In this document: one piece after another, positions 1 through 64,000 of the stretch
Layout of the letters: every line of letters starts with the position of its first letter
Position numbering within the stretch: position 1 is the stretch's first letter
Assembly: GCA_947494565.1 (NCBI GenBank)
Contig: CANLVG010000006.1
Location: 186,001 to 250,000, forward strand
DNA: 64,000 bases
Direction of reading: 5' to 3'
Origin: an uncultured Flavobacteriaceae bacterium
GTDB lineage: Bacteria > Bacteroidota > Bacteroidia > Flavobacteriales > Flavobacteriaceae
Notes under the pieces: model-generated
Seen by the model: the letters and a program-made list of their open reading frames with translations, nothing else
Told to the model about the DNA's origin: nothing
Databases searched by the model: none
Translations under genes and position numbers: made by a program

Positions 1-163
1 CTTCATACACCCATGTCTTACTATGTGGTAAATACATTTCCCGCATATCGTTTTCTACCTTTTCGACGAACGCTACCTCCAAAAAGGGATGCGCCAAGGC
101 CGAGGCTTCGAACCATATAGCCATAACGTCTTCCATATCCGTTTCTTTGTAGTCTCTGATCAT
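1..163 (-). CDS. GNAT-family N-acetyltransferase, N-terminal part only (runs off the window)
   Basis: The first 54 codons can be read from the ATG at 161-163. The peptide opens MIRDYKETDMEDVMAIW and continues with a segment ending LPHSKTWVYE, the usual beginning of small single-domain GNAT acetyltransferases of the YjaB/PhnO type. The acetyl-CoA-binding motif (R/Q-x-x-G-x-G/A) would lie beyond the left edge and is not visible. The acyl acceptor cannot be deduced. The 89 bp to the next gene, which is on the same strand, hold no clear signal. Family confidence is fair because only the N-terminal third is present. Confidence 0.7.
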   Translation of the reverse strand, partial: MIRDYKETDMEDVMAIWFEASALAHPFLEVAFVEKVENDMREMYLPHSKTWVYE

Positions 164-252
164 AAGCGCTGTTTTTAGGTTTCAAGGCAAATATCAGGAT
201 GAAACCGATTAAAAATGCTTCATGCGCTGATTTGAGACTTTTTTATGAGATC

Positions 253-1413
253 TTAACCTGTAAAATGGGCCTTCTGAAACTGCTTTGGTGAGATACCCAT
301 GTGTTGTTTAAAAGTTCGGTTCAAGGTAGCTTTAGAGTTAAAGCCGCTTTCGATACCGAGGGCGAGAATAGTATATTTTTGATTTTCGGGTATTGCTAAC
401 AAACTTTTCAAATGTGCTACCCTAAAGTCATTCACATAGTCATAAAATGATTTTTCGGCTTTGGTATTTATGGTCTGAGATATCTTATGGGTGGTAGCTC
501 CAAGGTGTTCTGACAGGGTTTGGATTTTAAGTTGTGGCTCTAGATATACTTTTTCAACTTCAAACAAGCATTTGATTTCATTGAAAAGCGCATTCATTTC
601 GCTTTCTGACAGTGAAGAAGACTTGTATTTTATATCTGCCGCTTCTTCGACTTCTAGAGTACCATTGGTGTTTCTTCTATTTTTCGCTATACTATTTTGG
701 GTCCCTTTAAACTCAGCGATGGCGTATTGTTTAATACCGTGATAACATAAATAGAATAAAGCAAGTACGATTCCGGAATACACTATGGTAAAAGGAATAT
801 TGATGTCATTCAAAAGGCCGAAGTCAAGGGATAGGAACAATACAAGGCTTAGGACTTCAAGTATTAAAAAAACCAAAGTAAAATTTCGAAACCAATTTAG
901 ATGAATGGGTTCGATAAATGAATAATAGTCTTTTATCTTTTTTGAATACCTATTTAGCTTTCTCAAAAACCAGGTCATTGCCAGAATGATAAATAGGTAT
1001 TGGGCTTTATAAAAAAATTGATATATGGCCGTTGGAGACCGATATAATCTATCGACTTTTTCAACAGTGTTATAGTCATTGACGTAAACAAAATCGATAA
1101 AAAGAAATACCACAAACACTATGGTATAACTAGGAACCCACCACCAAGACCATTTTAATCGATGTTCTTTATCGACTAAGACCATTCCGTATAGTAAGAA
1201 GCTTGGAAATAAGAGAGTAGTGCTCAACATTTGGAACAAATACTTCGGTGCGCTTAAGCCTTGCCGGATCAAAATATCTGACAGCAACATTGCCCCAAAG
1301 AGCGAAATGGTCAATATGAGCAAGTAATCACTGGTTGTTTTCTTTTTCTTTGGTAGAATAAACAGAAGGAAAATAATAAGGATACCAATGCCGGCAATAT
1401 TAATGTAGATCAT
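253..1413 (-). CDS. AraC-type transcriptional regulator with an N-terminal multi-pass membrane domain
   Basis: This 386-aa protein has about seven hydrophobic helices in residues 1-235, then a linker and a C-terminal AraC/XylS double helix-turn-helix at about 275-385. The second HTH reads ILALGIESGFNSKATLNRTF followed by GISPKQF, the classic AraC signature. Membrane-anchored AraC regulators of this plan are common in Bacteroidetes and probably sense a signal at the membrane, but the ligand and targets are unknown. It stands alone: the gene to its left is on the same strand but unrelated, and a 230-bp gap to its right separates it from a fucosidase fragment. Confidence 0.85.
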   Translation of the reverse strand: MIYINIAGIGILIIFLLFILPKKKKTTSDYLLILTISLFGAMLLSDILIRQGLSAPKYLFQMLSTTLLFPSFLLYGMVLVDKEHRLKWSWWWVPSYTIVFVVFLFIDFVYVNDYNTVEKVDRLYRSPTAIYQFFYKAQYLFIILAMTWFLRKLNRYSKKIKDYYSFIEPIHLNWFRNFTLVFLILEVLSLVLFLSLDFGLLNDINIPFTIVYSGIVLALFYLCYHGIKQYAIAEFKGTQNSIAKNRRNTNGTLEVEEAADIKYKSSSLSESEMNALFNEIKCLFEVEKVYLEPQLKIQTLSEHLGATTHKISQTINTKAEKSFYDYVNDFRVAHLKSLLAIPENQKYTILALGIESGFNSKATLNRTFKQHMGISPKQFQKAHFTG

Positions 1414-1648
1414 GTGTGACTTCTACTAAAGGCGGTTTCATTACTTCGCATATTGTATGCGAGGAATAGAAGCATAAAGGTATTTATTTTCTGGTTACTA
1501 GTTCAGACCCTGCAATTTTATCACAGCTACTTCAGTGGTCTCAGGTTGCGGTCTAAACTCCTGCACCTGAAGTGCAGGGATTTAGTCTTTGAGAAAACTA
1601 TGGATTCGAAACCCTTAGTGATTTATTTTCCTTATTTCACTACGAAGC

Positions 1649-1975
1649 TTATGAAGAAATTTTAAATACCCAGGCATGTTTTAAGTTGATGTCCTCTGGC
1701 AACGAAATAATCGTTCCTTCTTCGGTTTGCTCAAATTGAATACTGCCATCATATCCTAAGAGTGCTATACGTTTAATTTTGATTTTTGAAACCGAAAGAT
1801 ATTTTAACGTAATGGTTTGGGTCGGTGTAGCCAAAACCGTTGCGTAAAGGGCACCGTAATTGGTTGTAAAGCGAATATCTGCCTGCGTGAAACCTTTGTT
1901 TTCATGCGACGGAGCGCTCTCCCAATAAATTTCTCCAAACATCTTTTTCATAAATGACCCTAGGGTTATTTGCAT
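1649..1975 (-). pseudogene. Orphan C-terminal fragment of a GH29 alpha-L-fucosidase
   Basis: The 108-aa frame resembles the C-terminal beta-sandwich of GH29 alpha-L-fucosidases. It contains the typical GFTQADIRFTT segment, then KIKRIALLGYDG, a QTEEGTIISLP stretch and the terminal HAWVFKI. A complete family member has about 450-550 residues, and the whole catalytic barrel is absent here. An in-frame stop lies two codons upstream of the first ATG (1979-1981). The roughly 30 codons before that stop are open but are not recognisable as fucosidase. There is no signal peptide. I read it as a decayed remnant. A small stand-alone beta-sandwich protein is possible but less likely. Confidence 0.6.
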
Positions 1976-2323
1976 TTTTTATTTTGTTTTAGCACTCGCA
2001 ATGGCAGCACTGATTACCTCAAGTGAATACCTCTGACCTTGACCCAAGGACCGAAATAAAAGCAGTAAATGTATTTCCGTTGGCTTAAAAGTAATATGCG
2101 TAATACTTGAATGAGTATTCGTAAAATGAATGCCTTGTTAGGCCCATAGCGCACTGAATATCATAAAAATAGTATTTGTATATTTCAAAGCGTGAAGGTT
2201 AGAAACGAAATGCAAGACTTCTTTTTTATTGATATACTTGCCATAAATCAAGTGCTATGGTTTTCTAAATGTCCACTACCACATGATAAACACTCATGAG
2301 TTGAATAGTACCAATTTCTATAT
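1976..2323. other. Intergenic region, nothing assignable
   Basis: About 350 bp between the fucosidase remnant and the TPR histidine kinase. It is AT-rich, with no convincing ORF, hairpin terminator or operator. The promoter of the downstream kinase gene presumably lies here, but no good TAnnTTTG box was found next to it. Confidence 0.4.
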
Positions 2324-4510
2324 ATGAATTTTAAGCCTAAGGTCGTTGTGGCCCTGTGTTGCTCATTGTTTCTTCTGTCTGGCGTTCAATCCCAAAGCAC
2401 AGCGTTGGACAGTCTTGAAATCGCATTGCAAAACCATAAACAAAAAGATAGTGTAAGGGTAAACCTGTTGAATGAAATTGCAGAGTTATCCTATAAGAAG
2501 AATTTGGATAAAACCATGTCCTATGTAGCCGCATCGGAGCGCATCTCCGATTCCTTAGGTTATAAAAAGGGATTGGCCAGAAGTTTGCTCATAAAAGGAA
2601 AGGCCCAAATAGAACAATCAAGATTCGAAAAAGCATATCAAACTATTGACGAGGCGCTTCAATTGTATGAAGTAGTGCGATCCAAAAAAGGTATTTCCGA
2701 ATGCTATAGTACCCTTGGTTTTTTATTCTATAGAAAGGAAGATCAGAAACAGGCCATAGCATATCATCAAAAATCTATGGACATCAATCAAGAATTGGGC
2801 AATAAAGAAGCGATTTCAACCAACTTGGCCAATATAGGAAGGGTTTACTTTGAATTAGGCAATTATGTTGAAAGCGTATCTTACTTTAAAAGAGCCTTGG
2901 CTATCGACAATGAAATAGGGGATGAGGAAAAAATATCCCAAAATTTGGGCAACATTGGTGTAATATACGCCTATCAAGGAAATCACCCCCAAGCGCTGGA
3001 ATATTACAATAAATCTATAACCATCGACGAAAAGCGTGGCGATACCTTAGGAATTATTGCAGTATTAAATAATAAAGGCATTATCTATCAAACGATGCAA
3101 AATTATGATCAGGCCATAGCACATTATGTACAAGCCCTGCAAATGCAAAAGAAGTACGGTAACAAAAAAAATATGGCCGATATATTGATTAATTTGGGTT
3201 TTGTGTATGAGCAGAATAAAGAATATAAATCCGCGTATAATTACTTAAAGGAAGCACTTGACCTATGCAAGGAAATCAACTATAAATCAGGAGAGGCCTA
3301 CGCCTTGAATAATATGGGGAATGTCTTCCTAGTACAGGGGGCGCTGGAACAAGCATTACATCATTTTGAGCAGGCAAAAACCATAAACCTAAGTGTTGAT
3401 AACCAGCTTGGCCTGTGCGTCTCATACTTAGGACTTGCGGAGGTATATGTGGGTCAGAAAAACAATGATAAGGCTTTGATCTATGCCTTAAAAAGCAAGG
3501 GAATCTCAAGTAAAAACAAGTTCTTGGAATACCAAAGAGACGTATCTGAGTTACTTTCAAAAATACATATCAATCGAGGGAACTATAAAAAAGCTTACGA
3601 GAGCCACCAACGGTTCAAAGTTTTAAATGATAGCCTTTTCAATAAAGAGAATGTGCAAAAAATTGCCCAGTTGGAATATGAATATAAGTACAAACAGGCC
3701 ATGGACTCGGTCAATATCAGAGAGCTACAGCTTACAAAAACGGTTACGTCGACAAATTTGGATTTGGAAAAATCAAGGCGGAAGTACCTATGGGCAATCA
3801 TCGGCGTGCTTTCGGTCTCCTTGCTTTTGGGCGCCATTATTTTCTATCAGAAGTTTAAAAACATGAAGGTCAGAAATGAAAACATCGTTATGGAGCAGAA
3901 ACTATTACGTTCGCAGATGACACCACATTTTATTTTCAATTCATTGTCCGTACTACAAGGAATGATATTGAATAATGAGGATAAGAAATCTGTATCCTAC
4001 CTTTCCAAGTTTTCAAAACTATTGCGTATTACCTTAGAAAACTCCAGAGACAAAACGGTTTTGCTGTCTGAAGAGATTACTGGGGTAGAAAATTATCTGG
4101 CGCTGCAGAACTTGGAAAATGAAGCATATTTGTATAATGTAAGCGTAGCGAATACGATCGACCCTACCTTGTTTAAAATTCCACCAATGTTAATACAGCC
4201 TTTCGTCGAAAATGCCGTGAAGCATGCCTTTGCGGATCAAAAGGAAAATCGGGAAATCGAGGTTGATATCAAGCATATCCATGAAAAATTGACCTGCACC
4301 ATTATCGATAACGGTATTGGTATTGATTTGCAAAAGAAGGGGCATGGCAAAGACAAAAAATCGATGGCGACAACGATTACCTCCGAACGTCTTGAGTTAT
4401 TGGCCAAAGATTTAAAAATGGAAAGTTCAGTAACAGTGGAGGATCGCAAGAAATACAATGCACAGGGTACTTTGGTCACCTTGGTAATACCTTATGTGAA
4501 AATAATATGA
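2324..4510 (+). CDS. TPR-containing LytS-type sensor histidine kinase
   Basis: This 728-aa kinase starts with a Sec signal peptide (residues 1-23, cleavage near VQS-QS). About nine TPR units follow (roughly 60-440), probably periplasmic, then a coiled linker and one membrane helix near 486-508. The cytoplasmic part is a His_kinase domain (PF06580 type) with phospho-acceptor His535 in MTPHFIFNSL, then a HATPase domain with an N-box (PFVENAVKHAF) and a G-box around DNGIGID. The last codons overlap the LytTR regulator by 4 bp (ATGA), so the two form one transcription unit and surely a two-component pair. The signal sensed by the TPR domain is unknown. Confidence 0.93.
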   Translation: MNFKPKVVVALCCSLFLLSGVQSQSTALDSLEIALQNHKQKDSVRVNLLNEIAELSYKKNLDKTMSYVAASERISDSLGYKKGLARSLLIKGKAQIEQSRFEKAYQTIDEALQLYEVVRSKKGISECYSTLGFLFYRKEDQKQAIAYHQKSMDINQELGNKEAISTNLANIGRVYFELGNYVESVSYFKRALAIDNEIGDEEKISQNLGNIGVIYAYQGNHPQALEYYNKSITIDEKRGDTLGIIAVLNNKGIIYQTMQNYDQAIAHYVQALQMQKKYGNKKNMADILINLGFVYEQNKEYKSAYNYLKEALDLCKEINYKSGEAYALNNMGNVFLVQGALEQALHHFEQAKTINLSVDNQLGLCVSYLGLAEVYVGQKNNDKALIYALKSKGISSKNKFLEYQRDVSELLSKIHINRGNYKKAYESHQRFKVLNDSLFNKENVQKIAQLEYEYKYKQAMDSVNIRELQLTKTVTSTNLDLEKSRRKYLWAIIGVLSVSLLLGAIIFYQKFKNMKVRNENIVMEQKLLRSQMTPHFIFNSLSVLQGMILNNEDKKSVSYLSKFSKLLRITLENSRDKTVLLSEEITGVENYLALQNLENEAYLYNVSVANTIDPTLFKIPPMLIQPFVENAVKHAFADQKENREIEVDIKHIHEKLTCTIIDNGIGIDLQKKGHGKDKKSMATTITSERLELLAKDLKMESSVTVEDRKKYNAQGTLVTLVIPYVKII

Positions 4511-5244
4511 AAGCACTGATTGTTGAAGATAAGGCCTACATTCGAAAGGGGTTGGTGAGCTTGTTGCAATCCATAGACTTTGAGGTACAGGTGGTAGGGG
4601 AGTGTGAATCGGTAGAAGATGCCTTGGTGGTTACCCGATCTTGCAGACCCGATTTGATCTTTCTCGATATCAATCTCACAGACGGTACCGCTTTTGATTT
4701 TTTAGAGCGAACGGAAGACCTTTCCTTCAAGGTCATTTTTATCACCGCATATGAAGAGTACGCACTCAAGGCCTTAAAGGCAGGCGCAGCGGATTACTTG
4801 CTTAAACCAGTGGATATTGAAGAACTTAAGGCAGCCCTTGAGAAAGTGGCCCAATTACCTGTTGCTGAGCAAAAGGTACATATCAAAACAGCAAAAGCGG
4901 CCTGGCACAGTGATGCCTCCAAATTGATATTATCGCTCCATGACAGCTTTCAAGTCGTTGATCTGAACGAATTGTTGTACTGCGAATCGGATAAAGGGTA
5001 TACCACCTTTTATTGTACGAATGGAAAAAGCCACTTGGTCTCTAAAACGTTAAAGGAATTCGAAGCGCGCTTGGTTGCATTCAATTTTATTCGTCCACAC
5101 CAATCGTACATGGTCAATTTGAAGTTTATTGACAAATACGATAAATCAGGAGTGATTCACTTAAAAACTGGAACAACGATTCCTGTCTCTTCCCGTAAAA
5201 AAGACCACTTCATTGCTACATTTTTGAACAAAAACAGTGAATAA
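4507..5244 (+). CDS. LytTR-family response regulator, partner of the TPR kinase
   Basis: A 245-aa response regulator. The receiver (1-120) carries the acidic pair near Glu7/Asp8, phospho-acceptor Asp54 (LIFLDINL), a Thr at ITAYEEYA and Lys in LLKPVD. A LytTR DNA-binding domain covers about 140-243 (LLYCESDKGYTTFY, then RPHQSYMVNLKFI). It is translationally coupled to the kinase by a 4-bp overlap. LytTR proteins bind paired direct repeats, but no target site could be assigned in the window. A weak 5-bp GAGCT/AGCTC hairpin just after the stop is too short to call a terminator. Confidence 0.93.
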   Translation: MKALIVEDKAYIRKGLVSLLQSIDFEVQVVGECESVEDALVVTRSCRPDLIFLDINLTDGTAFDFLERTEDLSFKVIFITAYEEYALKALKAGAADYLLKPVDIEELKAALEKVAQLPVAEQKVHIKTAKAAWHSDASKLILSLHDSFQVVDLNELLYCESDKGYTTFYCTNGKSHLVSKTLKEFEARLVAFNFIRPHQSYMVNLKFIDKYDKSGVIHLKTGTTIPVSSRKKDHFIATFLNKNSE

Positions 5245-5404
5245 GAGCTGTTTTCAGCTCCTTTTCAGCTAATTTCTTCCAACTACACATTTACGGATAT
5301 AGGCCAAACTTTTACGCTTATGGGTTTCAAGTACTCTTAAATAAAACCCCTATAACCAACTACACTAGGTCCTTCTGGTTTGCCGTTCTAAACAAAACGA
5401 AAAT

Positions 5405-5617
5405 ATGGACGATATCAAATCAAAATTAGGTAAAGCAGGATTAATCATCGGGGCAATGGGCATCATGTCTATTGTGCTGTCAATCTTCAATTATAACATT
5501 CGGCTTCTCGCTTGGATAGACATCTGGGGCAATACCATGGGATGGATAATTAGAATCCTATTAATCGTCGGTGGAGGTACACTCTTTTTCCTATTCGGAA
5601 GAGGTGAAGAGGAATAA
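5405..5617 (+). CDS. Small hypothetical membrane protein, two predicted helices
   Basis: A 70-aa protein with a polar N-terminus (MDDIKSKLGKAG), a hydrophobic helix at about 12-36, a short loop containing DIWGNTMG, a second helix at about 48-64 and an acidic tail (GRGEEE). I do not recognise the family. It sits 160 bp after the LytTR regulator and 85 bp before a surface lipoprotein gene on the same strand. The ATG start, the two clean helices and the charged tail make a real gene likely. It could be a target or accessory of the upstream two-component system, but that is position-based inference. Confidence 0.6.
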   Translation: MDDIKSKLGKAGLIIGAMGIMSIVLSIFNYNIRLLAWIDIWGNTMGWIIRILLIVGGGTLFFLFGRGEEE

Positions 5618-5702
5618 AATGAAACTACAAAAACAGACGTATACACGCATTGAAATACAGTATTGATACATCAAACCTTAACATAATTTAAAAACCAATA
5701 AC

Positions 5703-7427
5703 ATGAAAAAACAATTCAATTTAATCAACCTGTTCGCCATGGCTTTTTTGCTTACAACACTTAGCTGTAAAAAGGACGACGAAGGACCTGCAAGCAACCC
5801 GATCAGTATTCAGGATCTGGATGTTGCTATCGATGAAAATCCGACCAATGGCCAAACTATTGGAACCGTACCAACAGAGGGTGATGCAACCCCAAGTTTC
5901 AGCATAACATCTCAAACACCTACAGGAGCTTTAAGCATAAATTCAAGTACAGGAGAGTTAACTGTTTCTAATGCCGTTTTATTTGACTTTGAAACGAATC
6001 CAATTATTACGGCCACTATCGCCGTGGTAGGAGCTGAAAACACAGCGACGGTTACTATTGGGCTTAACGACCTGAATGAAATAGGGGTTCAAGATCTGAC
6101 CGCAGCAATTGATGAAAACCCAACTAATGGCCAATCAGTCGGTATGGTTCAAGTTGATGGAGACGGGCCTTTCAATTTTAGCATCGATTCTCAGACACCA
6201 GCAGGAGCACTAAGTATAGATAACTCTTCTGGAGAGTTAACGGTTGCGGATGCCAACCTGTTCGATTTTGAGACAAATCCTACAATCACCGGAACTATTG
6301 CAGTTGTTGGTGCTGAAAGTATGGCAACCGTTACCATTAATTTGAACGATCTCGATGAAATAAGTGTGGAAGACTTAACCCTCTCCCTTGATGAAAACCC
6401 AACGGATGGGCAAGTTGTAGGTACTATACAAGTAGATGGCACCGGAACTTTAAGTTTTAGTATAACTTCCCAGACACCGGCAGGTGCTTTACATATAGAT
6501 GCTGGTACGGGGCAATTAACGGTTGCGGACCCCACCTTATTTGACTTTGAAACAAACCCAGTGATTACTGCGGATATTTCTGTTGACAATTCAGTTGAAA
6601 CTGCAACGGCAATGGCCACTATTAATCTTGAAGATGTTGACGAAATAACGGTTCAAGATTTGATCACTGATATAGATGAAAACCCAATGAATGGTCATAT
6701 TGTCGGAACAATACAAGCCAGTGCTAGTGGAAGTTTGACGTATACCATAACCTATCAATCTGCAGCCGGAGCTTTGACTATAGATCAAAATACAGGGGAG
6801 TTATCCGTTGCTGATGAAGCGTTATTTGATCATGAAACCAATCCAAATATGTTCGCGGTTGTTTCCGTTGATAATTCCGTTTATTCCGTAAATGTAAATG
6901 CGACGATTAATCTTAACAACATAAATGAGATTGGAGATTTTAATTATGGTGGTGTTATTTTTTGGTTAGATCCTGCAACAAATAATAGTAGTGGTTTAGT
7001 TTGTGCCGTCAGCGACCAAAGTAATAGCATCGGTGCTTCTTGGGGAAGTAATACTCCAACTATTGGTAATGTTGCTACGGCGATAGGAACCGGACAAGCG
7101 AACACCAATGCAATTTTAGCTGTACATACACAGGGAACGAATGCGGCAAAATTGTGCAATTCATATACAGCGAATGGGTATTCTGATTGGTACTTGCCAT
7201 CAAAAGATGAGCTAAATGAAATGTTTGTAAACAAGTCAATTATTCAAACTACTTCGGCTGCCAATGGAGGAGCTAATTTTAAAAATTACGCCTATTGGAC
7301 CTCGTCAGAACATGCTACGGACCCTACTAGGGCATTAAATCAATTTTTTAATTTCGGTAGCCAGAATTCAAATCAGAAAGCAGCAATATTTCACGTAAGA
7401 GCGATACGGACTTTTACGGATTTTTAA
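5703..7427 (+). CDS. Surface lipoprotein with four cadherin-like repeats and a C-terminal Lcl/DUF1566-type domain
   Basis: A 574-aa lipoprotein. The lipobox ends at Cys22 (LTTLSC) and is followed by KKDDE, the acid-rich export signal that sends Bacteroidetes lipoproteins to the cell surface. Four near-identical cadherin-like repeats of about 92-96 residues follow (about 36-127, 128-220, 221-316, 317-410), each with an (A/I)DENPxNG opening, a SITSQTPAGAL-like middle and an LFDFETNP strand. Residues 412-574 form a DUF1566/Lcl-like domain (NYGGVIFWLDP, GYSDWYLPSKDEL, HVRAIRTF), often found in C-terminal parts of Bacteroidetes surface proteins and resembling C-type-lectin folds. An adhesin or glycan-binding role is likely. 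A strong hairpin terminator follows. Confidence 0.85.
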   Translation: MKKQFNLINLFAMAFLLTTLSCKKDDEGPASNPISIQDLDVAIDENPTNGQTIGTVPTEGDATPSFSITSQTPTGALSINSSTGELTVSNAVLFDFETNPIITATIAVVGAENTATVTIGLNDLNEIGVQDLTAAIDENPTNGQSVGMVQVDGDGPFNFSIDSQTPAGALSIDNSSGELTVADANLFDFETNPTITGTIAVVGAESMATVTINLNDLDEISVEDLTLSLDENPTDGQVVGTIQVDGTGTLSFSITSQTPAGALHIDAGTGQLTVADPTLFDFETNPVITADISVDNSVETATAMATINLEDVDEITVQDLITDIDENPMNGHIVGTIQASASGSLTYTITYQSAAGALTIDQNTGELSVADEALFDHETNPNMFAVVSVDNSVYSVNVNATINLNNINEIGDFNYGGVIFWLDPATNNSSGLVCAVSDQSNSIGASWGSNTPTIGNVATAIGTGQANTNAILAVHTQGTNAAKLCNSYTANGYSDWYLPSKDELNEMFVNKSIIQTTSAANGGANFKNYAYWTSSEHATDPTRALNQFFNFGSQNSNQKAAIFHVRAIRTFTDF

Positions 7428-7442
7428 AAACCAGATTACAAG

Positions 7443-7480
7443 GCCACTTACAGCTAACCAATGTAAGTGGCTCTTTATTT
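7443..7480 (+). terminator. Rho-independent terminator after the cadherin-like lipoprotein
   Basis: A perfect 10-bp stem (GCCACTTACA at 7443-7452 with TGTAAGTGGC at 7462-7471) and a 9-nt loop, followed by a T-rich run (TCTTTATTTT). It lies 15 bp after the stop codon. The remaining sequence up to 7692 holds nothing else recognisable. Confidence 0.85.
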
Positions 7481-7692
7481 TCAATACAAAATGATAAAAG
7501 GAGTGGAGAATATAATTAAGATTAAAAACGAACATGATTCGTTGGAAAATCATAGTACTTCCCTTTAGAAAGTGATTGCTTCCGATGAAAACCGAAGTGC
7601 CCTGCTTAGTAATGAAAGTTATCAGAAAGAATTAATTCATTTGGACACTGAAGTACGAACAGCGAAATGTACATTCGGCATGATTCATATAG

Positions 7693-9687
7693 TCAACGCT
7701 TAAGTGAAAAATGACCTGTCTTTGTGAAACCTGCGGCAGTTGAAAATCGAAACCAATAGTCAGTTGAAGGCATGTCTTTATTATTGAATTTTCCATCCCA
7801 TCCTTTTGAACTATCATTTAGAATATCAAGTAATTTCCCATAGCGATCATATATTTCAATGGTATATGCCATATCCTTGCTTCCAATGATATTCCAATGG
7901 TCGTTATATCCATCATTGTTGGGGGTGAAAAACTTCGGATACCCCAAAATGACCGCAGTTGCCGTTGTGACCGCACAGCCTCTTTTATCCCTCGCGTAAA
8001 TCATATAGCTACCCGGTTCAAGCCTATCGAAGAATGGATGTTCTTGATAGTCGATACCGTCTATGGAATATTCGTAAAGTTCATTACCATTGACCTCGAA
8101 TGCAAGGCTATTATTATCACTAAATTCGATGACCTCAATATTGGAAATTATCGGCATTTGAACAACCTCTACCGTTACAACGGATTCTGCAGGTGTGCAA
8201 AACCCATTGTCCACCAGATAGGTATACGTTCCCGGAGAATCAATTTTAGGATTAAATAGTCCATTACCTTGACTTAAATTGGGACTCCATGTGCCCGACG
8301 GGTCTGGGTTGCCCTCTAAATAGTCAAATAAATTCTCAGGGGTATCATCAAAACAAAACAGCTTTGCACCATTGATTCCCGCACTTGGGCTTTCCAGTAC
8401 GGTAAGGGTTACGGTTTCCGTTTGAATTTGGGTCGTACAAAAATCTATCTGGGCTCTAAACAAATAATTGTTGAAATCAGGAGAAACATTCCACAGCTTT
8501 AATTCCTCAAGATGTACTCCGCTATAGCTGGTGTTATTGGCTAAATCTTCCCAAGTTAATCCTGCGTCTGTACTTACCTGCCACTTTAGGGAATTCGGGT
8601 GTTGTAAAGAAACCGAAATAATTACATTGTCTCCTTCACATGCCACCAAATCGATAGGTTGTCTTAAAATTATGGGAGTGGTATCTTCCTGAAAATCGAA
8701 TACTTCATTGGCATCGATATCTTGTGGTGCCGTATACCCATCGGGTTCATTCACGATTAAGCCATTTGAATCAACGATATCCGGACGTGTACCCAGTACC
8801 CCATCGCCATCAGGGTCGCTAAAGCCCGCCTCGATGACGTCATAGCAACCATCGCCATCACTATCTAAGTCTATGGAATCAATTTGTCCATCGTCATCCG
8901 TATCCAAAGTCGGATTTCCCCCAAGCTCAGTAGTATCTAAAATACCATCATTGTCATCATCAAGGTCAACATCATCGGTAATGCCGTCTTTATCGAAATC
9001 ACAGTAGAATTCCCAAACTACCTCTATAGCATCGGCAAAGCCGTCCGCTCCGTTTAATTCAAACTCAAATGATACTGTTGTCACAATACCTTCTATTTGA
9101 ACAGATCCCGCTGCCCCTCCAACTGTTGGTATTCCACATTCTGAGGTGGTATTGTTTCCAAATAACTGGTCGGGCGTTCGAGTGATCGTACTTGCCGTAA
9201 CTTCAAAGTGATCCCCATTTCCAGCAAGTCTTCTTAGGGTCAAATTAGGCGTAAGAAGTGTCAGGAGGGCCGAATTGGCATTTGGTCCAAATCCATATCC
9301 GCCACCAAGTCTGTCTAGATGTAGGATAGGGTTTGTTACCGGACGGCTAAAGGTAAATGTCAAAATTCCTTTTCCATTAGTTCCAAAATCTAAAAAGGGG
9401 GCTAAGGCACCACGATTGACAATCGTATTTGAAGAATAGGTATTGGGAATGTTACATCCCATCAAACCGGTACTAAAGTTGACCGATGCGTTGTTTCGTA
9501 ATCCAGAAACGGAAGTGGTGATGTTGAGGTCGCATACATTGGAAGTCCAACGTGTGCCACTACCGGTCCAAGTTTCGGTGAAATCTTGCGAAGAAATAAT
9601 GGAAGGGCCAGACAAAAAAATGAAACAAATTACCCACTTCGCAGGTATGCATTCCAAGGAAAATAAAGCTCTTTTTCGTCCGTTCAA
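7693..9687 (-). CDS. Secreted T9SS type B (gliding-associated C-terminal domain) protein with calcium-binding TSP3-like repeats
   Basis: A 664-aa protein with an N-terminal signal peptide (1-33, ending near SIISSQ) and an N-terminal beta-rich domain (about 35-230). Next is an Asp-rich block (about 232-300) of thrombospondin type 3-like repeats such as DKDGITDDVDLDDDNDGI, which should bind several Ca2+ ions. Ig-like or PKD-like modules follow at about 335-570. The last 85 residues are the gliding-motility C-terminal domain (FFTPNNDGYNDHWNI, IYDRYGKLL, FNNKDMPSTDYWF), the type B secretion signal for the type IX system. The mature protein should be exported and surface-attached or released. It is convergent with the upstream lipoprotein gene. 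The ligand is unknown. Confidence 0.9.
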   Translation of the reverse strand: MNGRKRALFSLECIPAKWVICFIFLSGPSIISSQDFTETWTGSGTRWTSNVCDLNITTSVSGLRNNASVNFSTGLMGCNIPNTYSSNTIVNRGALAPFLDFGTNGKGILTFTFSRPVTNPILHLDRLGGGYGFGPNANSALLTLLTPNLTLRRLAGNGDHFEVTASTITRTPDQLFGNNTTSECGIPTVGGAAGSVQIEGIVTTVSFEFELNGADGFADAIEVVWEFYCDFDKDGITDDVDLDDDNDGILDTTELGGNPTLDTDDDGQIDSIDLDSDGDGCYDVIEAGFSDPDGDGVLGTRPDIVDSNGLIVNEPDGYTAPQDIDANEVFDFQEDTTPIILRQPIDLVACEGDNVIISVSLQHPNSLKWQVSTDAGLTWEDLANNTSYSGVHLEELKLWNVSPDFNNYLFRAQIDFCTTQIQTETVTLTVLESPSAGINGAKLFCFDDTPENLFDYLEGNPDPSGTWSPNLSQGNGLFNPKIDSPGTYTYLVDNGFCTPAESVVTVEVVQMPIISNIEVIEFSDNNSLAFEVNGNELYEYSIDGIDYQEHPFFDRLEPGSYMIYARDKRGCAVTTATAVILGYPKFFTPNNDGYNDHWNIIGSKDMAYTIEIYDRYGKLLDILNDSSKGWDGKFNNKDMPSTDYWFRFSTAAGFTKTGHFSLKR

Positions 9688-9911
9688 TGCCGATTTTTTA
9701 GGTTGTCAATTATATAGGGACAGAATCTTTAACCTTGTAAAGAGTTCTTCACCTTGCTCAAAGGTAGAATGGGGCTACATGGACGCAAAATGAAAACGTT
9801 GAAAGTAAACGTATTTAGGATTAGAGGTTCGAGCGATGAAGGGTACGAGTTAAAAAAGAAAATCAGTGCCGATAAGATGATTATTTACCCGATTAACTGA
9901 TTTGTCAGGAC

Positions 9912-9943
9912 ATAAAAAATGCGCCAGCTCACATTGACGCATT
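9912..9943 (-). terminator. Second of two tandem terminators, minus strand
   Basis: On the minus strand AATGCG (9943-9938) pairs with CGCATT (9923-9918), extended by CA/TG after a mismatch, and is followed by a run of six T. It lies downstream of the first hairpin at 9977-10006 and backs it up. Confidence 0.65.
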
Positions 9944-9976
9944 CTAACCTGCTACTTACTTTTTTCCAGTCGTCCC

Positions 9977-10006
9977 AAAAAAAAAGCGCCCAATCTCTTG
10001 GACGCT
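9977..10006 (-). terminator. Rho-independent terminator of the S24/S26-like gene, minus strand
   Basis: On the minus strand AGCGTCCAA pairs with TTGGGCGCT (9 positions, one mismatch) around a 4-nt loop and is followed by nine T. It lies 140 bp after the stop of the 10146-10436 gene. Confidence 0.8.
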
Positions 10007-10145
10007 CTAGTTCTGTATCGCTTTCTTAATAGTATCTACCCATCAATTCGATGCAATCCTAGCTTTGCAGCGTCCGATATGTGATGTAAATAATTTGGCA
10101 TATACTATTACTTTTAAAATTCAAATATTGAAAATGGCATGGCGC

Positions 10146-10436
10146 CTATAATATCTCTATTACCTTACCATACACATTTTTTGTCCATCCGTTAATTCTA
10201 CCATGGTTATTGCCAATCAGCAAACCACGCTTGTTACTTTTCCCTTTTACGAGATGCGTAAATACGTTTCCACGTACTTTACAGAACACTAGGTCACCAA
10301 CTTCACAATCTTCCCAACTGATGGGCGCAAGGCGCACCGGTTGTTTTGACTTCAGTAAGGGCAACATAGAATTACCAGGTTCTTTTGAAATGATGGTTTC
10401 CCCATCAAGTAATTTTTGAATTTTCCAATTCATCAT
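10146..10436 (-). CDS. Small S24/S26 (LexA/signal-peptidase-like) Ser-Lys family protein
   Basis: A 96-aa single-domain protein with the core of the LexA/UmuD/signal peptidase I fold. Ser23 lies in GNSMLPLL, the position of the nucleophile, followed by VGDLVFCKV and a FTHLVKG strand in place of the usual Lys-containing strand. There is no HTH and no membrane anchor, so it is neither a complete phage repressor nor a leader peptidase. Stand-alone short versions are frequent in Bacteroidetes with unknown roles. The family call rests on the motif, and catalytic activity is uncertain because the general-base Lys cannot be assigned confidently. The gene begins with two Met codons, and either may be the start. 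Confidence 0.65.
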   Translation of the reverse strand: MMNWKIQKLLDGETIISKEPGNSMLPLLKSKQPVRLAPISWEDCEVGDLVFCKVRGNVFTHLVKGKSNKRGLLIGNNHGRINGWTKNVYGKVIEIL

Positions 10437-10731
10437 TTAAATTTTAAAAGTTATGCAGACCACTATTGGCATGCATATCCGATAAAATTTTCAAAAGAAC
10501 GATTTTCAATGAACTGATACAAAGATGCAGTATTTATGTTCATTTTTCTAAATTTTCAAGGGGTTTACGATGATGTGTATTTGTTCTACGACTTGAACTC
10601 CGTCTCCAAAATTTGATATTTAAGCTTAGGGCTACGAATTCTACTCCATCGTCAACGAATACTAAAACCGTCCTATCAATACAAATCATCAAAGCTAGAT
10701 TTGACCAAAAAGTGATACTCTAAAACTAAAG

Positions 10732-12888
10732 ATGATGAAATTAGTATATACCCTTTTATTCTTATGTGCCCTTTCTTTCGGATTTACCCAAGAGACCAGT
10801 GGTCCCTATTTATCCGTCAATACAGCAGCTGCCCTGATACCTTTGAAAGTAGCTAGATCCGAAGTGCAGATTTCCGGTACTATTGCCCACGTGCGTATCA
10901 CCCAGGTATACCAAAATTTGGGTAATCGACCTATTGAAGCCAACTATGTATTCCCACTTTCGAGCAAAGCGGCCGTCCACAAAATGCAGATGACCATAGG
11001 TGACCGAATAGTCAATGCCAAGATATTTGAAAGGCAAGAAGCGAAGAAAGTATATACCGCCGCTCTTGAAGAAGGAAAACGCGCTGCAAAATTAGACCAA
11101 GATCGACCCAATGTGTTTCAGATGAGCGTAGGTAATATTATGCCTAATGATGAAATCGCCATTGATGTCTTTTACACAGAAATGCTTGTGCCGGTAGATG
11201 GAGCGTACCAATTTGTTGCTCCTGCTGTCGTAGGTCCAAGATTTACTGGAGAAAGCACCAATAGGGAAGAAAGCTTCAACATTCCCTATACCGAAAAGGG
11301 AATTGCGGATGCCTTTGATTTTGACATGACCGTTACCCTGAATGCGGGCATGATCATTCAAAATATAGGCAGTAGTACCCATAAGGTCAATGTGAACTAT
11401 CCCGATGCCAAAACGGCTGAGGTCTTTTTGTCGAAAAGCAATGAGAACCCTGCGAATAGGGATTTCATTCTGAACTATAACCTTCGAGGTGGCCACATAC
11501 AATCCGGGCTCCTCCTTTATGAACATGAAGATGAAAACTTCTTTGCTTTTCAAATGGAGCCTATAAGCAAGGTTGCCTTAGATGAGATTCCTGCTCGAGA
11601 ATACCTTTTTATCGTTGATGTATCGGGTTCTATGAACGGATACCCACTGGAGGTTTCGCAAGAACTCATGCGAAACCTACTCTGTGATTTAAGGCCAACG
11701 GATACCTTCAATGTGCAGTTGTTCGCTTCAAGTTCCACGGTTTTTAGTGCGGTCCCATTGGAAACGAATGAGCAAAACATCGAAGCGGCCATTCGTTTTC
11801 TTTCGGAAGGTCAAGGTGGAGGTGGCACACAATTGCTGAGCGCCTTAACCGATGCGTACAAGCTAACCCGAAAAGATCGCGGTAGTGCCCGTTCTATGGT
11901 CATTATCACCGATGGCTATGTCAGTGTGGAGAAAGAGGCTTTTGAACTGATCCGAAATAATCTTGACCAAGCCAATGTCTTTACTTTTGGTATAGGCTCA
12001 AGTGTAAATCGCTACCTCATAGAGGGTATGGCAAAAGTAGCGAATAGTGAATCGTTTGTGGCCACTACGATGTCGGAAGCCCAAGAAGTAGCGAAGAAAT
12101 TTAAGAAATATATTGCCACACCTTTGTTGACTCAAGTAAAGATCGAAGCAAAAGGCTTTGATGTATACGATGTGGCTCCCCATAGTATTCCAGATCTTTT
12201 TGCGGCACGACCGGTGACCATCTATGGCAAATACCACGGCAACCCCAAGGGAAAGCTCATTGTTACCGGTTACCAGGGCAAGAAAAAGTTTCGTCAAGAA
12301 TACAACGTATCCCATGGCCATCTGAGCAAAGCGAATAAGGCACTTCGGTATCTGTGGGCGCGAAAAAAAATCGCGGAACTGGATGATTACAAAAAATTGT
12401 TCAATGACCCCGTCAAGGATAGCGTCATCGCCTTAGGGCTACAATACAATCTGGCGACTAATTATACCTCTTTCGTCGCCGTGGATGAACTAATTGTGAA
12501 CAAAGATGGCGACCTAAAAACCATAAAACAACCCTTGCCTATGCCGCAACATGTGAATAATTCAGCAGTGGGAGCAGCGGCGGAAGTGAACGTAAAGACA
12601 AACTTTAAAAAGGCGTTCAAGGTTGTTTTCAACGAAGCGTTTTCCACATCGGAAAAAAGATATGTTACGATGGCATTTAAGGCGATATACTCAAAACTAG
12701 TGGAGCGTTGCTTGGATGATTTTAAGGGCATACGTATACAATTCAATGCGACCGGCAAGATAATTCGTATCGAAAAAATGGAAAATGGGGAATGGATTTA
12801 TGACAAGGCCCTAACCAAAGAATTCATCAGTTTTTCCAATAAACAAATGGGTATTACCAAAGAACTCCTAGTGACCTTAACGAAATAG
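10732..12888 (+). CDS. Secreted VIT-domain and von Willebrand A-domain protein
   Basis: A 718-aa protein with a signal peptide (1-19). A VIT domain covers about 25-150 (AHVRITQVYQNLGNRPIEANYVFPL, shown here only in part as ITQVYQNLGNRP, and KMQMTIGDR). A VWA domain covers about 288-465 with a perfect MIDAS start D296-V-S298-G-S300. The C-terminal 250 residues are typical of the inter-alpha-trypsin-inhibitor-like family and lack an export tag. Such proteins are periplasmic or envelope-associated and presumably make metal-dependent protein contacts. In Gammaproteobacteria they are linked to marine sortases, but no sortase is seen here. A terminator follows at once, so the gene is probably monocistronic. 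Confidence 0.88.
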   Translation: MMKLVYTLLFLCALSFGFTQETSGPYLSVNTAAALIPLKVARSEVQISGTIAHVRITQVYQNLGNRPIEANYVFPLSSKAAVHKMQMTIGDRIVNAKIFERQEAKKVYTAALEEGKRAAKLDQDRPNVFQMSVGNIMPNDEIAIDVFYTEMLVPVDGAYQFVAPAVVGPRFTGESTNREESFNIPYTEKGIADAFDFDMTVTLNAGMIIQNIGSSTHKVNVNYPDAKTAEVFLSKSNENPANRDFILNYNLRGGHIQSGLLLYEHEDENFFAFQMEPISKVALDEIPAREYLFIVDVSGSMNGYPLEVSQELMRNLLCDLRPTDTFNVQLFASSSTVFSAVPLETNEQNIEAAIRFLSEGQGGGGTQLLSALTDAYKLTRKDRGSARSMVIITDGYVSVEKEAFELIRNNLDQANVFTFGIGSSVNRYLIEGMAKVANSESFVATTMSEAQEVAKKFKKYIATPLLTQVKIEAKGFDVYDVAPHSIPDLFAARPVTIYGKYHGNPKGKLIVTGYQGKKKFRQEYNVSHGHLSKANKALRYLWARKKIAELDDYKKLFNDPVKDSVIALGLQYNLATNYTSFVAVDELIVNKDGDLKTIKQPLPMPQHVNNSAVGAAAEVNVKTNFKKAFKVVFNEAFSTSEKRYVTMAFKAIYSKLVERCLDDFKGIRIQFNATGKIIRIEKMENGEWIYDKALTKEFISFSNKQMGITKELLVTLTK

Positions 12889-12932
12889 AATAGTTTTCAG
12901 TTGGTTTGTTGTGTTCCCTGAGGGGGAAGAAG

Positions 12933-12967
12933 GCCTGTAAGATCAGAAAATCTTGCAGGCTTTTCTT
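12933..12967 (+). terminator. Rho-independent terminator after the VIT/VWA gene
   Basis: An 11-position stem GCCTGTAAGAT / ATCTTGCAGGC (one T-G pair) with a short loop, followed by TTTTCTTT. It lies 45 bp after the stop codon. Confidence 0.85.
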
Positions 12968-13145
12968 TGGTCATCAAAGCACTTTACCTGTACATAGGCA
13001 AGAAACGGCTCCTAATGTAAAACTGGGCAAACTATGCTACAAACGAATTCTAGTTGAGGTACTACGAATACTAGAAGACCCCCTCTAAACCCAACTGTGC
13101 GCTATACATTAGAGGTATATAAAAAAATAAACCAAAATAAGACCC

Positions 13146-13712
13146 ATGAAAAAAATAGTAACAGTATTCGCAATTGCACTTGGTTGTTTTGCCACTTATG
13201 CCCAAGAATTCACAGCGACTGAAAAGTATACGGTTGTAAACGAGCGTAGTCTCGATCAAAAGGAAGAAAATGGCCGTGCCCTCATCGATCTGGTCGCAAC
13301 CGAGAATCTCTCGAATCCGATTGCCACCTTGAAAATTGCCGAACAAGAACTATTGGAAGAAGTTCATATTACTTCACTAAAAGCCCCTGGTTTAGAGACT
13401 ATTGTTGAGATTCTAAAAGTGGAGTTGGTCTATTCAGCCTGTTGTGTAAGCACCGACACGTATTATTTTTTGGTATCCGAGGATAGGGATTTCATCAATT
13501 TGCCACGACTTGAAAACGTGTATTGTGAAGGCCCAGAAACCGATACCCATTATATTTTCCCCATCCAATCCTACGGCCGGGAAGGAATGATTCTCAGAAC
13601 AAAAAAACACTATACAGCAACCCATGAAACAAAGGAAATCGAAGTCACCCAGAGTTTTGTTTGGAATGATGATGACTTTGATCAAGAAGAAGCAATAAGT
13701 GCAATAAAGTAA
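13146..13712 (+). CDS. Secreted hypothetical protein (188 aa)
   Basis: It starts with a clear Sec signal peptide (MKKIVTVFAIALGCFATYAQ). The mature part is about 168 residues, acidic and predicted mostly beta, with a Cys-Cys pair in YSACCVSTDTYYF and a further Cys in VYCEGPETD. I do not recognise a family. It is the first of three closely spaced genes (gaps of 24 and 7 bp) encoding an SH3-domain protein and a lipoprotein, so the three products may act together in the periplasm or at the surface. A role with the VIT/VWA protein upstream is possible but unproven. Confidence 0.75.
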   Translation: MKKIVTVFAIALGCFATYAQEFTATEKYTVVNERSLDQKEENGRALIDLVATENLSNPIATLKIAEQELLEEVHITSLKAPGLETIVEILKVELVYSACCVSTDTYYFLVSEDRDFINLPRLENVYCEGPETDTHYIFPIQSYGREGMILRTKKHYTATHETKEIEVTQSFVWNDDDFDQEEAISAIK

Positions 13713-13736
13713 TAGTAACCCTTAAAATTCAAAAAA

Positions 13737-14633
13737 ATGAAAAATGTAAAAAGAAGTGTCTTAGTAGTATGTCTGTTTGCCCTAGCGAAAATGTTCGGTC
13801 AAACGGCCCCACGAGTCCATTTTGAAACCATGAGCGTCGAAACCCCTGTGGAAGAACTATCTTATCAATACCTTTTGGCCCACAAGGTATTCTTGCGTGA
13901 TAAGCCTTCATTAAAAGCGAAACGATTGGGAGTTCTAGATATCGGTACACGTATGGTCGTACGGGAAAAAAGTAAGCACGCTCAAGAAATCAACGGTATA
14001 AACAGCAACTGGTACCGTGTAACCGTTGGAGAGGCAACAGGATGGGTCTGGGGTGGTATGATTGCCCAAAAGGCCTTCGGCAGTGGTGCGGATTATAAGG
14101 TAAAATTCGTTTATGGATTGGAGAGTAATACGGTAACCGAAGCTGGTATCAATGAGACCAAGTACCAACTACGGGCCTTTAAAGACGGTGTTCAATTAGA
14201 TAAAGTTGTCTTGGATAGTCTGTCCGCTTTTCCTCTAGGCATAAAAAACATCGGTAATAAAGGGCTGTTCAATGTAGAGGATATCATTGCCCTCGACTTG
14301 GCCGACCTCAATACCGGGCATACGATTGGAAAGAGCTATATCTTCTGGAACAACGGCAGGTTTACGAATGTCGCCAATTTAAGAGACCAGGAGACCGATG
14401 CATACGCCAAAAGTGAATACTTTGTTTTTCCATCCGATATGCAGGGCATCAAAAGTACTTTGGAATTGAAAACTACAATTACCGATAAAAATGGAACACT
14501 GGAAAAGGAAAAGATCGAACAACGCAAAAAATGGACTTCGAGTTTTTATACATGGAATGGCTATCAGTTGTTAAAGAAAGAACACATTCCGGTGATTTCT
14601 GAAAATGTAGTGGTCAGCACCCTTCATAGATAA
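13737..14633 (+). CDS. Secreted bacterial SH3-domain protein
   Basis: A 298-aa protein with a signal peptide (1-22, ending KMFGQ). Residues about 48-120 form a bacterial SH3 (SH3b) domain: LRDKPSLKAKRLGVLDIGTR, WYRVTVGEATGWVWGGM. The C-terminal 175 residues are beta-rich and unassigned. SH3b domains in secreted proteins usually bind peptidoglycan or other envelope ligands. It is the middle gene of the three-gene unit 13146-15708. Confidence 0.78.
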   Translation: MKNVKRSVLVVCLFALAKMFGQTAPRVHFETMSVETPVEELSYQYLLAHKVFLRDKPSLKAKRLGVLDIGTRMVVREKSKHAQEINGINSNWYRVTVGEATGWVWGGMIAQKAFGSGADYKVKFVYGLESNTVTEAGINETKYQLRAFKDGVQLDKVVLDSLSAFPLGIKNIGNKGLFNVEDIIALDLADLNTGHTIGKSYIFWNNGRFTNVANLRDQETDAYAKSEYFVFPSDMQGIKSTLELKTTITDKNGTLEKEKIEQRKKWTSSFYTWNGYQLLKKEHIPVISENVVVSTLHR

Positions 14634-14640
14634 GATCGAG

Positions 14641-15708
14641 ATGCAACTTAAAGTGATTTTCATAGTTTTTTTAATGTGCATGGGCTGCAAGAAACCGTTT
14701 TCGAATACTCCGGAAACGGTTCTTGCCTTGCCTTTAAAGCAAGAGCAAAAACAAGAATCCATCGTGTTTATTGCCGGTTTCGATGAGGGAGACAATAAAT
14801 ATTATGCCAATGCCAAAGCGTATTTTTCAGGAAAGGGAATGTCGATTGTCGACACCCTATTTTCAATAGAGGAAATCATTACATGGCTGAACCACAGAGC
14901 GAAATACCATACTTCTTTCAACGAAATACATATTGTTAGCCATAGCAATGCCTGGTTGGGAATGTCCTTAAGAACCACCAAAAATGGCAAACGTGTTACG
15001 CTAGAAGCGCTGCAAGACGTACAGCGATACCATCGATTTCCTAAAATCCAAGATGGAGTAACCCACCGAACAAAAATTGTTTTCCATTCTTGCGGACTGG
15101 GTGAGAATCAAGAACTGCTGAGGGAATTAAAGCGTGCATTTTCAAACACGAACACAAATTCAGGATTAAATTCAAATGAGAGCGGGCCGCAGGTATATGC
15201 CTCCACCTTCTTCAATGTTTTTGGAGGGAAGTTTGCAGGGCACTATTTGGCTCGACCATACTACGGATTCTATCCGACCGGAGCGTCAAAGGGTCCTTTG
15301 TATCTTTCCGAAGAATTTGCGAAAAAGTACCCCGATACCCGAATCGATTGGTTCGATGCCGTAAAAACACGAACGGAAACCCATGCAGGAGTACCCTATA
15401 GTTATAAGTTCAATATTCCGGTAAACTGGGAGTTTACATTTGATGAGGGTAGTGACATCCCCACCTTGGAAGACAAGGAGGCTCTCTTGGACTTTATATC
15501 GGATTCTCCGGAAATAGCGGCGACCCTCTTCACCTTGAATATTCCAATAGAGAACTATCGTTGGAGATGGAAATTAAGTGGCAATAGACTCCAGATTAAA
15601 GGAAAAACCACGGTACTCTGTGTACTGGCACCCATTTTGCAGGATAGCCATAGTAACGAGTATCGGGAGCCGGCGGTGGATGACCGACTACTCTATCAAA
15701 TATTATAA
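14641..15708 (+). CDS. Lipoprotein with a possible caspase-like (clan CD) His-Cys dyad
   Basis: A 355-aa lipoprotein (lipobox ends at Cys16, MCMGC, followed by KK). Residues 40-160 alternate hydrophobic strands and helices. One strand ends in His101 (EIHIVSHSN) and another, 50 residues later, in Cys151 (KIVFHSCGLGE). A hydrophobic block followed by His, then a second block followed by Cys, is the signature layout of clan CD cysteine peptidases (caspase, gingipain, clostripain, CHAT). I could not identify a named family, and the strict HG and QAC motifs are replaced by HS and HSC. It may be a surface peptidase or an inactive relative. It follows the SH3 gene by 7 bp. Confidence 0.6.
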   Translation: MQLKVIFIVFLMCMGCKKPFSNTPETVLALPLKQEQKQESIVFIAGFDEGDNKYYANAKAYFSGKGMSIVDTLFSIEEIITWLNHRAKYHTSFNEIHIVSHSNAWLGMSLRTTKNGKRVTLEALQDVQRYHRFPKIQDGVTHRTKIVFHSCGLGENQELLRELKRAFSNTNTNSGLNSNESGPQVYASTFFNVFGGKFAGHYLARPYYGFYPTGASKGPLYLSEEFAKKYPDTRIDWFDAVKTRTETHAGVPYSYKFNIPVNWEFTFDEGSDIPTLEDKEALLDFISDSPEIAATLFTLNIPIENYRWRWKLSGNRLQIKGKTTVLCVLAPILQDSHSNEYREPAVDDRLLYQIL

Positions 15709-15779
15709 CGGTATTTTCGTTACATGAGCATCGAATAACGCAGGTATAACGATAACAGGCCCAAGCAGCATCAACTAAA

Positions 15780-18700
15780 TTGAAATCGATTTCTACATAC
15801 CTTTTACTGTTCTTTTGCTGTACAATGGCAGACGGACTTATGGCTCAAAACAGCCAGCTTAGGGCATATACCATTGAAGACGGTTTGCCGCAATCACAGG
15901 TTTATGCGATGGTACAAGATGAAATCGGTTACCTTTGGTTGGGCACGCAGGGTGGGGGACTCGCCAATTTCGATGGTCGAAAATTCGAGGTTTTTAATGA
16001 GGATAAAGGCCTACTTTCCAATTATATTTATTCGCTTTATGTGCAACATGATTCTCTATTTATCGGTAGCCAAAGCGGACTGTCCATAAAGATCAAGAAT
16101 CGCTTCGTAAATTATGAGGCTCCGCAGGTACAACAAATTTATTCGTTCAAGAATAGGATGTACCTGGCTACTAAAAATGGCATTTATTTTTTTTCCAAGG
16201 ATAAAAAAGTACAACAGCTCAAGATACATCCAGAGATTGATGCAAGTAGCGTCAATGCGATCTGTTTTGATGGCAGTGTGTATTGGATCGCTACGAATAC
16301 AGGACTTTGGAGGCTTAGCGATTTGAACGCTTCAGCCGCGGAAGTCACGAAATGGGAAAGCAATGATTTTACATCCGTTCTTGCCCATGGGAATCGAATT
16401 TTTGCCGCTACTTTTGATGATGGGGTCTTTATTTTGGACACGAAGAATTCCGAAGATCCTTTTCTTATGCCCGAGCCGACACGTATAAATTCCATGTCAA
16501 TCCAAAATGAAGATGAACTATGGATAGCTACTGATAATGAAGGAGCTGTAGTCGTTGAAACCCGAAAATTCTCGGAGATAAAAAACCTGAATACAACGAA
16601 TGGACTGACCGTGCCACATGTGAGGACGGTCATGAAGGATGACCGTTCTAATCTATGGATAGCGACCTCCGGAGGTGGATTTTATAAGTACTTTCAGAAC
16701 AATTTCAAGCATTATGATAAGACGACAGGTCTGAAAGGAAACCGTATTTATGCAGTACACCACGCTGAAGACGGGGTTTGGTTATCAAGTTCGGAGAGCG
16801 GTCTTACGAAAGTCGATTCTTTAGGTCTTCATCCTGTTGAAAACGTCACCGATTTCGCCGATGTGAAAATCAAGACAATTGCCAGTGATGCTGATGGAAA
16901 TATTTGGGCCGGGTCTGATGATAGAGGTGTCTTGCTTCGGGAAACCAAAATGGAAGACAGTCTTGTTTTTACGGCATATGACGCTTTTCAGATTCATATC
17001 GATACCGTTTTAAAAAAAGTAACCAAAACCCATGTTCTCAATGAAGATAATGGTTTTCCGTCCAATTGGATTCGTAAAATAGTGATCACCGATGACGCGA
17101 TCTGGGCGGCCACATACGCTAGTGGTATCGTGAAATTCAACTACTTCCCGGAGCAAGATAGCTTGGTGATCCGTAAACAATTTGGTAAGAAAGAGGGCCT
17201 ACATGATTTACTGCTCAATGATTTCGTTGAAGATGCGGTTGGCAGGCTGTGGTATGCCACGAGAAATGGATACCTTGGGTATATTCAAGATGATGTTGTT
17301 ACCCCCGTTCATACCTCACTAGAACGGCATACTGCAATAGGATCTCTATTGTTTTATGAAAACAAGCTTTTCTTGGGCACCTTTGGTAAAGGTGTTTGGC
17401 ATGCCGAAAGTTCGGACTTGGAGACCGTACGACCATTGAAGGGGGCAAAAAACGTATCATCTGCGAATGTCTATCAATTGATTTTTGATGATCAGGGCTA
17501 TTTATGGGCCGGTACTGAGAAAGGGGTCGATAAGATCGAATTGAACCCAGCAGGTGAAATCGTAGATGTGCGCCATTTTGGTAAAAATGATGGCTTTCTG
17601 AGTATAGAAACATGTTTGAATGCTGTGGATAAGGACAATAAAGGTAATCTGTGGTTTGGTGGTATTTATGGGCTAACACAATACATACCTAATGAAAATA
17701 GTAGGGCGACTATCAAACCCAAGGTCTATTTTATCGGAATCGAAGAGGCCTATAAGGCCATTGATTCGCTTCCGCTGAAGGACTGGACAAATAGTGAAAA
17801 GGTCTTACAATTGACGCCTGAGCAGACACAATTGGGGTTTTCATTTCGAACGGTCGATGTAAATCATCCCGACGAAATTGAATACCGCACCAGATTGGAT
17901 AATACCGAATGGAGCCCATGGGTGAAAGAGAACAGACAAAATTTTGCAGGGCTCGCCTATGGTGCTCATATTTTTTCGGTTCAATCACGAAACCATCTTT
18001 GGACGGTAAGTGACCCCATACGATTCCGTTTTTTTATTGACAGGCCATTGTATCAAAAAGACGGATTTAAATGGGCGGTTTTGGCGATTTCGGTTTTAGG
18101 GCTGTTGGGTATGGGGCTGTTCTATATTAGAAAGATAAAGGCCAAAAACAAGGCGGCACAAGAACGTTTGCAAACCCAAAACTACCTTTTGACCCTAGAA
18201 CAGAAAGCCCTGCAGTTGCAAATGAATCCACATTTCATTTTCAACGTACTGAACGGAGTTAAGGGTATGGCCGGTAGCAAGCCCGAAAAGATGAATTCGA
18301 CTATCAATAGTTTTGCGACGCTGCTCCGCGAAACCTTGCATAATTCACGAAAGGAATTCATTAGTCTGGCCCAGGAAATCAAGACCCTAAACCACTATAT
18401 AGCAGTTGAAAAGTTGATGGCATCCAAGCCCTTTAGCTATCGTATTGATGTAAATACTGAACCTAGTGCCGAAGAAATTTTGATTCCACCGATGTTAATC
18501 CAACCGTTTGTTGAAAATGCCATTCGTCATGGTATTTTGAAAGGTGATCGCGATGGAAAGCTTGAAATAGGTTTCCATGCTACCGAAACCGATTTGCATT
18601 GTTGTATCATTGATAACGGTAGGGGTATTTACAAATCGCAAAATGAAAAGGTGAAGACGGATCACCAATCCATGGCGCTTATGGTAACCAAAGAACGTTT

Positions 18701-18812
18701 AGAATCGATTGCTGGGACGAACACCTTGCAAATCGACGAAATCAAGAATACCGATGGTTCTGTTGGCGGAACTGAAATTAGCTTTAAAATACCTTTGTTA
18801 ACTGAATATTGA
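15780..18812 (+). CDS. Beta-propeller (Reg_prop/Y_Y_Y) LytS-type sensor histidine kinase
   Basis: A 1010-aa kinase. The TTG start at 15780 is chosen because it gives a full signal peptide (MKSISTYLLLFFCC ... LMAQ); the next ATG would remove most of it. Residues about 25-670 form two seven-bladed Reg_prop propellers (repeats such as IGYLWLGTQGGGL and SNLWIATSGGGFY). A Y_Y_Y domain follows (about 690-755), then one membrane helix near 762-784. The cytoplasmic His_kinase domain has phospho-acceptor His818 (MNPHFIFNVL), then a HATPase domain (PFVENAIRHGI, DNGRGIY). This sensor architecture resembles Bacteroidetes hybrid polysaccharide sensors, but here it is a split system with a LytTR regulator 7 bp downstream. 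Confidence 0.9.
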   Translation: MKSISTYLLLFFCCTMADGLMAQNSQLRAYTIEDGLPQSQVYAMVQDEIGYLWLGTQGGGLANFDGRKFEVFNEDKGLLSNYIYSLYVQHDSLFIGSQSGLSIKIKNRFVNYEAPQVQQIYSFKNRMYLATKNGIYFFSKDKKVQQLKIHPEIDASSVNAICFDGSVYWIATNTGLWRLSDLNASAAEVTKWESNDFTSVLAHGNRIFAATFDDGVFILDTKNSEDPFLMPEPTRINSMSIQNEDELWIATDNEGAVVVETRKFSEIKNLNTTNGLTVPHVRTVMKDDRSNLWIATSGGGFYKYFQNNFKHYDKTTGLKGNRIYAVHHAEDGVWLSSSESGLTKVDSLGLHPVENVTDFADVKIKTIASDADGNIWAGSDDRGVLLRETKMEDSLVFTAYDAFQIHIDTVLKKVTKTHVLNEDNGFPSNWIRKIVITDDAIWAATYASGIVKFNYFPEQDSLVIRKQFGKKEGLHDLLLNDFVEDAVGRLWYATRNGYLGYIQDDVVTPVHTSLERHTAIGSLLFYENKLFLGTFGKGVWHAESSDLETVRPLKGAKNVSSANVYQLIFDDQGYLWAGTEKGVDKIELNPAGEIVDVRHFGKNDGFLSIETCLNAVDKDNKGNLWFGGIYGLTQYIPNENSRATIKPKVYFIGIEEAYKAIDSLPLKDWTNSEKVLQLTPEQTQLGFSFRTVDVNHPDEIEYRTRLDNTEWSPWVKENRQNFAGLAYGAHIFSVQSRNHLWTVSDPIRFRFFIDRPLYQKDGFKWAVLAISVLGLLGMGLFYIRKIKAKNKAAQERLQTQNYLLTLEQKALQLQMNPHFIFNVLNGVKGMAGSKPEKMNSTINSFATLLRETLHNSRKEFISLAQEIKTLNHYIAVEKLMASKPFSYRIDVNTEPSAEEILIPPMLIQPFVENAIRHGILKGDRDGKLEIGFHATETDLHCCIIDNGRGIYKSQNEKVKTDHQSMALMVTKERLESIAGTNTLQIDEIKNTDGSVGGTEISFKIPLLTEY

Positions 18813-18819
18813 ATAGACT

Positions 18820-19569
18820 ATGCTCACAGCGATTATCGTAGAGGACATGCCTGAATCATTGGCACTATTAAAGCAGGATGTAATGACACAACATCCTGAT
18901 ATCGAAGTGGTCGCAACGGCTCAGAGTGTAGTGGAAGCTGCAAAAGTGTTGCGAAAAACCCACGCTGATATCCTCTTTCTTGATATCATGCTCGGTGACG
19001 GAACGGGTTTCGATATCCTAGAGATCTTCCCTGACCTGAAATCCAAGATCATCTTCGTGACGGCAAGTGACGAATTTGCGTTACGGGCCTTCAAATTTGC
19101 GGCAATCGATTATGTGCTGAAACCCTATTCCCACGAAGAACTAGGGTTGGCAATTACACGGGCTAAAGAGCAGATTCGACCGAATCAAGAACGTTTAGCG
19201 ATTTTAAAGGATACCCTTGTCGCTCCGGAGCAACGACCAGATAAAATATCGTTGCATACCCTAGACAAGATCATCATCGTGAATTTAGATGATATCGTAC
19301 GCTGTGAGTCCGACAGTAACAATACTATTTTCCACCTTCAAGACAAGCGTAGGGTATTTGTGACCAAGACCTTAAAGTATTTTTCGGAGATGTTGCGACA
19401 TTATGATTTTGTACGTATCCATCAAAGCCACCTGGTCAATCTGCACTATATTAGTGCGTACATCAAGACCGATGGGGGTTATCTCATGCTTAAAAATGGG
19501 GAGAATGTACCTGTTTCGGTCCGTAAGAAAACGGAGATCATTGAGATTTTAGATCGAATGCATCGGTAG
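18820..19569 (+). CDS. LytTR-family response regulator, partner of the propeller kinase
   Basis: A 249-aa regulator. The receiver (1-120) has phospho-acceptor Asp55 (ILFLDIMLGDG), the Thr of FVTASDEFA and Lys in VLKPYS. A LytTR domain covers about 145-248 (IVRCESDSNNTIFHL, VRIHQSHLVNLHYI). It starts 7 bp after the kinase stop, so the two genes are one transcription unit. It resembles the 4507-5244 regulator closely enough in plan to be a paralogue. Target genes are unknown; the 247 bp downstream hold nothing recognisable. Confidence 0.93.
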   Translation: MLTAIIVEDMPESLALLKQDVMTQHPDIEVVATAQSVVEAAKVLRKTHADILFLDIMLGDGTGFDILEIFPDLKSKIIFVTASDEFALRAFKFAAIDYVLKPYSHEELGLAITRAKEQIRPNQERLAILKDTLVAPEQRPDKISLHTLDKIIIVNLDDIVRCESDSNNTIFHLQDKRRVFVTKTLKYFSEMLRHYDFVRIHQSHLVNLHYISAYIKTDGGYLMLKNGENVPVSVRKKTEIIEILDRMHR

Positions 19570-19816
19570 GTACACTATGATTGATAAACTCGGATATTGA
19601 CCGATTTTTAAAACACCATGTAATTGATACTAACAGTACATGGATATCTGTTGTTCGAATCGTATGTGCGTATCAGCCTAAGGATGTGGGTCAGCAACAA
19701 GAAAATGAACCAAGTTTTACGTACTTCAGAACAAAGTGGCTAACTTGCTTCACAAGTAACACAATACTTAGGTTCAATCGATAATCCATAGGTTGAATAG
19801 GTAAAAGTTGGTAGGC

Positions 19817-21193
19817 ATGTCAAATCGCGAACTATTTAGCGAATTTCAAGAAGTTTCCGCAAAACAATGGAAACAAAAGATACAAGTCGATCTCAAAGGA
19901 GCGGACTACAATGAAACTCTGGTCTGGGAGTCTCCCGAAGGGATTAAAGTCAAGCCTTTTTATCACACTGATGATGAGGTCTCGATGGTGCAAAACGAAC
20001 GAAAGAATGGTACCTGGAAAATTGGATTCAATATCGATGCTAGTAATGCCTTAACGGCGAACAAAAGAGCCCTGAATATGCTTCAAAGAGGGGTTGAAAG
20101 CCTAAGGTTTACGATTCCGTCCGAAGAAACAAAAATAACGACTTTGCTTGAAGGTATTGACATCAAGATAGTTCCTATCCATTTGAACATGGCGTTTTTA
20201 TCGCGCAAGTACCTAAATGAAGTGGTTGAGTTTTATGGAAGTTCCTTAGAAAATGTATCATTCCATATGGACCCTGTGGGGCAACTCGCTAAAACCGGCA
20301 ACTGGTTTGATAATTGGAATAAGGATTTTGAATTCCTAAAAGATACGCTGACCGGAAGCGCTGCAAACGTACTTAGTGTAAACTTGGCCCTATATCAAAA
20401 TGCCGGAGGGAATATGGTACAGCAACTGGCCTACGGCTTGGCACATGCGAATGAATATCTCAATGCCTTTATCAATACGAATGATGATCCACATCCGAAA
20501 TGCTTAACCTTTACTGTTTCCATTGGAACCAGTTATTTTTTTGAAATCGCAAAGTTGCGGGCGCTACGACGGTTATGGGACGCCTTGATCGAGGCCTACC
20601 CTACGGATGTAAAGATGCATATCATAGCCAGTCCAACAAGGAGGAATAAAACCTTATACGACTACAATACCAATATGTTGCGCACGACCACGGAGTGCAT
20701 GGCGGCTATCTTGGGTGGGGCCGATGAAGTAATGAACATACCTTATGATGCGATATATCATCAAAACAATGAATTTAGTGATCGCATTGCATTAAATCAA
20801 TTGCTATTGTTGAAAAACGAAAGCTATTTTGATAAGGTGCAAAATGCAGCGGATGGAGCTTATTTCATTGATACCATCACTTCTCAATTGGCTGAAAAGG
20901 CGCTGATACTGTTCAAGTCCATTGAAAAAGGAGGGGGATTTTTAAAGCAATTAAAGGCCCATACCGTACAAAGAAAAATAAGCGAAAGTGCTCAAAAAGA
21001 GCAACGTGAATTTGAGAATGGCACCGAAGTTTTAGTGGGTACCAATAAGTACCGCAACCAGAATGACAAAATGAAAGATGAAATCGAGTTGTACCCTTTC
21101 TTAAAAACGAATCCCAGAAAAACCCTGGTTCAGCCGATTCTTGAAAAACGGTTGGCTGAAAGCATCGAACAAAAACGCTTGGACGATGAGTAG
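19817..21193 (+). CDS. mutA: Methylmalonyl-CoA mutase, small (beta) subunit
   Basis: A 458-aa protein of the methylmalonyl-CoA mutase barrel family. It lacks a C-terminal cobalamin-binding domain, as expected for the non-catalytic small subunit that pairs with the large one. Typical segments are [18 protein letters not shown] and the [15 protein letters not shown] region. I chose the ATG at 19817 (MSNRELF); a TTG three codons upstream is less likely. Its end overlaps the start of the large subunit by 8 bp. Together they interconvert succinyl-CoA and (R)-methylmalonyl-CoA for propionate, odd-chain and branched amino-acid metabolism. No epimerase or MeaB chaperone gene lies nearby. Confidence 0.93.
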
Positions 21194-23381
21194 GAGGGAT
21201 GTATCAAACATCGGTCTAAGGACGGAAAATGAAAAGTCAAAGACGCAGGCCGAAAAAACTGATGTCGGTTCGAACCGAGTCGAGAATAGCATACCATTCG
21301 AAACCGCGGAAACAATCACGATAAAGGCGCTGTTTTCCGAAGAGGATATTGAAGATGCGGAGCATTTGAATTTTGCAGCAGGAATTCCACCATACCTGCG
21401 AGGCCCTTATTCCACAATGTACGTACGCCGCCCCTGGACGATTCGCCAATATGCAGGATTTTCCACTGCCCAGGAGAGCAATGCCTTCTACAGAAGAAAT
21501 TTGAAGGGAGGCCAGAAGGGATTATCGGTCGCCTTCGATTTACCTACGCATCGCGGCTATGATAGCGACCATGAACGAGTGGTCGGTGATGTCGGCAAAG
21601 CTGGGGTCGCTATTGATTCAGTCGAAGATATGAAGATCTTATTTGAAGGAATTCCGCTGGATCAAATGTCCGTATCCATGACCATGAACGGTGCTGTTTT
21701 ACCGATCATGGCCTTTTACATTGTGGCCGCGGAAGAACAGGGCGTCGATAAGGCACGCTTAGCGGGAACCATCCAGAATGATATTCTAAAGGAGTTTATG
21801 GTTCGAAATACCTATATATACCCTCCAAAACCATCGATGCAACTGGTGGCCGATATTTTTGAATACACCAGTCGGTTCATGCCCAAGTTCAATAGTATCA
21901 GCATATCCGGATACCATATGCACGAGGCCGGGGCATCGGCCGATATTGAATTGGCGTATACCTTATCGGACGGACTGGAATATATTAAGACCGGACTCAA
22001 AGCCGGACTTAAAATCGATGATTTTGCGCCGCGTCTATCGTTTTTTTGGGGTATCGGGATGAATCATTTTATGGAAATCGCCAAGATGCGTGCGGCACGA
22101 ATGCTATGGGCCAAATTGGTAAAGCAGTTTAATCCGAAGAACCCGAAATCGCTTGCCTTGCGCACACACTGCCAAACAAGTGGATGGAGTTTGACGGAGC
22201 AGGACCCTTTCAATAATGTGGCCCGAACCACCATTGAGGCGATGGCGGCGACCTTAGGAGGTACGCAAAGCTTGCATACGAACGCTTTGGACGAAGCGAT
22301 TGCCTTACCCACTGATTTTTCGGCCCGAATAGCACGTGAGACACAGCTTTTCATCCAAGAAGAAACAAAAATCACCAAAACCGTGGATCCTTGGGCAGGT
22401 AGTTATTATGTGGAATACTTGACCGATCAGCTCACCAAAAGATCTTGGGACTTGATACAGGAGGTAGAGGAATTGGGCGGAATGACCAAGGCCATTGAAG
22501 CAGGAATTCCGAAGATGCGTATTGAGCAGGCTGCGGCACGAAAACAAGCACGTATTGATAGCGGTCAAGACGTCATCGTAGGGGTAAATAAATTTCAGCT
22601 TGAGGAAGAAGAGGAACTTCATATTCTCGAAGTCGATAACCAAGAAGTACGAAGGCAACAATTAGAGCGTCTGGCTGCGCTTAAAAATTCAAGAAATGAG
22701 AAAGTTGTAGAAAGCGCATTGGCAAAATTGACCGCTGGGGCCCTATCGAAAATGGAATCTGGTGACGAAAATTTGCCTCTGGATAATAATTTGCTAGCTT
22801 TAGCGGTAGAGGCGGCGCGTTTGCGGGCGACCTTAGGTGAAATCAGCAGCGCTCTCGAATCGGTTTTCGGGCGCCATAAAGCGGTGATAAATTCATTTTC
22901 AGGGGTGTATTCAAAAGCAATAAAAGATGACGATAGTTTTGAAAAAGCGCGGGCTATGGCCGATCGATTCGCAGTACAGGATGGTCGTCGTCCACGTATT
23001 ATGATCGCTAAAATGGGACAAGATGGGCATGACCGTGGGGCAAAGGTAGTGGCTACAAGCTACGCCGATTTAGGATTTGATGTTGATATCGGTCCTTTGT
23101 TTCAAACTCCTCAAGAAGCTGCAAAGCAGGCGGTCGAAAATGATGTACATATTCTTGGCGTCTCTTCATTGGCAGCAGGGCACAAAACGTTGGTTCCGGC
23201 CGTTATCACAGCGTTAAAAACCTATGGTCGTGAAGATATTATGGTCATTGTGGGAGGAGTGATTCCAAAGCAGGATTATCAGTTCTTATTTGATGCAGGG
23301 GCGGCTGCGGTTTTTGGTCCGGGTACCAAAATAAGTGATACTGCCATTCAATTACTAGGGTTATTGATGGATGAGGTCTAA
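21186..23381 (+). CDS. mutB: Methylmalonyl-CoA mutase, large (alpha, catalytic) subunit
   Basis: A 731-aa protein. The N-terminal substrate barrel covers about 50-550, with the family hallmarks [34 protein letters not shown] and [16 protein letters not shown]. The C-terminal cobalamin domain covers about 595-731 with the DxHxxG motif (D613, H615, GQDGHDRG), where the His ligates cobalt. It ends with the usual [12 protein letters not shown] and VVGGVIP motifs. The start ATG at 21186 (MSRRDV) matches family N-termini and overlaps the mutA stop by 8 bp; a start 15 codons upstream would create a long overlap and was rejected. Length is normal for the family. Confidence 0.95.
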
Positions 23382-23438
23382 GGACAAACAACCAAATCCG
23401 GTGTATCATTCGGGTACTCTTATTTTAGAATTCCAACG

Positions 23439-24446
23439 CTAGGAAAGTACCCACTCAGACCCTAATTCGTTTTTGCATACAGTACCCGAGATCCAATCAT
23501 CTATGTTTTTAAAGGTAGTAGCGGCAATACCCGATAGGGCTTCCGGGGTCATATATGCTTGATGTGGTGTCAACAGTACATTGGGCAGAGCAAGTAATGT
23601 TTTCAATTGTTGATTTTCAATACCCTCATTGGAATGATCCTTGAAGAACGTACCTTTTTCTTTTTCAATAACATCGGTGCAGTAGCCAGCAATCTCTTTT
23701 TTTTGTAAAGTGTCTATTAGGGCCCTTGTATCTACAATGGCTCCACGTGCCGTATTGATTAAAATGGCCCTTGGTTTCATTAAGGCCAACTTTTTCCTGT
23801 CGATCAAATAGTAGTTGTCATAGGTCAAGGGAATATGGAGACTTACGACATCCGATTTTTTCAAAACTTGGTCCATAGTCCCGTAGGTCACGCCACAAAG
23901 TTCGACTAGATCCGCATCCGGTTTTAAATCGCAGGCCAGAACCTTGCACCCAAAGCCATGCATGATCTTGACCATAATACTTCCAATTTTTCCAGTACCT
24001 ATGATGCCAACGGTCTTTCCGTGCAGGTTTGAACCCATTAAACCTTTCTGTGAGAAATTATAACGGATCACCTGACTATGGGCCAAGACTATTTTTCGAT
24101 TGAAAGCAAGTAGCAGCGCAGTAGCATGCTCGGCAATAGCGTGAGGCGAATATTCCGGAACATTGGCTACTTGAAAACCAAGGTACTTAGCGGTCTTGAT
24201 CCGAATATTATTATGACCTGCAGAGCGCAACGTAATGTATCGTACACCTAAGTTCCAGAGTTTTTCAAGCACGATACTTGAAGCATCATCGCCCGAGAAT
24301 ATTGAAACCGCTTTATAGCCCATGGCCTGAATAGCCGTATCGGTATCTAAGGCGTCTTCGGTATAGGTAACCTTGTGACCGCTTTTATTTGCGTTATCAA
24401 GAAAAGGAATTTCATATTCCTTTGCGCTATAGATCAGTACCTTCAT
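23439..24446 (-). CDS. ldhA: D-lactate dehydrogenase-type 2-hydroxyacid dehydrogenase
   Basis: A 335-aa NAD-dependent D-2-hydroxyacid dehydrogenase. It contains the Rossmann motif GIIGTGKIGS (about 148-157), the arginine of LRSAGHNN, the NTARGAIVDT segment and the catalytic-His strand LTPHQAYMT. The YSPHAIAEH motif is typical of the fermentative LdhA subgroup that reduces pyruvate to D-lactate. It overlaps the upstream lipoprotein gene by 20 bp and is the last gene of a three-gene unit (25525 to 23439). Its position beside the stress and oxygen-limitation block fits a role in redox balance when respiration is limited. Confidence 0.88.
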   Translation of the reverse strand: MKVLIYSAKEYEIPFLDNANKSGHKVTYTEDALDTDTAIQAMGYKAVSIFSGDDASSIVLEKLWNLGVRYITLRSAGHNNIRIKTAKYLGFQVANVPEYSPHAIAEHATALLLAFNRKIVLAHSQVIRYNFSQKGLMGSNLHGKTVGIIGTGKIGSIMVKIMHGFGCKVLACDLKPDADLVELCGVTYGTMDQVLKKSDVVSLHIPLTYDNYYLIDRKKLALMKPRAILINTARGAIVDTRALIDTLQKKEIAGYCTDVIEKEKGTFFKDHSNEGIENQQLKTLLALPNVLLTPHQAYMTPEALSGIAATTFKNIDDWISGTVCKNELGSEWVLS

Positions 24447-25086
24447 TGTTGTTCGGTTTTCTAAAGATCAAATCTTGCTCTTCCATAGCGACCACGATCA
24501 GGCGCACATAATCTTTAATCGTCTTGTCAACATTGTCGGGATCTAGAATATCAACGCTGCCTCGCCATATCAATGAACGCTCTTTACCAACACATATACA
24601 GTATAGCGAAGTCTCGGCATTGTACACCGTATAGGTTTCATAATATTCATCCTCATAATAGATACTTTGATGCTTTCTATAATCTTCACTGAATCCTTCG
24701 TTACTATTGTAAAGATCATTTATGGACTTCATAAAAGATTGTCTGCTTTCAGACCCAACTATTTTTGTCAATAATATGGCGTCAAAATCCTTATCCAAAA
24801 GACTTTGTTCGAAGTTGTTCAGTTCTTTTTCGGTTCGTCTTGAATCGGTAAAGTTCACATCAAAAACATCAAGGCTTCTGACGGCCTCTATATTTCTGGC
24901 TTCGAATTGTTTTTGCAATTTGGTCTCGAAGTTTGCTCGGGCTTTTCTATTATTACTGATACCGACAATCAGTACCTTATTTGCATCGAAGATGACGATA
25001 TCTGGATTTTTCCAATTTTCGACCATCTCTGTTGAAGAGCATCCTATGAGGCCCAACAGGAAGAACAATAGTAGTTTTTTCATCAT
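24427..25086 (-). CDS. Hypothetical lipoprotein (219 aa)
   Basis: The lipobox reads LLGLIGC followed by SSTE, giving a periplasm-facing or surface lipoprotein. The mature sequence begins MVENWKNPDIVIFDANKVLIVGIS and has an alternating alpha/beta pattern (VLIVGIS, FEARNIEAVRS, DAILLTKIVGSES). This layout recalls DUF4136-like envelope lipoproteins, but I cannot name the family with certainty. It sits between a coiled-coil protein gene (7 bp gap) and ldhA (20-bp overlap), so it is co-transcribed with them. Confidence 0.75.
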   Translation of the reverse strand: MMKKLLLFFLLGLIGCSSTEMVENWKNPDIVIFDANKVLIVGISNNRKARANFETKLQKQFEARNIEAVRSLDVFDVNFTDSRRTEKELNNFEQSLLDKDFDAILLTKIVGSESRQSFMKSINDLYNSNEGFSEDYRKHQSIYYEDEYYETYTVYNAETSLYCICVGKERSLIWRGSVDILDPDNVDKTIKDYVRLIVVAMEEQDLIFRKPNNNEGTDL

Positions 25087-25093
25087 TTCCTTT

Positions 25094-25525
25094 TTATGGT
25101 TGTAGTCGTTCTCGTTTGTCTTTTTTTCTAATCGAGCTTAGCAGTTTAAAAAGTCGCTCTTTGATTGCCCGATATCCTTGGGTATAATCGTTCATTTCTC
25201 CTTTGAGTTCTTCGTGTGTGGCCAAATAGGCCTTTTCCATTTTTAGTTGATCGATATCATCAACAAGTATCTCCAGTTGATTTCCGTGGGCCTGCACCTT
25301 TTTGAAGAGCGGAACACTATTTTTTTCGGCTGTTTGGAGTTGTCCGACAAGGGTTTTGCTTTTCTGATAAAAACTCGAGTCGATTAACTGAAGTGTAAAT
25401 GATTGTACTAGCTTGTTCAAGAAAAGTTGCTCCTCCCTCATGAACTTCAGTTCTGAAAGCCAAAGCTTGGTCTCTTCATTTAGTTCATCAGCGCTCAACC
25501 ATTGTATGTAGTGATACGTTTTCAT
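25094..25525 (-). CDS. Coiled-coil hypothetical protein, paralogue of the 26134-26571 product
   Basis: A 143-aa, highly helical soluble protein with a long coiled coil at about 20-125 and a basic tail (IRKKDKRERLQP). Around residues 20-45 it has the pattern W-x-S-E-L-x-F-M-R-E-E-Q-x-F-L-x-K-L, which is echoed in the product of 26134-26571 (SNLYFMQDEILFIDHLL). I do not recognise a family. It heads the unit containing a lipoprotein and ldhA, and lies behind the hsp20 terminator. Confidence 0.7.
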   Translation of the reverse strand: MKTYHYIQWLSADELNEETKLWLSELKFMREEQLFLNKLVQSFTLQLIDSSFYQKSKTLVGQLQTAEKNSVPLFKKVQAHGNQLEILVDDIDQLKMEKAYLATHEELKGEMNDYTQGYRAIKERLFKLLSSIRKKDKRERLQP

Positions 25526-25551
25526 CGTTTTGGATTTGAAACATGTGCTAT

Positions 25552-25583
25552 AAAAACGTCAAGCGGATACCATCCGCTTGACG
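25552..25583 (-). terminator. Terminator of the hsp20 transcript, minus strand
   Basis: A perfect 12-bp stem (CGTCAAGCGGAT at 25557-25568 with ATCCGCTTGACG at 25572-25583) and a 3-nt loop, followed on the minus strand by five T. It lies 12 bp after the hsp20 stop codon. Confidence 0.9.
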
Positions 25584-25594
25584 CATAGTGCGTA

Positions 25595-26035
25595 TTACGC
25601 TACTTCGATAACCCTTTTAGGCTTTTCCGATGTTTCTTCGTTTTTCATAAGCCGAAGCTTTAGTATGCCATTGGTATAGGTAGCTTCCACATCTTTCGAA
25701 TTGTCCACAGTTTTTGGTAATTGAAGGGACCTTCTGAAAGAACGATAGTTAAACTCCTTTCGGGTATACGCATCATTTTGCTCTTCCTCCTCTTCGTTCT
25801 TCACGGCGGATACTTCGAGAATATCATCGTTCATGGTAATCTCGAAATCCTTTTTTTCGAAGCCGGGAGAAGCCAACTCTATCTCAAAGCCATCATCATG
25901 TTCTTTCACGTTCATGGCGGGAAGCGACTTCTCTAAGTTGAAGAAATCGCTATGGAATAGGTCATCACGATCAAAGAAATCGACCAAATTACTATTCCAG
26001 GGAAATCGGTTTTTGTTAAACTTGATAAGTGACAT
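25595..26035 (-). CDS. Hsp20/alpha-crystallin small heat-shock protein
   Basis: A 146-aa small heat-shock protein. The alpha-crystallin domain covers about 38-140 (PAMNVKEHDDGFEIELASPG, DILEVSAVKNE, FRRSLQLPKTVD, ATYTNGILKLRL) with a short basic-acidic tail instead of a clear IXI motif. The start is the ATG at 26033-26035 (MSLIKFNKN); a start 14 codons upstream adds a non-family extension. It acts as an ATP-independent holdase in the cytoplasm. An FNR-type palindrome (26110-26123) and a -7-like box (TACTTTAG from 26087) precede it, so it probably belongs to the regulon described here. A strong terminator follows. Confidence 0.92.
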   Translation of the reverse strand: MSLIKFNKNRFPWNSNLVDFFDRDDLFHSDFFNLEKSLPAMNVKEHDDGFEIELASPGFEKKDFEITMNDDILEVSAVKNEEEEEQNDAYTRKEFNYRSFRRSLQLPKTVDNSKDVEATYTNGILKLRLMKNEETSEKPKRVIEVA

Positions 26036-26109
26036 AGTGTTCGATTTTTGAGGGTTAGTACATCGATTCATATTCAAGGCTAAAGTATACTCCCATCACA
26101 AAATTTAAA

Positions 26110-26123
26110 ATGATTTTGGTCAG
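26110..26123 (-). promoter_or_regulatory. FNR/CRP-type operator A, hsp20 promoter
   Basis: ATGATTTTGGTCAG fits ATGAY-N4-RTCAK. On the minus strand a -7-like box (TACTTTAG) begins at 26087, 29.5 bp from the palindrome centre, so the operator sits near -41.5 of hsp20. Confidence 0.65.
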
Positions 26124-26133
26124 TTACGAGCGA

Positions 26134-26571
26134 CTAAGGGTTCGATTTGGGTTTATTTTTTTTCAAAATTCCCCCGGCATAATTGAATATTTCCGATTTC
26201 AGCATCTGAAAACTTTTCAAGCACTTGGTAACTTCGACTTTCATCGTGTCATGTCGCTGATAATAAGGTTCATCGCACTTAGAATTGGTACACCTTAACA
26301 TTCCTACAAGATTTTTCTCATGGTTGCTGACAAGAGTTCCCAATTTCTCTTTTTGTTGCTTGACTTTTTTGAGACGGAATAGATAATCTTGGATGCGTTC
26401 GAATAAGTTCGGGGTCGTAGGCTGAAAAATATAAGCGTTCAGAAGATGGTCAATGAATAGTATTTCGTCTTGCATGAAGTAAAGGTTCGATTGCCATTGC
26501 CTCAACTCTTGATGCAAGCGCTCTACTTTTTGAGACTGATCGGCCTTTGTGAATTGATTTTGAGAGGTCAT
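26134..26571 (-). CDS. Coiled-coil hypothetical protein, paralogue of the 25094-25525 product
   Basis: A 145-aa, strongly helical protein with a coiled coil at about 15-130 and a basic tail (GGILKKNKPKSNP). Two Cys residues (CTNSKCDE) sit mid-protein. Its N-terminal third matches the pattern of the 25094-25525 product (LYFMQDEILFIDHLLNAYIF), including the idea of W-Q-S-N-L-x-F-M-x-D-E. The gene ends 11 bp before operator A and starts 6 bp after the preceding gene, so it is the last gene of the unit beginning at 27841. Function unknown. Confidence 0.7.
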   Translation of the reverse strand: MTSQNQFTKADQSQKVERLHQELRQWQSNLYFMQDEILFIDHLLNAYIFQPTTPNLFERIQDYLFRLKKVKQQKEKLGTLVSNHEKNLVGMLRCTNSKCDEPYYQRHDTMKVEVTKCLKSFQMLKSEIFNYAGGILKKNKPKSNP

Positions 26572-26577
26572 ACGCTG

Positions 26578-26979
26578 CTATTTATAAAAATCCCGTATCA
26601 GGGCCACCACCTGATTATCGGTCATGCTATCCACTTTAATAACCGATCTTATTTTTGCTGCGAGTAGTCGGTGGTTATCGTTGAGCTCTTTTCTGAACTT
26701 AGTAGCGGTATCAGCGGGACCAAATATGATAATCGCTTCAGCATCTTTGACTAGTTCTGCGAGGGTATTGAAATACCTTTTAATTTGATGCTTTTTACGT
26801 TCCGAGTATTTACTGTCTTGTACAACGTCTTGAGGGCCACCTTTCAATTTAGTGCCCGAACCTCCCGAAGGCCGATAATTTTCGACCTCTGAAAAAAGGG
26901 TTTGTCTGACTTCTCCTTTTTCCGTCAATGTTATGATATGTGCTTTCTGGATATCCATCCAAATTCCTATTTTTTTCAT
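26578..26979 (-). CDS. eRF1/Pelota-like (baeRF-type) small protein
   Basis: A 133-aa protein. It opens MKKIGIWMDIQKAHIITL, has a Gly/Lys-rich loop (about 35-55) and then an alpha/beta segment with IIIFGPADTATKFRKEL and an IKVDSMTDNQVVALIRDFY end. The order of a short beta start followed by a G-P-x-x-x-x-x-x-F-x-K-E-L helix is what I know from bacterial eRF1-domain (baeRF) and host-attachment-like proteins, which are thought to act on ribosomes. This is fold-level recognition only. It lies 13 bp after a universal stress protein gene and is co-transcribed with it. Confidence 0.5.
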   Translation of the reverse strand: MKKIGIWMDIQKAHIITLTEKGEVRQTLFSEVENYRPSGGSGTKLKGGPQDVVQDSKYSERKKHQIKRYFNTLAELVKDAEAIIIFGPADTATKFRKELNDNHRLLAAKIRSVIKVDSMTDNQVVALIRDFYK

Positions 26980-26992
26980 TATGCGGGTAGAA

Positions 26993-27841
26993 TTAGATTA
27001 CATCGTGCAAAGTGAGCACGGGTATTTTTGAATGGTATCCCATTTCTTTTACTAAAGGGTTGGAGAGTATGCTTCCAAATAAGCTATGTTTCTTATTGAC
27101 AAATGCAATCATATCACTTTCCCTACTTTCGACGAATGCACTGATTCCTGATTTTACTTTTAGGTCTCTCAGTGTATGATAGCTATGATCGGTACCTTCA
27201 AGTATCGATTCGAGCAATTCCTTATTGCTCATTTGTTCACGATTTAGTTTTAGTTCTCTTTCAATATGTAAAACCCGTATCGCTGCATGATGAAATGAGG
27301 CTATTTCCAAGAGGTAGTTCAATTCTCTACGCTTAAAATTTGTTTTGTAATCCGTAGGAAAGACAATCTCTTTGGGGGCTTTAAATCGTAGCTCTTGTGG
27401 AATTGCCATTACCGGACACTCGGTTACCTTCTCCATGACATCAACTGCGTTCGTTCCGAAGACCACACTTTCAGAACCTGTTGCTCCTTTTGTACCCATG
27501 ATGACCATGTCAATATCATATTTGGCAATGGTCGATTTGATGGCGAACAAAAGCGAATTGAAAGTTGAAATGGTGTGAAAGCGATGTTTCGGATTGTCTT
27601 GATTCAGCGCCAAAATATCCATGAGTTTTTCGAATCTCTTTTCCGAAGTGTGCCTAGCGTTTTCATGGGCTTGGTCACCAGGTTCAGGTACGAAAAACTT
27701 ATCTATGGAATACCCATTGACCAAGTAGGCATTCAGTAAGTAAAAATCACAGGTTTGGTCTTTATAGAGTTCCAGCGCATAACGAATTGCGTTCAGCGCG
27801 TTTTTTGAAAAATCGGTGGGTAATAAAATTCTTTTGTCCAT
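26993..27841 (-). CDS. Tandem-domain universal stress protein (Usp 1 of 5)
   Basis: A 282-aa protein with two UspA domains (about 1-145 and 150-282). The N-terminal domain has the DFSKNALNAIRYALEL start and a nucleotide-binding loop MGTKGATG followed by a FGTNA segment, matching the ATP-binding Usp signature G-x2-G-x9-G-(S/T). The C-terminal domain lacks it and ends with KIPVLTLHD. It is the first gene of a unit with the baeRF-like and coiled-coil genes. Operator B (27896-27909) and a minus-strand TAATTTTA box from 27873 lie just upstream. Confidence 0.88.
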   Translation of the reverse strand: MDKRILLPTDFSKNALNAIRYALELYKDQTCDFYLLNAYLVNGYSIDKFFVPEPGDQAHENARHTSEKRFEKLMDILALNQDNPKHRFHTISTFNSLLFAIKSTIAKYDIDMVIMGTKGATGSESVVFGTNAVDVMEKVTECPVMAIPQELRFKAPKEIVFPTDYKTNFKRRELNYLLEIASFHHAAIRVLHIERELKLNREQMSNKELLESILEGTDHSYHTLRDLKVKSGISAFVESRESDMIAFVNKKHSLFGSILSNPLVKEMGYHSKIPVLTLHDVI

Positions 27842-27895
27842 ATCTTGATAATTGAGATGATGTCATAAAATTAGAGGCCAAAGACCAACCGTGCT

Positions 27896-27909
27896 ATGAC
27901 CATCGTCAG
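27896..27909 (-). promoter_or_regulatory. FNR/CRP-type operator B, promoter of Usp 1
   Basis: ATGACCATCGTCAG fits ATGAY-N4-RTCAK. Its right end overlaps the stop codon of the preceding usp gene. A -7-like box TAATTTTA starts at 27873 on the minus strand, 29.5 bp from the centre, and therefore belongs to the 26993-27841 gene. Confidence 0.68.
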
Positions 27910-28742
27910 TCTTCATAAGGAATCACTAAAAATGGAATGTCAAGATCAAAGGCTATTCGTTTGATGACCGGTTCTCGGCTTATTTTTTCGAGAAAACTAT
28001 GTTCGTAGTTGACCATGACGAGCAGGTCTATGTTCATCTCTTCTAAAAAGCCTTGAATTGCGGTAGCTTTACTCTTGAATAAGGGCATCCAATTTAAGGT
28101 GTGGTCGAAATCGGAGAAATAATCCAAGAAGAGCCCTCGATTCATATGTTGTGTCTCAGTGAAAGTTTCCTCCTCATTAATATGCATGATTCGTATTTTA
28201 CTATTGAATTGCCTTGCGATAAACCGCAACGGTTCTAAAAGTTCGACATCAAAATTGCTTTTGTAATCCGTAACAAAGGAAATAGCCTTGGGCGGGTTGA
28301 AATCTATCTCTTTGGGAATCGTCAGAATCGGACACTTTTTAATTCCACTAATAGCCCTAAGCACATTGCTCCCCAAAAAAATAGCTTTCATTTCTGAACA
28401 ACCACTGTTGCCCATTACAACAAGATCAATGTTTTTCTCTTGAATTGTTTCTTCTATGGCCACTACTAAATCACCCTGAACCGATAAGGTTTCGAAATCA
28501 TAATTGGAGTCGGGCCGATCCCTTTTGATTCTATGATATGTTTCGCGTAGCCCATCGATCGATTGGTCGGCCAACGCTTGTGATTCCAAGACGGCATCTT
28601 TTAGACCAGACAATACTGTATTCTCATCATACACGTGTAGTAGGTAAAATTTGCCTGGTGAGTCCCCAAGTAGTCGGGTAGCATGAAAAAGGGCATTGTA
28701 GGCATTGGACGAAAAATCAGTGGCAACTAGGATATTTTTCAT
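27906..28742 (-). CDS. Tandem-domain universal stress protein (Usp 2 of 5)
   Basis: A 278-aa protein with two Usp domains. The N-terminal domain opens ILVATDFSSNAYNALFHATRL and has the loop MGNSGCSE followed by FLGSNVLRA, a variant ATP loop in which the first Gly spacing is kept. The C-terminal domain ends DIPFLVIPYED and carries a MVNYEHSFLEK loop instead of a nucleotide motif. It is the third and last gene of an operon starting at 30457, with 6 bp to the preceding usp gene. Confidence 0.87.
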   Translation of the reverse strand: MKNILVATDFSSNAYNALFHATRLLGDSPGKFYLLHVYDENTVLSGLKDAVLESQALADQSIDGLRETYHRIKRDRPDSNYDFETLSVQGDLVVAIEETIQEKNIDLVVMGNSGCSEMKAIFLGSNVLRAISGIKKCPILTIPKEIDFNPPKAISFVTDYKSNFDVELLEPLRFIARQFNSKIRIMHINEEETFTETQHMNRGLFLDYFSDFDHTLNWMPLFKSKATAIQGFLEEMNIDLLVMVNYEHSFLEKISREPVIKRIAFDLDIPFLVIPYED

Positions 28743-28748
28743 TTTCTT

Positions 28749-29594
28749 TTATTTTTTAGGTTCGGGGATGACCATAAACGGAATGGTGATATGAAAACCG
28801 ATTTTCTTGATGACAGGTTCGATAAAAAGACGCTCGAAAAAAGTGTGTTTGTTCTTTATCATCACCAATAGGTTCATCCGTTTTTTCAATTGAAAATTAT
28901 TGATGGCATCAATGATACCTTGGCTGGGCAGATCGTGGAACAAATGAGCGGTTTCCGCTAGTAGGTAATTTAGCTTCTGCTGGTTTTCTACTTGTTCTTC
29001 CGTTAATTCGTTACCCGTTGAAACATGCATCACCTCAATGCTCGAAATATGCTTTTTGGCAATGTCGAGTAGTTCCTGCAACTGCTCTTTTTCATAATCG
29101 ACCTCATAGTCCGTTGGAAACAGAATTTCTTTTGGGGTTTCATATTCGAATCCTGATGGAATAGCAATTACAGGGCAGGTGGCCTTTTTGATGAGGTGTA
29201 CGGTTTGTGTACCCAATAAAATTTCCTTGGCCCCGGTGGCACCCTTTGTGCCCATAACGACCAAGTCTGCATTCTCATTTTCGACAAGTTGTAGCACCTC
29301 GTTCACCAATAAGTTAAATGATGCATGTGGGACGAATAGATGTTTTGGATTATTGAATTGAGTCGTTAAAGTAGCTTGTAGTTCTTCCAATTGCATTAGC
29401 GCATTGGCCTGATATTCATCCCCTAATGGTATTTGTCCTGGATTTCCCAACATATATTCAGGCTGATAAACGACTGGTGTATAGGTATGGACTAGATAAA
29501 AAACGCATTCTTCATCTGTAAATAGTTTCATGGCATATTCGCATGCATTGTAAGCATTTCGCGAAAAATCAGTAGGCAAGAGTATTTTTTTCAT
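28749..29594 (-). CDS. Tandem-domain universal stress protein (Usp 3 of 5)
   Basis: A 281-aa protein with two Usp domains. The N-terminal domain starts ILLPTDFSRNAYNACEYAMKL and has MGTKGATGAKEILLGTQT, the ATP-binding loop with its G-x2-G-x9-G-T spacing. The C-terminal domain (about 150-281) has lost it (MIKNKHTFFERLFIEPV). Gaps to neighbours are 6 and 17 bp, so it is the middle gene of a three-usp operon under operator C. Confidence 0.88.
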   Translation of the reverse strand: MKKILLPTDFSRNAYNACEYAMKLFTDEECVFYLVHTYTPVVYQPEYMLGNPGQIPLGDEYQANALMQLEELQATLTTQFNNPKHLFVPHASFNLLVNEVLQLVENENADLVVMGTKGATGAKEILLGTQTVHLIKKATCPVIAIPSGFEYETPKEILFPTDYEVDYEKEQLQELLDIAKKHISSIEVMHVSTGNELTEEQVENQQKLNYLLAETAHLFHDLPSQGIIDAINNFQLKKRMNLLVMIKNKHTFFERLFIEPVIKKIGFHITIPFMVIPEPKK

Positions 29595-29611
29595 AATAGG
29601 TTCAATTAATT

Positions 29612-30457
29612 TTATCTTGAAATGTTCTGTAACACCAAAAAAGGAATCTCAAGATGTAATCCGATTTTGTCAATAGTGGACTGATATAGCATGTCTTCCA
29701 TATAGGAATGTCTTGAGTTGACGATGACCAATAAGTCGATTTTCTTGTCAACGATATGTTTTGTAATGGCATCGGTTTTTTCAGCGTCTACGGTAGTTTC
29801 AAAAGTCAACTTCGCCTTCATCAAACAACTTTCAAGAAAGAACTTGTTATCTGCCTGGCGCGTTGAAAGTTCTTTGATAGGATTGATGTATAAAAAATGA
29901 ATTGTAGATCGAAAAGAACCGCTCATCTGCCCAAGCAGTTTCAATTCCCTTCGCTTGTAAGGCACCAGGTAATCGGTGGGAAATAAAACTTCTCTTGGCG
30001 CATTGTATTCATATTTTTCAGGAATGGCCAGTACAGGGCAATGCACATATTTAAGTACTTGTAATGTATTGCTTCCGAAGTTTAAGGTCCGATCATTGGT
30101 CTTTCCCCGGGTTCCCATAACCACAATATCAAGGTTTTCCCTTTTTGTCCATTCATTGACTTCATCTACTAGGGCACCAAAGGCTGCCACGGTTTTATAC
30201 TTGTGCTTCGGGTTTGGGGCGTAGCGCTTGACTTCGTGTAACAACTTTTTTAATTGAGCTTCTACGTAGTGGGTGGTCGTTTCTTTGAGCTCTTCCAAAA
30301 AACTGCGATTTGATTTGATATCTTGATCGTAAACTTCATCGGCATACGCGTGTAAAATCAGGAACTCACTTTTTTCATATTTGAATACCTGGCAAGCATA
30401 TTTCAGGGCATTAAAAGCATTATCTGAAAAATCCGTTGGTATCAAAACCCTTCTCAT
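29612..30457 (-). CDS. Tandem-domain universal stress protein (Usp 4 of 5)
   Basis: A 281-aa protein with two Usp domains. The first starts VLIPTDFSDNAFNALKYACQV with the loop MGTRGKTNDRTLNFGSNT; the second ends EIPFLVLQN and contains VNSRHSYMEDML. It is the first gene of the three-usp operon. Operator C (30505-30518) and a perfect minus-strand TAATTTTG box from 30482 lie upstream, and the same operator also faces trxA in the opposite direction. Confidence 0.88.
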   Translation of the reverse strand: MRRVLIPTDFSDNAFNALKYACQVFKYEKSEFLILHAYADEVYDQDIKSNRSFLEELKETTTHYVEAQLKKLLHEVKRYAPNPKHKYKTVAAFGALVDEVNEWTKRENLDIVVMGTRGKTNDRTLNFGSNTLQVLKYVHCPVLAIPEKYEYNAPREVLFPTDYLVPYKRRELKLLGQMSGSFRSTIHFLYINPIKELSTRQADNKFFLESCLMKAKLTFETTVDAEKTDAITKHIVDKKIDLLVIVNSRHSYMEDMLYQSTIDKIGLHLEIPFLVLQNISR

Positions 30458-30504
30458 GATATTTAGTTTTGAACCAAAATTAAGGGCCGTTGCTTCTTTA
30501 AACC

Positions 30505-30518
30505 ATGATATCCGTCAG
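30505..30518. promoter_or_regulatory. FNR/CRP-type operator C, shared by the usp operon and trxA
   Basis: ATGATATCCGTCAG fits ATGAY-N4-RTCAK. On the minus strand TAATTTTG starts at 30482 (29.5 bp from the centre) for the usp operon. On the plus strand TATTTTCG starts at 30540 (28.5 bp) for trxA. Both place the operator near -41.5, so one site could activate both units. Confidence 0.7.
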
Positions 30519-30568
30519 TTACAACGGTTCAGGATTTCTTATTTTCGCAGAACTGCAATTTTAGAGTG

Positions 30569-30868
30569 ATGAAGAGTACTTTTGACAAAATCATAAAAAC
30601 GGATACCCCTGTTCTGGTAGATTTTTTTGCAGATTGGTGCGGACCGTGTAAAATGCTGGCGCCCATTCTAAAAGAAGTAAAGGATGAACTTGGGGCCGCT
30701 GTAAAAATCGTGAAAATCGATGTGGACAAAAACCAATCTTTAGCGCAGAACTATCAGGTTAGGGGAGTGCCCACAATGTTGCTTTTTAAGAATGGTAAGC
30801 TTGCATGGCGACAATCTGGAGTGGTACAAAAGAACGATATCATAAGCGTAATCAAAGCATATTTGTAG
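30569..30868 (+). CDS. trxA: Thioredoxin
   Basis: A 99-aa thioredoxin without a signal peptide. The active site is WCGPC (C24, C27), followed by KMLAPILKEV and the cis-proline loop VRGVPTMLLFKNG. The ATG at 30569 is preferred to the GTG one codon earlier. It reduces protein disulphides in the cytoplasm. It is divergent from the usp operon across operator C and convergent with the ClbS/DfsB-like gene, whose stop is 2 bp away. This looks like a stress-regulated thioredoxin rather than the housekeeping copy, judged by context only. Confidence 0.93.
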   Translation: MKSTFDKIIKTDTPVLVDFFADWCGPCKMLAPILKEVKDELGAAVKIVKIDVDKNQSLAQNYQVRGVPTMLLFKNGKLAWRQSGVVQKNDIISVIKAYL

Positions 30869-30870
30869 CG

Positions 30871-31377
30871 CTAGGCTGCTTCCTTCATACATTTTTTGAT
30901 CAATTTGTAGGCCCAATCATAATGACTTGAGGTAGCCGAGATGAGGTACGCGGCCAATGAGGTGCTGCCCGTCCAGATGTATTTTTTCTTTTCGAAAAGA
31001 TCGGCATCCGAATGCTTTTCAATTCGATTTTGAAGGGTTTGGAAGGAACTGTCCAATAGTGCCCTTGCCTCGTTCAAAGAAATGTTGGTATACTTCTCTT
31101 GAATCTTGCGATTTAAATCGGGTAACGTTTTCCAAGTATACCCCTCGCTCGGCATGGTAGGCATGATACCGGCCATCCCAACTTGATACCATTCTAGAAA
31201 CATAAGGTGCCAATGATGCAAATGCGCTATGACATCTCGTATGTTTCTGTTCAGATACCCTTTGGGAAATTCATTTCGATACTGGTTCTCAGGTAACGAA
31301 TCAATATGGTCCATAAGTCTCTTGTAATTCTTTTGACTTAAGGAAAGTAGCGCTGATTTGGTTTTAGGTCTTGGCAT
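30871..31377 (-). CDS. ClbS/DfsB-family four-helix-bundle protein
   Basis: A 168-aa protein of the ClbS/DfsB (DUF1706) family within the DinB-like fold. Typical segments are RDVIAHLHHWHLMFLEWY, PSEGYTWKTLPDLNRKI and YIWTGSTSLAAYLISATSSHYDWA. ClbS hydrolyses colibactin and DfsB-like proteins are poorly known, so the substrate here is open. The upstream region, 15 bp before the start codon, consists of seven copies of a 7-bp repeat that could affect expression. No FNR-type site was seen. Confidence 0.8.
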   Translation of the reverse strand: MPRPKTKSALLSLSQKNYKRLMDHIDSLPENQYRNEFPKGYLNRNIRDVIAHLHHWHLMFLEWYQVGMAGIMPTMPSEGYTWKTLPDLNRKIQEKYTNISLNEARALLDSSFQTLQNRIEKHSDADLFEKKKYIWTGSTSLAAYLISATSSHYDWAYKLIKKCMKEAA

Positions 31378-31392
31378 TTTTAATTGGATTAT

Positions 31393-31441
31393 TTTACGCT
31401 TTACGCTTTACGCTTTACGCTTTGCGCTTTACGCTTTACGT
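31393..31441. repeat. Seven tandem copies of a heptamer (TTTACGC)
   Basis: Starting at 31393: four exact TTTACGC units, one TTTGCGC, one TTTACGC and one TTTACGT. It sits in the 5' region of the ClbS/DfsB-like gene (minus strand, starting 31377). Slippage would change promoter or leader length by 7 bp per unit. Confidence 0.9.
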
Positions 31442-31588
31442 CTACGTTTTGTACTACACCTTGTAAGTTTTTTTGTTATTTGCTTCGTGTTGCCGATTGG
31501 TCCGGGTTTGTCATTTCAATTTTTCGACTCTCATGGATTTTATGGAGTAAGGACACCAAATATACCTTCTAAAGAGCGGCATTGATTT

Positions 31589-32428
31589 TTATTCATGCAG
31601 TACCAAAAAAGGTATTTCCGTATGATAACTTATTTCTTCCACTGCGGGTCGGAATAAGATCCGCTGGAAAAAATTCAAGTTTTTGGCCACCATGGCAATC
31701 ATGTCAATATCCCTACTTTCAGTGAAACACTGTACTGCAGTTTCTAATTTTGTACCGGTCAGGGAATGAAAACTATGGGCCACGTCCACCAGATAATCAT
31801 CTAAAAAATCCTTCTTTTCATTTTGCGATTCCGTTAGCTCTTCTCCTTTTTTTGAAATGTGTAAAATACGGATAATGGCGTTGTTCAGGGTAGCCACATG
31901 AATCAAGGTATCCAAGACGTTCACGTCGTAACTGATATGATAGTCCGTGGGGAACGCTATTTCTTTCGGATTGGAAAATACCGCGCCCTCAGGAACTGCC
32001 AACAATGGTCGTTTCACTTTAGTGATAACATCACCGGTATTACTGCCTATGGTGACCTTTTTCAATCCAGAAGCTCCTTTGGTTCCCATGATGATAAGGT
32101 CTATTTTCTTTTCTTCGGTTTCTCTTTTAATGGCATCTATGAAGTAGTCATGAATAGCAGATGTAACAAAAGTGTGCTTGGTGTTCAAAGGAAGTTTTTC
32201 AATGCGATTCAATAGTTCCTTCAATTCTTTTTTACTGTCCTCAAGTACATAGTCCTTGAAATTTTCAGCAGCACTACGTATCGCAGTTCCAGCCCCGGAA
32301 TAGGGAGGTATGGGATTGATATTGAGCAGATGGAAGGTGCATTTTGACTTCTTGAACAATTCAAGTCCGTACACAATGGCGTTCCATGCGTTTTTTGAAA
32401 AATCAGTAGGAATAAGAATTTGATTCAT
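31589..32428 (-). CDS. Tandem-domain universal stress protein (Usp 5 of 5)
   Basis: A 279-aa protein with two Usp domains. The N-terminal domain starts ILIPTDFSKNAWNAIVYGLEL and has MGTKGASGLKKVTIGSNT as ATP loop; the C-terminal domain ends EIPFLVLHE. It is separated from the other four by trxA and the ClbS-like gene and has its own promoter with operator D (32486-32499). The receiver-CRP regulator gene ends 84 bp upstream on the same strand. Confidence 0.88.
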   Translation of the reverse strand: MNQILIPTDFSKNAWNAIVYGLELFKKSKCTFHLLNINPIPPYSGAGTAIRSAAENFKDYVLEDSKKELKELLNRIEKLPLNTKHTFVTSAIHDYFIDAIKRETEEKKIDLIIMGTKGASGLKKVTIGSNTGDVITKVKRPLLAVPEGAVFSNPKEIAFPTDYHISYDVNVLDTLIHVATLNNAIIRILHISKKGEELTESQNEKKDFLDDYLVDVAHSFHSLTGTKLETAVQCFTESRDIDMIAMVAKNLNFFQRILFRPAVEEISYHTEIPFLVLHE

Positions 32429-32485
32429 GCCGGTTTGTTTAGTGGTTTACGGCATAAAATTAGAACCATCACCTGACCAATAAAA

Positions 32486-32499
32486 TGACGAAGGTCATA
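32486..32499 (-). promoter_or_regulatory. FNR/CRP-type operator D, promoter of Usp 5
   Basis: ATGACGAAGGTCAT is a perfect palindrome with 5-bp arms and a 4-bp centre. The -7-like box TAATTTTA starts at 32462 on the minus strand, 30.5 bp from the centre. Confidence 0.72.
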
Positions 32500-32511
32500 T
32501 TTGCACACGCT

Positions 32512-33564
32512 TCATGTGATTCGTTTTAAAGCGTTTACATCCATAATTTTAATGTTTCTATGATCGATACGTATGAGTCCCTCTTTCTTAAAGCTAGATA
32601 GCGTACGAATAAGTGTTTCTGTTGCCATACCGACGACACTGGCAAGATCACTTCGTAAAACATGAAGGTTATCGTCGGAATCTTTTTGCAGTTTTTCAGA
32701 GAACTTGAGAAGGGTAAGGGCCGTTTTTCTACGGACCGAACCGTAAGCCATTTCCAAGAGTTGTTCCTTTGCTTCCGACAGATACTCCGATAGGGCCTGC
32801 ATGAGTTCCATGGTCAAGGCATGGTTCTTTTCAAGAAGATTTTTGAGTTGCTCGGCCGAGATACTCATCATTTCGATCTCTTCCATGGCCGTTGCATATT
32901 CTTGATGAGGGGTGTTCTTAGTGAATGAGGTAAACCCGAAAAAGTCATCGGCCTTGTAGATGCCGGTAATCAATTCTTTACCCATTTCATCAAGTTTGTG
33001 GGTCTTCACGATTCCCTTGATAATGAGGTATACCCTGTTGGAATGCATACCTTCTCGATAAATACATTCCCCAGCCCCATAATTCAAGGCTTCACCGTGA
33101 TCATCGATGAAATTTTTGAGCTGATGAAGGCTGTGCAGTATAGGGTTCCGGTCGGAAGGTGCTGCTATGACGGTCTCTTTCGATTCTTTAAGAATGGCTA
33201 TTTTCGCCAATCGACTCTCTATGGCACCAATCAATTCTTGCTCTTCAAATGGTTTGGTGAGATAATCATCAGCACCGAGATTCATTCCCTTGCGAATATC
33301 TTTGCGTTCGGTCTTTGCGGATAGAAAAATAAAAGGAATACTTTTGGTACTTGAATTTTCCGATAACGCTTGCAGTACGCCATAGCCATCTAATTCGGGC
33401 ATCATAATATCGCAAACAATCACATCCGGTAGATAGTTTTGAGCTAGTACGACTCCTTTTTTACCGTCCGATGCGGTCTGTACTTCATAATTGGATAATT
33501 GCAATAGCTCCGCAGTCGTCTCTCGCAGTATGGTATCGTCTTCGATCAGTACTATTTTTTTCAT
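32512..33564 (-). CDS. Response regulator: receiver fused to a CRP/FNR-type DNA-binding module
   Basis: A 350-aa fusion. The receiver covers 1-122 (acidic pair Asp9/Asp10, phospho-acceptor Asp52 in VIVCDIMMPELDG, Lys in LTKPFEE). A cyclic-nucleotide-binding-type barrel covers about 150-270 (YGAGECIYREGM, RVYLIIKGIVK). A Crp-type winged helix covers about 285-345 (LRSDLASVVGMATETLIRTL). The recognition helix keeps Glu and Arg in E-x-x-x-R, the pair that reads the TGA half-site in CRP and FNR. No N-terminal Cys cluster for an iron-sulphur centre is seen, so it is not a classic FNR; phosphorylation probably supplies the signal. The partner kinase gene lies 123 bp upstream. Confidence 0.88.
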   Translation of the reverse strand: MKKIVLIEDDTILRETTAELLQLSNYEVQTASDGKKGVVLAQNYLPDVIVCDIMMPELDGYGVLQALSENSSTKSIPFIFLSAKTERKDIRKGMNLGADDYLTKPFEEQELIGAIESRLAKIAILKESKETVIAAPSDRNPILHSLHQLKNFIDDHGEALNYGAGECIYREGMHSNRVYLIIKGIVKTHKLDEMGKELITGIYKADDFFGFTSFTKNTPHQEYATAMEEIEMMSISAEQLKNLLEKNHALTMELMQALSEYLSEAKEQLLEMAYGSVRRKTALTLLKFSEKLQKDSDDNLHVLRSDLASVVGMATETLIRTLSSFKKEGLIRIDHRNIKIMDVNALKRIT

Positions 33565-33687
33565 CCCAGTTGTTTTATGCTATCCCATATATTTGAAACC
33601 TACGCCTTTTGCAATGTTGTAAAATGTATGTTTAAGTTCATTTCCGGTTGATCCGTTCTATTTTCAGGGTGCTTCCAAAGGCCTGGA

Positions 33688-34923
33688 TCAGCTGCCATTT
33701 GCATCTGCCAGGGGTAGGGTGACCGTGAACGTACTTCCCTTATTTTCATGGCTTACAAATGAAATGCTACCGTTTAAGTTCTCTAAGTGTCCCTTGATGA
33801 TGTGCAAACCAATGCCCGTTCCACTATTCAGTACGGCATTTTCAGCCCGAAAATAGCGTTCGAAAATGTGTCTTTGGTCTTTTTCGGGAATACCTATTCC
33901 TTGGTCGATTACGCTAAAAATAATTTGATTGGCGCCGAGTTCTATTTTAAGGTCAATAAGTGTATCTTCCGGAGAATACTTGATCGCATTGTGTAATAGA
34001 TTCGTTAAAACCAAGTTCACAATTTTCTCATCTTGGCGAATAATGACATCCTCTATATTTTGTGGATAGGTGATGCGCTGTCCGATTTTTAATAGCATGT
34101 TGGAGTTGTAAACAACTTCGTTGATCACCTTGCTTAACGAAAAATCGGTAAACCTGTAGACCTCTTTCCCTTCCCTCAAACGTTCAATGGAAAGAAAATC
34201 GGTAAGAATGGTATTCAATCGCTTTACCTCGCCAATAATGGTCTTAAGGTGCTTATCTCTTTTTTCTTGTTGCTCCTCTTTTTTGTATTTGCCTACCAGG
34301 GTAGCCGAGGTCATAATTCCGCTCAAAGGGGTTTTGAATTCGTGCGAAACCAACGAAAGAAATTTAGTCTTCAATTCATTGAGTTCCCTTTCCTTTTGCA
34401 ATGCGTTCTTTATTTTTTTCTCAGCAGATACCCTTAACTTGATTTCTTTTTTGAGTTCGGCCACGGTGTCTCTTAATTCTACCGTTCGCTTCTTTATTTT
34501 TTTCTCCAAGTTTGCATTGAGCTCATGTATTTCGCGCTCCCTTTCCTTGACATCGGTAATGTCGATGATAAGTGCCATGACGTAGGAGTTTCCATAAAGC
34601 GAAAACGGATTGAGTCCTATTTCCAACGGAAACTGCTCCTTGTTTTTTCGCAACCCGAATAACTCACGTCCATGAGCCATTCTTCGTTTGTTTCTGTTTT
34701 TGTGATATTGTGCGACGTGCTTTTTGTGGAATTCGTGGTGAGAAGGTGGGAGTAAGATGTCTAAAGAACTTCCTTTGAGTTCATCAGTCTCATAACCGAA
34801 CATTTCGTTTGTTCTACTATTGGTCGCTACGATAATCTGATCTTTGTTGACGACTAATATCCCTTCGGATACTGCCTCCGAAAGTAAATTGAATATGTTG
34901 CTATTCTGATCGAAAACCCTCAT
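33688..34923 (-). CDS. PAS-domain sensor histidine kinase, possibly FixL-like
   Basis: A 411-aa soluble kinase. A PAS domain covers about 8-125, a coiled coil about 125-185, HisKA about 186-250 with phospho-acceptor His194 (LVSHEFKTPLSG) and HATPase about 295-405 (NLLHNAIKYSP, DQGIGIPEKDQ, GTGIGLHI). No membrane helix is present. The stretch LPPSHHEFHKKHVAQY lines up with the FixL haem-pocket helix, placing His66 at the proximal haem ligand, and Arg86 (HGREL) falls at the Arg that contacts oxygen. That stretch is also common in haem-free PAS domains, so haem binding is a hypothesis. Operator E lies 160 bp upstream of the start. Confidence 0.87.
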   Translation of the reverse strand: MRVFDQNSNIFNLLSEAVSEGILVVNKDQIIVATNSRTNEMFGYETDELKGSSLDILLPPSHHEFHKKHVAQYHKNRNKRRMAHGRELFGLRKNKEQFPLEIGLNPFSLYGNSYVMALIIDITDVKEREREIHELNANLEKKIKKRTVELRDTVAELKKEIKLRVSAEKKIKNALQKERELNELKTKFLSLVSHEFKTPLSGIMTSATLVGKYKKEEQQEKRDKHLKTIIGEVKRLNTILTDFLSIERLREGKEVYRFTDFSLSKVINEVVYNSNMLLKIGQRITYPQNIEDVIIRQDEKIVNLVLTNLLHNAIKYSPEDTLIDLKIELGANQIIFSVIDQGIGIPEKDQRHIFERYFRAENAVLNSGTGIGLHIIKGHLENLNGSISFVSHENKGSTFTVTLPLADANGS

Positions 34924-35275
34924 TTTTCTTTCGAGTTTCTTTTACGTTTACTTCATCTATTTGAAGCCTACTTTTTTATGGTTTGATTCCTTACCGATAT
35001 CTAAATGACAAAAATTCAGAGCATGCTATGCCATGTATTCCAATAAAAAATGGAAAGATGAAGCAAAACGGGCGTAAAGCACATGACCAAGGTCATAGGT
35101 GCCTATGGTATTACCAAATTGCTTTTAACTACAAACGGGAGAGTTGACTTTACGGGACTATCCTGTTACAAGGCTATTTTTTTGGTGGTTGACCAAGTAT
35201 AAAGATAAGAAAGTAGGATGACAAATAACGCTTTGATTTTGTGCCAATTCGTTGTTGTGGGATTCTTTTTTTGTG
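34924..35275. other. Intergenic region upstream of the PAS kinase
   Basis: 352 bp between two minus-strand genes. Apart from operator E (35083-35096) it shows nothing recognisable: no ORF and no strong hairpin. If operator E marks the promoter, the kinase mRNA has a leader of about 125 nt. Confidence 0.45.
35083..35096 (-). promoter_or_regulatory. FNR/CRP-type operator E, PAS kinase promoter
   Basis: ATGACCAAGGTCAT is a perfect palindrome with a 4-bp centre. A weak -7-like sequence (CATCTTTC, from 35060 on the minus strand) is 29.5 bp away. It would make the kinase-regulator unit self-controlled. Confidence 0.62.
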
Positions 35276-36235
35276 TCATAATTTGCGCCAGGCCAGTGCC
35301 GCAGGTCCCAAAACCGAGTTGTTTCCCGGACTGTCTGAAATCAATACCTTTACCTTTCCCCTGTAGGCCTCGAAAAGGTGTTGTTCCATGCTTCTGACAG
35401 TAGGTGTAACCAAGATTTCCCCTGCTTTACTCAGCCCGCCCAGTAAGATAAAAGCCTCTGGATCCAAGTGTGCGGCAGTGTCCGCCATTTGTACCCCGAG
35501 CGTTTCAGCCGTTTGTTTAAAGGCTTTTAGCGCAATGGGGTCACCCTGAAGCGCGGCATCTGAGATAAGCTCACCAGTCATGTCATCAAAACTAATACGG
35601 CGCAACGAAGAATCGTCGCGCATTTCGGCAATAAGTTCAAAAATAGTGCGTCGTATACCCGTTACCGAAACATAGGTTTCCAAACACCCTTGTAGTCCAC
35701 AGTTACATTGTCTTGCATTTGGGCTCGAATCTACGTTTACATGTCCTAGCTCACCCGCCATTCCATGTTGGCCTATCAATAAATTACCATTTGAAATAAT
35801 TCCGCTGCCAAGTCCTGTTCCTAAAGTGAGTACCACGAAGTTTTTCATTTCCTTTCCCAGTCCGAACTCTAGTTCGCCAACTGCTGATGCATTGGCGTCG
35901 TTGGCAAGCGCTATGGGTACTCGGTATACTTCTTTCAGCGATGCTGCCAAAGGCACTATAGTGCCCCATCGAAAGTTAGGGGGATTTTCCATTGCCCCAG
36001 AATAAGGATTAGCATTTGGCGCACCAACACCAATTCCCATAAGTTCCTGATTTGTTTTTTTCTGAGATTGAAGAGCTTCAATTTCAATTTGGAGCCGCTG
36101 AAAGAAATCGGCGAAGGCTCCCTTGGCACCTGTTTTGAATGTTGTACTATTGAGAATCTGACCGGAAGAATCGACCAAACCAAGCTTGGTATAGGTACCG
36201 CCAATATCAATGCCCAAAACAACGCCCTTTTTCAT
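35276..36235 (-). CDS. ROK-family sugar kinase (glucokinase-like)
   Basis: A 319-aa ROK kinase. It has the phosphate loop GIDIGGTYTKLGLVD near the N-terminus, the catalytic Asp in ALANDANASAVGE, the second phosphate motif TLGTGLGSGII and the zinc-binding C-x-C-G-x2-G-C-x-E signature (CNCGLQGCLE). It phosphorylates glucose or another free hexose; the sugar cannot be deduced. It has no HTH, so it is an enzyme and not a ROK repressor. Divergent from the HMA-like gene across operator F, it appears to be part of the FNR-type regulon, which suggests fermentative glucose use. Confidence 0.9.
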   Translation of the reverse strand: MKKGVVLGIDIGGTYTKLGLVDSSGQILNSTTFKTGAKGAFADFFQRLQIEIEALQSQKKTNQELMGIGVGAPNANPYSGAMENPPNFRWGTIVPLAASLKEVYRVPIALANDANASAVGELEFGLGKEMKNFVVLTLGTGLGSGIISNGNLLIGQHGMAGELGHVNVDSSPNARQCNCGLQGCLETYVSVTGIRRTIFELIAEMRDDSSLRRISFDDMTGELISDAALQGDPIALKAFKQTAETLGVQMADTAAHLDPEAFILLGGLSKAGEILVTPTVRSMEQHLFEAYRGKVKVLISDSPGNNSVLGPAALAWRKL

Positions 36236-36281
36236 AGTTTCAATAAACGAACAAAGTAATTGAAAAATCCGTTTGCCTTAC

Positions 36282-36295
36282 ATGATAAAAATCAT
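36282..36295. promoter_or_regulatory. FNR/CRP-type operator F, shared by the ROK kinase and HMA-like genes
   Basis: ATGATAAAAATCAT is a perfect palindrome. On the plus strand a perfect TAAATTTG box starts at 36318 (29.5 bp from the centre) for the 36347 gene. On the minus strand TTACTTTG starts at 36259 (29.5 bp, TTTG in register) for the ROK gene. Confidence 0.75.
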
Positions 36296-36346
36296 TTCGT
36301 TCGGATGATGCTATGGCTAAATTTGATTTATTGAACACCAGAAGCT

Positions 36347-36613
36347 ATGAAGGCGATCGCTACAATTGATAATCTGAAATCGAAGGACTCAAAAAACTGT
36401 ATTGTCCGGAATTTAAGTCGTATTCTCAACCTACGCATTTTGGATATCGATCTGGAGCATAAGACCGTTCACCTTGTTTACGATAGTATGCTCGCCTTTG
36501 AAATGGCGAAACGCGAGCTTTTGAGCATCGGTTATCCCATTACAAAATGTACCTATCAAGAACCGAACCTTCAGGAAACGACAAGGGATTCCAAATTACC
36601 TTCCGAGTTTTAA
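36347..36613 (+). CDS. HMA-fold protein lacking the metal-binding CxxC
   Basis: An 88-aa protein whose order of elements mirrors a heavy-metal-associated domain: ATIDNLKSKDSKNCIVRNLSRI, VDLEHKT-like DIDLEHKTVHLVYD, then a helix and LLSIGYPITK. In the intact HMA protein at 38475-38735 the loop reads NLKCGGCSNTI; here it is NLKSKDSKNCI, so both metal-binding Cys are replaced. It therefore cannot bind copper in the usual way and may have a structural or regulatory role. A TerB-like gene follows 10 bp later, and operator F with a perfect -7 box lies upstream. Confidence 0.65.
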   Translation: MKAIATIDNLKSKDSKNCIVRNLSRILNLRILDIDLEHKTVHLVYDSMLAFEMAKRELLSIGYPITKCTYQEPNLQETTRDSKLPSEF

Positions 36614-36623
36614 ACCCTGTAAT

Positions 36624-37028
36624 ATGATGTTACCAAGCGAAAAAATAGGCAATGAATTTTATCAAAGTTTAGGTAAGCTGTTTTATGCGGTCGCAATGGC
36701 CGATAAAAATGTTCGCCCAATAGAGATAGAACGGTTAAATGAAGATGTTCAAAAGTATTGGTTATCCGTTGATGCCATTGAAGATGAATTCGGTACGGAT
36801 GCCGGTTACCAAATAGCAATCGTATTTGACTGGCTACAGCAAGAGGAGAAGGAGAGCAATACCTATTATCAGGAGTTTGTCGACTTCTACCATGAACACC
36901 CCAGCAAATTCAATACAACTATTAAGCAACTCATCTTTAAAACGGCTGATGATATCGCCTCGTCATTTGCGAACAAAAACAAGTCTGAATTGATTCTTTT
37001 GGCCAAATTAAGATTGCTCTTACACTAA
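36624..37028 (+). CDS. TerB-like helical protein
   Basis: A 134-aa all-helical protein. The segment KLFYAVAMADKNVRPIEIERL is the acidic, metal-binding opening typical of TerB/TerB-like (COG3793) domains, and FNTTIKQLIFKTADDIASSF a later helix. TerB-like proteins are tied to tellurite and envelope stress; the exact role is open. It is co-transcribed with the HMA-like gene and ends at a bidirectional terminator shared with hpf. Confidence 0.6.
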   Translation: MMLPSEKIGNEFYQSLGKLFYAVAMADKNVRPIEIERLNEDVQKYWLSVDAIEDEFGTDAGYQIAIVFDWLQQEEKESNTYYQEFVDFYHEHPSKFNTTIKQLIFKTADDIASSFANKNKSELILLAKLRLLLH

Positions 37029-37046
37029 ACATCGGTTTGATACTTG

Positions 37047-37082
37047 AAAAGAACCCCGACGGGTCACCCGCGGGGTTCCTTT
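37047..37082. terminator. Bidirectional terminator between the TerB-like gene and hpf
   Basis: GAACCCCG (37051-37058) pairs with CGGGGTTC (37071-37078), enclosing a further CGGGT/ACCCG pairing. A-rich sequence lies to the left and CTTTA to the right. It lies between convergent genes ending at 37028 and 37095. Confidence 0.85.
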
Positions 37083-37094
37083 AGACGTTCTGCT

Positions 37095-37394
37095 TCAATG
37101 CTTTGAGAAGATTTCCTTTCGTTTCTTCAGTTGCTTTTCTACATCTTTTATAGAAGCTATTGCTGCTTTTTCAAAATGTTCTTCATGAGACTTGGCAAAA
37201 ATTCGTGGTCCAGGAGCGCTTAATTCTATTTCACATATTTTTCCTTTCTTACCAGGGTCATTCTCTAGTTTAAAATATACCTGCGCCCGTATGACCCAAT
37301 CATATTTTTGGGCTAATTTCTTCAATTTTTTAAGCACGAAAGCGTCCATACTTTCACTTGTCGGCATTTGTACGTATTGTATATCGATCTTCAT
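37095..37394 (-). CDS. hpf: Short ribosome hibernation-promoting factor (HPF/RaiA family)
   Basis: A 99-aa S30EA-domain protein: MKIDIQYVQMPTSESMDAFV, VYFKLENDPGKKGKICEIEL, then SHEEHFEKAAIASIKDVEKQLKK. The length fits the short HPF/YfiA class without the C-terminal dimerisation domain. It binds the 30S subunit and silences ribosomes in starvation or oxygen limitation. Operator I (37453-37466) with a minus-strand TATATTTA box from 37430 places it in the FNR-type regulon. It is divergent from the WG-repeat gene. Confidence 0.9.
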   Translation of the reverse strand: MKIDIQYVQMPTSESMDAFVLKKLKKLAQKYDWVIRAQVYFKLENDPGKKGKICEIELSAPGPRIFAKSHEEHFEKAAIASIKDVEKQLKKRKEIFSKH

Positions 37395-37452
37395 CGCACG
37401 TTTATGTTTTTAGGTTAAAGTGTAAATATAGAAGCAACTTTTTTCAATGTGC

Positions 37453-37466
37453 ATGACTAATATCAT
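37453..37466. promoter_or_regulatory. FNR/CRP-type operator I, shared by hpf and the WG-repeat gene
   Basis: ATGACTAATATCAT fits ATGAY-N4-RTCAK. On the minus strand TATATTTA starts at 37430 and on the plus strand TACTTTCG starts at 37489, both exactly 29.5 bp from the centre. The site would fall inside the WG-repeat gene if that gene began at 37447, which argues for the start at 37519. Confidence 0.72.
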
Positions 37467-37518
37467 TTTGAAAAAAGAAGGGACAGCTTACTTTCGAAAT
37501 CCAAATAAATTTAACGTC

Positions 37519-38145
37519 ATGGGAAAAATAATAGTACTGATTCTTTTAACAACGTTTCCGTTAATCACCGCTTCGCAAATTAGTCAAGTAGATGAAATTG
37601 CTCCTTTTAGTGAGGGACTTGCCGGGGTTAGAAAAGGAAATCAATGGGGCTTTATAGACCAAGAGGGAACATTGGTTATTGACTTTCGAGATGATTTAGT
37701 CTGGAATGAGAATGCGGATAACGCTACGTCAGGTGTAAAAGCGATTCGCCGACCTAGTTTTAAAAATGGGAGGTGTCTTGTGAAAAAGGAAATCGAGGAA
37801 ATTCCCGTATACGGTTTTATCGATACCAATGGAGAACTTGTGGTTCCACATAAATTCTTGAATGTATCCCCTTTTAATGATGGCTATACTACAGGTATTA
37901 TCTACGAAAAGGTATTACAGGGTAGAAATGAAATCAAAATGGAAGTCTACAAATATAAATTTCACGAAGTGGTTATGGATACCTCAGGAAAAATTCATGA
38001 ATACTTGGTAAAACCAGAGAATATTCAAATGCGGAAGTCTCGATATGAATTGCCTTGGCTTCGGACAAAAATGCTGTCGAAGCGTTTGATTGCAGTTCGT
38101 GGAAATGATAATTTATTGGAGATTCGAAAGTTGGATTTGAGATGA
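37519..38145 (+). CDS. Secreted WG-repeat protein
   Basis: A 208-aa protein. With the ATG at 37519 it has a clean signal peptide (MGKIIVLILLTTFPLITASQ). The mature part contains WG (KWG-type) repeats: FSEGLAGVRKGNQWGFIDQEG and FKNGRCLVKKEIEEIPVYGFIDTNG. WG-repeat proteins are beta-rich envelope proteins of unknown function. The longer reading frame from 37447 would include operator I and lose the signal peptide position. A -7-like box (TACTTTCG from 37489) fits the short start. Confidence 0.78.
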   Translation: MGKIIVLILLTTFPLITASQISQVDEIAPFSEGLAGVRKGNQWGFIDQEGTLVIDFRDDLVWNENADNATSGVKAIRRPSFKNGRCLVKKEIEEIPVYGFIDTNGELVVPHKFLNVSPFNDGYTTGIIYEKVLQGRNEIKMEVYKYKFHEVVMDTSGKIHEYLVKPENIQMRKSRYELPWLRTKMLSKRLIAVRGNDNLLEIRKLDLR

Positions 38146-38474
38146 TAATAAAGGAAAAGGGTTCATGAAAATTGATAATTTCTAGGACAGAAGAAGATGC
38201 TATGACGGCTAACATTCCATAAAGACAGACCTGCGATTCATAGTTTTGTTTCCTCTAGTGCAGTACATAAGTTGATGTTTTTTACCGGTCCCACCGATTT
38301 GAAATCTGGGAAACATCTTTTTAAAGAACATTTTAATTGCTCTTTCCCCGAAGGATAGACTAGCGTTCGGTGCGGTGAAATGATATTTATCATATGCTGA
38401 ATTTACTATGAACAATATCTTTGTGCTTTCGATTTCAATGGATTCAAAAAACGGGTAGATACCTCCGTATCAAT
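38146..38474. other. Intergenic region upstream of the HMA protein
   Basis: 329 bp without a supported gene. It holds operator G (38380-38393) and a perfect TATCTTTG -7 box (38416-38423). The leader from the inferred start to the HMA ATG is about 45 nt. Nothing else was recognised. Confidence 0.5.
38380..38393 (+). promoter_or_regulatory. FNR/CRP-type operator G, HMA gene promoter
   Basis: ATGATATTTATCAT is a perfect palindrome with a 4-bp centre. A perfect TATCTTTG box starts at 38416, 29.5 bp from the centre, so the operator sits near -41.5. Confidence 0.75.
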
Positions 38475-38735
38475 ATGACAATAGAAGTACAAAACCTTAA
38501 ATGTGGCGGCTGCAGCAATACCATCAAAAACAAATTGGAAAGCCTACCGTTTCTTAAAAACCTTGAAGTAGATGTGGAAGCGTCTAGTTTGCGATTTGAA
38601 GAGTTATCACAAGAAAATTTAGCCTTGGTAAAGAAAGAACTTTCGGAAATGGGCTATCCCGAGGTAGAAGACTCGAATAGTCTAGGCCTTAGGGCAAAGT
38701 CATATATCAGTTGTGCCAAAGGCCGGTTCCTTTAG
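38475..38735 (+). CDS. Heavy-metal-associated (HMA) domain protein
   Basis: An 86-aa CopZ-like protein. The metal loop is NLKCGGCSNTI (CxxC), followed by LESLPFLKNLEVDVEASSL and a helix ending EMGYPEVED. It is the copper(I)- or metal-binding partner type of P-type ATPases, but no ATPase gene is nearby. The ATG at 38475 is chosen because family members begin there and because the inferred transcript start lies at about 38428. It lies 11 bp from the convergent DUF6544 gene. Confidence 0.85.
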   Translation: MTIEVQNLKCGGCSNTIKNKLESLPFLKNLEVDVEASSLRFEELSQENLALVKKELSEMGYPEVEDSNSLGLRAKSYISCAKGRFL

Positions 38736-38746
38736 TTTCTCATGGA

Positions 38747-39541
38747 TTATTCTATACTAAAGGCGGTAAGGGTGGCATTGAAATACTCGAAATCACCTTC
38801 TTCTAAATTCCATATAGCACGTAGCCTGCTGGGAATCAAAAGCCCCTTCATTTCTTTATAGTTTTCTACCATTCCTGTAAACTTTTCTAAGGACTCATCT
38901 TTATATCGTTGGGTTTGAAAATGTGTAATTAGACCCTCTTTATTGAAGTGAAAGATTCCTTCTGTACACGTGCCGTTGAATTGTACTAGCGCTCTAGTAC
39001 TTCGTTCATTTATGGTCTCCCAAGCGATATTTTTACTTAAAAACCCCACAGGGTAGCATACGAGCTCGCCTAAACATCTGGCCAGAGCACTTTCGTCGGT
39101 TTTTTGGTTATGGAAAATGGCTAAATTTTTTAGGCCGAAAAGGTTGATTTTCACCTCACCTTTCCCGCTCACACTTTTGTCGCGTATGAACAAGGGGTAT
39201 GCCTGAGCGCTCCAGAGAAAATTTGGGGAACGAGCGGTCATATACTGGATCGCCCTGAAATTCGTCCATCCTTTTCCGACCTTGGTTTTAATACGACCCT
39301 GTTGCCTAAAGGAAACATGTCCATCCATGAATTTACCAATTACGCCTACCTTCTCTAAATAGATGCTTAGGGGTTTGGGCAAGTGTTTTAAATCGGCTTC
39401 GGTGATTCGTTTTTGTCCTTTAGGATATTGATGGAACAATGCGTTTTTTTCTTTTGAAACCACGTCTTGAAATCGATAAAACCCGAAGAATAGTAGAAGC
39501 GCCAGAAAGACAATAAGGGATAAAAAAAGATAGCTATACAT
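38747..39541 (-). CDS. DUF6544-family protein with an N-terminal membrane helix
   Basis: A 264-aa protein. One hydrophobic helix (about 3-22) anchors it to the membrane; the rest matches the plan of DUF6544 proteins (LPKPLSIYLEKVGVIG, VSFRQQGRIKTKVGKGW, EAYPL-type AQAYPLFIRDKSVSGKGEV). The biochemical role of the family is unknown. It lies 11 bp after the exporter gene and belongs to the same transcript, controlled by operator H. Confidence 0.72.
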   Translation of the reverse strand: MYSYLFLSLIVFLALLLFFGFYRFQDVVSKEKNALFHQYPKGQKRITEADLKHLPKPLSIYLEKVGVIGKFMDGHVSFRQQGRIKTKVGKGWTNFRAIQYMTARSPNFLWSAQAYPLFIRDKSVSGKGEVKINLFGLKNLAIFHNQKTDESALARCLGELVCYPVGFLSKNIAWETINERSTRALVQFNGTCTEGIFHFNKEGLITHFQTQRYKDESLEKFTGMVENYKEMKGLLIPSRLRAIWNLEEGDFEYFNATLTAFSIE

Positions 39542-39552
39542 GGTACGTATGG

Positions 39553-40281
39553 TTATATATTGGACATTACGGTCAGTAGCCCGATTCCGAGCAAGAGGAA
39601 CAATACGAAACGTTTGAATTGGGCCTGAGTAATTCTGTCGAGTATTTTCTTGCCCAAATAAGTTCCAATAATACTCACTCCGATCAGGATAGGAATCAAA
39701 TACATATCATGCCAGTGAACATAGCCATTGTAGGTATAAACGATACTGCGGCTCAGATCAATACCCAAATCAATGATGGCCGACGTGGCAATAAACTTTT
39801 CTTTGTTGAGGTTAAAAGCTGACATGGTAGCACCTCTGATGGCCCCACCTGTTCCTAATAGACCAGCAAACAAGCCGGATAGGGAACCTCCAATGATCGC
39901 ATTTTTTTTGGTGTCGTCGACCTTAAGGTTTTTGTATATGAGAAATAATAAAGCAAATACGACCAAAAATACACCCAGAAAGATGGTCAGTATTTTAGGA
40001 TTCGCATATTTGCTCAAGAAACCTCCGAGTGTGACAAATAGAATGGCTGGAACACCCAAATAGAGCATGAGCTTTTTGTCGAACCCCTTTCGAAAGAATC
40101 CAATCTTAGCGATATTGCTTGAAAGGTGAAATAGCGCTGTTATGCCCAAGACCGTCTGAAAATCCATAAAGTAGCTTGCCATGGGCACGAAGAAAACGGA
40201 GGAACCGAAACCACCGACCGTGCCCAATATTTCAGCTACGATAGAGAGGATAATAAAAAGTGGTAAATAACGCGTGAGCAT
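39553..40281 (-). CDS. TauE/SafE-family membrane transporter (sulfite exporter type)
   Basis: A 242-aa protein with about eight membrane helices and the TauE/SafE pattern: VGGFGSSVFFVPMASYFM early, GGSLSGLFAGLLGTGGAI in the middle and IGTYLGKKILDRI late. Family members export sulfite, sulfonates or related anions. I take the start at 40279-40281 (MLTRYLPLFII); a Met 14 codons upstream would put operator H and the -7 box (TAGTTTG, about 40306-40300) at or in the coding sequence. It heads a two-gene unit with DUF6544. Confidence 0.85.
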   Translation of the reverse strand: MLTRYLPLFIILSIVAEILGTVGGFGSSVFFVPMASYFMDFQTVLGITALFHLSSNIAKIGFFRKGFDKKLMLYLGVPAILFVTLGGFLSKYANPKILTIFLGVFLVVFALLFLIYKNLKVDDTKKNAIIGGSLSGLFAGLLGTGGAIRGATMSAFNLNKEKFIATSAIIDLGIDLSRSIVYTYNGYVHWHDMYLIPILIGVSIIGTYLGKKILDRITQAQFKRFVLFLLLGIGLLTVMSNI

Positions 40282-40328
40282 GTCCCTAGCTTTAGAGCTC
40301 AAACTACCTTTTATAGGGGCCATAGGAA

Positions 40329-40342
40329 ATGATGAATATCAT
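40329..40342 (-). promoter_or_regulatory. FNR/CRP-type operator H, TauE/SafE gene promoter
   Basis: ATGATGAATATCAT is an ATGAT-N4-ATCAT palindrome. On the minus strand a TAGTTTG box lies at 40306-40300, with its TTTG in the register expected for a box starting 28.5 bp from the centre. It supports translation from 40281. Confidence 0.68.
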
Positions 40343-40517
40343 TTGCCATGAAATCAATGCGTATAATCGCAGGAAAACGTATCGGTTCCCTGCGAAGCCT
40401 AAATGAAAATGTCTTTCGGGCTAAATTGCTTGATATGGGGTGATTGCAGAAAGGCCTTAGAGAACAAGATTGGAACTGTGAAAACGAAGATCACATCGCA
40501 GAGCGGTCGACCATAGT

Positions 40518-41543
40518 TCAAGGCAATCTATTGCGATTGGTCGAATTTCGGACTACAAGGAAAGACTTCAAAACCTTTTTTTCATAGCCCGCTTCATAGT
40601 GGTCGATTTGTTTTAAAATAAGACGGGCCGATTCTTCTCCCATACGATATGAAGGTTGGTCCATACTGGTTAGCGAAGGCTGCAAAAGTTCGTCGACCGG
40701 CTCATTGTTGAACCCGATAATGGCAAGGTCTTCCGGAATCTTTAAGCCGCGCTCCTTGGCCGCTAGCATTACCTGAATCGCCATTTGGTCGCTAAAGGCC
40801 AAAATGCCGTCAGGGGTTTTGGGCGCATAAAGGAGGCTGCGTGCCGCGCTTAATGCGTTTTCACCATCGAACTTGCTGTACACGATATAATCCGCATTGG
40901 GTCGCAACCCTTTTTTCTGTAAAGTTGAGGAATAACCGGCAGCTCTTGCCTTGTTGATTTGAAGGATCTTGGGTCCACCGAAGTAGGCAATATTTTTGCA
41001 ACCGACATCGATGAGGTGTTGGGTGGCATCCCCACCGGCTTTGTAATTGTCAATTACCACTTTATCGGTTTCCACGTCATCACATTGTCTATTAAAAAAA
41101 ACCAGTGGAATCTTTCTGTTTTTCAACGCTTCAAAATGACTGAAATCGGTTGTCTCACTTGCCAAGGAGGCAATGACGCCCGCTACGCCCAAATCTATCA
41201 ATTCGGTCACAAGACTGTGCTCTCGCTGCTGTGATTCGTTAGATTGGCAGACAATGATATGCATGCCACGGGTTTCAGCTACTTTTTCGATCCCACTTAT
41301 GGCCATGGCATATAAGTGATAACTTATTTTTGGAACTATGACGCCGATAAAGTTACTTCGTTTGCGTATCTCGGTAGCCAACATACTGGGAGACATATAT
41401 TCAAGCGCACGGGCGACTTCCAGAACCTTGTTTCGGGTCTTTTCACCAATTCTAGGATGGCCTTTTAAGGCCCTGGATACCGTAGAGATTGAGAGGCCTA
41501 GTGTTTCGGCAATATCCTTTAAAGTCGCTGGTTTGGATTTCAA
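40518..41543 (-). CDS. LacI-family repressor of the acid-sugar operon
   Basis: A LacI regulator of about 341 aa. The HTH is at 6-30 (LKDIAETLGLSISTVSRALKGHPRIG) followed by the hinge and a periplasmic-binding-protein-like effector domain (about 60-335). I place the start at a TTG (41541-41543, MKSKPATLKDI), which matches the usual LacI opening; a TTG further upstream at 41591 would translate operator sequence into an unusual extension. It is divergent from the dehydrogenase operon, and palindromes with TTTGCGCA half-sites lie between. Likely an autoregulated repressor induced by an acid sugar. Confidence 0.88.
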   Translation of the reverse strand: MKSKPATLKDIAETLGLSISTVSRALKGHPRIGEKTRNKVLEVARALEYMSPSMLATEIRKRSNFIGVIVPKISYHLYAMAISGIEKVAETRGMHIIVCQSNESQQREHSLVTELIDLGVAGVIASLASETTDFSHFEALKNRKIPLVFFNRQCDDVETDKVVIDNYKAGGDATQHLIDVGCKNIAYFGGPKILQINKARAAGYSSTLQKKGLRPNADYIVYSKFDGENALSAARSLLYAPKTPDGILAFSDQMAIQVMLAAKERGLKIPEDLAIIGFNNEPVDELLQPSLTSMDQPSYRMGEESARLILKQIDHYEAGYEKKVLKSFLVVRNSTNRNRLP

Positions 41544-41572
41544 TAGTGTTCGTAATTTATATTGTGCAAATG

Positions 41573-41582
41573 TTTGCGCAAA
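41573..41582. promoter_or_regulatory. Candidate LacI-family operator, repressor side
   Basis: TTTGCGCAAA is a perfect 10-bp palindrome with a second half-site (TTGTGCAAA) 2 bp to its left. It lies 30 bp upstream of the chosen repressor start, suited to autoregulation. Its half-sites match the stronger operator at 41651-41666. Confidence 0.6.
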
Positions 41583-41621
41583 ATAATGCAAATAATTTCG
41601 CGCATCAAACTAATTATTAAA

Positions 41622-41629
41622 TATATTTG
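41622..41629 (+). promoter_or_regulatory. -7 promoter box of the acid-sugar operon
   Basis: TATATTTG is an exact TAnnTTTG Bacteroidetes -7 element, 63 bp upstream of the dehydrogenase ATG. The 41651-41666 operator follows the inferred start site, a position that suits repression by blocking transcription. Confidence 0.6.
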
Positions 41630-41650
41630 AAGAATTGATCTAATTGGGTA

Positions 41651-41666
41651 TGCGCAAATTTGCGCA
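41651..41666 (+). promoter_or_regulatory. Candidate LacI-family operator in front of the dehydrogenase operon
   Basis: TGCGCAAATTTGCGCA is a perfect 16-bp palindrome, the form typical of LacI-family operators. It lies 22 bp downstream of the TATATTTG box and 25 bp before the ATG of the 41692 gene. Confidence 0.75.
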
Positions 41667-41691
41667 AAAAATTAAAAATGTGATATGAATT

Positions 41692-42771
41692 ATGAAAAAA
41701 GCCTATAAAATTGCAGTGGTAAATGGAGATGGAGTAGGAGCTGAAATCGTACCGGCCGGGGTTTCTGTACTCGATGCCGTAGCGGAAAAGTACGGATTTC
41801 AATTGGATAAAGAAGCGTTCCCTTTCGGTGCAGGATACTACAAGGAGAATGGAAAATTCATGTCGGATGATGCCTTGGAAACCTTAAAGGGATTCGATGC
41901 CATATTCTTCGGAGCGGTTGGTCTACCCGAAATCGATGATACCTTGCCTGCTAGGGATTATACGTTCAGAGTACGGACTTCTTTTCAGCAGTACATAAAT
42001 TATCGTCCTGTGAAATTATTCCCTGGTGTCGATAGTCCATTGCGTTACAAAACCCAGGAGGATATTGACTTTGTGGTCATACGGGAAAATAATGAAGGGG
42101 AGTTTGTGCAAAGCGGTAAAATTCTCCATGCCGATAAACCGGCCGGTTTGGCTGTGGATACCAGTATTTTTACAAGATTTGGTATCGAGCGCGTAGCGCA
42201 TTACTCATTCAAGTTGGCCCGTAAACGAAACCGGAAGGTAACTAACGTGACCAAATCGAATACCTTGATCAGTAGCCTCGCCTATTGGGATCAAGTGATT
42301 GCCGAAGTGGCGGAAGAATATCCCGATGTGGAGTATAGCAAAATGTATATCGATAATGCATCTGCCAGTTTTGTGCTACGTCCGGAAATCTTCGATGTCA
42401 TTTTGACGACCAATCTTTTTGGGGATATACTTTCCGATCTAGGTGGCGCTATTATGGGTAGTCTTGGTCTTGGCGGTAGTGGAAATATCAATCCTGAGAA
42501 AGAATTCCCATCCATGTTCGAACCCATCCATGGTTCCGCTCCTGATATTGCAGGGCAGAATAGTGCGAATCCGATAGGGCAAATTTGGTCCGCGGCAATA
42601 ATGCTGGAACATTTAGGGGAAACGGAAGCGGCGCAAGATATTATGGACGGTATCGAACATACCACCGCCCAGGGCAACCTCACAAAGGACCTCGGAGGAA
42701 CTGCTACCACTGTTGAAGTGGCCGATAGTGTGGTCGAGTTTATTCGAGCCGCAAAAATGGCAACTGTATAA
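41692..42771 (+). CDS. Isocitrate/isopropylmalate-type dehydrogenase (tartrate or D-malate dehydrogenase-like)
   Basis: A 359-aa NAD-dependent beta-decarboxylating dehydrogenase. It opens IAVVNGDGVGAEIVPAG, has the substrate motif RDYTFRVRTSFQQY, RENNEGEF, the catalytic Lys in VTNVTKSN, the metal-binding Asp of NLFGDILSDLGG and the NAD-site motif EPIHGSAPDIAG. The sequence fits the TtuC/DmlA branch (tartrate, D-malate) better than LeuB or Icd. The next genes encode a cyclase-family enzyme and a four-carbon acid-sugar kinase, so the substrate may be a phosphorylated or free C4 acid sugar. First gene of the LacI-controlled operon. Confidence 0.85.
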   Translation: MKKAYKIAVVNGDGVGAEIVPAGVSVLDAVAEKYGFQLDKEAFPFGAGYYKENGKFMSDDALETLKGFDAIFFGAVGLPEIDDTLPARDYTFRVRTSFQQYINYRPVKLFPGVDSPLRYKTQEDIDFVVIRENNEGEFVQSGKILHADKPAGLAVDTSIFTRFGIERVAHYSFKLARKRNRKVTNVTKSNTLISSLAYWDQVIAEVAEEYPDVEYSKMYIDNASASFVLRPEIFDVILTTNLFGDILSDLGGAIMGSLGLGGSGNINPEKEFPSMFEPIHGSAPDIAGQNSANPIGQIWSAAIMLEHLGETEAAQDIMDGIEHTTAQGNLTKDLGGTATTVEVADSVVEFIRAAKMATV

Positions 42772-42777
42772 TTTAGA

Positions 42778-43413
42778 ATGATAGCTAAAAAAGTCATTGA
42801 CCTTACCTTGCCCATCAATGGGGAGGTTAGCGGAGTGTTGATCGAACCTGCCAAAACCGTGGAGGAGGATGGATGGAACGCGACAACCTTGCATTTGTAT
42901 TCCCATAGTGGTACCCATATGGATGCTCCGCATCATTTTGGGGTCAACGACCAAACTATGGACAAAATTCCGGCTGCCCGATTAATTTCCGAGGCCTGGG
43001 TGGTCGATTTGACTTCGGTGGTACCAAAAGAATCCATAACCATTGCACATCTGGAGAGTATAGAAAATAAACTTCAAAAAGGACAAAGTGTACTATTGCA
43101 TACCGGATGGAGTGAAAGATTGGGAACGGATGCCTACCGGAATCAACTTCCCCGGATCAGTGCTGAATTAGCGTATTGGCTCGGTAAAAAAGGAGTGAAT
43201 ATGCTGGGTGTGGAGCCCCCCTCAGTTGCCGATGTCAATGATTTGGAAGAAGTAACGGAAGTTCATACGATATTGATGCAAAATGATATCGTTATTATCG
43301 AAGGCCTGACCAATCTCGAGCAATTGTCCCGCGAAAAAGTAACTCTAATCGCCTTGCCCCTAAAGGTCGAAAATGGAGACGGCGCTCCCGCTAGGGTGAT
43401 TGCGTTAGAATAA
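42778..43413 (+). CDS. Cyclase-family metal-dependent hydrolase (PF04199 type)
   Basis: A 211-aa protein with the metal-binding signature H43-S-G-T-H47-M-D49-A-P-x-H53 and the later segments TGWSERLGTDAYR and GVEPPSVADVND. The family includes kynurenine formamidase and lactone or amide hydrolases. In this operon hydrolysis of a sugar lactone is plausible, but it is inference. Gaps to neighbours are 6 and 4 bp. Confidence 0.82.
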   Translation: MIAKKVIDLTLPINGEVSGVLIEPAKTVEEDGWNATTLHLYSHSGTHMDAPHHFGVNDQTMDKIPAARLISEAWVVDLTSVVPKESITIAHLESIENKLQKGQSVLLHTGWSERLGTDAYRNQLPRISAELAYWLGKKGVNMLGVEPPSVADVNDLEEVTEVHTILMQNDIVIIEGLTNLEQLSREKVTLIALPLKVENGDGAPARVIALE

Positions 43414-43417
43414 ACCG

Positions 43418-44800
43418 ATGACCGACCAAGAAATCATACAATCGATAGCGGAAGGACAGGAGAGACCTGGGTATCTGGATGAAATTTGGCATGAGCTTAA
43501 GTTCAATCCCAAAACGATAGTGATTTTGGATGATGATCCCACCGGTACCCAAACGGTTCACGACATACCTGTTATTACACAATGGACAGAGGAAGTCATC
43601 GAAAAGGAGATTCTTAATAGTCCTGTTTTCTTCATCTTAACGAATTCGAGGAGTCTTCTGCCCGGTGAAGCGGACAATCTGGGAAGATTGATCGGACGTC
43701 GATTGCAAAAAGCAGCCGCTAAGTACAATAAGAACCTGGTAGTCATTAGTCGTAGCGATTCCACACTACGCGGACACTATCCTAACGAGGTGAATGCCCT
43801 AGCTTCTGGACTTGGGTGGAATAATGCCAAACACCTATTGGTTCCGGCTTTTTTTGAGGGTGGGAGATATACCTATAAAGATGTTCATTATGTCAAGGAA
43901 GGAGATGCATTCATACCGGCAGCTGAAACACCCTTTGCCAAGGACAATACCTTTGGGTATGCTTCTTCCGACTTAAAGGCTTGGATTGCGGAAAAAACGA
44001 AAGGGGAGGTAAAGGATACGGAGGTCAAAAGTTTGAGCCTTGATGTTCTTAGAAACCGACCTACTCAGGCCATACAAGATATTTTAAATGGTGATACCAA
44101 TCACTATATCGCAAATGCAACGGCCTCTTGTGATATGGATGCGATAGCTTTGGCCGGACTTCGGTCAACGGCCCGAATTATTTATAGAACAGGGGCATCT
44201 TTTGTAAATGCGATAGCTGGAATCCAAATAAGACCACTTCTTGAAAAAGATACTATTTTCACAGAAAATAGATCAAACGGCGGGTTGATTGTGGTCGGTT
44301 CGTACGTTCCTAAGACCACCCGGCAATTAGAGTATTTGAAAAAGCATTCAAAGGCCTCATTTATCAAATTTGATGTTGCTAAAATGATAAGGAAAGGTTC
44401 CATGGAAAAGGAACTAACGCGGATCGGCATCGAAATAGACCATTCAATTCAGCAACAGAGTAATGTCGTCTTGTATACCGCGAGGGAGGTCATCAAAGGA
44501 GATACGAAGGAAGAAAGCCTTAAAATCGTCAATCAAGTATCCCAAAACCTGATTGCTATTATCAAAAGCCTAAAAAATAAGCCTAAATACATATTGACCA
44601 AAGGTGGTATAACATCAAGTGATATTGCCGTAAAGGCATTAGGGGTGAAACGTGCACTGGTGCTTGGTCAGGCCATTAAAGGAGTGCCTGTTTGGCGCTT
44701 GGACGAAAACGCCAAGTTTACGGAATTGCCTTATATTGTTTTTCCGGGCAATGTTGGCGAAGACAATACCCTCTTTACGATAATTCAAAAGTTGACATGA
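43418..44800 (+). CDS. Four-carbon acid sugar kinase family protein (DUF1537/OtnK-like)
   Basis: A 460-aa kinase of the DUF1537 family. The N-terminal domain carries ILDDDPTGTQTVHDIPV and the SRSDSTLRGHYPNEV motif; the C-terminal nucleotide domain has LTKGGITSSDIAVKAL and FPGNVGEDNTL. Characterised members phosphorylate threonate, erythronate or 3-oxo-tetronates. The usual partner (PdxA2-type dehydrogenase or a 3-oxo-tetronate enzyme) is missing; an IMDH-type dehydrogenase stands in its place two genes upstream. The stop overlaps the MFS start by 4 bp (ATGA). Confidence 0.9.
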   Translation: MTDQEIIQSIAEGQERPGYLDEIWHELKFNPKTIVILDDDPTGTQTVHDIPVITQWTEEVIEKEILNSPVFFILTNSRSLLPGEADNLGRLIGRRLQKAAAKYNKNLVVISRSDSTLRGHYPNEVNALASGLGWNNAKHLLVPAFFEGGRYTYKDVHYVKEGDAFIPAAETPFAKDNTFGYASSDLKAWIAEKTKGEVKDTEVKSLSLDVLRNRPTQAIQDILNGDTNHYIANATASCDMDAIALAGLRSTARIIYRTGASFVNAIAGIQIRPLLEKDTIFTENRSNGGLIVVGSYVPKTTRQLEYLKKHSKASFIKFDVAKMIRKGSMEKELTRIGIEIDHSIQQQSNVVLYTAREVIKGDTKEESLKIVNQVSQNLIAIIKSLKNKPKYILTKGGITSSDIAVKALGVKRALVLGQAIKGVPVWRLDENAKFTELPYIVFPGNVGEDNTLFTIIQKLT

Positions 44801-46062
44801 GTACAAAAAAGTATTTTCCCAAGAGGTATTTTATGGTTTTAGGTACCTTTTTGTTGGCCTTGCTACTCTATATTGACCGTGTCTGCATTTCGGTAGCTAA
44901 AGAACCTATTTCAGAGACCCTTCATTTGAATGATAAACAAATGGGGTGGGTGCTGGCCGCTTTTTCATTGGGTTATGCTCTTTTTCAAACCCCTGCCGGA
45001 ATGTTGTCGGACAAATCGGGACCTCGCAAGGTGCTTTCGGTTATTGTGACCGTTTGGTCAGCATTTACCGCCTTGACAGGGGCGGCTTGGAATTTTATTT
45101 CGCTCTTGGTGGTACGGTTTTTATTTGGCGCAGGAGAGGCTGGTGCCTTTCCAGGTATGTCAAGGGCAATATACAGTTGGATTCCCCTTAACGAAAGAGG
45201 TCTGGTCACCGGAGTGAATTTCTCAGGTTCCCGGTTAGGTGCTGCTTTTGCTCTACCATTTGTGGCATGGATGATAGGTGATTTCGGATGGCGGCCAACG
45301 TTTATGATTCTGGGTGGTATCGGTGTCGTATGGGCGGGTGCATGGTATGTATTTTTTCGCGATAAGCCAGAGGAACATCAGGGCATTTCGGAAGAAGAAA
45401 GAACCGTTATTCTTGTGAACAGGCAACAACAAGATGCCAGTGAAAATGGAAATAAAATTAGAATGTCTACCTTGCTACAGTCCAAGAATATGTGGCTGGC
45501 TATGGGACAGTACTTTTGTAGTAATTTCACTTTTTTCTTTGCCTTGACTTGGCTTTTTCCACACGTAAAAAGCGAATATAATTTAGATACGTTAGAAGCC
45601 GGCTTCTATACCTCGATACCCCTGATTTGCGGAGCCTTTGGTAATTGGTTTTCAGGAGCAATGATGGATAGGATATTCAAAAGTGGTCAATGGAATAGGT
45701 CGCGCATCTTTCCTGCATCACTTGGATTTCTGCTGGCCGCTGTCGGATTGGTAGGGAGTATTTACATGGATAGTGCCGTAGGAGCGATCGTTTTTTTAAG
45801 TCTCGCTATTTTTGGCGCGGATATGACCTTGCCTCCATCATGGTCTTTCTGTGTGGATATTGGTAAAGAAAATTCAGGAGCGGTGTCGGGTACGATGAAC
45901 ATGGCAGGTAATATAGGTGCTTTTTTGACCGCATTGGCCTTTCCCTATTTACAGTCTTGGACACAATCTACCACTCCGTTTTTTGTAGTGGGCGCACTAT
46001 TGAATAGTATCGCCATTCTCATGTGGTTTAATATGAAACCACAACAACCTTTTTCAACCTGA
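44797..46062 (+). CDS. MFS transporter, ACS (hexuronate/acid-sugar) type
   Basis: A 421-aa, 12-helix major facilitator with the ACS-family features: LYIDRVCISVAKEPI in helix 1, GMLSDKSGPRKVLS in loop 2-3 and FGAGEAGAFPGMSRAI in helix 4. Relatives import glucarate, galactonate or hexuronates by proton symport. The ATG at 44797 overlaps the kinase stop; an upstream start would lie deep in the kinase gene and was rejected. It presumably imports the substrate of the operon. Confidence 0.88.
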   Translation: MSTKKYFPKRYFMVLGTFLLALLLYIDRVCISVAKEPISETLHLNDKQMGWVLAAFSLGYALFQTPAGMLSDKSGPRKVLSVIVTVWSAFTALTGAAWNFISLLVVRFLFGAGEAGAFPGMSRAIYSWIPLNERGLVTGVNFSGSRLGAAFALPFVAWMIGDFGWRPTFMILGGIGVVWAGAWYVFFRDKPEEHQGISEEERTVILVNRQQQDASENGNKIRMSTLLQSKNMWLAMGQYFCSNFTFFFALTWLFPHVKSEYNLDTLEAGFYTSIPLICGAFGNWFSGAMMDRIFKSGQWNRSRIFPASLGFLLAAVGLVGSIYMDSAVGAIVFLSLAIFGADMTLPPSWSFCVDIGKENSGAVSGTMNMAGNIGAFLTALAFPYLQSWTQSTTPFFVVGALLNSIAILMWFNMKPQQPFST

Positions 46063-46066
46063 GGCT

Positions 46067-47092
46067 ATGACACAACTTAAAGGCGTTTGTATCGGGGCAG
46101 GATATTTTAGTCAGTTTCACGTCGAAGCTTGGCAACGCTTGAGAGAAGTAGAAATTGTGGCTGTTTGCGATGTGCACAAAGCAAGCGCAGAGAAATTAGC
46201 GACAGCCCATGGTATTCGAAAGGTATATGACGATGTAGAACAAATGTTCATTGCCGAACAACCTGATTTTGTGGATATTATTACGCCGCCGGAAACCCAT
46301 TTAGAACTTTGTCGTTTGGCCGTAGTGCATAACATTCATATCATTTGCCAGAAACCGCTGGCGCCCAATTTGAAAGAGGCTGAAGAAATTGCCATGCTCA
46401 TTGAAAAATCCGAAGTGAGAATGATGGTGCACGAAAACTTCCGATTCATGCCTTGGTACAGGGAAATTAAAAAGCTCCTTAATAAAAATATAGTAGGGAA
46501 CCATATACACTCCCTTAACCTAAGAATGCGCATGGGCGATGGCTGGCAAGAGGATGCCTACATGAACCGTCAACCGTATTTTCGAGAGATGAAGCAGCTG
46601 CTCATGTACGAAACCGGAGTACATTTTATTGATGTTTTCCGCTATCTGGGTGGAGAAATCACCAAAGTGTATGCCCGACTGAAGCGCTTGAACACCAATA
46701 TTAAAGGGGAGGACTTTAGTTGGGTACAATTGGATTTTGCCAACGGCGGACTAGGTTTTATTGACGCCAACCGTTACAATGAAAGTACAACTACTGATGC
46801 CAGACTGACTTTTGGCGCCGTCTTGTTGGAAGGAAATAAAGGAAGTATTCGGCTGTATGAAGATGGAAAAATTACCATACAAGTATTAGGAGAAAAAGAG
46901 CAGGCACATGAGTATGCCTTCGAGAACAGGAATTTTGCGGGCGATTGCGTATTTCATACCCAACAACATTTCGTAGAATGTCTAGTATCGAATAGTCCAT
47001 TTGAAACAGCTGTTGCGAACTACCTCAAGAACATTGAAGTACTTGAAAAAGTATACAAATCCGATAAATCAGGATTGCCTATCGATTTGTAA
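46067..47092 (+). CDS. Gfo/Idh/MocA-family oxidoreductase
   Basis: A 341-aa NAD(P)-dependent sugar oxidoreductase. The Rossmann part covers about 1-120 (GVCIGAGYFSQFHVEAWQRL, then VDIITPPETHLELCRLAV and the catalytic EKP-like CQKPLAPN), and the alpha/beta domain covers 125-330. The substrate is unknown; family members oxidise or epimerise sugars and inositols. It starts 4 bp after the MFS gene, making it the last gene of the LacI operon. Confidence 0.88.
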   Translation: MTQLKGVCIGAGYFSQFHVEAWQRLREVEIVAVCDVHKASAEKLATAHGIRKVYDDVEQMFIAEQPDFVDIITPPETHLELCRLAVVHNIHIICQKPLAPNLKEAEEIAMLIEKSEVRMMVHENFRFMPWYREIKKLLNKNIVGNHIHSLNLRMRMGDGWQEDAYMNRQPYFREMKQLLMYETGVHFIDVFRYLGGEITKVYARLKRLNTNIKGEDFSWVQLDFANGGLGFIDANRYNESTTTDARLTFGAVLLEGNKGSIRLYEDGKITIQVLGEKEQAHEYAFENRNFAGDCVFHTQQHFVECLVSNSPFETAVANYLKNIEVLEKVYKSDKSGLPIDL

Positions 47093-47463
47093 AGGATATC
47101 TGCAATATCATGGGTGGTGCATTGCGCAATTCGATCTTCCATAAATCCGGTCTTGACCATGACCCATAGTTTAATAAAAGACCACAACCCTACAGCTATT
47201 GTCTAAAGTAACTGTTAAGAAATTTAGCTACTCGCGACTAAAATTAGAATCATTACATTTAATCATCACCAGTACTACGAAACTCTGTCTTCTTTGAAGT
47301 GAACCAACGGACCATATGCTTGAAGATTCTGAGATGTGAAAGAAGTCTGGTCGTTCCTTTCTAAAAAGCGGCTTTTCATTGAAGAAGATTCTAGAAGAAG
47401 GTTTATCGGAAAGTCGTACAATAGTTAAAAAATAAATGCGAATCAATAAATACACCGATACCA
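47093..47463. other. Intergenic region before the Rieske-glutamate synthase fusion gene
   Basis: 371 bp, AT-rich, no convincing gene. A reading frame on the minus strand (47228-47464) has no recognisable features. No terminator, operator or exact -7 box was found. Confidence 0.4.
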
Positions 47464-49071
47464 ATGAAAAAACCTATTGCAATTGCAACAATAACATCAC
47501 TTGAGAATAAAAAACCGGCCCATGCATTGGTCAATGGCCTTGATTTGGTCATTGTCAAATATGACGAGGAGATTTCCGTGCTCTATGGAAGATGTCTTCA
47601 CCGAGGCGCTTTGATGGCTGACGGTCATATCGATGGCCACAATCTCATTTGTGGAGTACACGGCTGGGATTATCGCTATGATACGGGTGTTTCTGAGTAC
47701 AATAACAACGAGGTGCTCCATAAATTTACGACCGAAATCAGGGATGGAGAACTATTTGTAGATGAGGCTGAAATCGATACCTATTTAGTGAAACATGCCC
47801 AGCCCTTTAATCGAGATGAGTATTTAGGGGCATATGCCGACACCCATCCTGAAGATACGGAACCCTATACAGGTTATATCAAGGAACTCTCCAGAAACGG
47901 ACTTAAAAATATAGGACATCACGGGTTTTCAGCATCCATGGGGGTTGATAGGAATACGCTTCCGAAATGGAACGATATTCAATTTTTGCCGGCCCAGTTG
48001 GCCTCTAGACCCTTATTGGATGACGAAGCCGTGGCGACCAAGGTGCTCATCGGCCCAAGAGCAAAAAGGCCCCTTGAACTAGACATCCCATTATTTGTTA
48101 GTGACATGAGTTTTGGGGCATTGTCTAGAGAGGCAAAAATTGCCTTGTCTAAGGGAGCCGAGCTAGCGGGTACCGGTATCTGTTCAGGTGAAGGTGGAAT
48201 GTTGCCTGAAGAACAAGCAAGTAATAGCAAGTATTTTTACGAATTGGCTTCGGCCCAGTTCGGTTTTAGTTGGGATAAATTGGATAATGTACAAGCCTTC
48301 CATTTTAAGGGAGGACAGGGTGCAAAGACAGGTACCGGAGGACACTTGCCCGGAAATAAAGTGAGTAAGGAAATTGCAGAAGTACGTGGACTCAAAGAAG
48401 GGGAGACCGCAATTTCACCAGCGGCCAACCCTAATTTTCATACGCCCCAAGATTTTAAGGATTTTGGCGATAAGGTTCGTGAACGTACAGGTGGAATTCC
48501 CATCGGCTTTAAAATCGCCGCCAGTCATATAGAAAAAGACATTCAGTTTGCCCTTGACGCCGGGGTCGATTATATTATTCTCGACGGTCGAGGAGGTGGA
48601 ACGGGTTCGGCACCCACCATTTTAAGAGATCATATTAATGTACCGACTATACCGGCCTTGGCGCGTGCAAGAAAATATTTAGATAAGGTAGGCGCGACCG
48701 ATATCACTTTGGTCATTACCGGCGGTTTACGCGTAGCGGAGGACTTCTCGAAAGCGCTGATGTTGGGGGCCGATGCTATCGCCGTATCGAATTCGGCCCT
48801 ACAGGCCATTGGTTGTTTGGGTATGCGTGCCTGTGGAAGCAATAATTGTCCCGTAGGTATTGCTACTCAAAAAGAGTCCTTGCGCAGCCGATTGATTATC
48901 GAATCTTCCGCAAAGCAGCTCCATAACTTTTTTGACGCGACCAATCACTTGATACAAGTAGTGGCCCGATCGTGTGGATATGATGACATCAGTAAATTCA
49001 ATCCTGATGACTTGTCTACTTTTGATTGGGATATGCACAAATTAACTGGAATTAGTTACGCCGGAATTTAA
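47464..49071 (+). CDS. Rieske ferredoxin domain fused to a glutamate synthase-type FMN domain
   Basis: A 535-aa fusion. Residues about 5-105 form a Rieske [2Fe-2S] domain with ligands C44-x-H46 and C63-x2-H66. From about 150 on comes the central FMN/[3Fe-4S] domain of glutamate synthase: VSDMSFGALSREAKIALSKG, GEGGMLPEEQ, KGGQGAKTGTGGHLPG, DGRGGGTGSAPTIL, and the cluster C-L-G-M-R-A-C-G-S-N-N-C (C-x5-C-x4-C). No amidotransferase domain is present, so it would not use glutamine directly. The electron route from Rieske to FMN is an inference. The stop overlaps the next gene by one base. Confidence 0.88.
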   Translation: MKKPIAIATITSLENKKPAHALVNGLDLVIVKYDEEISVLYGRCLHRGALMADGHIDGHNLICGVHGWDYRYDTGVSEYNNNEVLHKFTTEIRDGELFVDEAEIDTYLVKHAQPFNRDEYLGAYADTHPEDTEPYTGYIKELSRNGLKNIGHHGFSASMGVDRNTLPKWNDIQFLPAQLASRPLLDDEAVATKVLIGPRAKRPLELDIPLFVSDMSFGALSREAKIALSKGAELAGTGICSGEGGMLPEEQASNSKYFYELASAQFGFSWDKLDNVQAFHFKGGQGAKTGTGGHLPGNKVSKEIAEVRGLKEGETAISPAANPNFHTPQDFKDFGDKVRERTGGIPIGFKIAASHIEKDIQFALDAGVDYIILDGRGGGTGSAPTILRDHINVPTIPALARARKYLDKVGATDITLVITGGLRVAEDFSKALMLGADAIAVSNSALQAIGCLGMRACGSNNCPVGIATQKESLRSRLIIESSAKQLHNFFDATNHLIQVVARSCGYDDISKFNPDDLSTFDWDMHKLTGISYAGI

Positions 49072-49817
49072 TGGGGAACATGGACAAACAAATGCACTTG
49101 GCTGCACAATATTTGGCCGCCGCTGGAATAAACTTCGTTCCGAAAAAAGAGGATGACAGTCATACCAATCTGGGGTTTTCAATACTTAAGAGAAGTTTGG
49201 AAACACATCCACTTTCCGAAAAAGGAGATACCCTTTCATTGAGTTATGCTAGCTTTAGTTTGCAATGGAGTTCGCCAAATAACACCGAATCTTTAGCATT
49301 AGATGGAGTTTCACATCAGGCTATTTTACAGTGGATTAACAATTTATCAGAACGCTTTTTAAGCGAAGCCTATTCCTATGGATTTCATTACGAGTTGCCC
49401 TATGAAATAACAGATGACCATGTATTCGAGCTCAGCGATTCAAAACGTTTGGCGGAGCTAAAACAACTACGAATTCTTGCGCAATCGGCTCTGAAAGAAA
49501 CTTTGGCATCGACTAAATTAGAATCCCCTATTCGGGTATGGCCCCACCATTTTGATAGTGGTGCATTTGTAAGACTGAATGAACAGGTATCCCTAGGTTT
49601 CGGGATGGCGATTCCGGACAGTGTCTGCAATGAATATTATTTTTATATCAGTGGATATCGAGGGCATGATCCTATTGCTCCGGACAGTTTTTTGCCTCTT
49701 TCCAAAGGGGAATGGAAGAACGATACTTTCGTCGGAGGCGTGCTTGCTGCTGAAAATGTTGCACTGTCTGATGTGGTCTCATTTTTTGAGGAGGCAATAG
49801 CGCAGTACCGTAAGTAA
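49071..49817 (+). CDS. DUF5996-like hypothetical protein
   Basis: A 248-aa soluble protein. The segment RVWPHHFDSGAFV and the later YYFYISGYRG recall the WPHHFD and YFYVYPWP signatures of DUF5996 proteins, whose function is unknown. It starts on the last base of the Rieske-GltS stop codon (TAATG), which indicates translational coupling. It may be an accessory subunit or a modifying partner of the fusion enzyme; that is purely positional inference. Confidence 0.6.
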   Translation: MGNMDKQMHLAAQYLAAAGINFVPKKEDDSHTNLGFSILKRSLETHPLSEKGDTLSLSYASFSLQWSSPNNTESLALDGVSHQAILQWINNLSERFLSEAYSYGFHYELPYEITDDHVFELSDSKRLAELKQLRILAQSALKETLASTKLESPIRVWPHHFDSGAFVRLNEQVSLGFGMAIPDSVCNEYYFYISGYRGHDPIAPDSFLPLSKGEWKNDTFVGGVLAAENVALSDVVSFFEEAIAQYRK

Positions 49818-50204
49818 GAACAACCTCTTGTAAAGGAGGGCCCCGGACTTTTAAATTCTTCTTTGCCAAATGCCCGCTCCCGTATTCAAAATTCTGATTG
49901 TTTTCTGAGATAGATTATGTTCGTGTTCAAAAGTCCGGTTTGAATTTTGCTATTTTCCTAGCATTCGGCTTATGATGACCAAACGTTTAACAATAGGGAA
50001 CTAGACATATACTGAACAAATGCGCATTTTTGGGCGTAAGGTTAAAATACGCCCATAGATAGTCAATGGCCCTTAAGTCTTCTCCAACGATTTTTGGTAA
50101 ATTTAAAGTAGTGCGAATAACTGATCATACCATGTATAGATTAGAACATCAGAACAATTTCTTACCGAATCGATTAACTAGTTTTAGTGCTTATAGAAGA
50201 CATT
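49818..50204. other. Intergenic region with a long inverted repeat
   Basis: 387 bp without a supported gene. It contains the inverted repeat at 50031-50055. An alternative GTG six codons upstream of the next gene was not used. Confidence 0.4.
50031..50055. repeat. Perfect 8-bp inverted repeat upstream of the DUF5107 gene
   Basis: TGGGCGTA (50031-50038) and TACGCCCA (50048-50055) with a 9-bp spacer. It lies about 150 bp upstream of the 50205 start. It could be a regulator site or a leader hairpin; it is not followed by a T run, so it is not a terminator. Confidence 0.45.
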
Positions 50205-53200
50205 ATGAAAAACAGCGTTCCATTTTTACTATTTGCCTTGTTCTTGAGTATTTTATCCCTAAAAGCTCAAGTAAAAGTTTATGAAGGCACCGAGATCATT
50301 CCGACCTATCAGAAAGGCGCTGATGAGGTCAGCCCGATTTTTTATACTGGGAGGGGCGTGCAGGGAGCCCAAGGAAAGGTCTACCCGTATCCCTCGCAGA
50401 CCAAATTGGGCGATTCCTTGACCGATGTGACCTATGAAATGGTTTATCTGGAAAATGAATACATACGAGTGAAAGTGCTCCCCGCTTTTGGAGGGCGGCT
50501 TTTTTCGGCTATTGATAAAACCAACGGGCACGAGCTTTTTCATACCAATAGTGTTATCAAGCCAGATTTGATCGGTACGCTTGGCGCTTGGGTTTCCGGG
50601 GGTATCGAATGGTGTTTTCCACATCATCATCGAACGAGTACACTGATGAAGAGCGATTATCGCATGGTCAACAATGAGGATGGGAGTGCCACGGTATGGA
50701 TCGGAGAAACCGAGAAAACTATGGACATGCGTGGCGTTATTGGTATGACACTCCACCCAGGCAAGTCATATATTGAAGTCGATTATCGAATTAACAATGC
50801 CAATACCCTGACCAAGACATTTCTCTTTTGGGCCAATGTGGCCATTACCTCAAATGATGATTTTAGAACCTTTTGGCCTCCAAGCCAAGAAATCGGGGTG
50901 TTTCATAATAACCGAAGTTTTATCCAATGGCCGATTTCCAATGCCACGGATGACTATGGACGTACCAGTTATCCTGAAGGGGTCGATCTGACCTGGTGGA
51001 AGAATCATCCGAATCCTGTTTCCTTTTTTATGTGGGATATCAAAGAAGGGTTTATCGGCGGATATGACTATGCACAAAAAGCAGGTACTGTTCACGTCGG
51101 AGACCCGCACGAAAACAATGCTTCCAAATTATGGCAATTCGGACCGGGCCTACAGGGGCAAAATGCACGAAGGAAACTTACCGATGATGGTAAGGCGTAT
51201 GTGGAATTAATGACCGGAACCTTTTCGAACAACCAACCTGATTACAGCTGGATTCTTCCCCATTCGGTCAAGGATGCCAAGAATTACTGGTACCCGCTTC
51301 GAGATTTGGAAGTAGTTAAAAATTCAACCATAGATGCTTCCGTGACACTACAAATGCGAAATGCGAAGACTGTTTTTTACGGATTCAATACGACATCCGT
51401 TTTTAAGAATGCGAAGGTGGTCTTGACATATGGGGAAGATGTACTCACAGAGAAAATTACGGATATCGACCCGGCGACTCCCTTTACGGATACCTTTAAA
51501 AACCGAAAACCATTAGATGAGTATCAGCTGCATGTTGCACTTTATGACGCGACGGGGAGGGAATTGGTGTCGTATCGACCCTACAAACCAAAAAAACCGG
51601 AATTGCCCGAACCACAGCAGCGGGTAAAGAGCCCTTCGGAATATGATTCCGTAGAGGATTTGTATTTGACGGGTAGGTTTGTGGAGCAGTTCAACCGCCC
51701 GGGAATGAACGCGGATGATTACTATTTGGCCGCTTTGGAAAAATCACCCAATGATTATCGCACTAATATTGCCTTAGGCCAACGTCGCTTGAACCAAATG
51801 CGCTATACGGAAGCCTTAACGTATTTACAAGCCGCCGCCGATAAACTGAATGTAAAGTACTACCAACCTAAAGAAGGTGAATTATTCTACTACAGAGGTT
51901 TGGCCCATAGGGCGCTTGGCAATGCAGAGGATGCATACAAAGATTTGGCCAGATCAACCTGGTATTATCAGTGGTACGCCGCCGGTAATTTTCAATTAGC
52001 ACAAATAGAGAGCGTAAAAGGGAATCTTGATAAAGCCCTGGAGTATAGTGCCGAAGCCTATTCCACCAATACCAGGGATGGACGCATCGTACAGTTATAT
52101 GCGACGCTTTTGAGAAAGACAGGCCATACTGAAAAGGCGAAATCGCTCCTTGAAGATCAATTGGCCTATGACCCCTTAAATTTTGCTGCCCTCTACGAGC
52201 AACAGCTGCTAAATGGAAAATCGACATTAACCGCATGGTATAAAAACATGCAAGATGTCGAAAACAATTACCTAGAAATTGCCACGAATTATATGAACGC
52301 CGGGCTTTACGAAGACGGAATCAACCTGTTATCGGACATTAGGGCCCCTAAAAATCCATTGGTACATTACTATCTTGCATGGTTTAACGGTCAATTAGGG
52401 AACACGAGCAGGGCACAGTTGTACTTGGCAGGTGCCAAAAATTGCTCCTTCGATTACAGTTTTCCCTATAGGGCCGAAACTGAGGTTGTATTGAAAAATG
52501 CCGTGGTGATGGATGATGACAACGCCAAGGCCAACTATCTTTTGGGCAATCTTCTTTATGACCATCGACCCGATGATGCCATGGCCGCTTGGCAAATGGC
52601 CGCCGAAGCCGACGCTACCATTTCCATGGTATGGAGAAACTTGGCATTCGGTCAATTTTATCATCATAAGGATCCAAAAAAGGCGATCGCAAATATGACC
52701 AAGGCCATTTCCATCAATGGGAAGAATCCGCTATGGTTCGCCGAAATCTCAAAGTATTATGATGAATCTGAAGAAGATAGCAGTGAGAACCTGAAAATAT
52801 TGCAGGAGAATATCACCGTGGTCCGTGAAGATGTGGCGGCCCCAAAAACACTGGTGCAGCTGTTAAACCTTGAAGGGCATTATGATGAAGCCATCCGATT
52901 TTTAGGGGAACACCACTTCCGAACTTGGGAAGGCGGTCGTGAAACCTATTGGCATTATGTGGATGCCCATACGTTGAAGGCAAAACAGTTGATCCAACAA
53001 AAAGAATTTACAAAGGCCATTACACATTTAGAACGAGCCTTGGAATACCCCGAAAACCTGGAAGTGGGTAAACCCACACATGATGAGAAAAATGCCATGA
53101 TCTATTATCAGATGGGCGAGGCCTATACGGCTCTCGGGAATTCGAAAAAGGCAAAAGAAAGCTATCAGAAAAGTGCCGAAGCCGAGAACGGGCGTGGAAT

Positions 53201-53504
53201 GCACGATTTACTCTTTTATCAGGCGATGGCCAACGAGAAATTAGGTAGAAAAGATAGTGCGGTAGGTATGTTTCAAAACCTTATTAAACTGGGGCAACAA
53301 CAACGTTCTGGCGGTAGCAATAATACGTTGGTAGCTGTGGAAGAGGCATCGGTCACGAATAAAAAGGGCGTGTCACAGTCGTATCTCTTGGAAGCACTTG
53401 GTAATATGGGCCTTGGTAAAATGGAGGAGGCAAAACGTCTGCTCAAAAGCGCCACGGAGACCTATCCCAACAACCTTTGGGCAAAAGTGATGTCTGAAAT
53501 TTGA
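50205..53504 (+). CDS. Secreted DUF5107 and TPR-repeat protein
   Basis: An 1099-aa protein. The ATG at 50205 gives a clean signal peptide (MKNSVPFLLFALFLSILSLKAQ). Residues about 30-330 form a beta-rich DUF5107 domain (VKVLPAFGGRLFSAIDKTNG, GGIEWCFPHHHR), recalling the aldose-epimerase/galactose-mutarotase-like fold of glycan-active proteins. Residues about 480-1099 are TPR repeats (ALGQRRLNQMRYTEALTYL, YYQMGEAYTALGNSKKAKESYQKSAEAE). Proteins of this build occur in sugar-degradation loci; the enzymatic role, if any, is unknown. It is convergent with the PhyH gene. Confidence 0.82.
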   Translation: MKNSVPFLLFALFLSILSLKAQVKVYEGTEIIPTYQKGADEVSPIFYTGRGVQGAQGKVYPYPSQTKLGDSLTDVTYEMVYLENEYIRVKVLPAFGGRLFSAIDKTNGHELFHTNSVIKPDLIGTLGAWVSGGIEWCFPHHHRTSTLMKSDYRMVNNEDGSATVWIGETEKTMDMRGVIGMTLHPGKSYIEVDYRINNANTLTKTFLFWANVAITSNDDFRTFWPPSQEIGVFHNNRSFIQWPISNATDDYGRTSYPEGVDLTWWKNHPNPVSFFMWDIKEGFIGGYDYAQKAGTVHVGDPHENNASKLWQFGPGLQGQNARRKLTDDGKAYVELMTGTFSNNQPDYSWILPHSVKDAKNYWYPLRDLEVVKNSTIDASVTLQMRNAKTVFYGFNTTSVFKNAKVVLTYGEDVLTEKITDIDPATPFTDTFKNRKPLDEYQLHVALYDATGRELVSYRPYKPKKPELPEPQQRVKSPSEYDSVEDLYLTGRFVEQFNRPGMNADDYYLAALEKSPNDYRTNIALGQRRLNQMRYTEALTYLQAAADKLNVKYYQPKEGELFYYRGLAHRALGNAEDAYKDLARSTWYYQWYAAGNFQLAQIESVKGNLDKALEYSAEAYSTNTRDGRIVQLYATLLRKTGHTEKAKSLLEDQLAYDPLNFAALYEQQLLNGKSTLTAWYKNMQDVENNYLEIATNYMNAGLYEDGINLLSDIRAPKNPLVHYYLAWFNGQLGNTSRAQLYLAGAKNCSFDYSFPYRAETEVVLKNAVVMDDDNAKANYLLGNLLYDHRPDDAMAAWQMAAEADATISMVWRNLAFGQFYHHKDPKKAIANMTKAISINGKNPLWFAEISKYYDESEEDSSENLKILQENITVVREDVAAPKTLVQLLNLEGHYDEAIRFLGEHHFRTWEGGRETYWHYVDAHTLKAKQLIQQKEFTKAITHLERALEYPENLEVGKPTHDEKNAMIYYQMGEAYTALGNSKKAKESYQKSAEAENGRGMHDLLFYQAMANEKLGRKDSAVGMFQNLIKLGQQQRSGGSNNTLVAVEEASVTNKKGVSQSYLLEALGNMGLGKMEEAKRLLKSATETYPNNLWAKVMSEI

Positions 53505-53541
53505 CCGCTCCCTAATTCGATATAATGAAAAGGTAGAATAG

Positions 53542-53579
53542 CGATAACTGGTTCGAAATGCATCTCCCTCCGGTTATCG
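53542..53579. repeat. Imperfect inverted repeat between convergent genes
   Basis: CGATAACTGG (53542-53551) and CCGGTTATCG (53570-53579) match at 9 of 10 positions with an 18-bp spacer. No T run follows on either side. It may be a terminator-like structure between the convergent 53504 and 53677 ends. Confidence 0.4.
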
Positions 53580-53676
53580 AGGGAAATCGAAGCTCTACAT
53601 CGACGATTTTTCCAATTTACGATATTTCAAAAAATGTGCATCAGGCCAATCGCTTTGGACTTGTACTGTTTACAGA

Positions 53677-54570
53677 TTAGTCGATACTTCTGTTGTCAAA
53701 CAACAATGGAAAGAACTTGCCCTTCATTTGCTGACCTTTTTTGACTCCAATAGTACTTCCTCGTAACATTTCACCGTCAGTATCACTTTCGGTGCCATCG
53801 GCAAATACATTGATTACAAAGGCCCTTCTGCTGATAGAAGAAGTGTTTTCATAAGACCCGTGAACCATTAATGGATGATGAAAGGTCGCATGGCCTGCTT
53901 GAAGTTCTATAGCTACCGGTTTGAAGTTCGCCTTTTGTTCCGCTGTGAGCATATCGAGCAGCGCATCCATGTTTCCGGCAAGTTCTGGCTTTTTGAGCAG
54001 TCCCCAGCGGTGGCTTCCCGGAATGTACTGAAGGCATCCATTGTCCGTAGTGGCATCATCCAAGCCCGTCCAACAGGTCAGGTGTTGCATGGGCACTGTT
54101 CTTGTCCAATACGAATAGTCTTGATGCCAAGCCACAACACCTCCATGACGAGCGGGCTTGCAAAACAATTGGTCGTGCCAAAATCGTACGGATCGCTCTC
54201 CTAAAAGTTGGTATGCCGCCATAGTAAAAGCCGGATTCCAGAGGATGTCATGAAATCCTTCGGTAATCCGCCAATGGCCCAGAGAGTGAAATAAGACCGT
54301 ATTTGGGTCTGTGGATTGATTGCTATGGAACTCATAGAACAAATGATGCAATGGATGCTTTGGGTCACGCAATTCATCCAATTCTTTACGTAATACTTCT
54401 ATCTGCTCAGCATCGAGCAGTTTAATGCCCGAAACATAACCGTATTCCTCGAAGTGATCAAGCTGATCTTTACTTAGTCGATACTGATCCCATTCTTCTT
54501 TGGTCTTCGGCAGTTTGAAAAGCTCGGACAGTAGTTCATGTTTTTCTGCAAGGTCTTTTGTGGTCTTCAT
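53677..54570 (-). CDS. Phytanoyl-CoA dioxygenase (PhyH)-family 2-oxoglutarate/Fe(II) oxygenase
   Basis: A 297-aa cytoplasmic oxygenase with the PhyH pattern: YGYVSGIKLLDAEQIEVLRKEL, the metal-binding H-x-D in WHQDYSYW, a second His in HATFHHPLMVHGSYENTS and the 2-oxoglutarate-binding Arg near SRRAFVINVF. The substrate is unknown. It ends the minus-strand operon running from 58860, 24 bp after the enolase-superfamily gene, so an acid-sugar or aryl-ether substrate is possible. Confidence 0.88.
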   Translation of the reverse strand: MKTTKDLAEKHELLSELFKLPKTKEEWDQYRLSKDQLDHFEEYGYVSGIKLLDAEQIEVLRKELDELRDPKHPLHHLFYEFHSNQSTDPNTVLFHSLGHWRITEGFHDILWNPAFTMAAYQLLGERSVRFWHDQLFCKPARHGGVVAWHQDYSYWTRTVPMQHLTCWTGLDDATTDNGCLQYIPGSHRWGLLKKPELAGNMDALLDMLTAEQKANFKPVAIELQAGHATFHHPLMVHGSYENTSSISRRAFVINVFADGTESDTDGEMLRGSTIGVKKGQQMKGKFFPLLFDNRSID

Positions 54571-54594
54571 TTCTCTTTACTTTAGTTTTTGATA

Positions 54595-55758
54595 CTACCA
54601 ATTGGTGAGCGAACCGTCATCTTTGCGAAGCCGAGGAATATCCACCAATTGAAAGTCCTGCTCCAATGCCAATGCCTCATTGAATTCCACACCCAACCCT
54701 GGAGTATCCGGAACGCGATAACGGTTTCCCTCCAATTTGGGTTGTATCGGATAGAAATCGGGTGCGTTCGTTCCCATATATTGAGCAGGGGTGTTTACTT
54801 CTTCCAAATAACTGAAATTCGGACATGCGGCTGCCATATGAATGCTAGCAGCCGTACAAATAGGTCCCAGGGGGTTGTGTGGCATCAAATCGACATAATG
54901 GGTTTCCGCCATTGACGCCACTTTCATCGATTCGGTAATACCGCCTACGTTGCAAACATCGATTCGGGCGTATTGTGCGATGTCATTTTCCAGAAACGGC
55001 TTGAACTGCCATTTACTTGAAAATTCCTCACCGATGGCGAAAGGTACATCGATCATCGCTCTCAGAGCCTGATAGGCCTCAGGGTTTTCGTCACGAATAG
55101 GCTCCTCAAGGAAATCGATCGTCCCAGGGGGCATTCGTTTCATAAAGGAATAGGTTTCCGCAGCGTTCAAACGTGTGTGATAATCAACACCAATAACGAT
55201 ACCCGGCCCTACTTCATTTCGTAATTCGGTAATCCATTTAGAAAGTTTTGCAATAGACTCTCGAGGCTCGAATCTAGTTTTGTTATCCTGTGATTCGAAT
55301 TCCGCAGGGGCCAGTCGCAAAACCTTCCAACCTTCGGCTACACATATCTTCGAATAGTTGAGTAGTTCCTCCTTGGTCGTGAATCGAACCGAGGCAAAAC
55401 ATTCCACGTAGTCTCGCTGTTTCCCTCCTAATAGTTCGTATACGGGTATACCTAAGGCTTTCCCTTTGATATCGTATAAGGCGATATCGATGGCAGAAAT
55501 GGCTGCTGCTAGCACCCGCCCGCCCTCAAAATATTGACCGCGATACATTTCTTGCCAGAGGGCCCCGATCTGACGGGCATCCCGCCCAATCAAAAAATCA
55601 CGAAAATGGTCGATTGCTCCAACCACGGCCAGTTCACGTCCCGACAGCCCAGAACACCCCCAACCATGGATCTCGGCATCTGTTTGCACTTTGACCACAA
55701 GTTGTACGCCACCATTTTTCAAATTGATCGGATATGTTTTTATGGCTGCTATGTTCAT
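54595..55758 (-). CDS. Enolase-superfamily (mandelate racemase group) sugar-acid dehydratase, galactonate dehydratase-like
   Basis: A 387-aa enzyme. Metal ligands can be assigned to Asp192 (V-D-Y-H194), Glu218 (LEEPI) and Glu244 (IGEEF), and the catalytic His to His294 (MPHNPLGP). This D-x-H plus PHNPLGP arrangement is that of D-galactonate dehydratase and relatives, which dehydrate aldonates to 2-keto-3-deoxy acids. The exact sugar cannot be told. The gene overlaps the MFS gene by 4 bp. Confidence 0.82.
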   Translation of the reverse strand: MNIAAIKTYPINLKNGGVQLVVKVQTDAEIHGWGCSGLSGRELAVVGAIDHFRDFLIGRDARQIGALWQEMYRGQYFEGGRVLAAAISAIDIALYDIKGKALGIPVYELLGGKQRDYVECFASVRFTTKEELLNYSKICVAEGWKVLRLAPAEFESQDNKTRFEPRESIAKLSKWITELRNEVGPGIVIGVDYHTRLNAAETYSFMKRMPPGTIDFLEEPIRDENPEAYQALRAMIDVPFAIGEEFSSKWQFKPFLENDIAQYARIDVCNVGGITESMKVASMAETHYVDLMPHNPLGPICTAASIHMAAACPNFSYLEEVNTPAQYMGTNAPDFYPIQPKLEGNRYRVPDTPGLGVEFNEALALEQDFQLVDIPRLRKDDGSLTNW

Positions 55759-57044
55759 TGTGTATTTCTTTTCTTGAGAATGATACGTTCTACTTTACCT
55801 ACGATAACCGTGTAGCAAATCAATCCAAATAACGCCATTGCCCCGATGAAGTAGAGCGCAGGACTAAAATCACCATCCTGTACCAAAAACCCGATGACAA
55901 TAGGAACTACGATACCAGATAATCCGCCAATAAAGTTAAAGGTTCCACCGATAAGCCCCAAGTGTTCTTTGGGAGCTATTAGTGAAATGAAGACCCAGGC
56001 GATACTGGCCAATCCCGTTCCGAAGAAGGCAAGGGAGAGGAAGAAAATGATCAAGGTATTGTTATCCGTATAATTGGCACCAATGATTGCCGTTGATAGT
56101 AGCATACCTATGATGATCGGGGTTTTTCTCGAGACTTCCGGGGTGTACCCTTTTTTCACTAAAAAATCTGAGGTAAAACCTGCTAATAAAACCCCTGCAA
56201 AGGCAGCCAAGTATGGAATGGAGGCATAAAACCCCGATTTGATAAAATCCAATCCCCTGAAGTCGATCAAATAGGTGGGAAACCAGGTCAAAAAGAAAAT
56301 TGTTGTTCCACCCAAACAAAACTGACCGAGGTACAATCCCCATAGTTTGCGATAGCCAAAAGCTAGGGCCAGATCGGCCCATTCCATTTTTTTAACGGCT
56401 TTCGATTTATCCTCTTTGGTGACCATTCCCCCACCAGCTTCGATCAAGCGCAATTCTTGTTCACTTACTTTCGTATGATTTTGGGGATCTCGATAGCATA
56501 TATACCAAACGATGGCCCACACCAATCCGATAATACCGGAAACGATGAATAACCCTCTCCAGCCCAGTGCATCTTGGATAAGTGCCAAAACGGGAAGTAA
56601 AACGGCCATGCCCAAAAATTGGCCTGAGGTATAGGTTGCGATTGCCGAGGCTCTTTCGTTTTCTGGAAACCATCGCGTAACTACCAGATTGTTAATGGGG
56701 TAGGAGGGTGCCTCAAAAACACCAATACTCGCTCTAAGTCCGATAAGCGCTGCAAAAGAGTTCACCACCCCTTGGAAAAGGGTCGCTATGGACCATAGCG
56801 TCATGAGTATGGGGTACAGTATTCTAGACTTTACCCTATCGGCGACAATTCCACCTGGAATCTGTAGAAGTGAATAGGTCCAACCAAAGGCGGAAAATAT
56901 ATAGCCCATTTGAATGGCATCGATGTTAAGCTCTTGTTTCAATGCCGATGCCGCAATTGACATATTGGTACGGTCGAGGTAATTGATGACGACCGTCACA
57001 AATATCATAGCAAGTATGTTGTACCGTTTTTTAGTGATTTTCAA
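55755..57044 (-). CDS. MFS transporter, ACS type
   Basis: A 429-aa, 12-helix transporter with ACS-family features: NYLDRTNMSIAA in helix 1, QIPGGIVADRVKSR in loop 2-3 and VFEAPSYPINNLVVTRWFP in helix 4-5. Relatives import sugar acids with protons. It lies 1 bp after the DUF5060 gene and overlaps the dehydratase gene, so it probably imports the dehydratase substrate. Confidence 0.88.
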   Translation of the reverse strand: MKITKKRYNILAMIFVTVVINYLDRTNMSIAASALKQELNIDAIQMGYIFSAFGWTYSLLQIPGGIVADRVKSRILYPILMTLWSIATLFQGVVNSFAALIGLRASIGVFEAPSYPINNLVVTRWFPENERASAIATYTSGQFLGMAVLLPVLALIQDALGWRGLFIVSGIIGLVWAIVWYICYRDPQNHTKVSEQELRLIEAGGGMVTKEDKSKAVKKMEWADLALAFGYRKLWGLYLGQFCLGGTTIFFLTWFPTYLIDFRGLDFIKSGFYASIPYLAAFAGVLLAGFTSDFLVKKGYTPEVSRKTPIIIGMLLSTAIIGANYTDNNTLIIFFLSLAFFGTGLASIAWVFISLIAPKEHLGLIGGTFNFIGGLSGIVVPIVIGFLVQDGDFSPALYFIGAMALFGLICYTVIVGKVERIILKKRNTQ

Positions 57045-57045
57045 T

Positions 57046-58860
57046 TCATTCCGTTTTGCGCGCTTGGACGAGAACGACCCAATCCGACGTTCTATCCTTT
57101 TTGCTCGGAGGGAGTCCGAGAGACTGTTTACCAGAACCTGAAATAGATTTTACTTTTCCTTTTTGAAGTGCGCCTCCTGCTCTAGGGTTGTACCATGAAA
57201 CCTCATATGTTCCGTCTGAAGAACCGAAATCAAGTGTCGATTCCCCACCATTCTTTAAATAGACTACATAGGTCTGTCCTTCTTCGGCCAAAACATAATC
57301 GCCATCTGAGGAAACCAAACTATCATTGGGCTCCATATTCGATACGGGTATGCTATTGTCATTAAAAAAATCTAGACAGATTTTACCTTGTTCCCACCAT
57401 AGATCCCTAGAACGATAATCTTGTAAGGTGAGATCGGAATGTGGATGCTCATAGCCAAAATACCATTCGGTGCCCCAAGCACCCGCCATCATGGCACCCC
57501 AAAGTGCATTTTTTCGGGGAATATCATGCGAGGGGTCTTCTGCATCGGGGATTAGGGAATGTCTGTGGTCTCCGGGTTCATCGACGGCAACAGCCCAAAC
57601 CTTACCGGCATCTTTTGCTTCCTTAAGTACTTTTAACGTCCATGGATGAACATTGATGAATTTTTCATTGTTCGTTTGTAAGGATGCCCCCGTAAATTTT
57701 GTATTTGGACCATAAATAGGGTCGTACCAATCCCCATTGTGGATGACCAAATGGTGCTTGTAGGCGTCAATGGAAGAAATATATTCCGCCAAACGAATTC
57801 GTTCCAAAGCATCTAAGGGGAATGTCGGTGGCGTTTCTGTCCAGTCGCCGGTTTCCTCCGCTAGGTTCCAATTCAGGGCCAAATGATGACCAAAGCGAGC
57901 AATCAATTCCCGATAGTAAAGTTTGGTATATAAGCCGGTTCCCCCATTATCCAAAAGCCCCTGATTTTCGTGTTCCAAGGTTTTAAAATGGAGAAACATT
58001 CCTAGTTTATCCGCATGTTCGAAAAGTATTTCCCATTGATCTAATTTAGAGGTATCGAATCTATCCCATGTGTCATAATCCACATAGGGGAACACATTTT
58101 GATCGTCCCCGGCGATGTTCATCGTCAAAAATGAGAAAACGTTCATCCCTTTGGAGGCTAGATAATTGATGGCTCCGATAATTTCTTTTCCTTTACCCTC
58201 TTTCCAGGTTGGATCACCCTCTTTCCAATCTTGTAAATGAGGCGACCATGTTTTGACCAATTCGTCTTTATGACCGTCATTTTGAAAGGTACCATCAAAT
58301 TGGTCATAGGCTAGGAAATTTTCTGGTGCGTCAGCCCCACATTTCAAAAATGTCTCCCCATTGGCGAACTTCAAGTAGCGGCTGCCCTGATATTGTAATT
58401 GACCTTTCCCTCTAAAGTCCCTTCCGGTTTTATCGGATGCAAGAACCGTGAAAGTACCTTTGAGTCCGTCCATAAAACTGCCGCTTTTTAGTTTTTCGGA
58501 AGTACGGACTGCGGCCCACTTTCCTTTTTTAAAATCGACTTCGTAGGTCCACTTGCCGGTTTTGTGAGGCGCAATGTGCGCCTTCCATATGTTTCCGGAA
58601 GTACTGCCGCTATTTGCCGCGTCCCCATCGCTGGCATAGTAACCAGGGATAATCCGTTTTTCCCCGGATTCATGTGTGAACGTCACATTCAGCCGATAGT
58701 TTAAGAAAGGGTTTTCTTCTGCTTGTTCGGAGGTTTCAGGACCATTAAATATCAAGGTGATCTTGTGCCATTGTTTCAATTCTCCTTGAATTTCTTGAGC
58801 ACTTAACGGCTGTATCGAAAAAAAAAGAAGTAGTGGCAATGCGAATTTGAATAGGTTCAT
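57046..58860 (-). CDS. Secreted DUF5060 glycoside-hydrolase-like protein
   Basis: A 604-aa protein with a signal peptide (1-21). A DUF5060 beta-sandwich covers about 24-130 (LKQWHKITLIFNGPET, NPFLNYRLNV). A catalytic barrel-like region covers about 140-500 (FLKCGADAPENFLAY, GMNVFSFLTMNIAGDDQN, FGHHLALNWNLAEETGDW, HPWTLKVLKEAKDAGKVWAVAVDEPGDHR, quoted in part). A C-terminal domain follows (about 520-600). Similar proteins are annotated as collagen-binding or apiosidase-like glycoside hydrolases. Glu355-region NLAEETGDW and AVDEPGD are plausible acid/base sites. The substrate is unknown, and it heads the transporter/dehydratase/PhyH operon. Confidence 0.78.
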   Translation of the reverse strand: MNLFKFALPLLLFFSIQPLSAQEIQGELKQWHKITLIFNGPETSEQAEENPFLNYRLNVTFTHESGEKRIIPGYYASDGDAANSGSTSGNIWKAHIAPHKTGKWTYEVDFKKGKWAAVRTSEKLKSGSFMDGLKGTFTVLASDKTGRDFRGKGQLQYQGSRYLKFANGETFLKCGADAPENFLAYDQFDGTFQNDGHKDELVKTWSPHLQDWKEGDPTWKEGKGKEIIGAINYLASKGMNVFSFLTMNIAGDDQNVFPYVDYDTWDRFDTSKLDQWEILFEHADKLGMFLHFKTLEHENQGLLDNGGTGLYTKLYYRELIARFGHHLALNWNLAEETGDWTETPPTFPLDALERIRLAEYISSIDAYKHHLVIHNGDWYDPIYGPNTKFTGASLQTNNEKFINVHPWTLKVLKEAKDAGKVWAVAVDEPGDHRHSLIPDAEDPSHDIPRKNALWGAMMAGAWGTEWYFGYEHPHSDLTLQDYRSRDLWWEQGKICLDFFNDNSIPVSNMEPNDSLVSSDGDYVLAEEGQTYVVYLKNGGESTLDFGSSDGTYEVSWYNPRAGGALQKGKVKSISGSGKQSLGLPPSKKDRTSDWVVLVQARKTE

Positions 58861-59013
58861 TTTATGTTTATTTTGAAGGTAGAATGTACAACTTATCTTT
58901 TACAAAGTTTGGATCGAACAGTACATCAAATGTTTAATTATATGCAACAAATTTTGGTATCGCCGCACTTCATACGGTCGTCAGTACACTTTGAAGAAAA
59001 GCAATAGTGCTAC

Positions 59014-60033
59014 TTAGCCTAAACTTTTGCTATAGGCGATAATGATAATTCCTATAATCATACAGGCCAAACCACCGAATAAGGCCCCTCGGGCCCTCGG
59101 AGAAGCTTTTACCCATTCTTTGGTCATCAGACCACTGACAATAGCCGTTGCAACGGCTGACGTATTAAAAATGGCATAACCAACGGTATTCCCGGAAGCC
59201 CCCAATTTTGAGGCTGCATAACCGAATAGGGCAGAGGCGGCATAGTGAAAAATGGCCATGATCAAAATCAAAAAGAAATTTTTTGTGAAGGCTGGAGTGC
59301 TAAAATCACCCCAAGCTTTTTTCGTGCTTAATTGCCATAGAAAATAGGCGGTCATCACAATTCCACCACTGATGAATATGGGAAACATTACGGCAACACC
59401 GGTAATCCAATCGGCATTGTCATAGTGCTTCAGGGCTTCTGTAAGGTAGGGAGCACCGGCCGCATTGGCATAGCTAAAACCGGTGGCTAACAGTCCACCG
59501 ATGACTGCAATGAGTATGCCCGTGGTCATAGATCTTTTCCCTGTCGATGTGATATCCACTTTTTCTTCCGCCTCGTCTTTTTCGCGCATAAGGCCCGCTT
59601 TCCCGTTCAGAATGACACCGATCAGGACAATGAGGATACCCAACAAAATAAATAGGAGCACGTTGTTCGGTGGCAAGCCATCAACAACAAAGGGGAGTAA
59701 GGAACCTATCAAAATGACCGTTCCGATAAAGAGCGAGAACCCCAGGGAAAGCCCAATATGGTTGATGGCCTTGCTCCACATCATCACCCCGATACCCCAT
59801 AGAAAACTGGTTAGCCCCATTTTTATCCAAATCGCTGTTGGCATGTTTCCGAAGACATCCGCAAATCCATCAATTAAAGTAACGGAGGCGATTATCGGCA
59901 CTACGAACATGGTCAGCAGAAAGAAGAGGCTCCAGGTATTTTCATACGTAAAGTCCTTGGTGAATTTTTCCGGAAGCGCATAAAGGCCTAGCATTAATCC
60001 AGCGAAAATTGCGAGCAGAATACCTGTTGTCAT
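59014..60033 (-). CDS. RhaT-like sugar:proton symporter (drug/metabolite transporter superfamily)
   Basis: A 339-aa protein with ten hydrophobic helices and the layout of the L-rhamnose/proton symporter RhaT: MLGLYALPEKFTKDFTYENTW, WGIGVMMWSKAINHIGLSLG, GLLATGFSYANAAGAPYL and SKLGASGNTVGYAIFNT. It is predicted to import a deoxy or anhydro sugar. It is the last gene of the unit starting in the partial SDR gene, with 37 bp to galM, so a role in 3,6-anhydrogalactose or galactose uptake is likely. Confidence 0.82.
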   Translation of the reverse strand: MTTGILLAIFAGLMLGLYALPEKFTKDFTYENTWSLFFLLTMFVVPIIASVTLIDGFADVFGNMPTAIWIKMGLTSFLWGIGVMMWSKAINHIGLSLGFSLFIGTVILIGSLLPFVVDGLPPNNVLLFILLGILIVLIGVILNGKAGLMREKDEAEEKVDITSTGKRSMTTGILIAVIGGLLATGFSYANAAGAPYLTEALKHYDNADWITGVAVMFPIFISGGIVMTAYFLWQLSTKKAWGDFSTPAFTKNFFLILIMAIFHYAASALFGYAASKLGASGNTVGYAIFNTSAVATAIVSGLMTKEWVKASPRARGALFGGLACMIIGIIIIAYSKSLG

Positions 60034-60070
60034 CTTTTTGGTTTTAGTTAAATAGACGGTCTTTCATTCA

Positions 60071-61114
60071 CTACCAATCGAATTTAAAAATGGTAGTGCT
60101 ATTATAGATTTCCCCTTTCTTGAGGATACTTTTTGGAGAATCGGGAATATTAGGTCCGTTGGGATACCGATGTGTTTCACAACAAAATCCGCGAAATTTA
60201 CCATACTGGAGGCCTGACTCCCGTTTTAGGGCGTCCGAGGTGTATTTGCCGGTATAAAAAAGCATCCCGGGTTCGGTGGTCAAAATTTCTAAGGTTCTTC
60301 CACTTTTCGGTTCATGTATTTTTGCCACTTTGTCAAGATCAAAACCCTTTGCCTCAAAAAGGTAAAAATGCTCAAAACCGTCCCCCATAGCTTTATGGAC
60401 CTCGCCTATCAACTTGCCTTCCCTAAGGTCATCCGGAGCATTACTAACGGAAACCGTTTCTCCGGTAGCGGCTCCTGTTTCATCCCAAACTTGTTTTTTA
60501 TCCGAATGGATCTGGACCCGATGCCCCTCGATGTCTTCTACGAAACCGGAAAGGTTGAAATAGGTATGATTGGTCATTGTAAAGGGAGTGTCTGCATCGG
60601 TAGTAGCTTGATAATCAATTCGCAGCTCATTTTCATCAGTCAAGGTAAACTTGACCGTAGCTTCCACATTACCGGGAAAGCCTTCTTCCAAATGGCCACT
60701 TTGCAGGGTCATTTTTAGTTGTGCGGCATATCCATCATACGGCTGTACCTGCCATATTTTCTTATCAAAACCGATTTGACCTCCGTGAAGATTATTCTCA
60801 CCAACCATTTGAGCCAATTGGTATTCTTCATCGTTCAAGAGGAACTTTGCATCTTTGATATGGGAGCAATACCGGCCAACTGTCCCTCCGAAATAGGGTG
60901 CATTGGCCTGATACTCTGATGAAAAGTAACTTTTGAACGTATCGAAACCACAGACGATCTCTGATCTTTCCCCACTTCTATCCGGTACCAATATGGAGGT
61001 TATGGTCGCGCCATAATTGGAAATTTTGACAGACATACCGTTGTCGTTTTGCAAGGTAAATCGTTGAACTTCTTTGCCTTCAAGTTTCCCAAAATAGGTC
61101 GCTGCGGTCTTCAT
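60071..61114 (-). CDS. galM: Aldose 1-epimerase (galactose mutarotase)
   Basis: A 347-aa mutarotase. It begins at the ATG 61112-61114 ([14 protein letters not shown]), which overlaps the cycloisomerase stop (ATGA); a longer start 11 codons upstream was rejected. Features are [30 protein letters not shown] (general acid His), [12 protein letters not shown], the catalytic Glu near [17 protein letters not shown] and FYTGKYTS. It interconverts alpha and beta anomers of galactose, the other sugar of agarose. Confidence 0.92.
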
Positions 61115-62208
61115 TGGTGTTGTTGATATGGATTCAATTTGTCCCAATCAAATTCGACTCCTATGCCTGGGACATCCGGAGCGACGGCACGGTGATTTTT
61201 AACAACCAAAGGTCTTTTGGTGTACTGGTCTATGGGGAAACTATGGACTTCCAACCATCCTGAATTGGGTTGCGCCGAAACTAGGCTCACATGTAACTCT
61301 TGCATGCCATGGGAGCAAACGGGAATACCGTATTTGTGGGCCAAGCGCGCGGCATTCAACCAACCTGTTATTCCACCACAGTTGGAGGCATCTGGTTGTA
61401 GGTATGAGAGTTTCGCTTGTTCCATAGCATATTTGAATTCATGTATGGTGTGCAAGTTCTCGCCCATAGCCAGGGGGAAACCGGTAGCGTCCGCTATTTC
61501 GGCAAAGCCTTTGTAATTGTCAGGGATAATTGGTTCTTCAAACCAAGTAATATCAAATTGTCTGAATCTTTCAATAGCTCGAATCGCTTTCTCGATAGTC
61601 ATTGAATAGTTGGCATCGACCATAAAAGTGACCCCAGGCCCGATAAATTCCCGTACTGCTTTGATTCGCTCGATATCCTCATCCAAGTTTTCACGACCGA
61701 TCTTGATCTTAACAGCATTGAATCCGGCGGCTAGATAACCTTCTATATTTTTCAACAATTTCGGAATAGGAAACTGTAGATCAATTCCTCCGCAATAGGC
61801 TTTACACGTATTTGCGTGACCCCCGGTCATTTTCCAAAGGGGTTGGTCCGCTTTTTTGCATTTGATATCCCAAAGGGCGATATCGATGGTCGAAATCGCA
61901 AAGGATACAATTCCACCACGGCCGACATAATGCATATGCCATTCTAGAAAGTCATACATACCATCTACATCAGCCCCATTTTTTCCGATCAGCGCAGGGC
62001 GGATATCATGGTCTACCATAGCCTTAATGGCATGCCCTCCTTTACCCCCTGTATAGGTGTAACCCGTTCCATGAGTACCGTCCTCCAAGATGATAGTCGT
62101 TGTGACCAACTCGAAATGGGTATGGTCGCCGTGTTTGGCGTCGTTCAACACTTCGGGTAACGGCACTCGGAACAAGGTACAGTTAATGGTCTTTATCTGT
62201 GTGCCCAT
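61111..62208 (-). CDS. 3,6-anhydro-alpha-L-galactonate cycloisomerase (enolase superfamily)
   Basis: A 365-aa enolase-superfamily enzyme. Its N-terminal signature SDAKHGDH-like [17 protein letters not shown] and [12 protein letters not shown] match, from memory, the characterised Vibrio cycloisomerase. Residues that line up with that family are Lys167/Lys169 (VKIKIG), metal ligands Asp198, Glu224 and Glu250, and the catalytic His300 (CSHGMQELH). It converts 3,6-anhydrogalactonate to 2-keto-3-deoxygalactonate. It lies directly after the aldehyde dehydrogenase (adjacent bases) and overlaps galM by 4 bp, the expected order of the pathway. A D-anhydrogalactonate substrate, as in carrageenan, cannot be excluded. 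Confidence 0.8.
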
Positions 62209-63663
62209 TTATGCTTTATGCCTAATGTAAAAGGTCTTTTTTTCCAAGTATTGTTCGAATCCATATTTGCCATCCTCACCACCGCTACCGGAAAGTTTGT
62301 AACCATTGTGGAAACCCTGGTGTTGCTCTCCGTGACCTCGATTGACATAGATTTCGCCATATTCCAATTCGTCATTACATTTCATAATGGTATTCATGTC
62401 GTTCGTAAATACCATAGCCGCCAAACCGTATTCGGAATCATTGGCATACCCTACAACTTCATCGAAGGTCTTGAATTTCAGTACGGGCAGAATCGGTCCG
62501 AAAGACTCCTCGTGTACAATGGTCATGTCTTGTTTGACATCCGTTAAAACTGTCGGCTCAAACCAATAGCCTTTTTCGAATTGACTTCCTTCTGGGCGTT
62601 TGCCTCCTGTAGCCAATGTGGCGCCCTCTTTCAAACTGATTTCCACTAAATGCTGCATATGTTTCAATTCGGAGGCATTAACCTTTGGTCCCATATCAGT
62701 ATCCTCCAACATAGGATCACCAACTTTCAAGGCTTTGGTCTTGGCAATGAATTTTTCCATGAAAGGTTCGTAGATGTCCTCATGAACATACATACGCTCA
62801 TTGCAGGTACAAACCTGTCCGCAGTTGTCGAATCGCGAATGCAGGGCAGCCTCTACAGCGGCATCAATATCTGCATCCTCGAATACGATGAAAGGAGCCT
62901 TGCCACCGAGTTCCAGTTGTACGTGGGTCAGATTTTGGGCCGCATTGCGGGCAATTTGTTGCCCAACGGGAGTAGAACCGGTCATCGTAACCATTTTCGT
63001 AATCGGACTCTCCACAAGGGCATTTCCCATGGCGCGTCCAGGACCTGTAAGAATGTTGAGAACCCCATCTGGGAGTCCCGCTTTTTTAGCCAAATAACCT
63101 AATTCCAAAGTTGACAGGGGTGTTTCGGAAGTGGGTTTGATGACCACGGTGTTTCCTGCTATTAATGCGGGACCTAATTTACGCCCGGCCAAAGCCAATG
63201 GAAAGTTCCACGCGGTGATGGCCACAACAACTCCTCTAGGAATTTTTTGTATCCATATCTGCTCATTGGGGTTGTCGGAAGGAATAATGTCGCCCTCTAT
63301 CCGTCGCGCTCCCTCACAGGCATATTCAATGAAAGAAGCAGTGACGGCAACCTCCATTTTTGCAACTTTAAGCAATTTGCCCTGTTCCTTGACCAGAAGT
63401 TCGGCTAAATAGTCGGCATTGGCTTTGATTTCATCGACCAACTTATATAATAATTCCGCACGCTGCCTGGCAGGTAATTTTTTCCATGATTTTTGGGCTC
63501 GTTCCGCTGCTTCCAAGGCCATCTGTGCTTCTCCTACGGTACCATTTTGGACTCTCCCCACAATTTCCTCGGTTGAGGGATTGACCACATCAATAGTATC
63601 GCCGGAAGCCGAGGTTATCCATTTGCCGTCTATAAATAGTTGATATTCTTTAGGGTCTGTCAT
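62209..63663 (-). CDS. NAD(P)-dependent aldehyde dehydrogenase, candidate 3,6-anhydrogalactose dehydrogenase
   Basis: A 484-aa aldehyde dehydrogenase. Catalytic residues are Glu251 (QLELGGKAP) and Cys285 (NCGQVCTCNERMYV). The C-terminus (GFHNGYKLSGSGGEDGKYG) resembles lactaldehyde/AldA-type enzymes, the subgroup that also includes the anhydrogalactose dehydrogenases. Adjacency to the cycloisomerase gene makes oxidation of 3,6-anhydrogalactose to the acid the likely reaction. Length is normal. Confidence 0.82.
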   Translation of the reverse strand: MTDPKEYQLFIDGKWITSASGDTIDVVNPSTEEIVGRVQNGTVGEAQMALEAAERAQKSWKKLPARQRAELLYKLVDEIKANADYLAELLVKEQGKLLKVAKMEVAVTASFIEYACEGARRIEGDIIPSDNPNEQIWIQKIPRGVVVAITAWNFPLALAGRKLGPALIAGNTVVIKPTSETPLSTLELGYLAKKAGLPDGVLNILTGPGRAMGNALVESPITKMVTMTGSTPVGQQIARNAAQNLTHVQLELGGKAPFIVFEDADIDAAVEAALHSRFDNCGQVCTCNERMYVHEDIYEPFMEKFIAKTKALKVGDPMLEDTDMGPKVNASELKHMQHLVEISLKEGATLATGGKRPEGSQFEKGYWFEPTVLTDVKQDMTIVHEESFGPILPVLKFKTFDEVVGYANDSEYGLAAMVFTNDMNTIMKCNDELEYGEIYVNRGHGEQHQGFHNGYKLSGSGGEDGKYGFEQYLEKKTFYIRHKA

Positions 63664-63703
63664 GATGTGATTACTTAAGGTATTTTTTATTTGAGATGCA
63701 CTT

Positions 63704-63741
63704 TATTCGGGCTTCGGCTACGCTCAGCCTTCGGCTTTTTG
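63704..63741. repeat. Dispersed repeat unit, copy 1
   Basis: A 38-bp unit beginning TATTCGGGCTT, containing the inverted pair GGCT..AGCC around ACGCTC and ending in CTTTTTG. It matches copy 2 at 37 of 38 positions. Its sequence type (AGCCGAAGGCTGAGCG on the other strand) is common between genes of flavobacteria. Confidence 0.8.
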
Positions 63742-63757
63742 ACATCGTTTTGTTGGT

Positions 63758-63795
63758 TATTCGGGCTTTGGCTACGCTCAGCCTTCGGCTTTTTG
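63758..63795. repeat. Dispersed repeat unit, copy 2
   Basis: Second copy, 16 bp after the first, differing by a single C/T. Both copies lie between the SDR stop and the aldehyde dehydrogenase start, on the same transcript. Confidence 0.8.
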
Positions 63796-63818
63796 TTTTG
63801 ACTTCGGTCGGTTCTGGG

Positions 63819-64000
63819 TTAGCGTCCCATCCAGCCACCGTCAACGAGCATTGTTCCACCATGCATGTAACTTGAGGCATCTGAGCATAGGAAGACTATC
63901 GGCCCTTTGAAATCTTCGGGTTGTCCCCATCTTCCGGCCGGGATACGTGCTAGAATCGATTCGTTTCGTTCTGGGTTGTTGCGTAAGGCCTCCGTATTGT
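63819..64000 (-). CDS. SDR-family oxidoreductase, KduD-like, C-terminal part only
   Basis: The last 60 codons of a short-chain dehydrogenase run off the right edge. They read ILARIPAGRWGQPEDFKGP, a VFLCSDASSYMHGGTML stretch and the end VDGGWMGR, the characteristic tail of 2-deoxy-D-gluconate 3-dehydrogenase (KduD)-type proteins. In anhydrogalactose catabolism such SDRs act on 2-keto-3-deoxygalactonate derivatives, which would complete the neighbouring pathway. The NAD site and catalytic Tyr-Lys lie outside the window. Confidence 0.72.
   Translation of the reverse strand, partial: NTEALRNNPERNESILARIPAGRWGQPEDFKGPIVFLCSDASSYMHGGTMLVDGGWMGR

Follow-up and report, generated by a model that had tools for sequence, protein, structure and literature searches.

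FixJ combines a receiver with a LuxR-type output, E. coli FNR works from operators at -41.5 and carries a Glu..Arg recognition helix, and DosR, whose output is of NarL/LuxR type, works with GAF haem kinases. As far as the accessible portions of the sources go, the FixK/FnrN consensus is TTGANCNNGATCAANG, overlapping between FixK and FnrN (PMC4999443); FixLJ acts above FixK in B. dolosa and the DosRST regulon holds 10 USPs among 48 genes (PMC6127331); the lxa (low-oxygen-activated) locus of Burkholderia cenocepacia, concerned with anoxic survival, groups a heat-shock protein with six usp genes (PMC6127331, PMC3759415); and NmpRSTU of Myxococcus is a two-component system that controls cbb3 and hemN genes under hypoxia (PMC11841059). 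A meta-regulon paper, in its available text, sets the CRP/FNR proteins of Flavobacteriales beside MalR only (PMC8510549). In the literature searched, we found no report on Bacteroidetes that describes a receiver-CRP or a FixL system; an earlier entry in a domain-order catalogue is possible.

Here we describe a stress-gene island within a window of 64,000 nucleotides (the whole stretch of DNA analyzed) from an uncultured Flavobacteriaceae bacterium, for which a fused receiver-CRP protein, RR-CRP, together with a FixL-like PAS kinase, is the best-placed regulator. Its genes are:

25595..26077, minus strand: Hsp20 protein (Pfam HSP20, 4.5e-21)
26993..30457, minus strand: tandem array of four usp genes, uspA-D (A and D hit Pfam Usp, B and C have matches to A; uspA at 26993-27841)
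30566..30868, plus strand: thioredoxin, trx (Pfam, 4.1e-32)
31589..32428, minus strand: uspE (Pfam Usp, 3.1e-25)
32512..33564, minus strand: RR-CRP, with receiver, cNMP-binding fold and Crp-type HTH, 350 aa
33688..34923, minus strand: PAS histidine kinase with FixL-like PAS and aligned His66
35276..36235, minus strand: ROK-family kinase (Pfam ROK, 1.2e-61)
36347..36613, plus strand: small ORF of 88 aa, first after the plus-strand promoter of operator 36282
36624..37028, plus strand: 134-aa protein (Pfam searched, no match)
37095..37394, minus strand: hibernation factor hpf (Ribosomal_S30AE)
37447..38145, plus strand: WG-repeat protein
38478-38735, plus strand: HMA-domain gene
39553..40323, minus strand: TauE/SafE-family exporter

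In our reading, the true start of Hsp20 is likely MSLIKF and that of the WG-repeat protein probably the ATG of MGKIIVLILL. An earlier, sequence-only reading had proposed a coherent usp/hsp20/hpf/trx set, DosR-like in content and under another regulator class, which is supported here; of its two HMA-fold proteins, the one at 38478-38735 stands, the 88-aa ORF having found no match in the Pfam search.

All nine palindromes ATGAY-N4-RTCAK are present in the island, each with a Bacteroidota TAnnTTTG-like -7 box starting exactly 22 nt past the 14-mer, that is, 29 nt from its centre (0-2 mismatches, counted against TANNTTTG with the offset fixed at 22 nt):

26110..26123, minus strand: hsp20 promoter; box TACTTTAG at 26080-26087, 1 mismatch
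27896..27909, minus strand: operator of uspA, at the 3' terminus of uspB; box TAATTTTA at 27866-27873, 1 mismatch
30505..30518, minus strand: operator of uspD; box TAATTTTG at 30475-30482, 0 mismatches
32485..32498, minus strand: operator of uspE, directly past the RR-CRP gene; box TAATTTTA at 32455-32462, 1 mismatch
35083..35096, minus strand: operator ahead of the kinase/RR-CRP pair; box CATCTTTC at 35053-35060, weak, 2 mismatches
36282..36295, both strands: divergent operator of the ROK kinase (minus) and the 36347-36613/36624-37028 genes (plus); boxes at 36252-36259 (minus, 1 mismatch) and 36318-36325 (plus, 0 mismatches)
37453..37466, both strands: divergent operator of hpf (minus) and the WG-repeat gene (plus); boxes at 37423-37430 (minus) and 37489-37496 (plus), 1 mismatch each
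38380..38393, plus strand: operator of the HMA-domain gene; box TATCTTTG at 38416-38423, 0 mismatches
40329..40342, minus strand: operator of TauE; box TAGTTTGA at 40299-40306, 2 mismatches

Given the position of this last box, the true start of TauE is probably an inner ATG (MLTRYLP); in G011, the TauE ORF begins at this very Met, with the site upstream. The -7 box lies at -12 to -5 in a Flavobacterium, according to the part of the source available (PMC9723704), which together with the 22-nt spacing puts the operator centre at -41.5, the FixK/FNR-type layout of a TGA-N8-TCA type palindrome. The sequence-only reading had thus rightly recognized FNR/FixK-type operators in class II geometry near -41.5, and it had listed all nine sites, one of them a base off (32486 for 32485). 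Its box distance of 28.5-30.5 bp tightens to a constant 29 nt, three and not four boxes are exact (that at 36259 is off by one base), and two of its three divergent pairs hold, 36282 and 37453; on the trx side of 30505, the box has five mismatches, i.e., there is no good box in this genome.

In the island (25901-40500), 18 oriented exact palindromes (nine sites, both readings) compare with a mean of 0.39 and a maximum of 4 in 200 dinucleotide shuffles, by which chance palindromes were rejected. Nine oriented palindromes have a box with at most one mismatch at offset 22, against 1 at the best single offset (0-40) of the shuffles. Of four further 14.6-kb blocks from the window, which form two overlapping pairs, three contain 0 palindromes and one contains 2, neither of these having a box at 22. 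Across the genome (5.39 Mb), the pattern with a box at 22 nt occurs 25+33 times with at most two mismatches versus 9+8 for the reversed pattern, and 6+8 versus 0+1 in a stricter form (at most one mismatch). Among 15 genome matches with 0-1 mismatch, seven fall in the island, which makes up 0.3% of the genome, two in a cbb3/hemN cluster and six elsewhere.

The spacing is conserved in relatives. Eleven RR-CRP stretches (10 relatives), cut down by hand to the gene cluster, contain 304 oriented palindromes (at most one mismatch); 102 of these have a box (at most one mismatch) exactly 22 nt away, as against 0-9 at each of the 60 other offsets. Six of seven scrambled control palindromes gave 0 at offset 22; the seventh, GTAAY-N4-RTTAC, gave 5 of 12 and is perhaps another regulator's site with equal spacing. 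When all 29 RR-CRP copies (28 stretches) were taken without preselection, 15 had usp next, and 13 of these carry a site and box with at most one mismatch within 260 nt past the RR-CRP gene; random 300-nt pieces of those loci reached this standard in 31 of 1020 cases, real sites included. The two copies below it are MAG bin.18, without a site (4 mismatches), and G035 (2 mismatches). In a 10-row promoter alignment, majority identity is 0.92 for half-sites, 0.93 for the box and 0.45-0.50 for flanks and spacer, the high columns being partly due to the choice of rows with a site already found. Among the matches listed, counterparts exist for operators 27896 (G002, G031, G024), 30505 (G002, G031, G024, G011), 36282 (G002, G031, G013) and 37453 (G031, G024, G011); the G002 counterpart of 30505 has exact boxes on both sides, and for 35083, G031 has a counterpart whose kinase-side box has one mismatch. 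Outside Flavobacteriaceae, six pooled loci give 4 of 82 palindromes with a box at offset 22 versus 7 at offset 44; Arcticibacter (1 mismatch) and Sphingobacterium (2) have single sites past RR-CRP with exact boxes, and random pieces of these two loci reached 2 mismatches or better in 9 of 1000 cases.

Regarding the regulator, RR-CRP joins a receiver with phospho-acceptor Asp (PF00072, 9.9e-28) to the cNMP-binding fold (PF00027, 2.4e-18) and Crp-type HTH (HTH_Crp_2, PF13545, 4.1e-13) of the CRP/FNR superfamily, and D9, D52, K104, E316 and R320 are invariant in 15 of 15 proteins. The tree of fused receiver-CRP proteins fits one origin, if weakly (support 78/57). RR-CRP matches GlxR and CRP structures; nevertheless, the Arg-Thr-Ser-Ser stretch of GlxR, whose Arg-Ser binds the cAMP phosphate, aligns with His-Gln-Glu-Tyr, so that RR-CRP is not CRP proper and cAMP control, being unlikely, was rejected. 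Nor is it FNR proper, as it lacks all four of the cysteines that are conserved among orthologues of FNR2, the stand-alone FNR-type protein of the cbb3/hemN locus. In own and related genomes, 14 of 16 RR-CRP copies examined have the kinase next to them, as do, among the matches listed, 9 of 12 named loci, these being 12 of at least 80 that match nearly full length. Both the FixL likeness of this kinase and the cbb3/hemN link are absent from the earlier reading.

It might be that FNR2 alone drives the island, RR-CRP having other targets and its linkage being incidental. Indeed, the cbb3/hemN locus of this genome harbors two stand-alone Crp/Fnr proteins among operators of equal sequence and spacing, and the recognition helices of FNR2 (TESCIR) and RR-CRP (TETLIR) are alike. 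In the 36 own-family genomes (the other 23 of 59 excluded), with kinship ignored, site-to-control counts are 8:4, close to background, with neither regulator, 180:24 with FNR2 only (16 genomes), 248:10 with both and 41:2 with RR-CRP only, a group of just 3 genomes, two of which possess a further Glu..Arg-helix protein of the CRP family (G020, C24:155799; G006, C4:236187); RR-CRP was counted when near full-length with at least 40% identity, and the FNR2 cut-off of at least 44% leaves G006 (33%) and G033 (39%, partial) scored as without FNR2. The FNR2-only genomes and the cbb3/hemN sites led us to reject the strictly one-regulator regulon claimed earlier. However, the island genes track RR-CRP: usp matches number 1-18 per genome (median 6) with it and 0-3 without it, FNR2-only genomes included, and the 134-aa protein, absent from the latter, occurs, over all 59 genomes, in 7 of 13 with RR-CRP (own included) versus 0 of the 46 others. 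Moreover, RR-CRP-only genomes retain sites, and in G006 and G020, without an FNR2 orthologue, the kinase/RR-CRP pair is inside the cbb3 locus, with operators upstream of ccoN and a CcoI-type ATPase and, in G006, also before hemN. We consider sole control by FNR2 quite unlikely.

The signal and its sign have also to be weighed. RR-CRP may bind the sites under a kinase that senses redox state, nitric oxide or energy state instead of oxygen, yielding a general survival response. The PAS domain of the window kinase is similar in sequence to FixL, albeit distantly (1.5e-8), scoring slightly higher against 10jx and DosP; of 13 kinases of relatives, 11 have a His aligned with the FixL haem ligand, G003 and G035 being those without it, as have 9 of 9 named kinases among the matches listed (20 of 22 together). 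In G020, a ScdA-type hemerythrin protein and a NorB-type nitric oxide reductase come after the pair, and in Salinimicrobium a NorB-type gene does; one of the two 'ccoN' matches in G020 and that in Salinimicrobium were rejected as NorB-type. Nevertheless, the kinase of the equivalent Arcticibacter pair has a clear FixL PAS (7.9e-31), and the pair is linked to hemN/cco genes in several lineages, which makes a non-oxygen signal unlikely in our view. As for repressor sites or chance repeats, activation is the presumed sign, on which a palindrome alone is silent; yet the fixed 22-nt box spacing recurs across unrelated promoters and species and in 0 of 200 shuffles, and since a repressor site needs no constant register, this alternative is highly improbable.

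The operators, constant spacing, conservation, gene linkage, co-occurrence and domain fusion observed here suggest a FixL-FixJ-FixK-like cascade with receiver and FixK-type domain fused, operators common with FNR2 and an oxygen-controlled survival island, a reading that we judge probable. The nine sites would be activator operators at -41.5 for a FixK/FNR-type DNA-binding domain, borne in the island by RR-CRP as a response regulator with FixK-type output. At low oxygen, the FixL-like PAS kinase, a putative haem sensor, would phosphorylate RR-CRP at D52, which would then bind ATGAY-N4-RTCAT-like sites and, as predicted from the -41.5 geometry itself, make class II contact with sigma-A RNA polymerase. 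RR-CRP would turn on usp, hsp20, trx, hpf, ROK, HMA, WG-repeat, TauE and the kinase/regulator pair, with cbb3 respiration controlled alongside the survival island. Cysteine-bearing FNR2, encoded in the cbb3/hemN locus, would read the identical operator, so that the two circuits would overlap. The two-mismatch box of the kinase's own operator counts against this explanation. The dormancy-like character proposed earlier is drawn from gene content; low-oxygen respiration plus survival fits better. A wider proposal, which we hold in even balance, is a two-protein Bacteroidota FixL-[FixJ~FixK] in which a FixL-type haem kinase phosphorylates one receiver-FixK fusion that binds directly to FNR-type operators, swaps over these with iron-sulphur FNR, replaces it at some cbb3 loci and has recruited the usp/hsp20/hpf island.

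If true, the cascade would explain the control of microoxic respiration and survival in part of a large phylum, define for Flavobacteriaceae an operator, its spacing and a list of targets, and offer a regulator-swap test in nature, with a kinase-controlled and a cysteine-bearing regulator for one operator. The island switch is likely one protein joining two that other bacteria hold separate, which would make it a case of a textbook three-step cascade shortened by nature.

Compared with known systems, the locus resembles DosRST by predicted two-component control, usp and hsp20-type genes and a probable link to hypoxia, and departs from it by a Crp-type output (HTH_Crp_2) in place of the NarL/LuxR-type HTH and by a PAS kinase. 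As the available portions of the sources describe them, the lxa locus is likewise a large usp/heat-shock island, in another phylum and with a stand-alone FixK-type candidate regulator, and NmpRSTU likewise exerts two-component hypoxic cbb3/hemN control, with an NtrC-like regulator and a protoglobin sensor. CRP/cAMP activators share the fold of RR-CRP and differ by the GlxR stretch. FNR of the E. coli type shares operator layout, -41.5 position and Glu..Arg helix; unlike it, RR-CRP has a receiver and lacks the cysteines, FNR2 being the nearer counterpart. With FixL-FixJ-FixK (rhizobia, Burkholderia), the likeness extends to a PAS kinase, here FixL-like in sequence, beside the regulator, a FixK-type domain, TGA-N8-TCA operators and cbb3 and stress genes among the predicted targets. 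Unlike in that system, the operators serve a Bacteroidota -7 box and their outer base is mostly A or C, not T; and instead of a separate FixJ with LuxR output and FixK, receiver and FixK-type DNA-binding domain reside in one polypeptide, by which the rhizobial cascade would be cut to two proteins.

The window (C6:186001-250000 of a 5.39-Mb genome in 45 contigs) carries, at 25.6-40.3 kb, an island combining stress and survival genes (hsp20, five usp, trx and hpf) with a regulatory pair, namely a receiver-CRP regulator (RR-CRP) and a PAS histidine kinase, and with a ROK kinase, a WG-repeat gene, an HMA-domain gene and a TauE exporter. The nine palindromes ATGAY-N4-RTCAK described by the sequence-only reading are all present in the window and their fixed distance from a -7 box is confirmed and sharpened: at 9/9 sites, a TAnnTTTG-like box with 0-2 mismatches begins, gene-ward, exactly 22 nt past the 14-mer. 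As this box has been mapped at -12 to -5 in Flavobacterium psychrophilum (PMC9723704), the palindromes would lie at -48 to -35, with their centre at -41.5. The features discussed below are the following:

32512..33564, minus strand: RR-CRP
33688..34923, minus strand: PAS histidine kinase
36624-37028: 134-aa protein without Pfam match, found in RR-CRP genomes only
L077:6130-6816, cbb3 locus of the own genome: FNR1, a divergent Crp/Fnr copy immediately preceding the cysteine-bearing Crp/Fnr protein FNR2

Chance as the origin of the island palindromes was rejected by comparison with 200 shuffles: 18 oriented palindromes were counted vs a shuffle mean of 0.39, and nine boxes (≤1 mismatch) at offset 22 vs at most one at the best offset of any shuffle. 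Likewise, in 11 stretches around RR-CRP from 10 relatives, which we cut down to the gene-cluster part, 102/304 oriented palindromes had the box at offset 22, with 0-9 at each of the other 60 offsets. A peak at offset 22 (5/12, in islands of the own genome and relatives) was also seen with one of the seven scrambled control words, GTAAY-N4-RTTAC, which may be a class II site of another CRP-family protein. The arrangement is moreover kept in relatives: among all 29 RR-CRP copies, taken without preselection, a site plus box (≤1 mismatch in all) stands 3' of the gene for RR-CRP in 13/15 of those followed by usp (the exceptions, G035 and MAG bin.18, having two and four mismatches) and in 3/14 of those without usp next, while random 300-nt pieces of RR-CRP loci reach that level in 31/1020, real sites included. 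The bases around the site are not conserved (0.45-0.50) in an alignment of 10 promoter rows picked for having the site.

Outside Flavobacteriaceae, six RR-CRP loci showed no clear peak at the 22-nt spacing (4/82 palindromes). Arcticibacter and Sphingobacterium have, 3' of RR-CRP and before hemN-side genes, a site with one and two mismatches, respectively, each with an exact box at 22; random pieces of these two loci equal them in 9/1000, which is suggestive, but no more, of operator use beyond the family. The commonest offset in the six pooled loci (L168-L173) was 44 (7/82), 22 nt beyond offset 22, and could reflect tandem sites or a repeat.

Regarding the pair, RR-CRP consists of a receiver, a cNMP-fold and a Crp-HTH, with D52, E316 and R320 invariant (15/15); aligned with FNR2 orthologues it lacks the FNR2-type cysteines, and the cAMP-contact residues are absent at the aligned positions. 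The kinase gene adjoins RR-CRP in 14/16 copies of the own and related genomes (a count leaving out the G014 copy and two of the three G013 copies) and, among the matches listed, in 9/12 named loci by script, to which MAG SZAS-76 adds a kinase adjacent by coordinates. As the two exceptions, G013's (L092) and the second copy of G020 (L152:8826-9869), have no neighbouring kinase, these regulators likely either have their partner encoded at another locus or act as orphans. Named carriers among the matches listed include Aquimarina, Salinimicrobium, Jiulongibacter, Chitinophaga, Arcticibacter and Sphingobacterium. Oxidase or haem genes lie close to the pair in 5 of the 12 named loci (the 12 include two contigs shorter than 4 kb): Aquimarina, Arcticibacter, Sphingobacterium and MAG 336R have hemN and/or ccoN there, and SZAS-76 has a COX1-FixO gene. 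Within the own and related genomes, hemN and/or ccoN are near it in 3/15 stretches (G006, G020, G031). The Arcticibacter kinase PAS gives a gapless FixL match (7.9e-31); that of the window kinase is weaker (1.5e-8), with 10jx and DosP scoring slightly better. His66 of the window kinase aligns with the haem His, kept in 20/22 kinases examined (the named ones among the matches listed).

Most likely, low oxygen would turn on the FixL-like kinase, which would phosphorylate RR-CRP, and the latter would bind at -41.5 and activate transcription. What the data show are features of the sequence, from which we infer DNA binding, phosphorylation, the haem, the signal and the sign of the control. The operator upstream of the kinase suggests that the pair may amplify itself.

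RR-CRP would share these sites with FNR2. The own genome has further matches 68-86 kb from the island, on the same contig, in a cluster of usp genes, a CcoI-type ATPase, ccoN (a COX1-FixO fusion in Pfam), a radical-SAM protein (Pfam) that we ourselves name hemN, and, side by side, the two stand-alone Crp/Fnr proteins. In FNR2, a CxxC motif and two further cysteines are conserved among orthologues, and the recognition helix reads TESCIR; FNR1 lacks both the helix Arg (SSEYVIS) and the CxxC, and a search of 58 relatives matched it best to FNR2-type proteins (≤38%). Another usp gene (Pfam Usp; L079:4982, C1:712982), far from the island, also carries the operator with its box at 22 nt.

In 36 own-family genomes out of 59, with the reversed pattern as control and raw counts that ignore kinship, sites to controls were 8:4 with neither regulator (7 genomes), 180:24 with FNR2 only (16), 41:2 with RR-CRP only (a small group of 3) and 248:10 with both (10), so that either regulator accompanies the sites. 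In G006 and G020, both without an FNR2 orthologue, the pair lies within the cbb3 locus, with sites upstream of ccoN, of the CcoI-type ATPase and (G006) of hemN; each retains a further protein of the CRP family that has a Glu..Arg helix. The island genes follow RR-CRP: usp matches number 1-18 per genome with it vs 0-3 without, and the 134-aa protein occurs in 7/13 RR-CRP genomes (own included) vs 0/46 others. The proposal of a dormancy-like regulon under one regulator of FNR/FixK-type operators is thus supported in part, the sites themselves going with either protein. The richest of the 59 genomes searched is G013, which has three RR-CRP copies, 18 usp matches and 63 sites with both operator and box.

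In F. psychrophilum, the cbb3 oxidase and haem-synthesis enzymes increase under oxygen limitation, and the term FNR is absent from the main text of that paper (PMC9723704). In the one open-access library searched, we found no description of such a kinase/RR-CRP system in Bacteroidetes. There is a good case for considering it a shortened Fix cascade, proposed to work like FixL-FixJ-FixK but differing in that receiver and FixK-type domain are joined in one protein, and its island resembles in gene content both the lxa locus and the DosR regulon (PMC6127331, PMC3759415).
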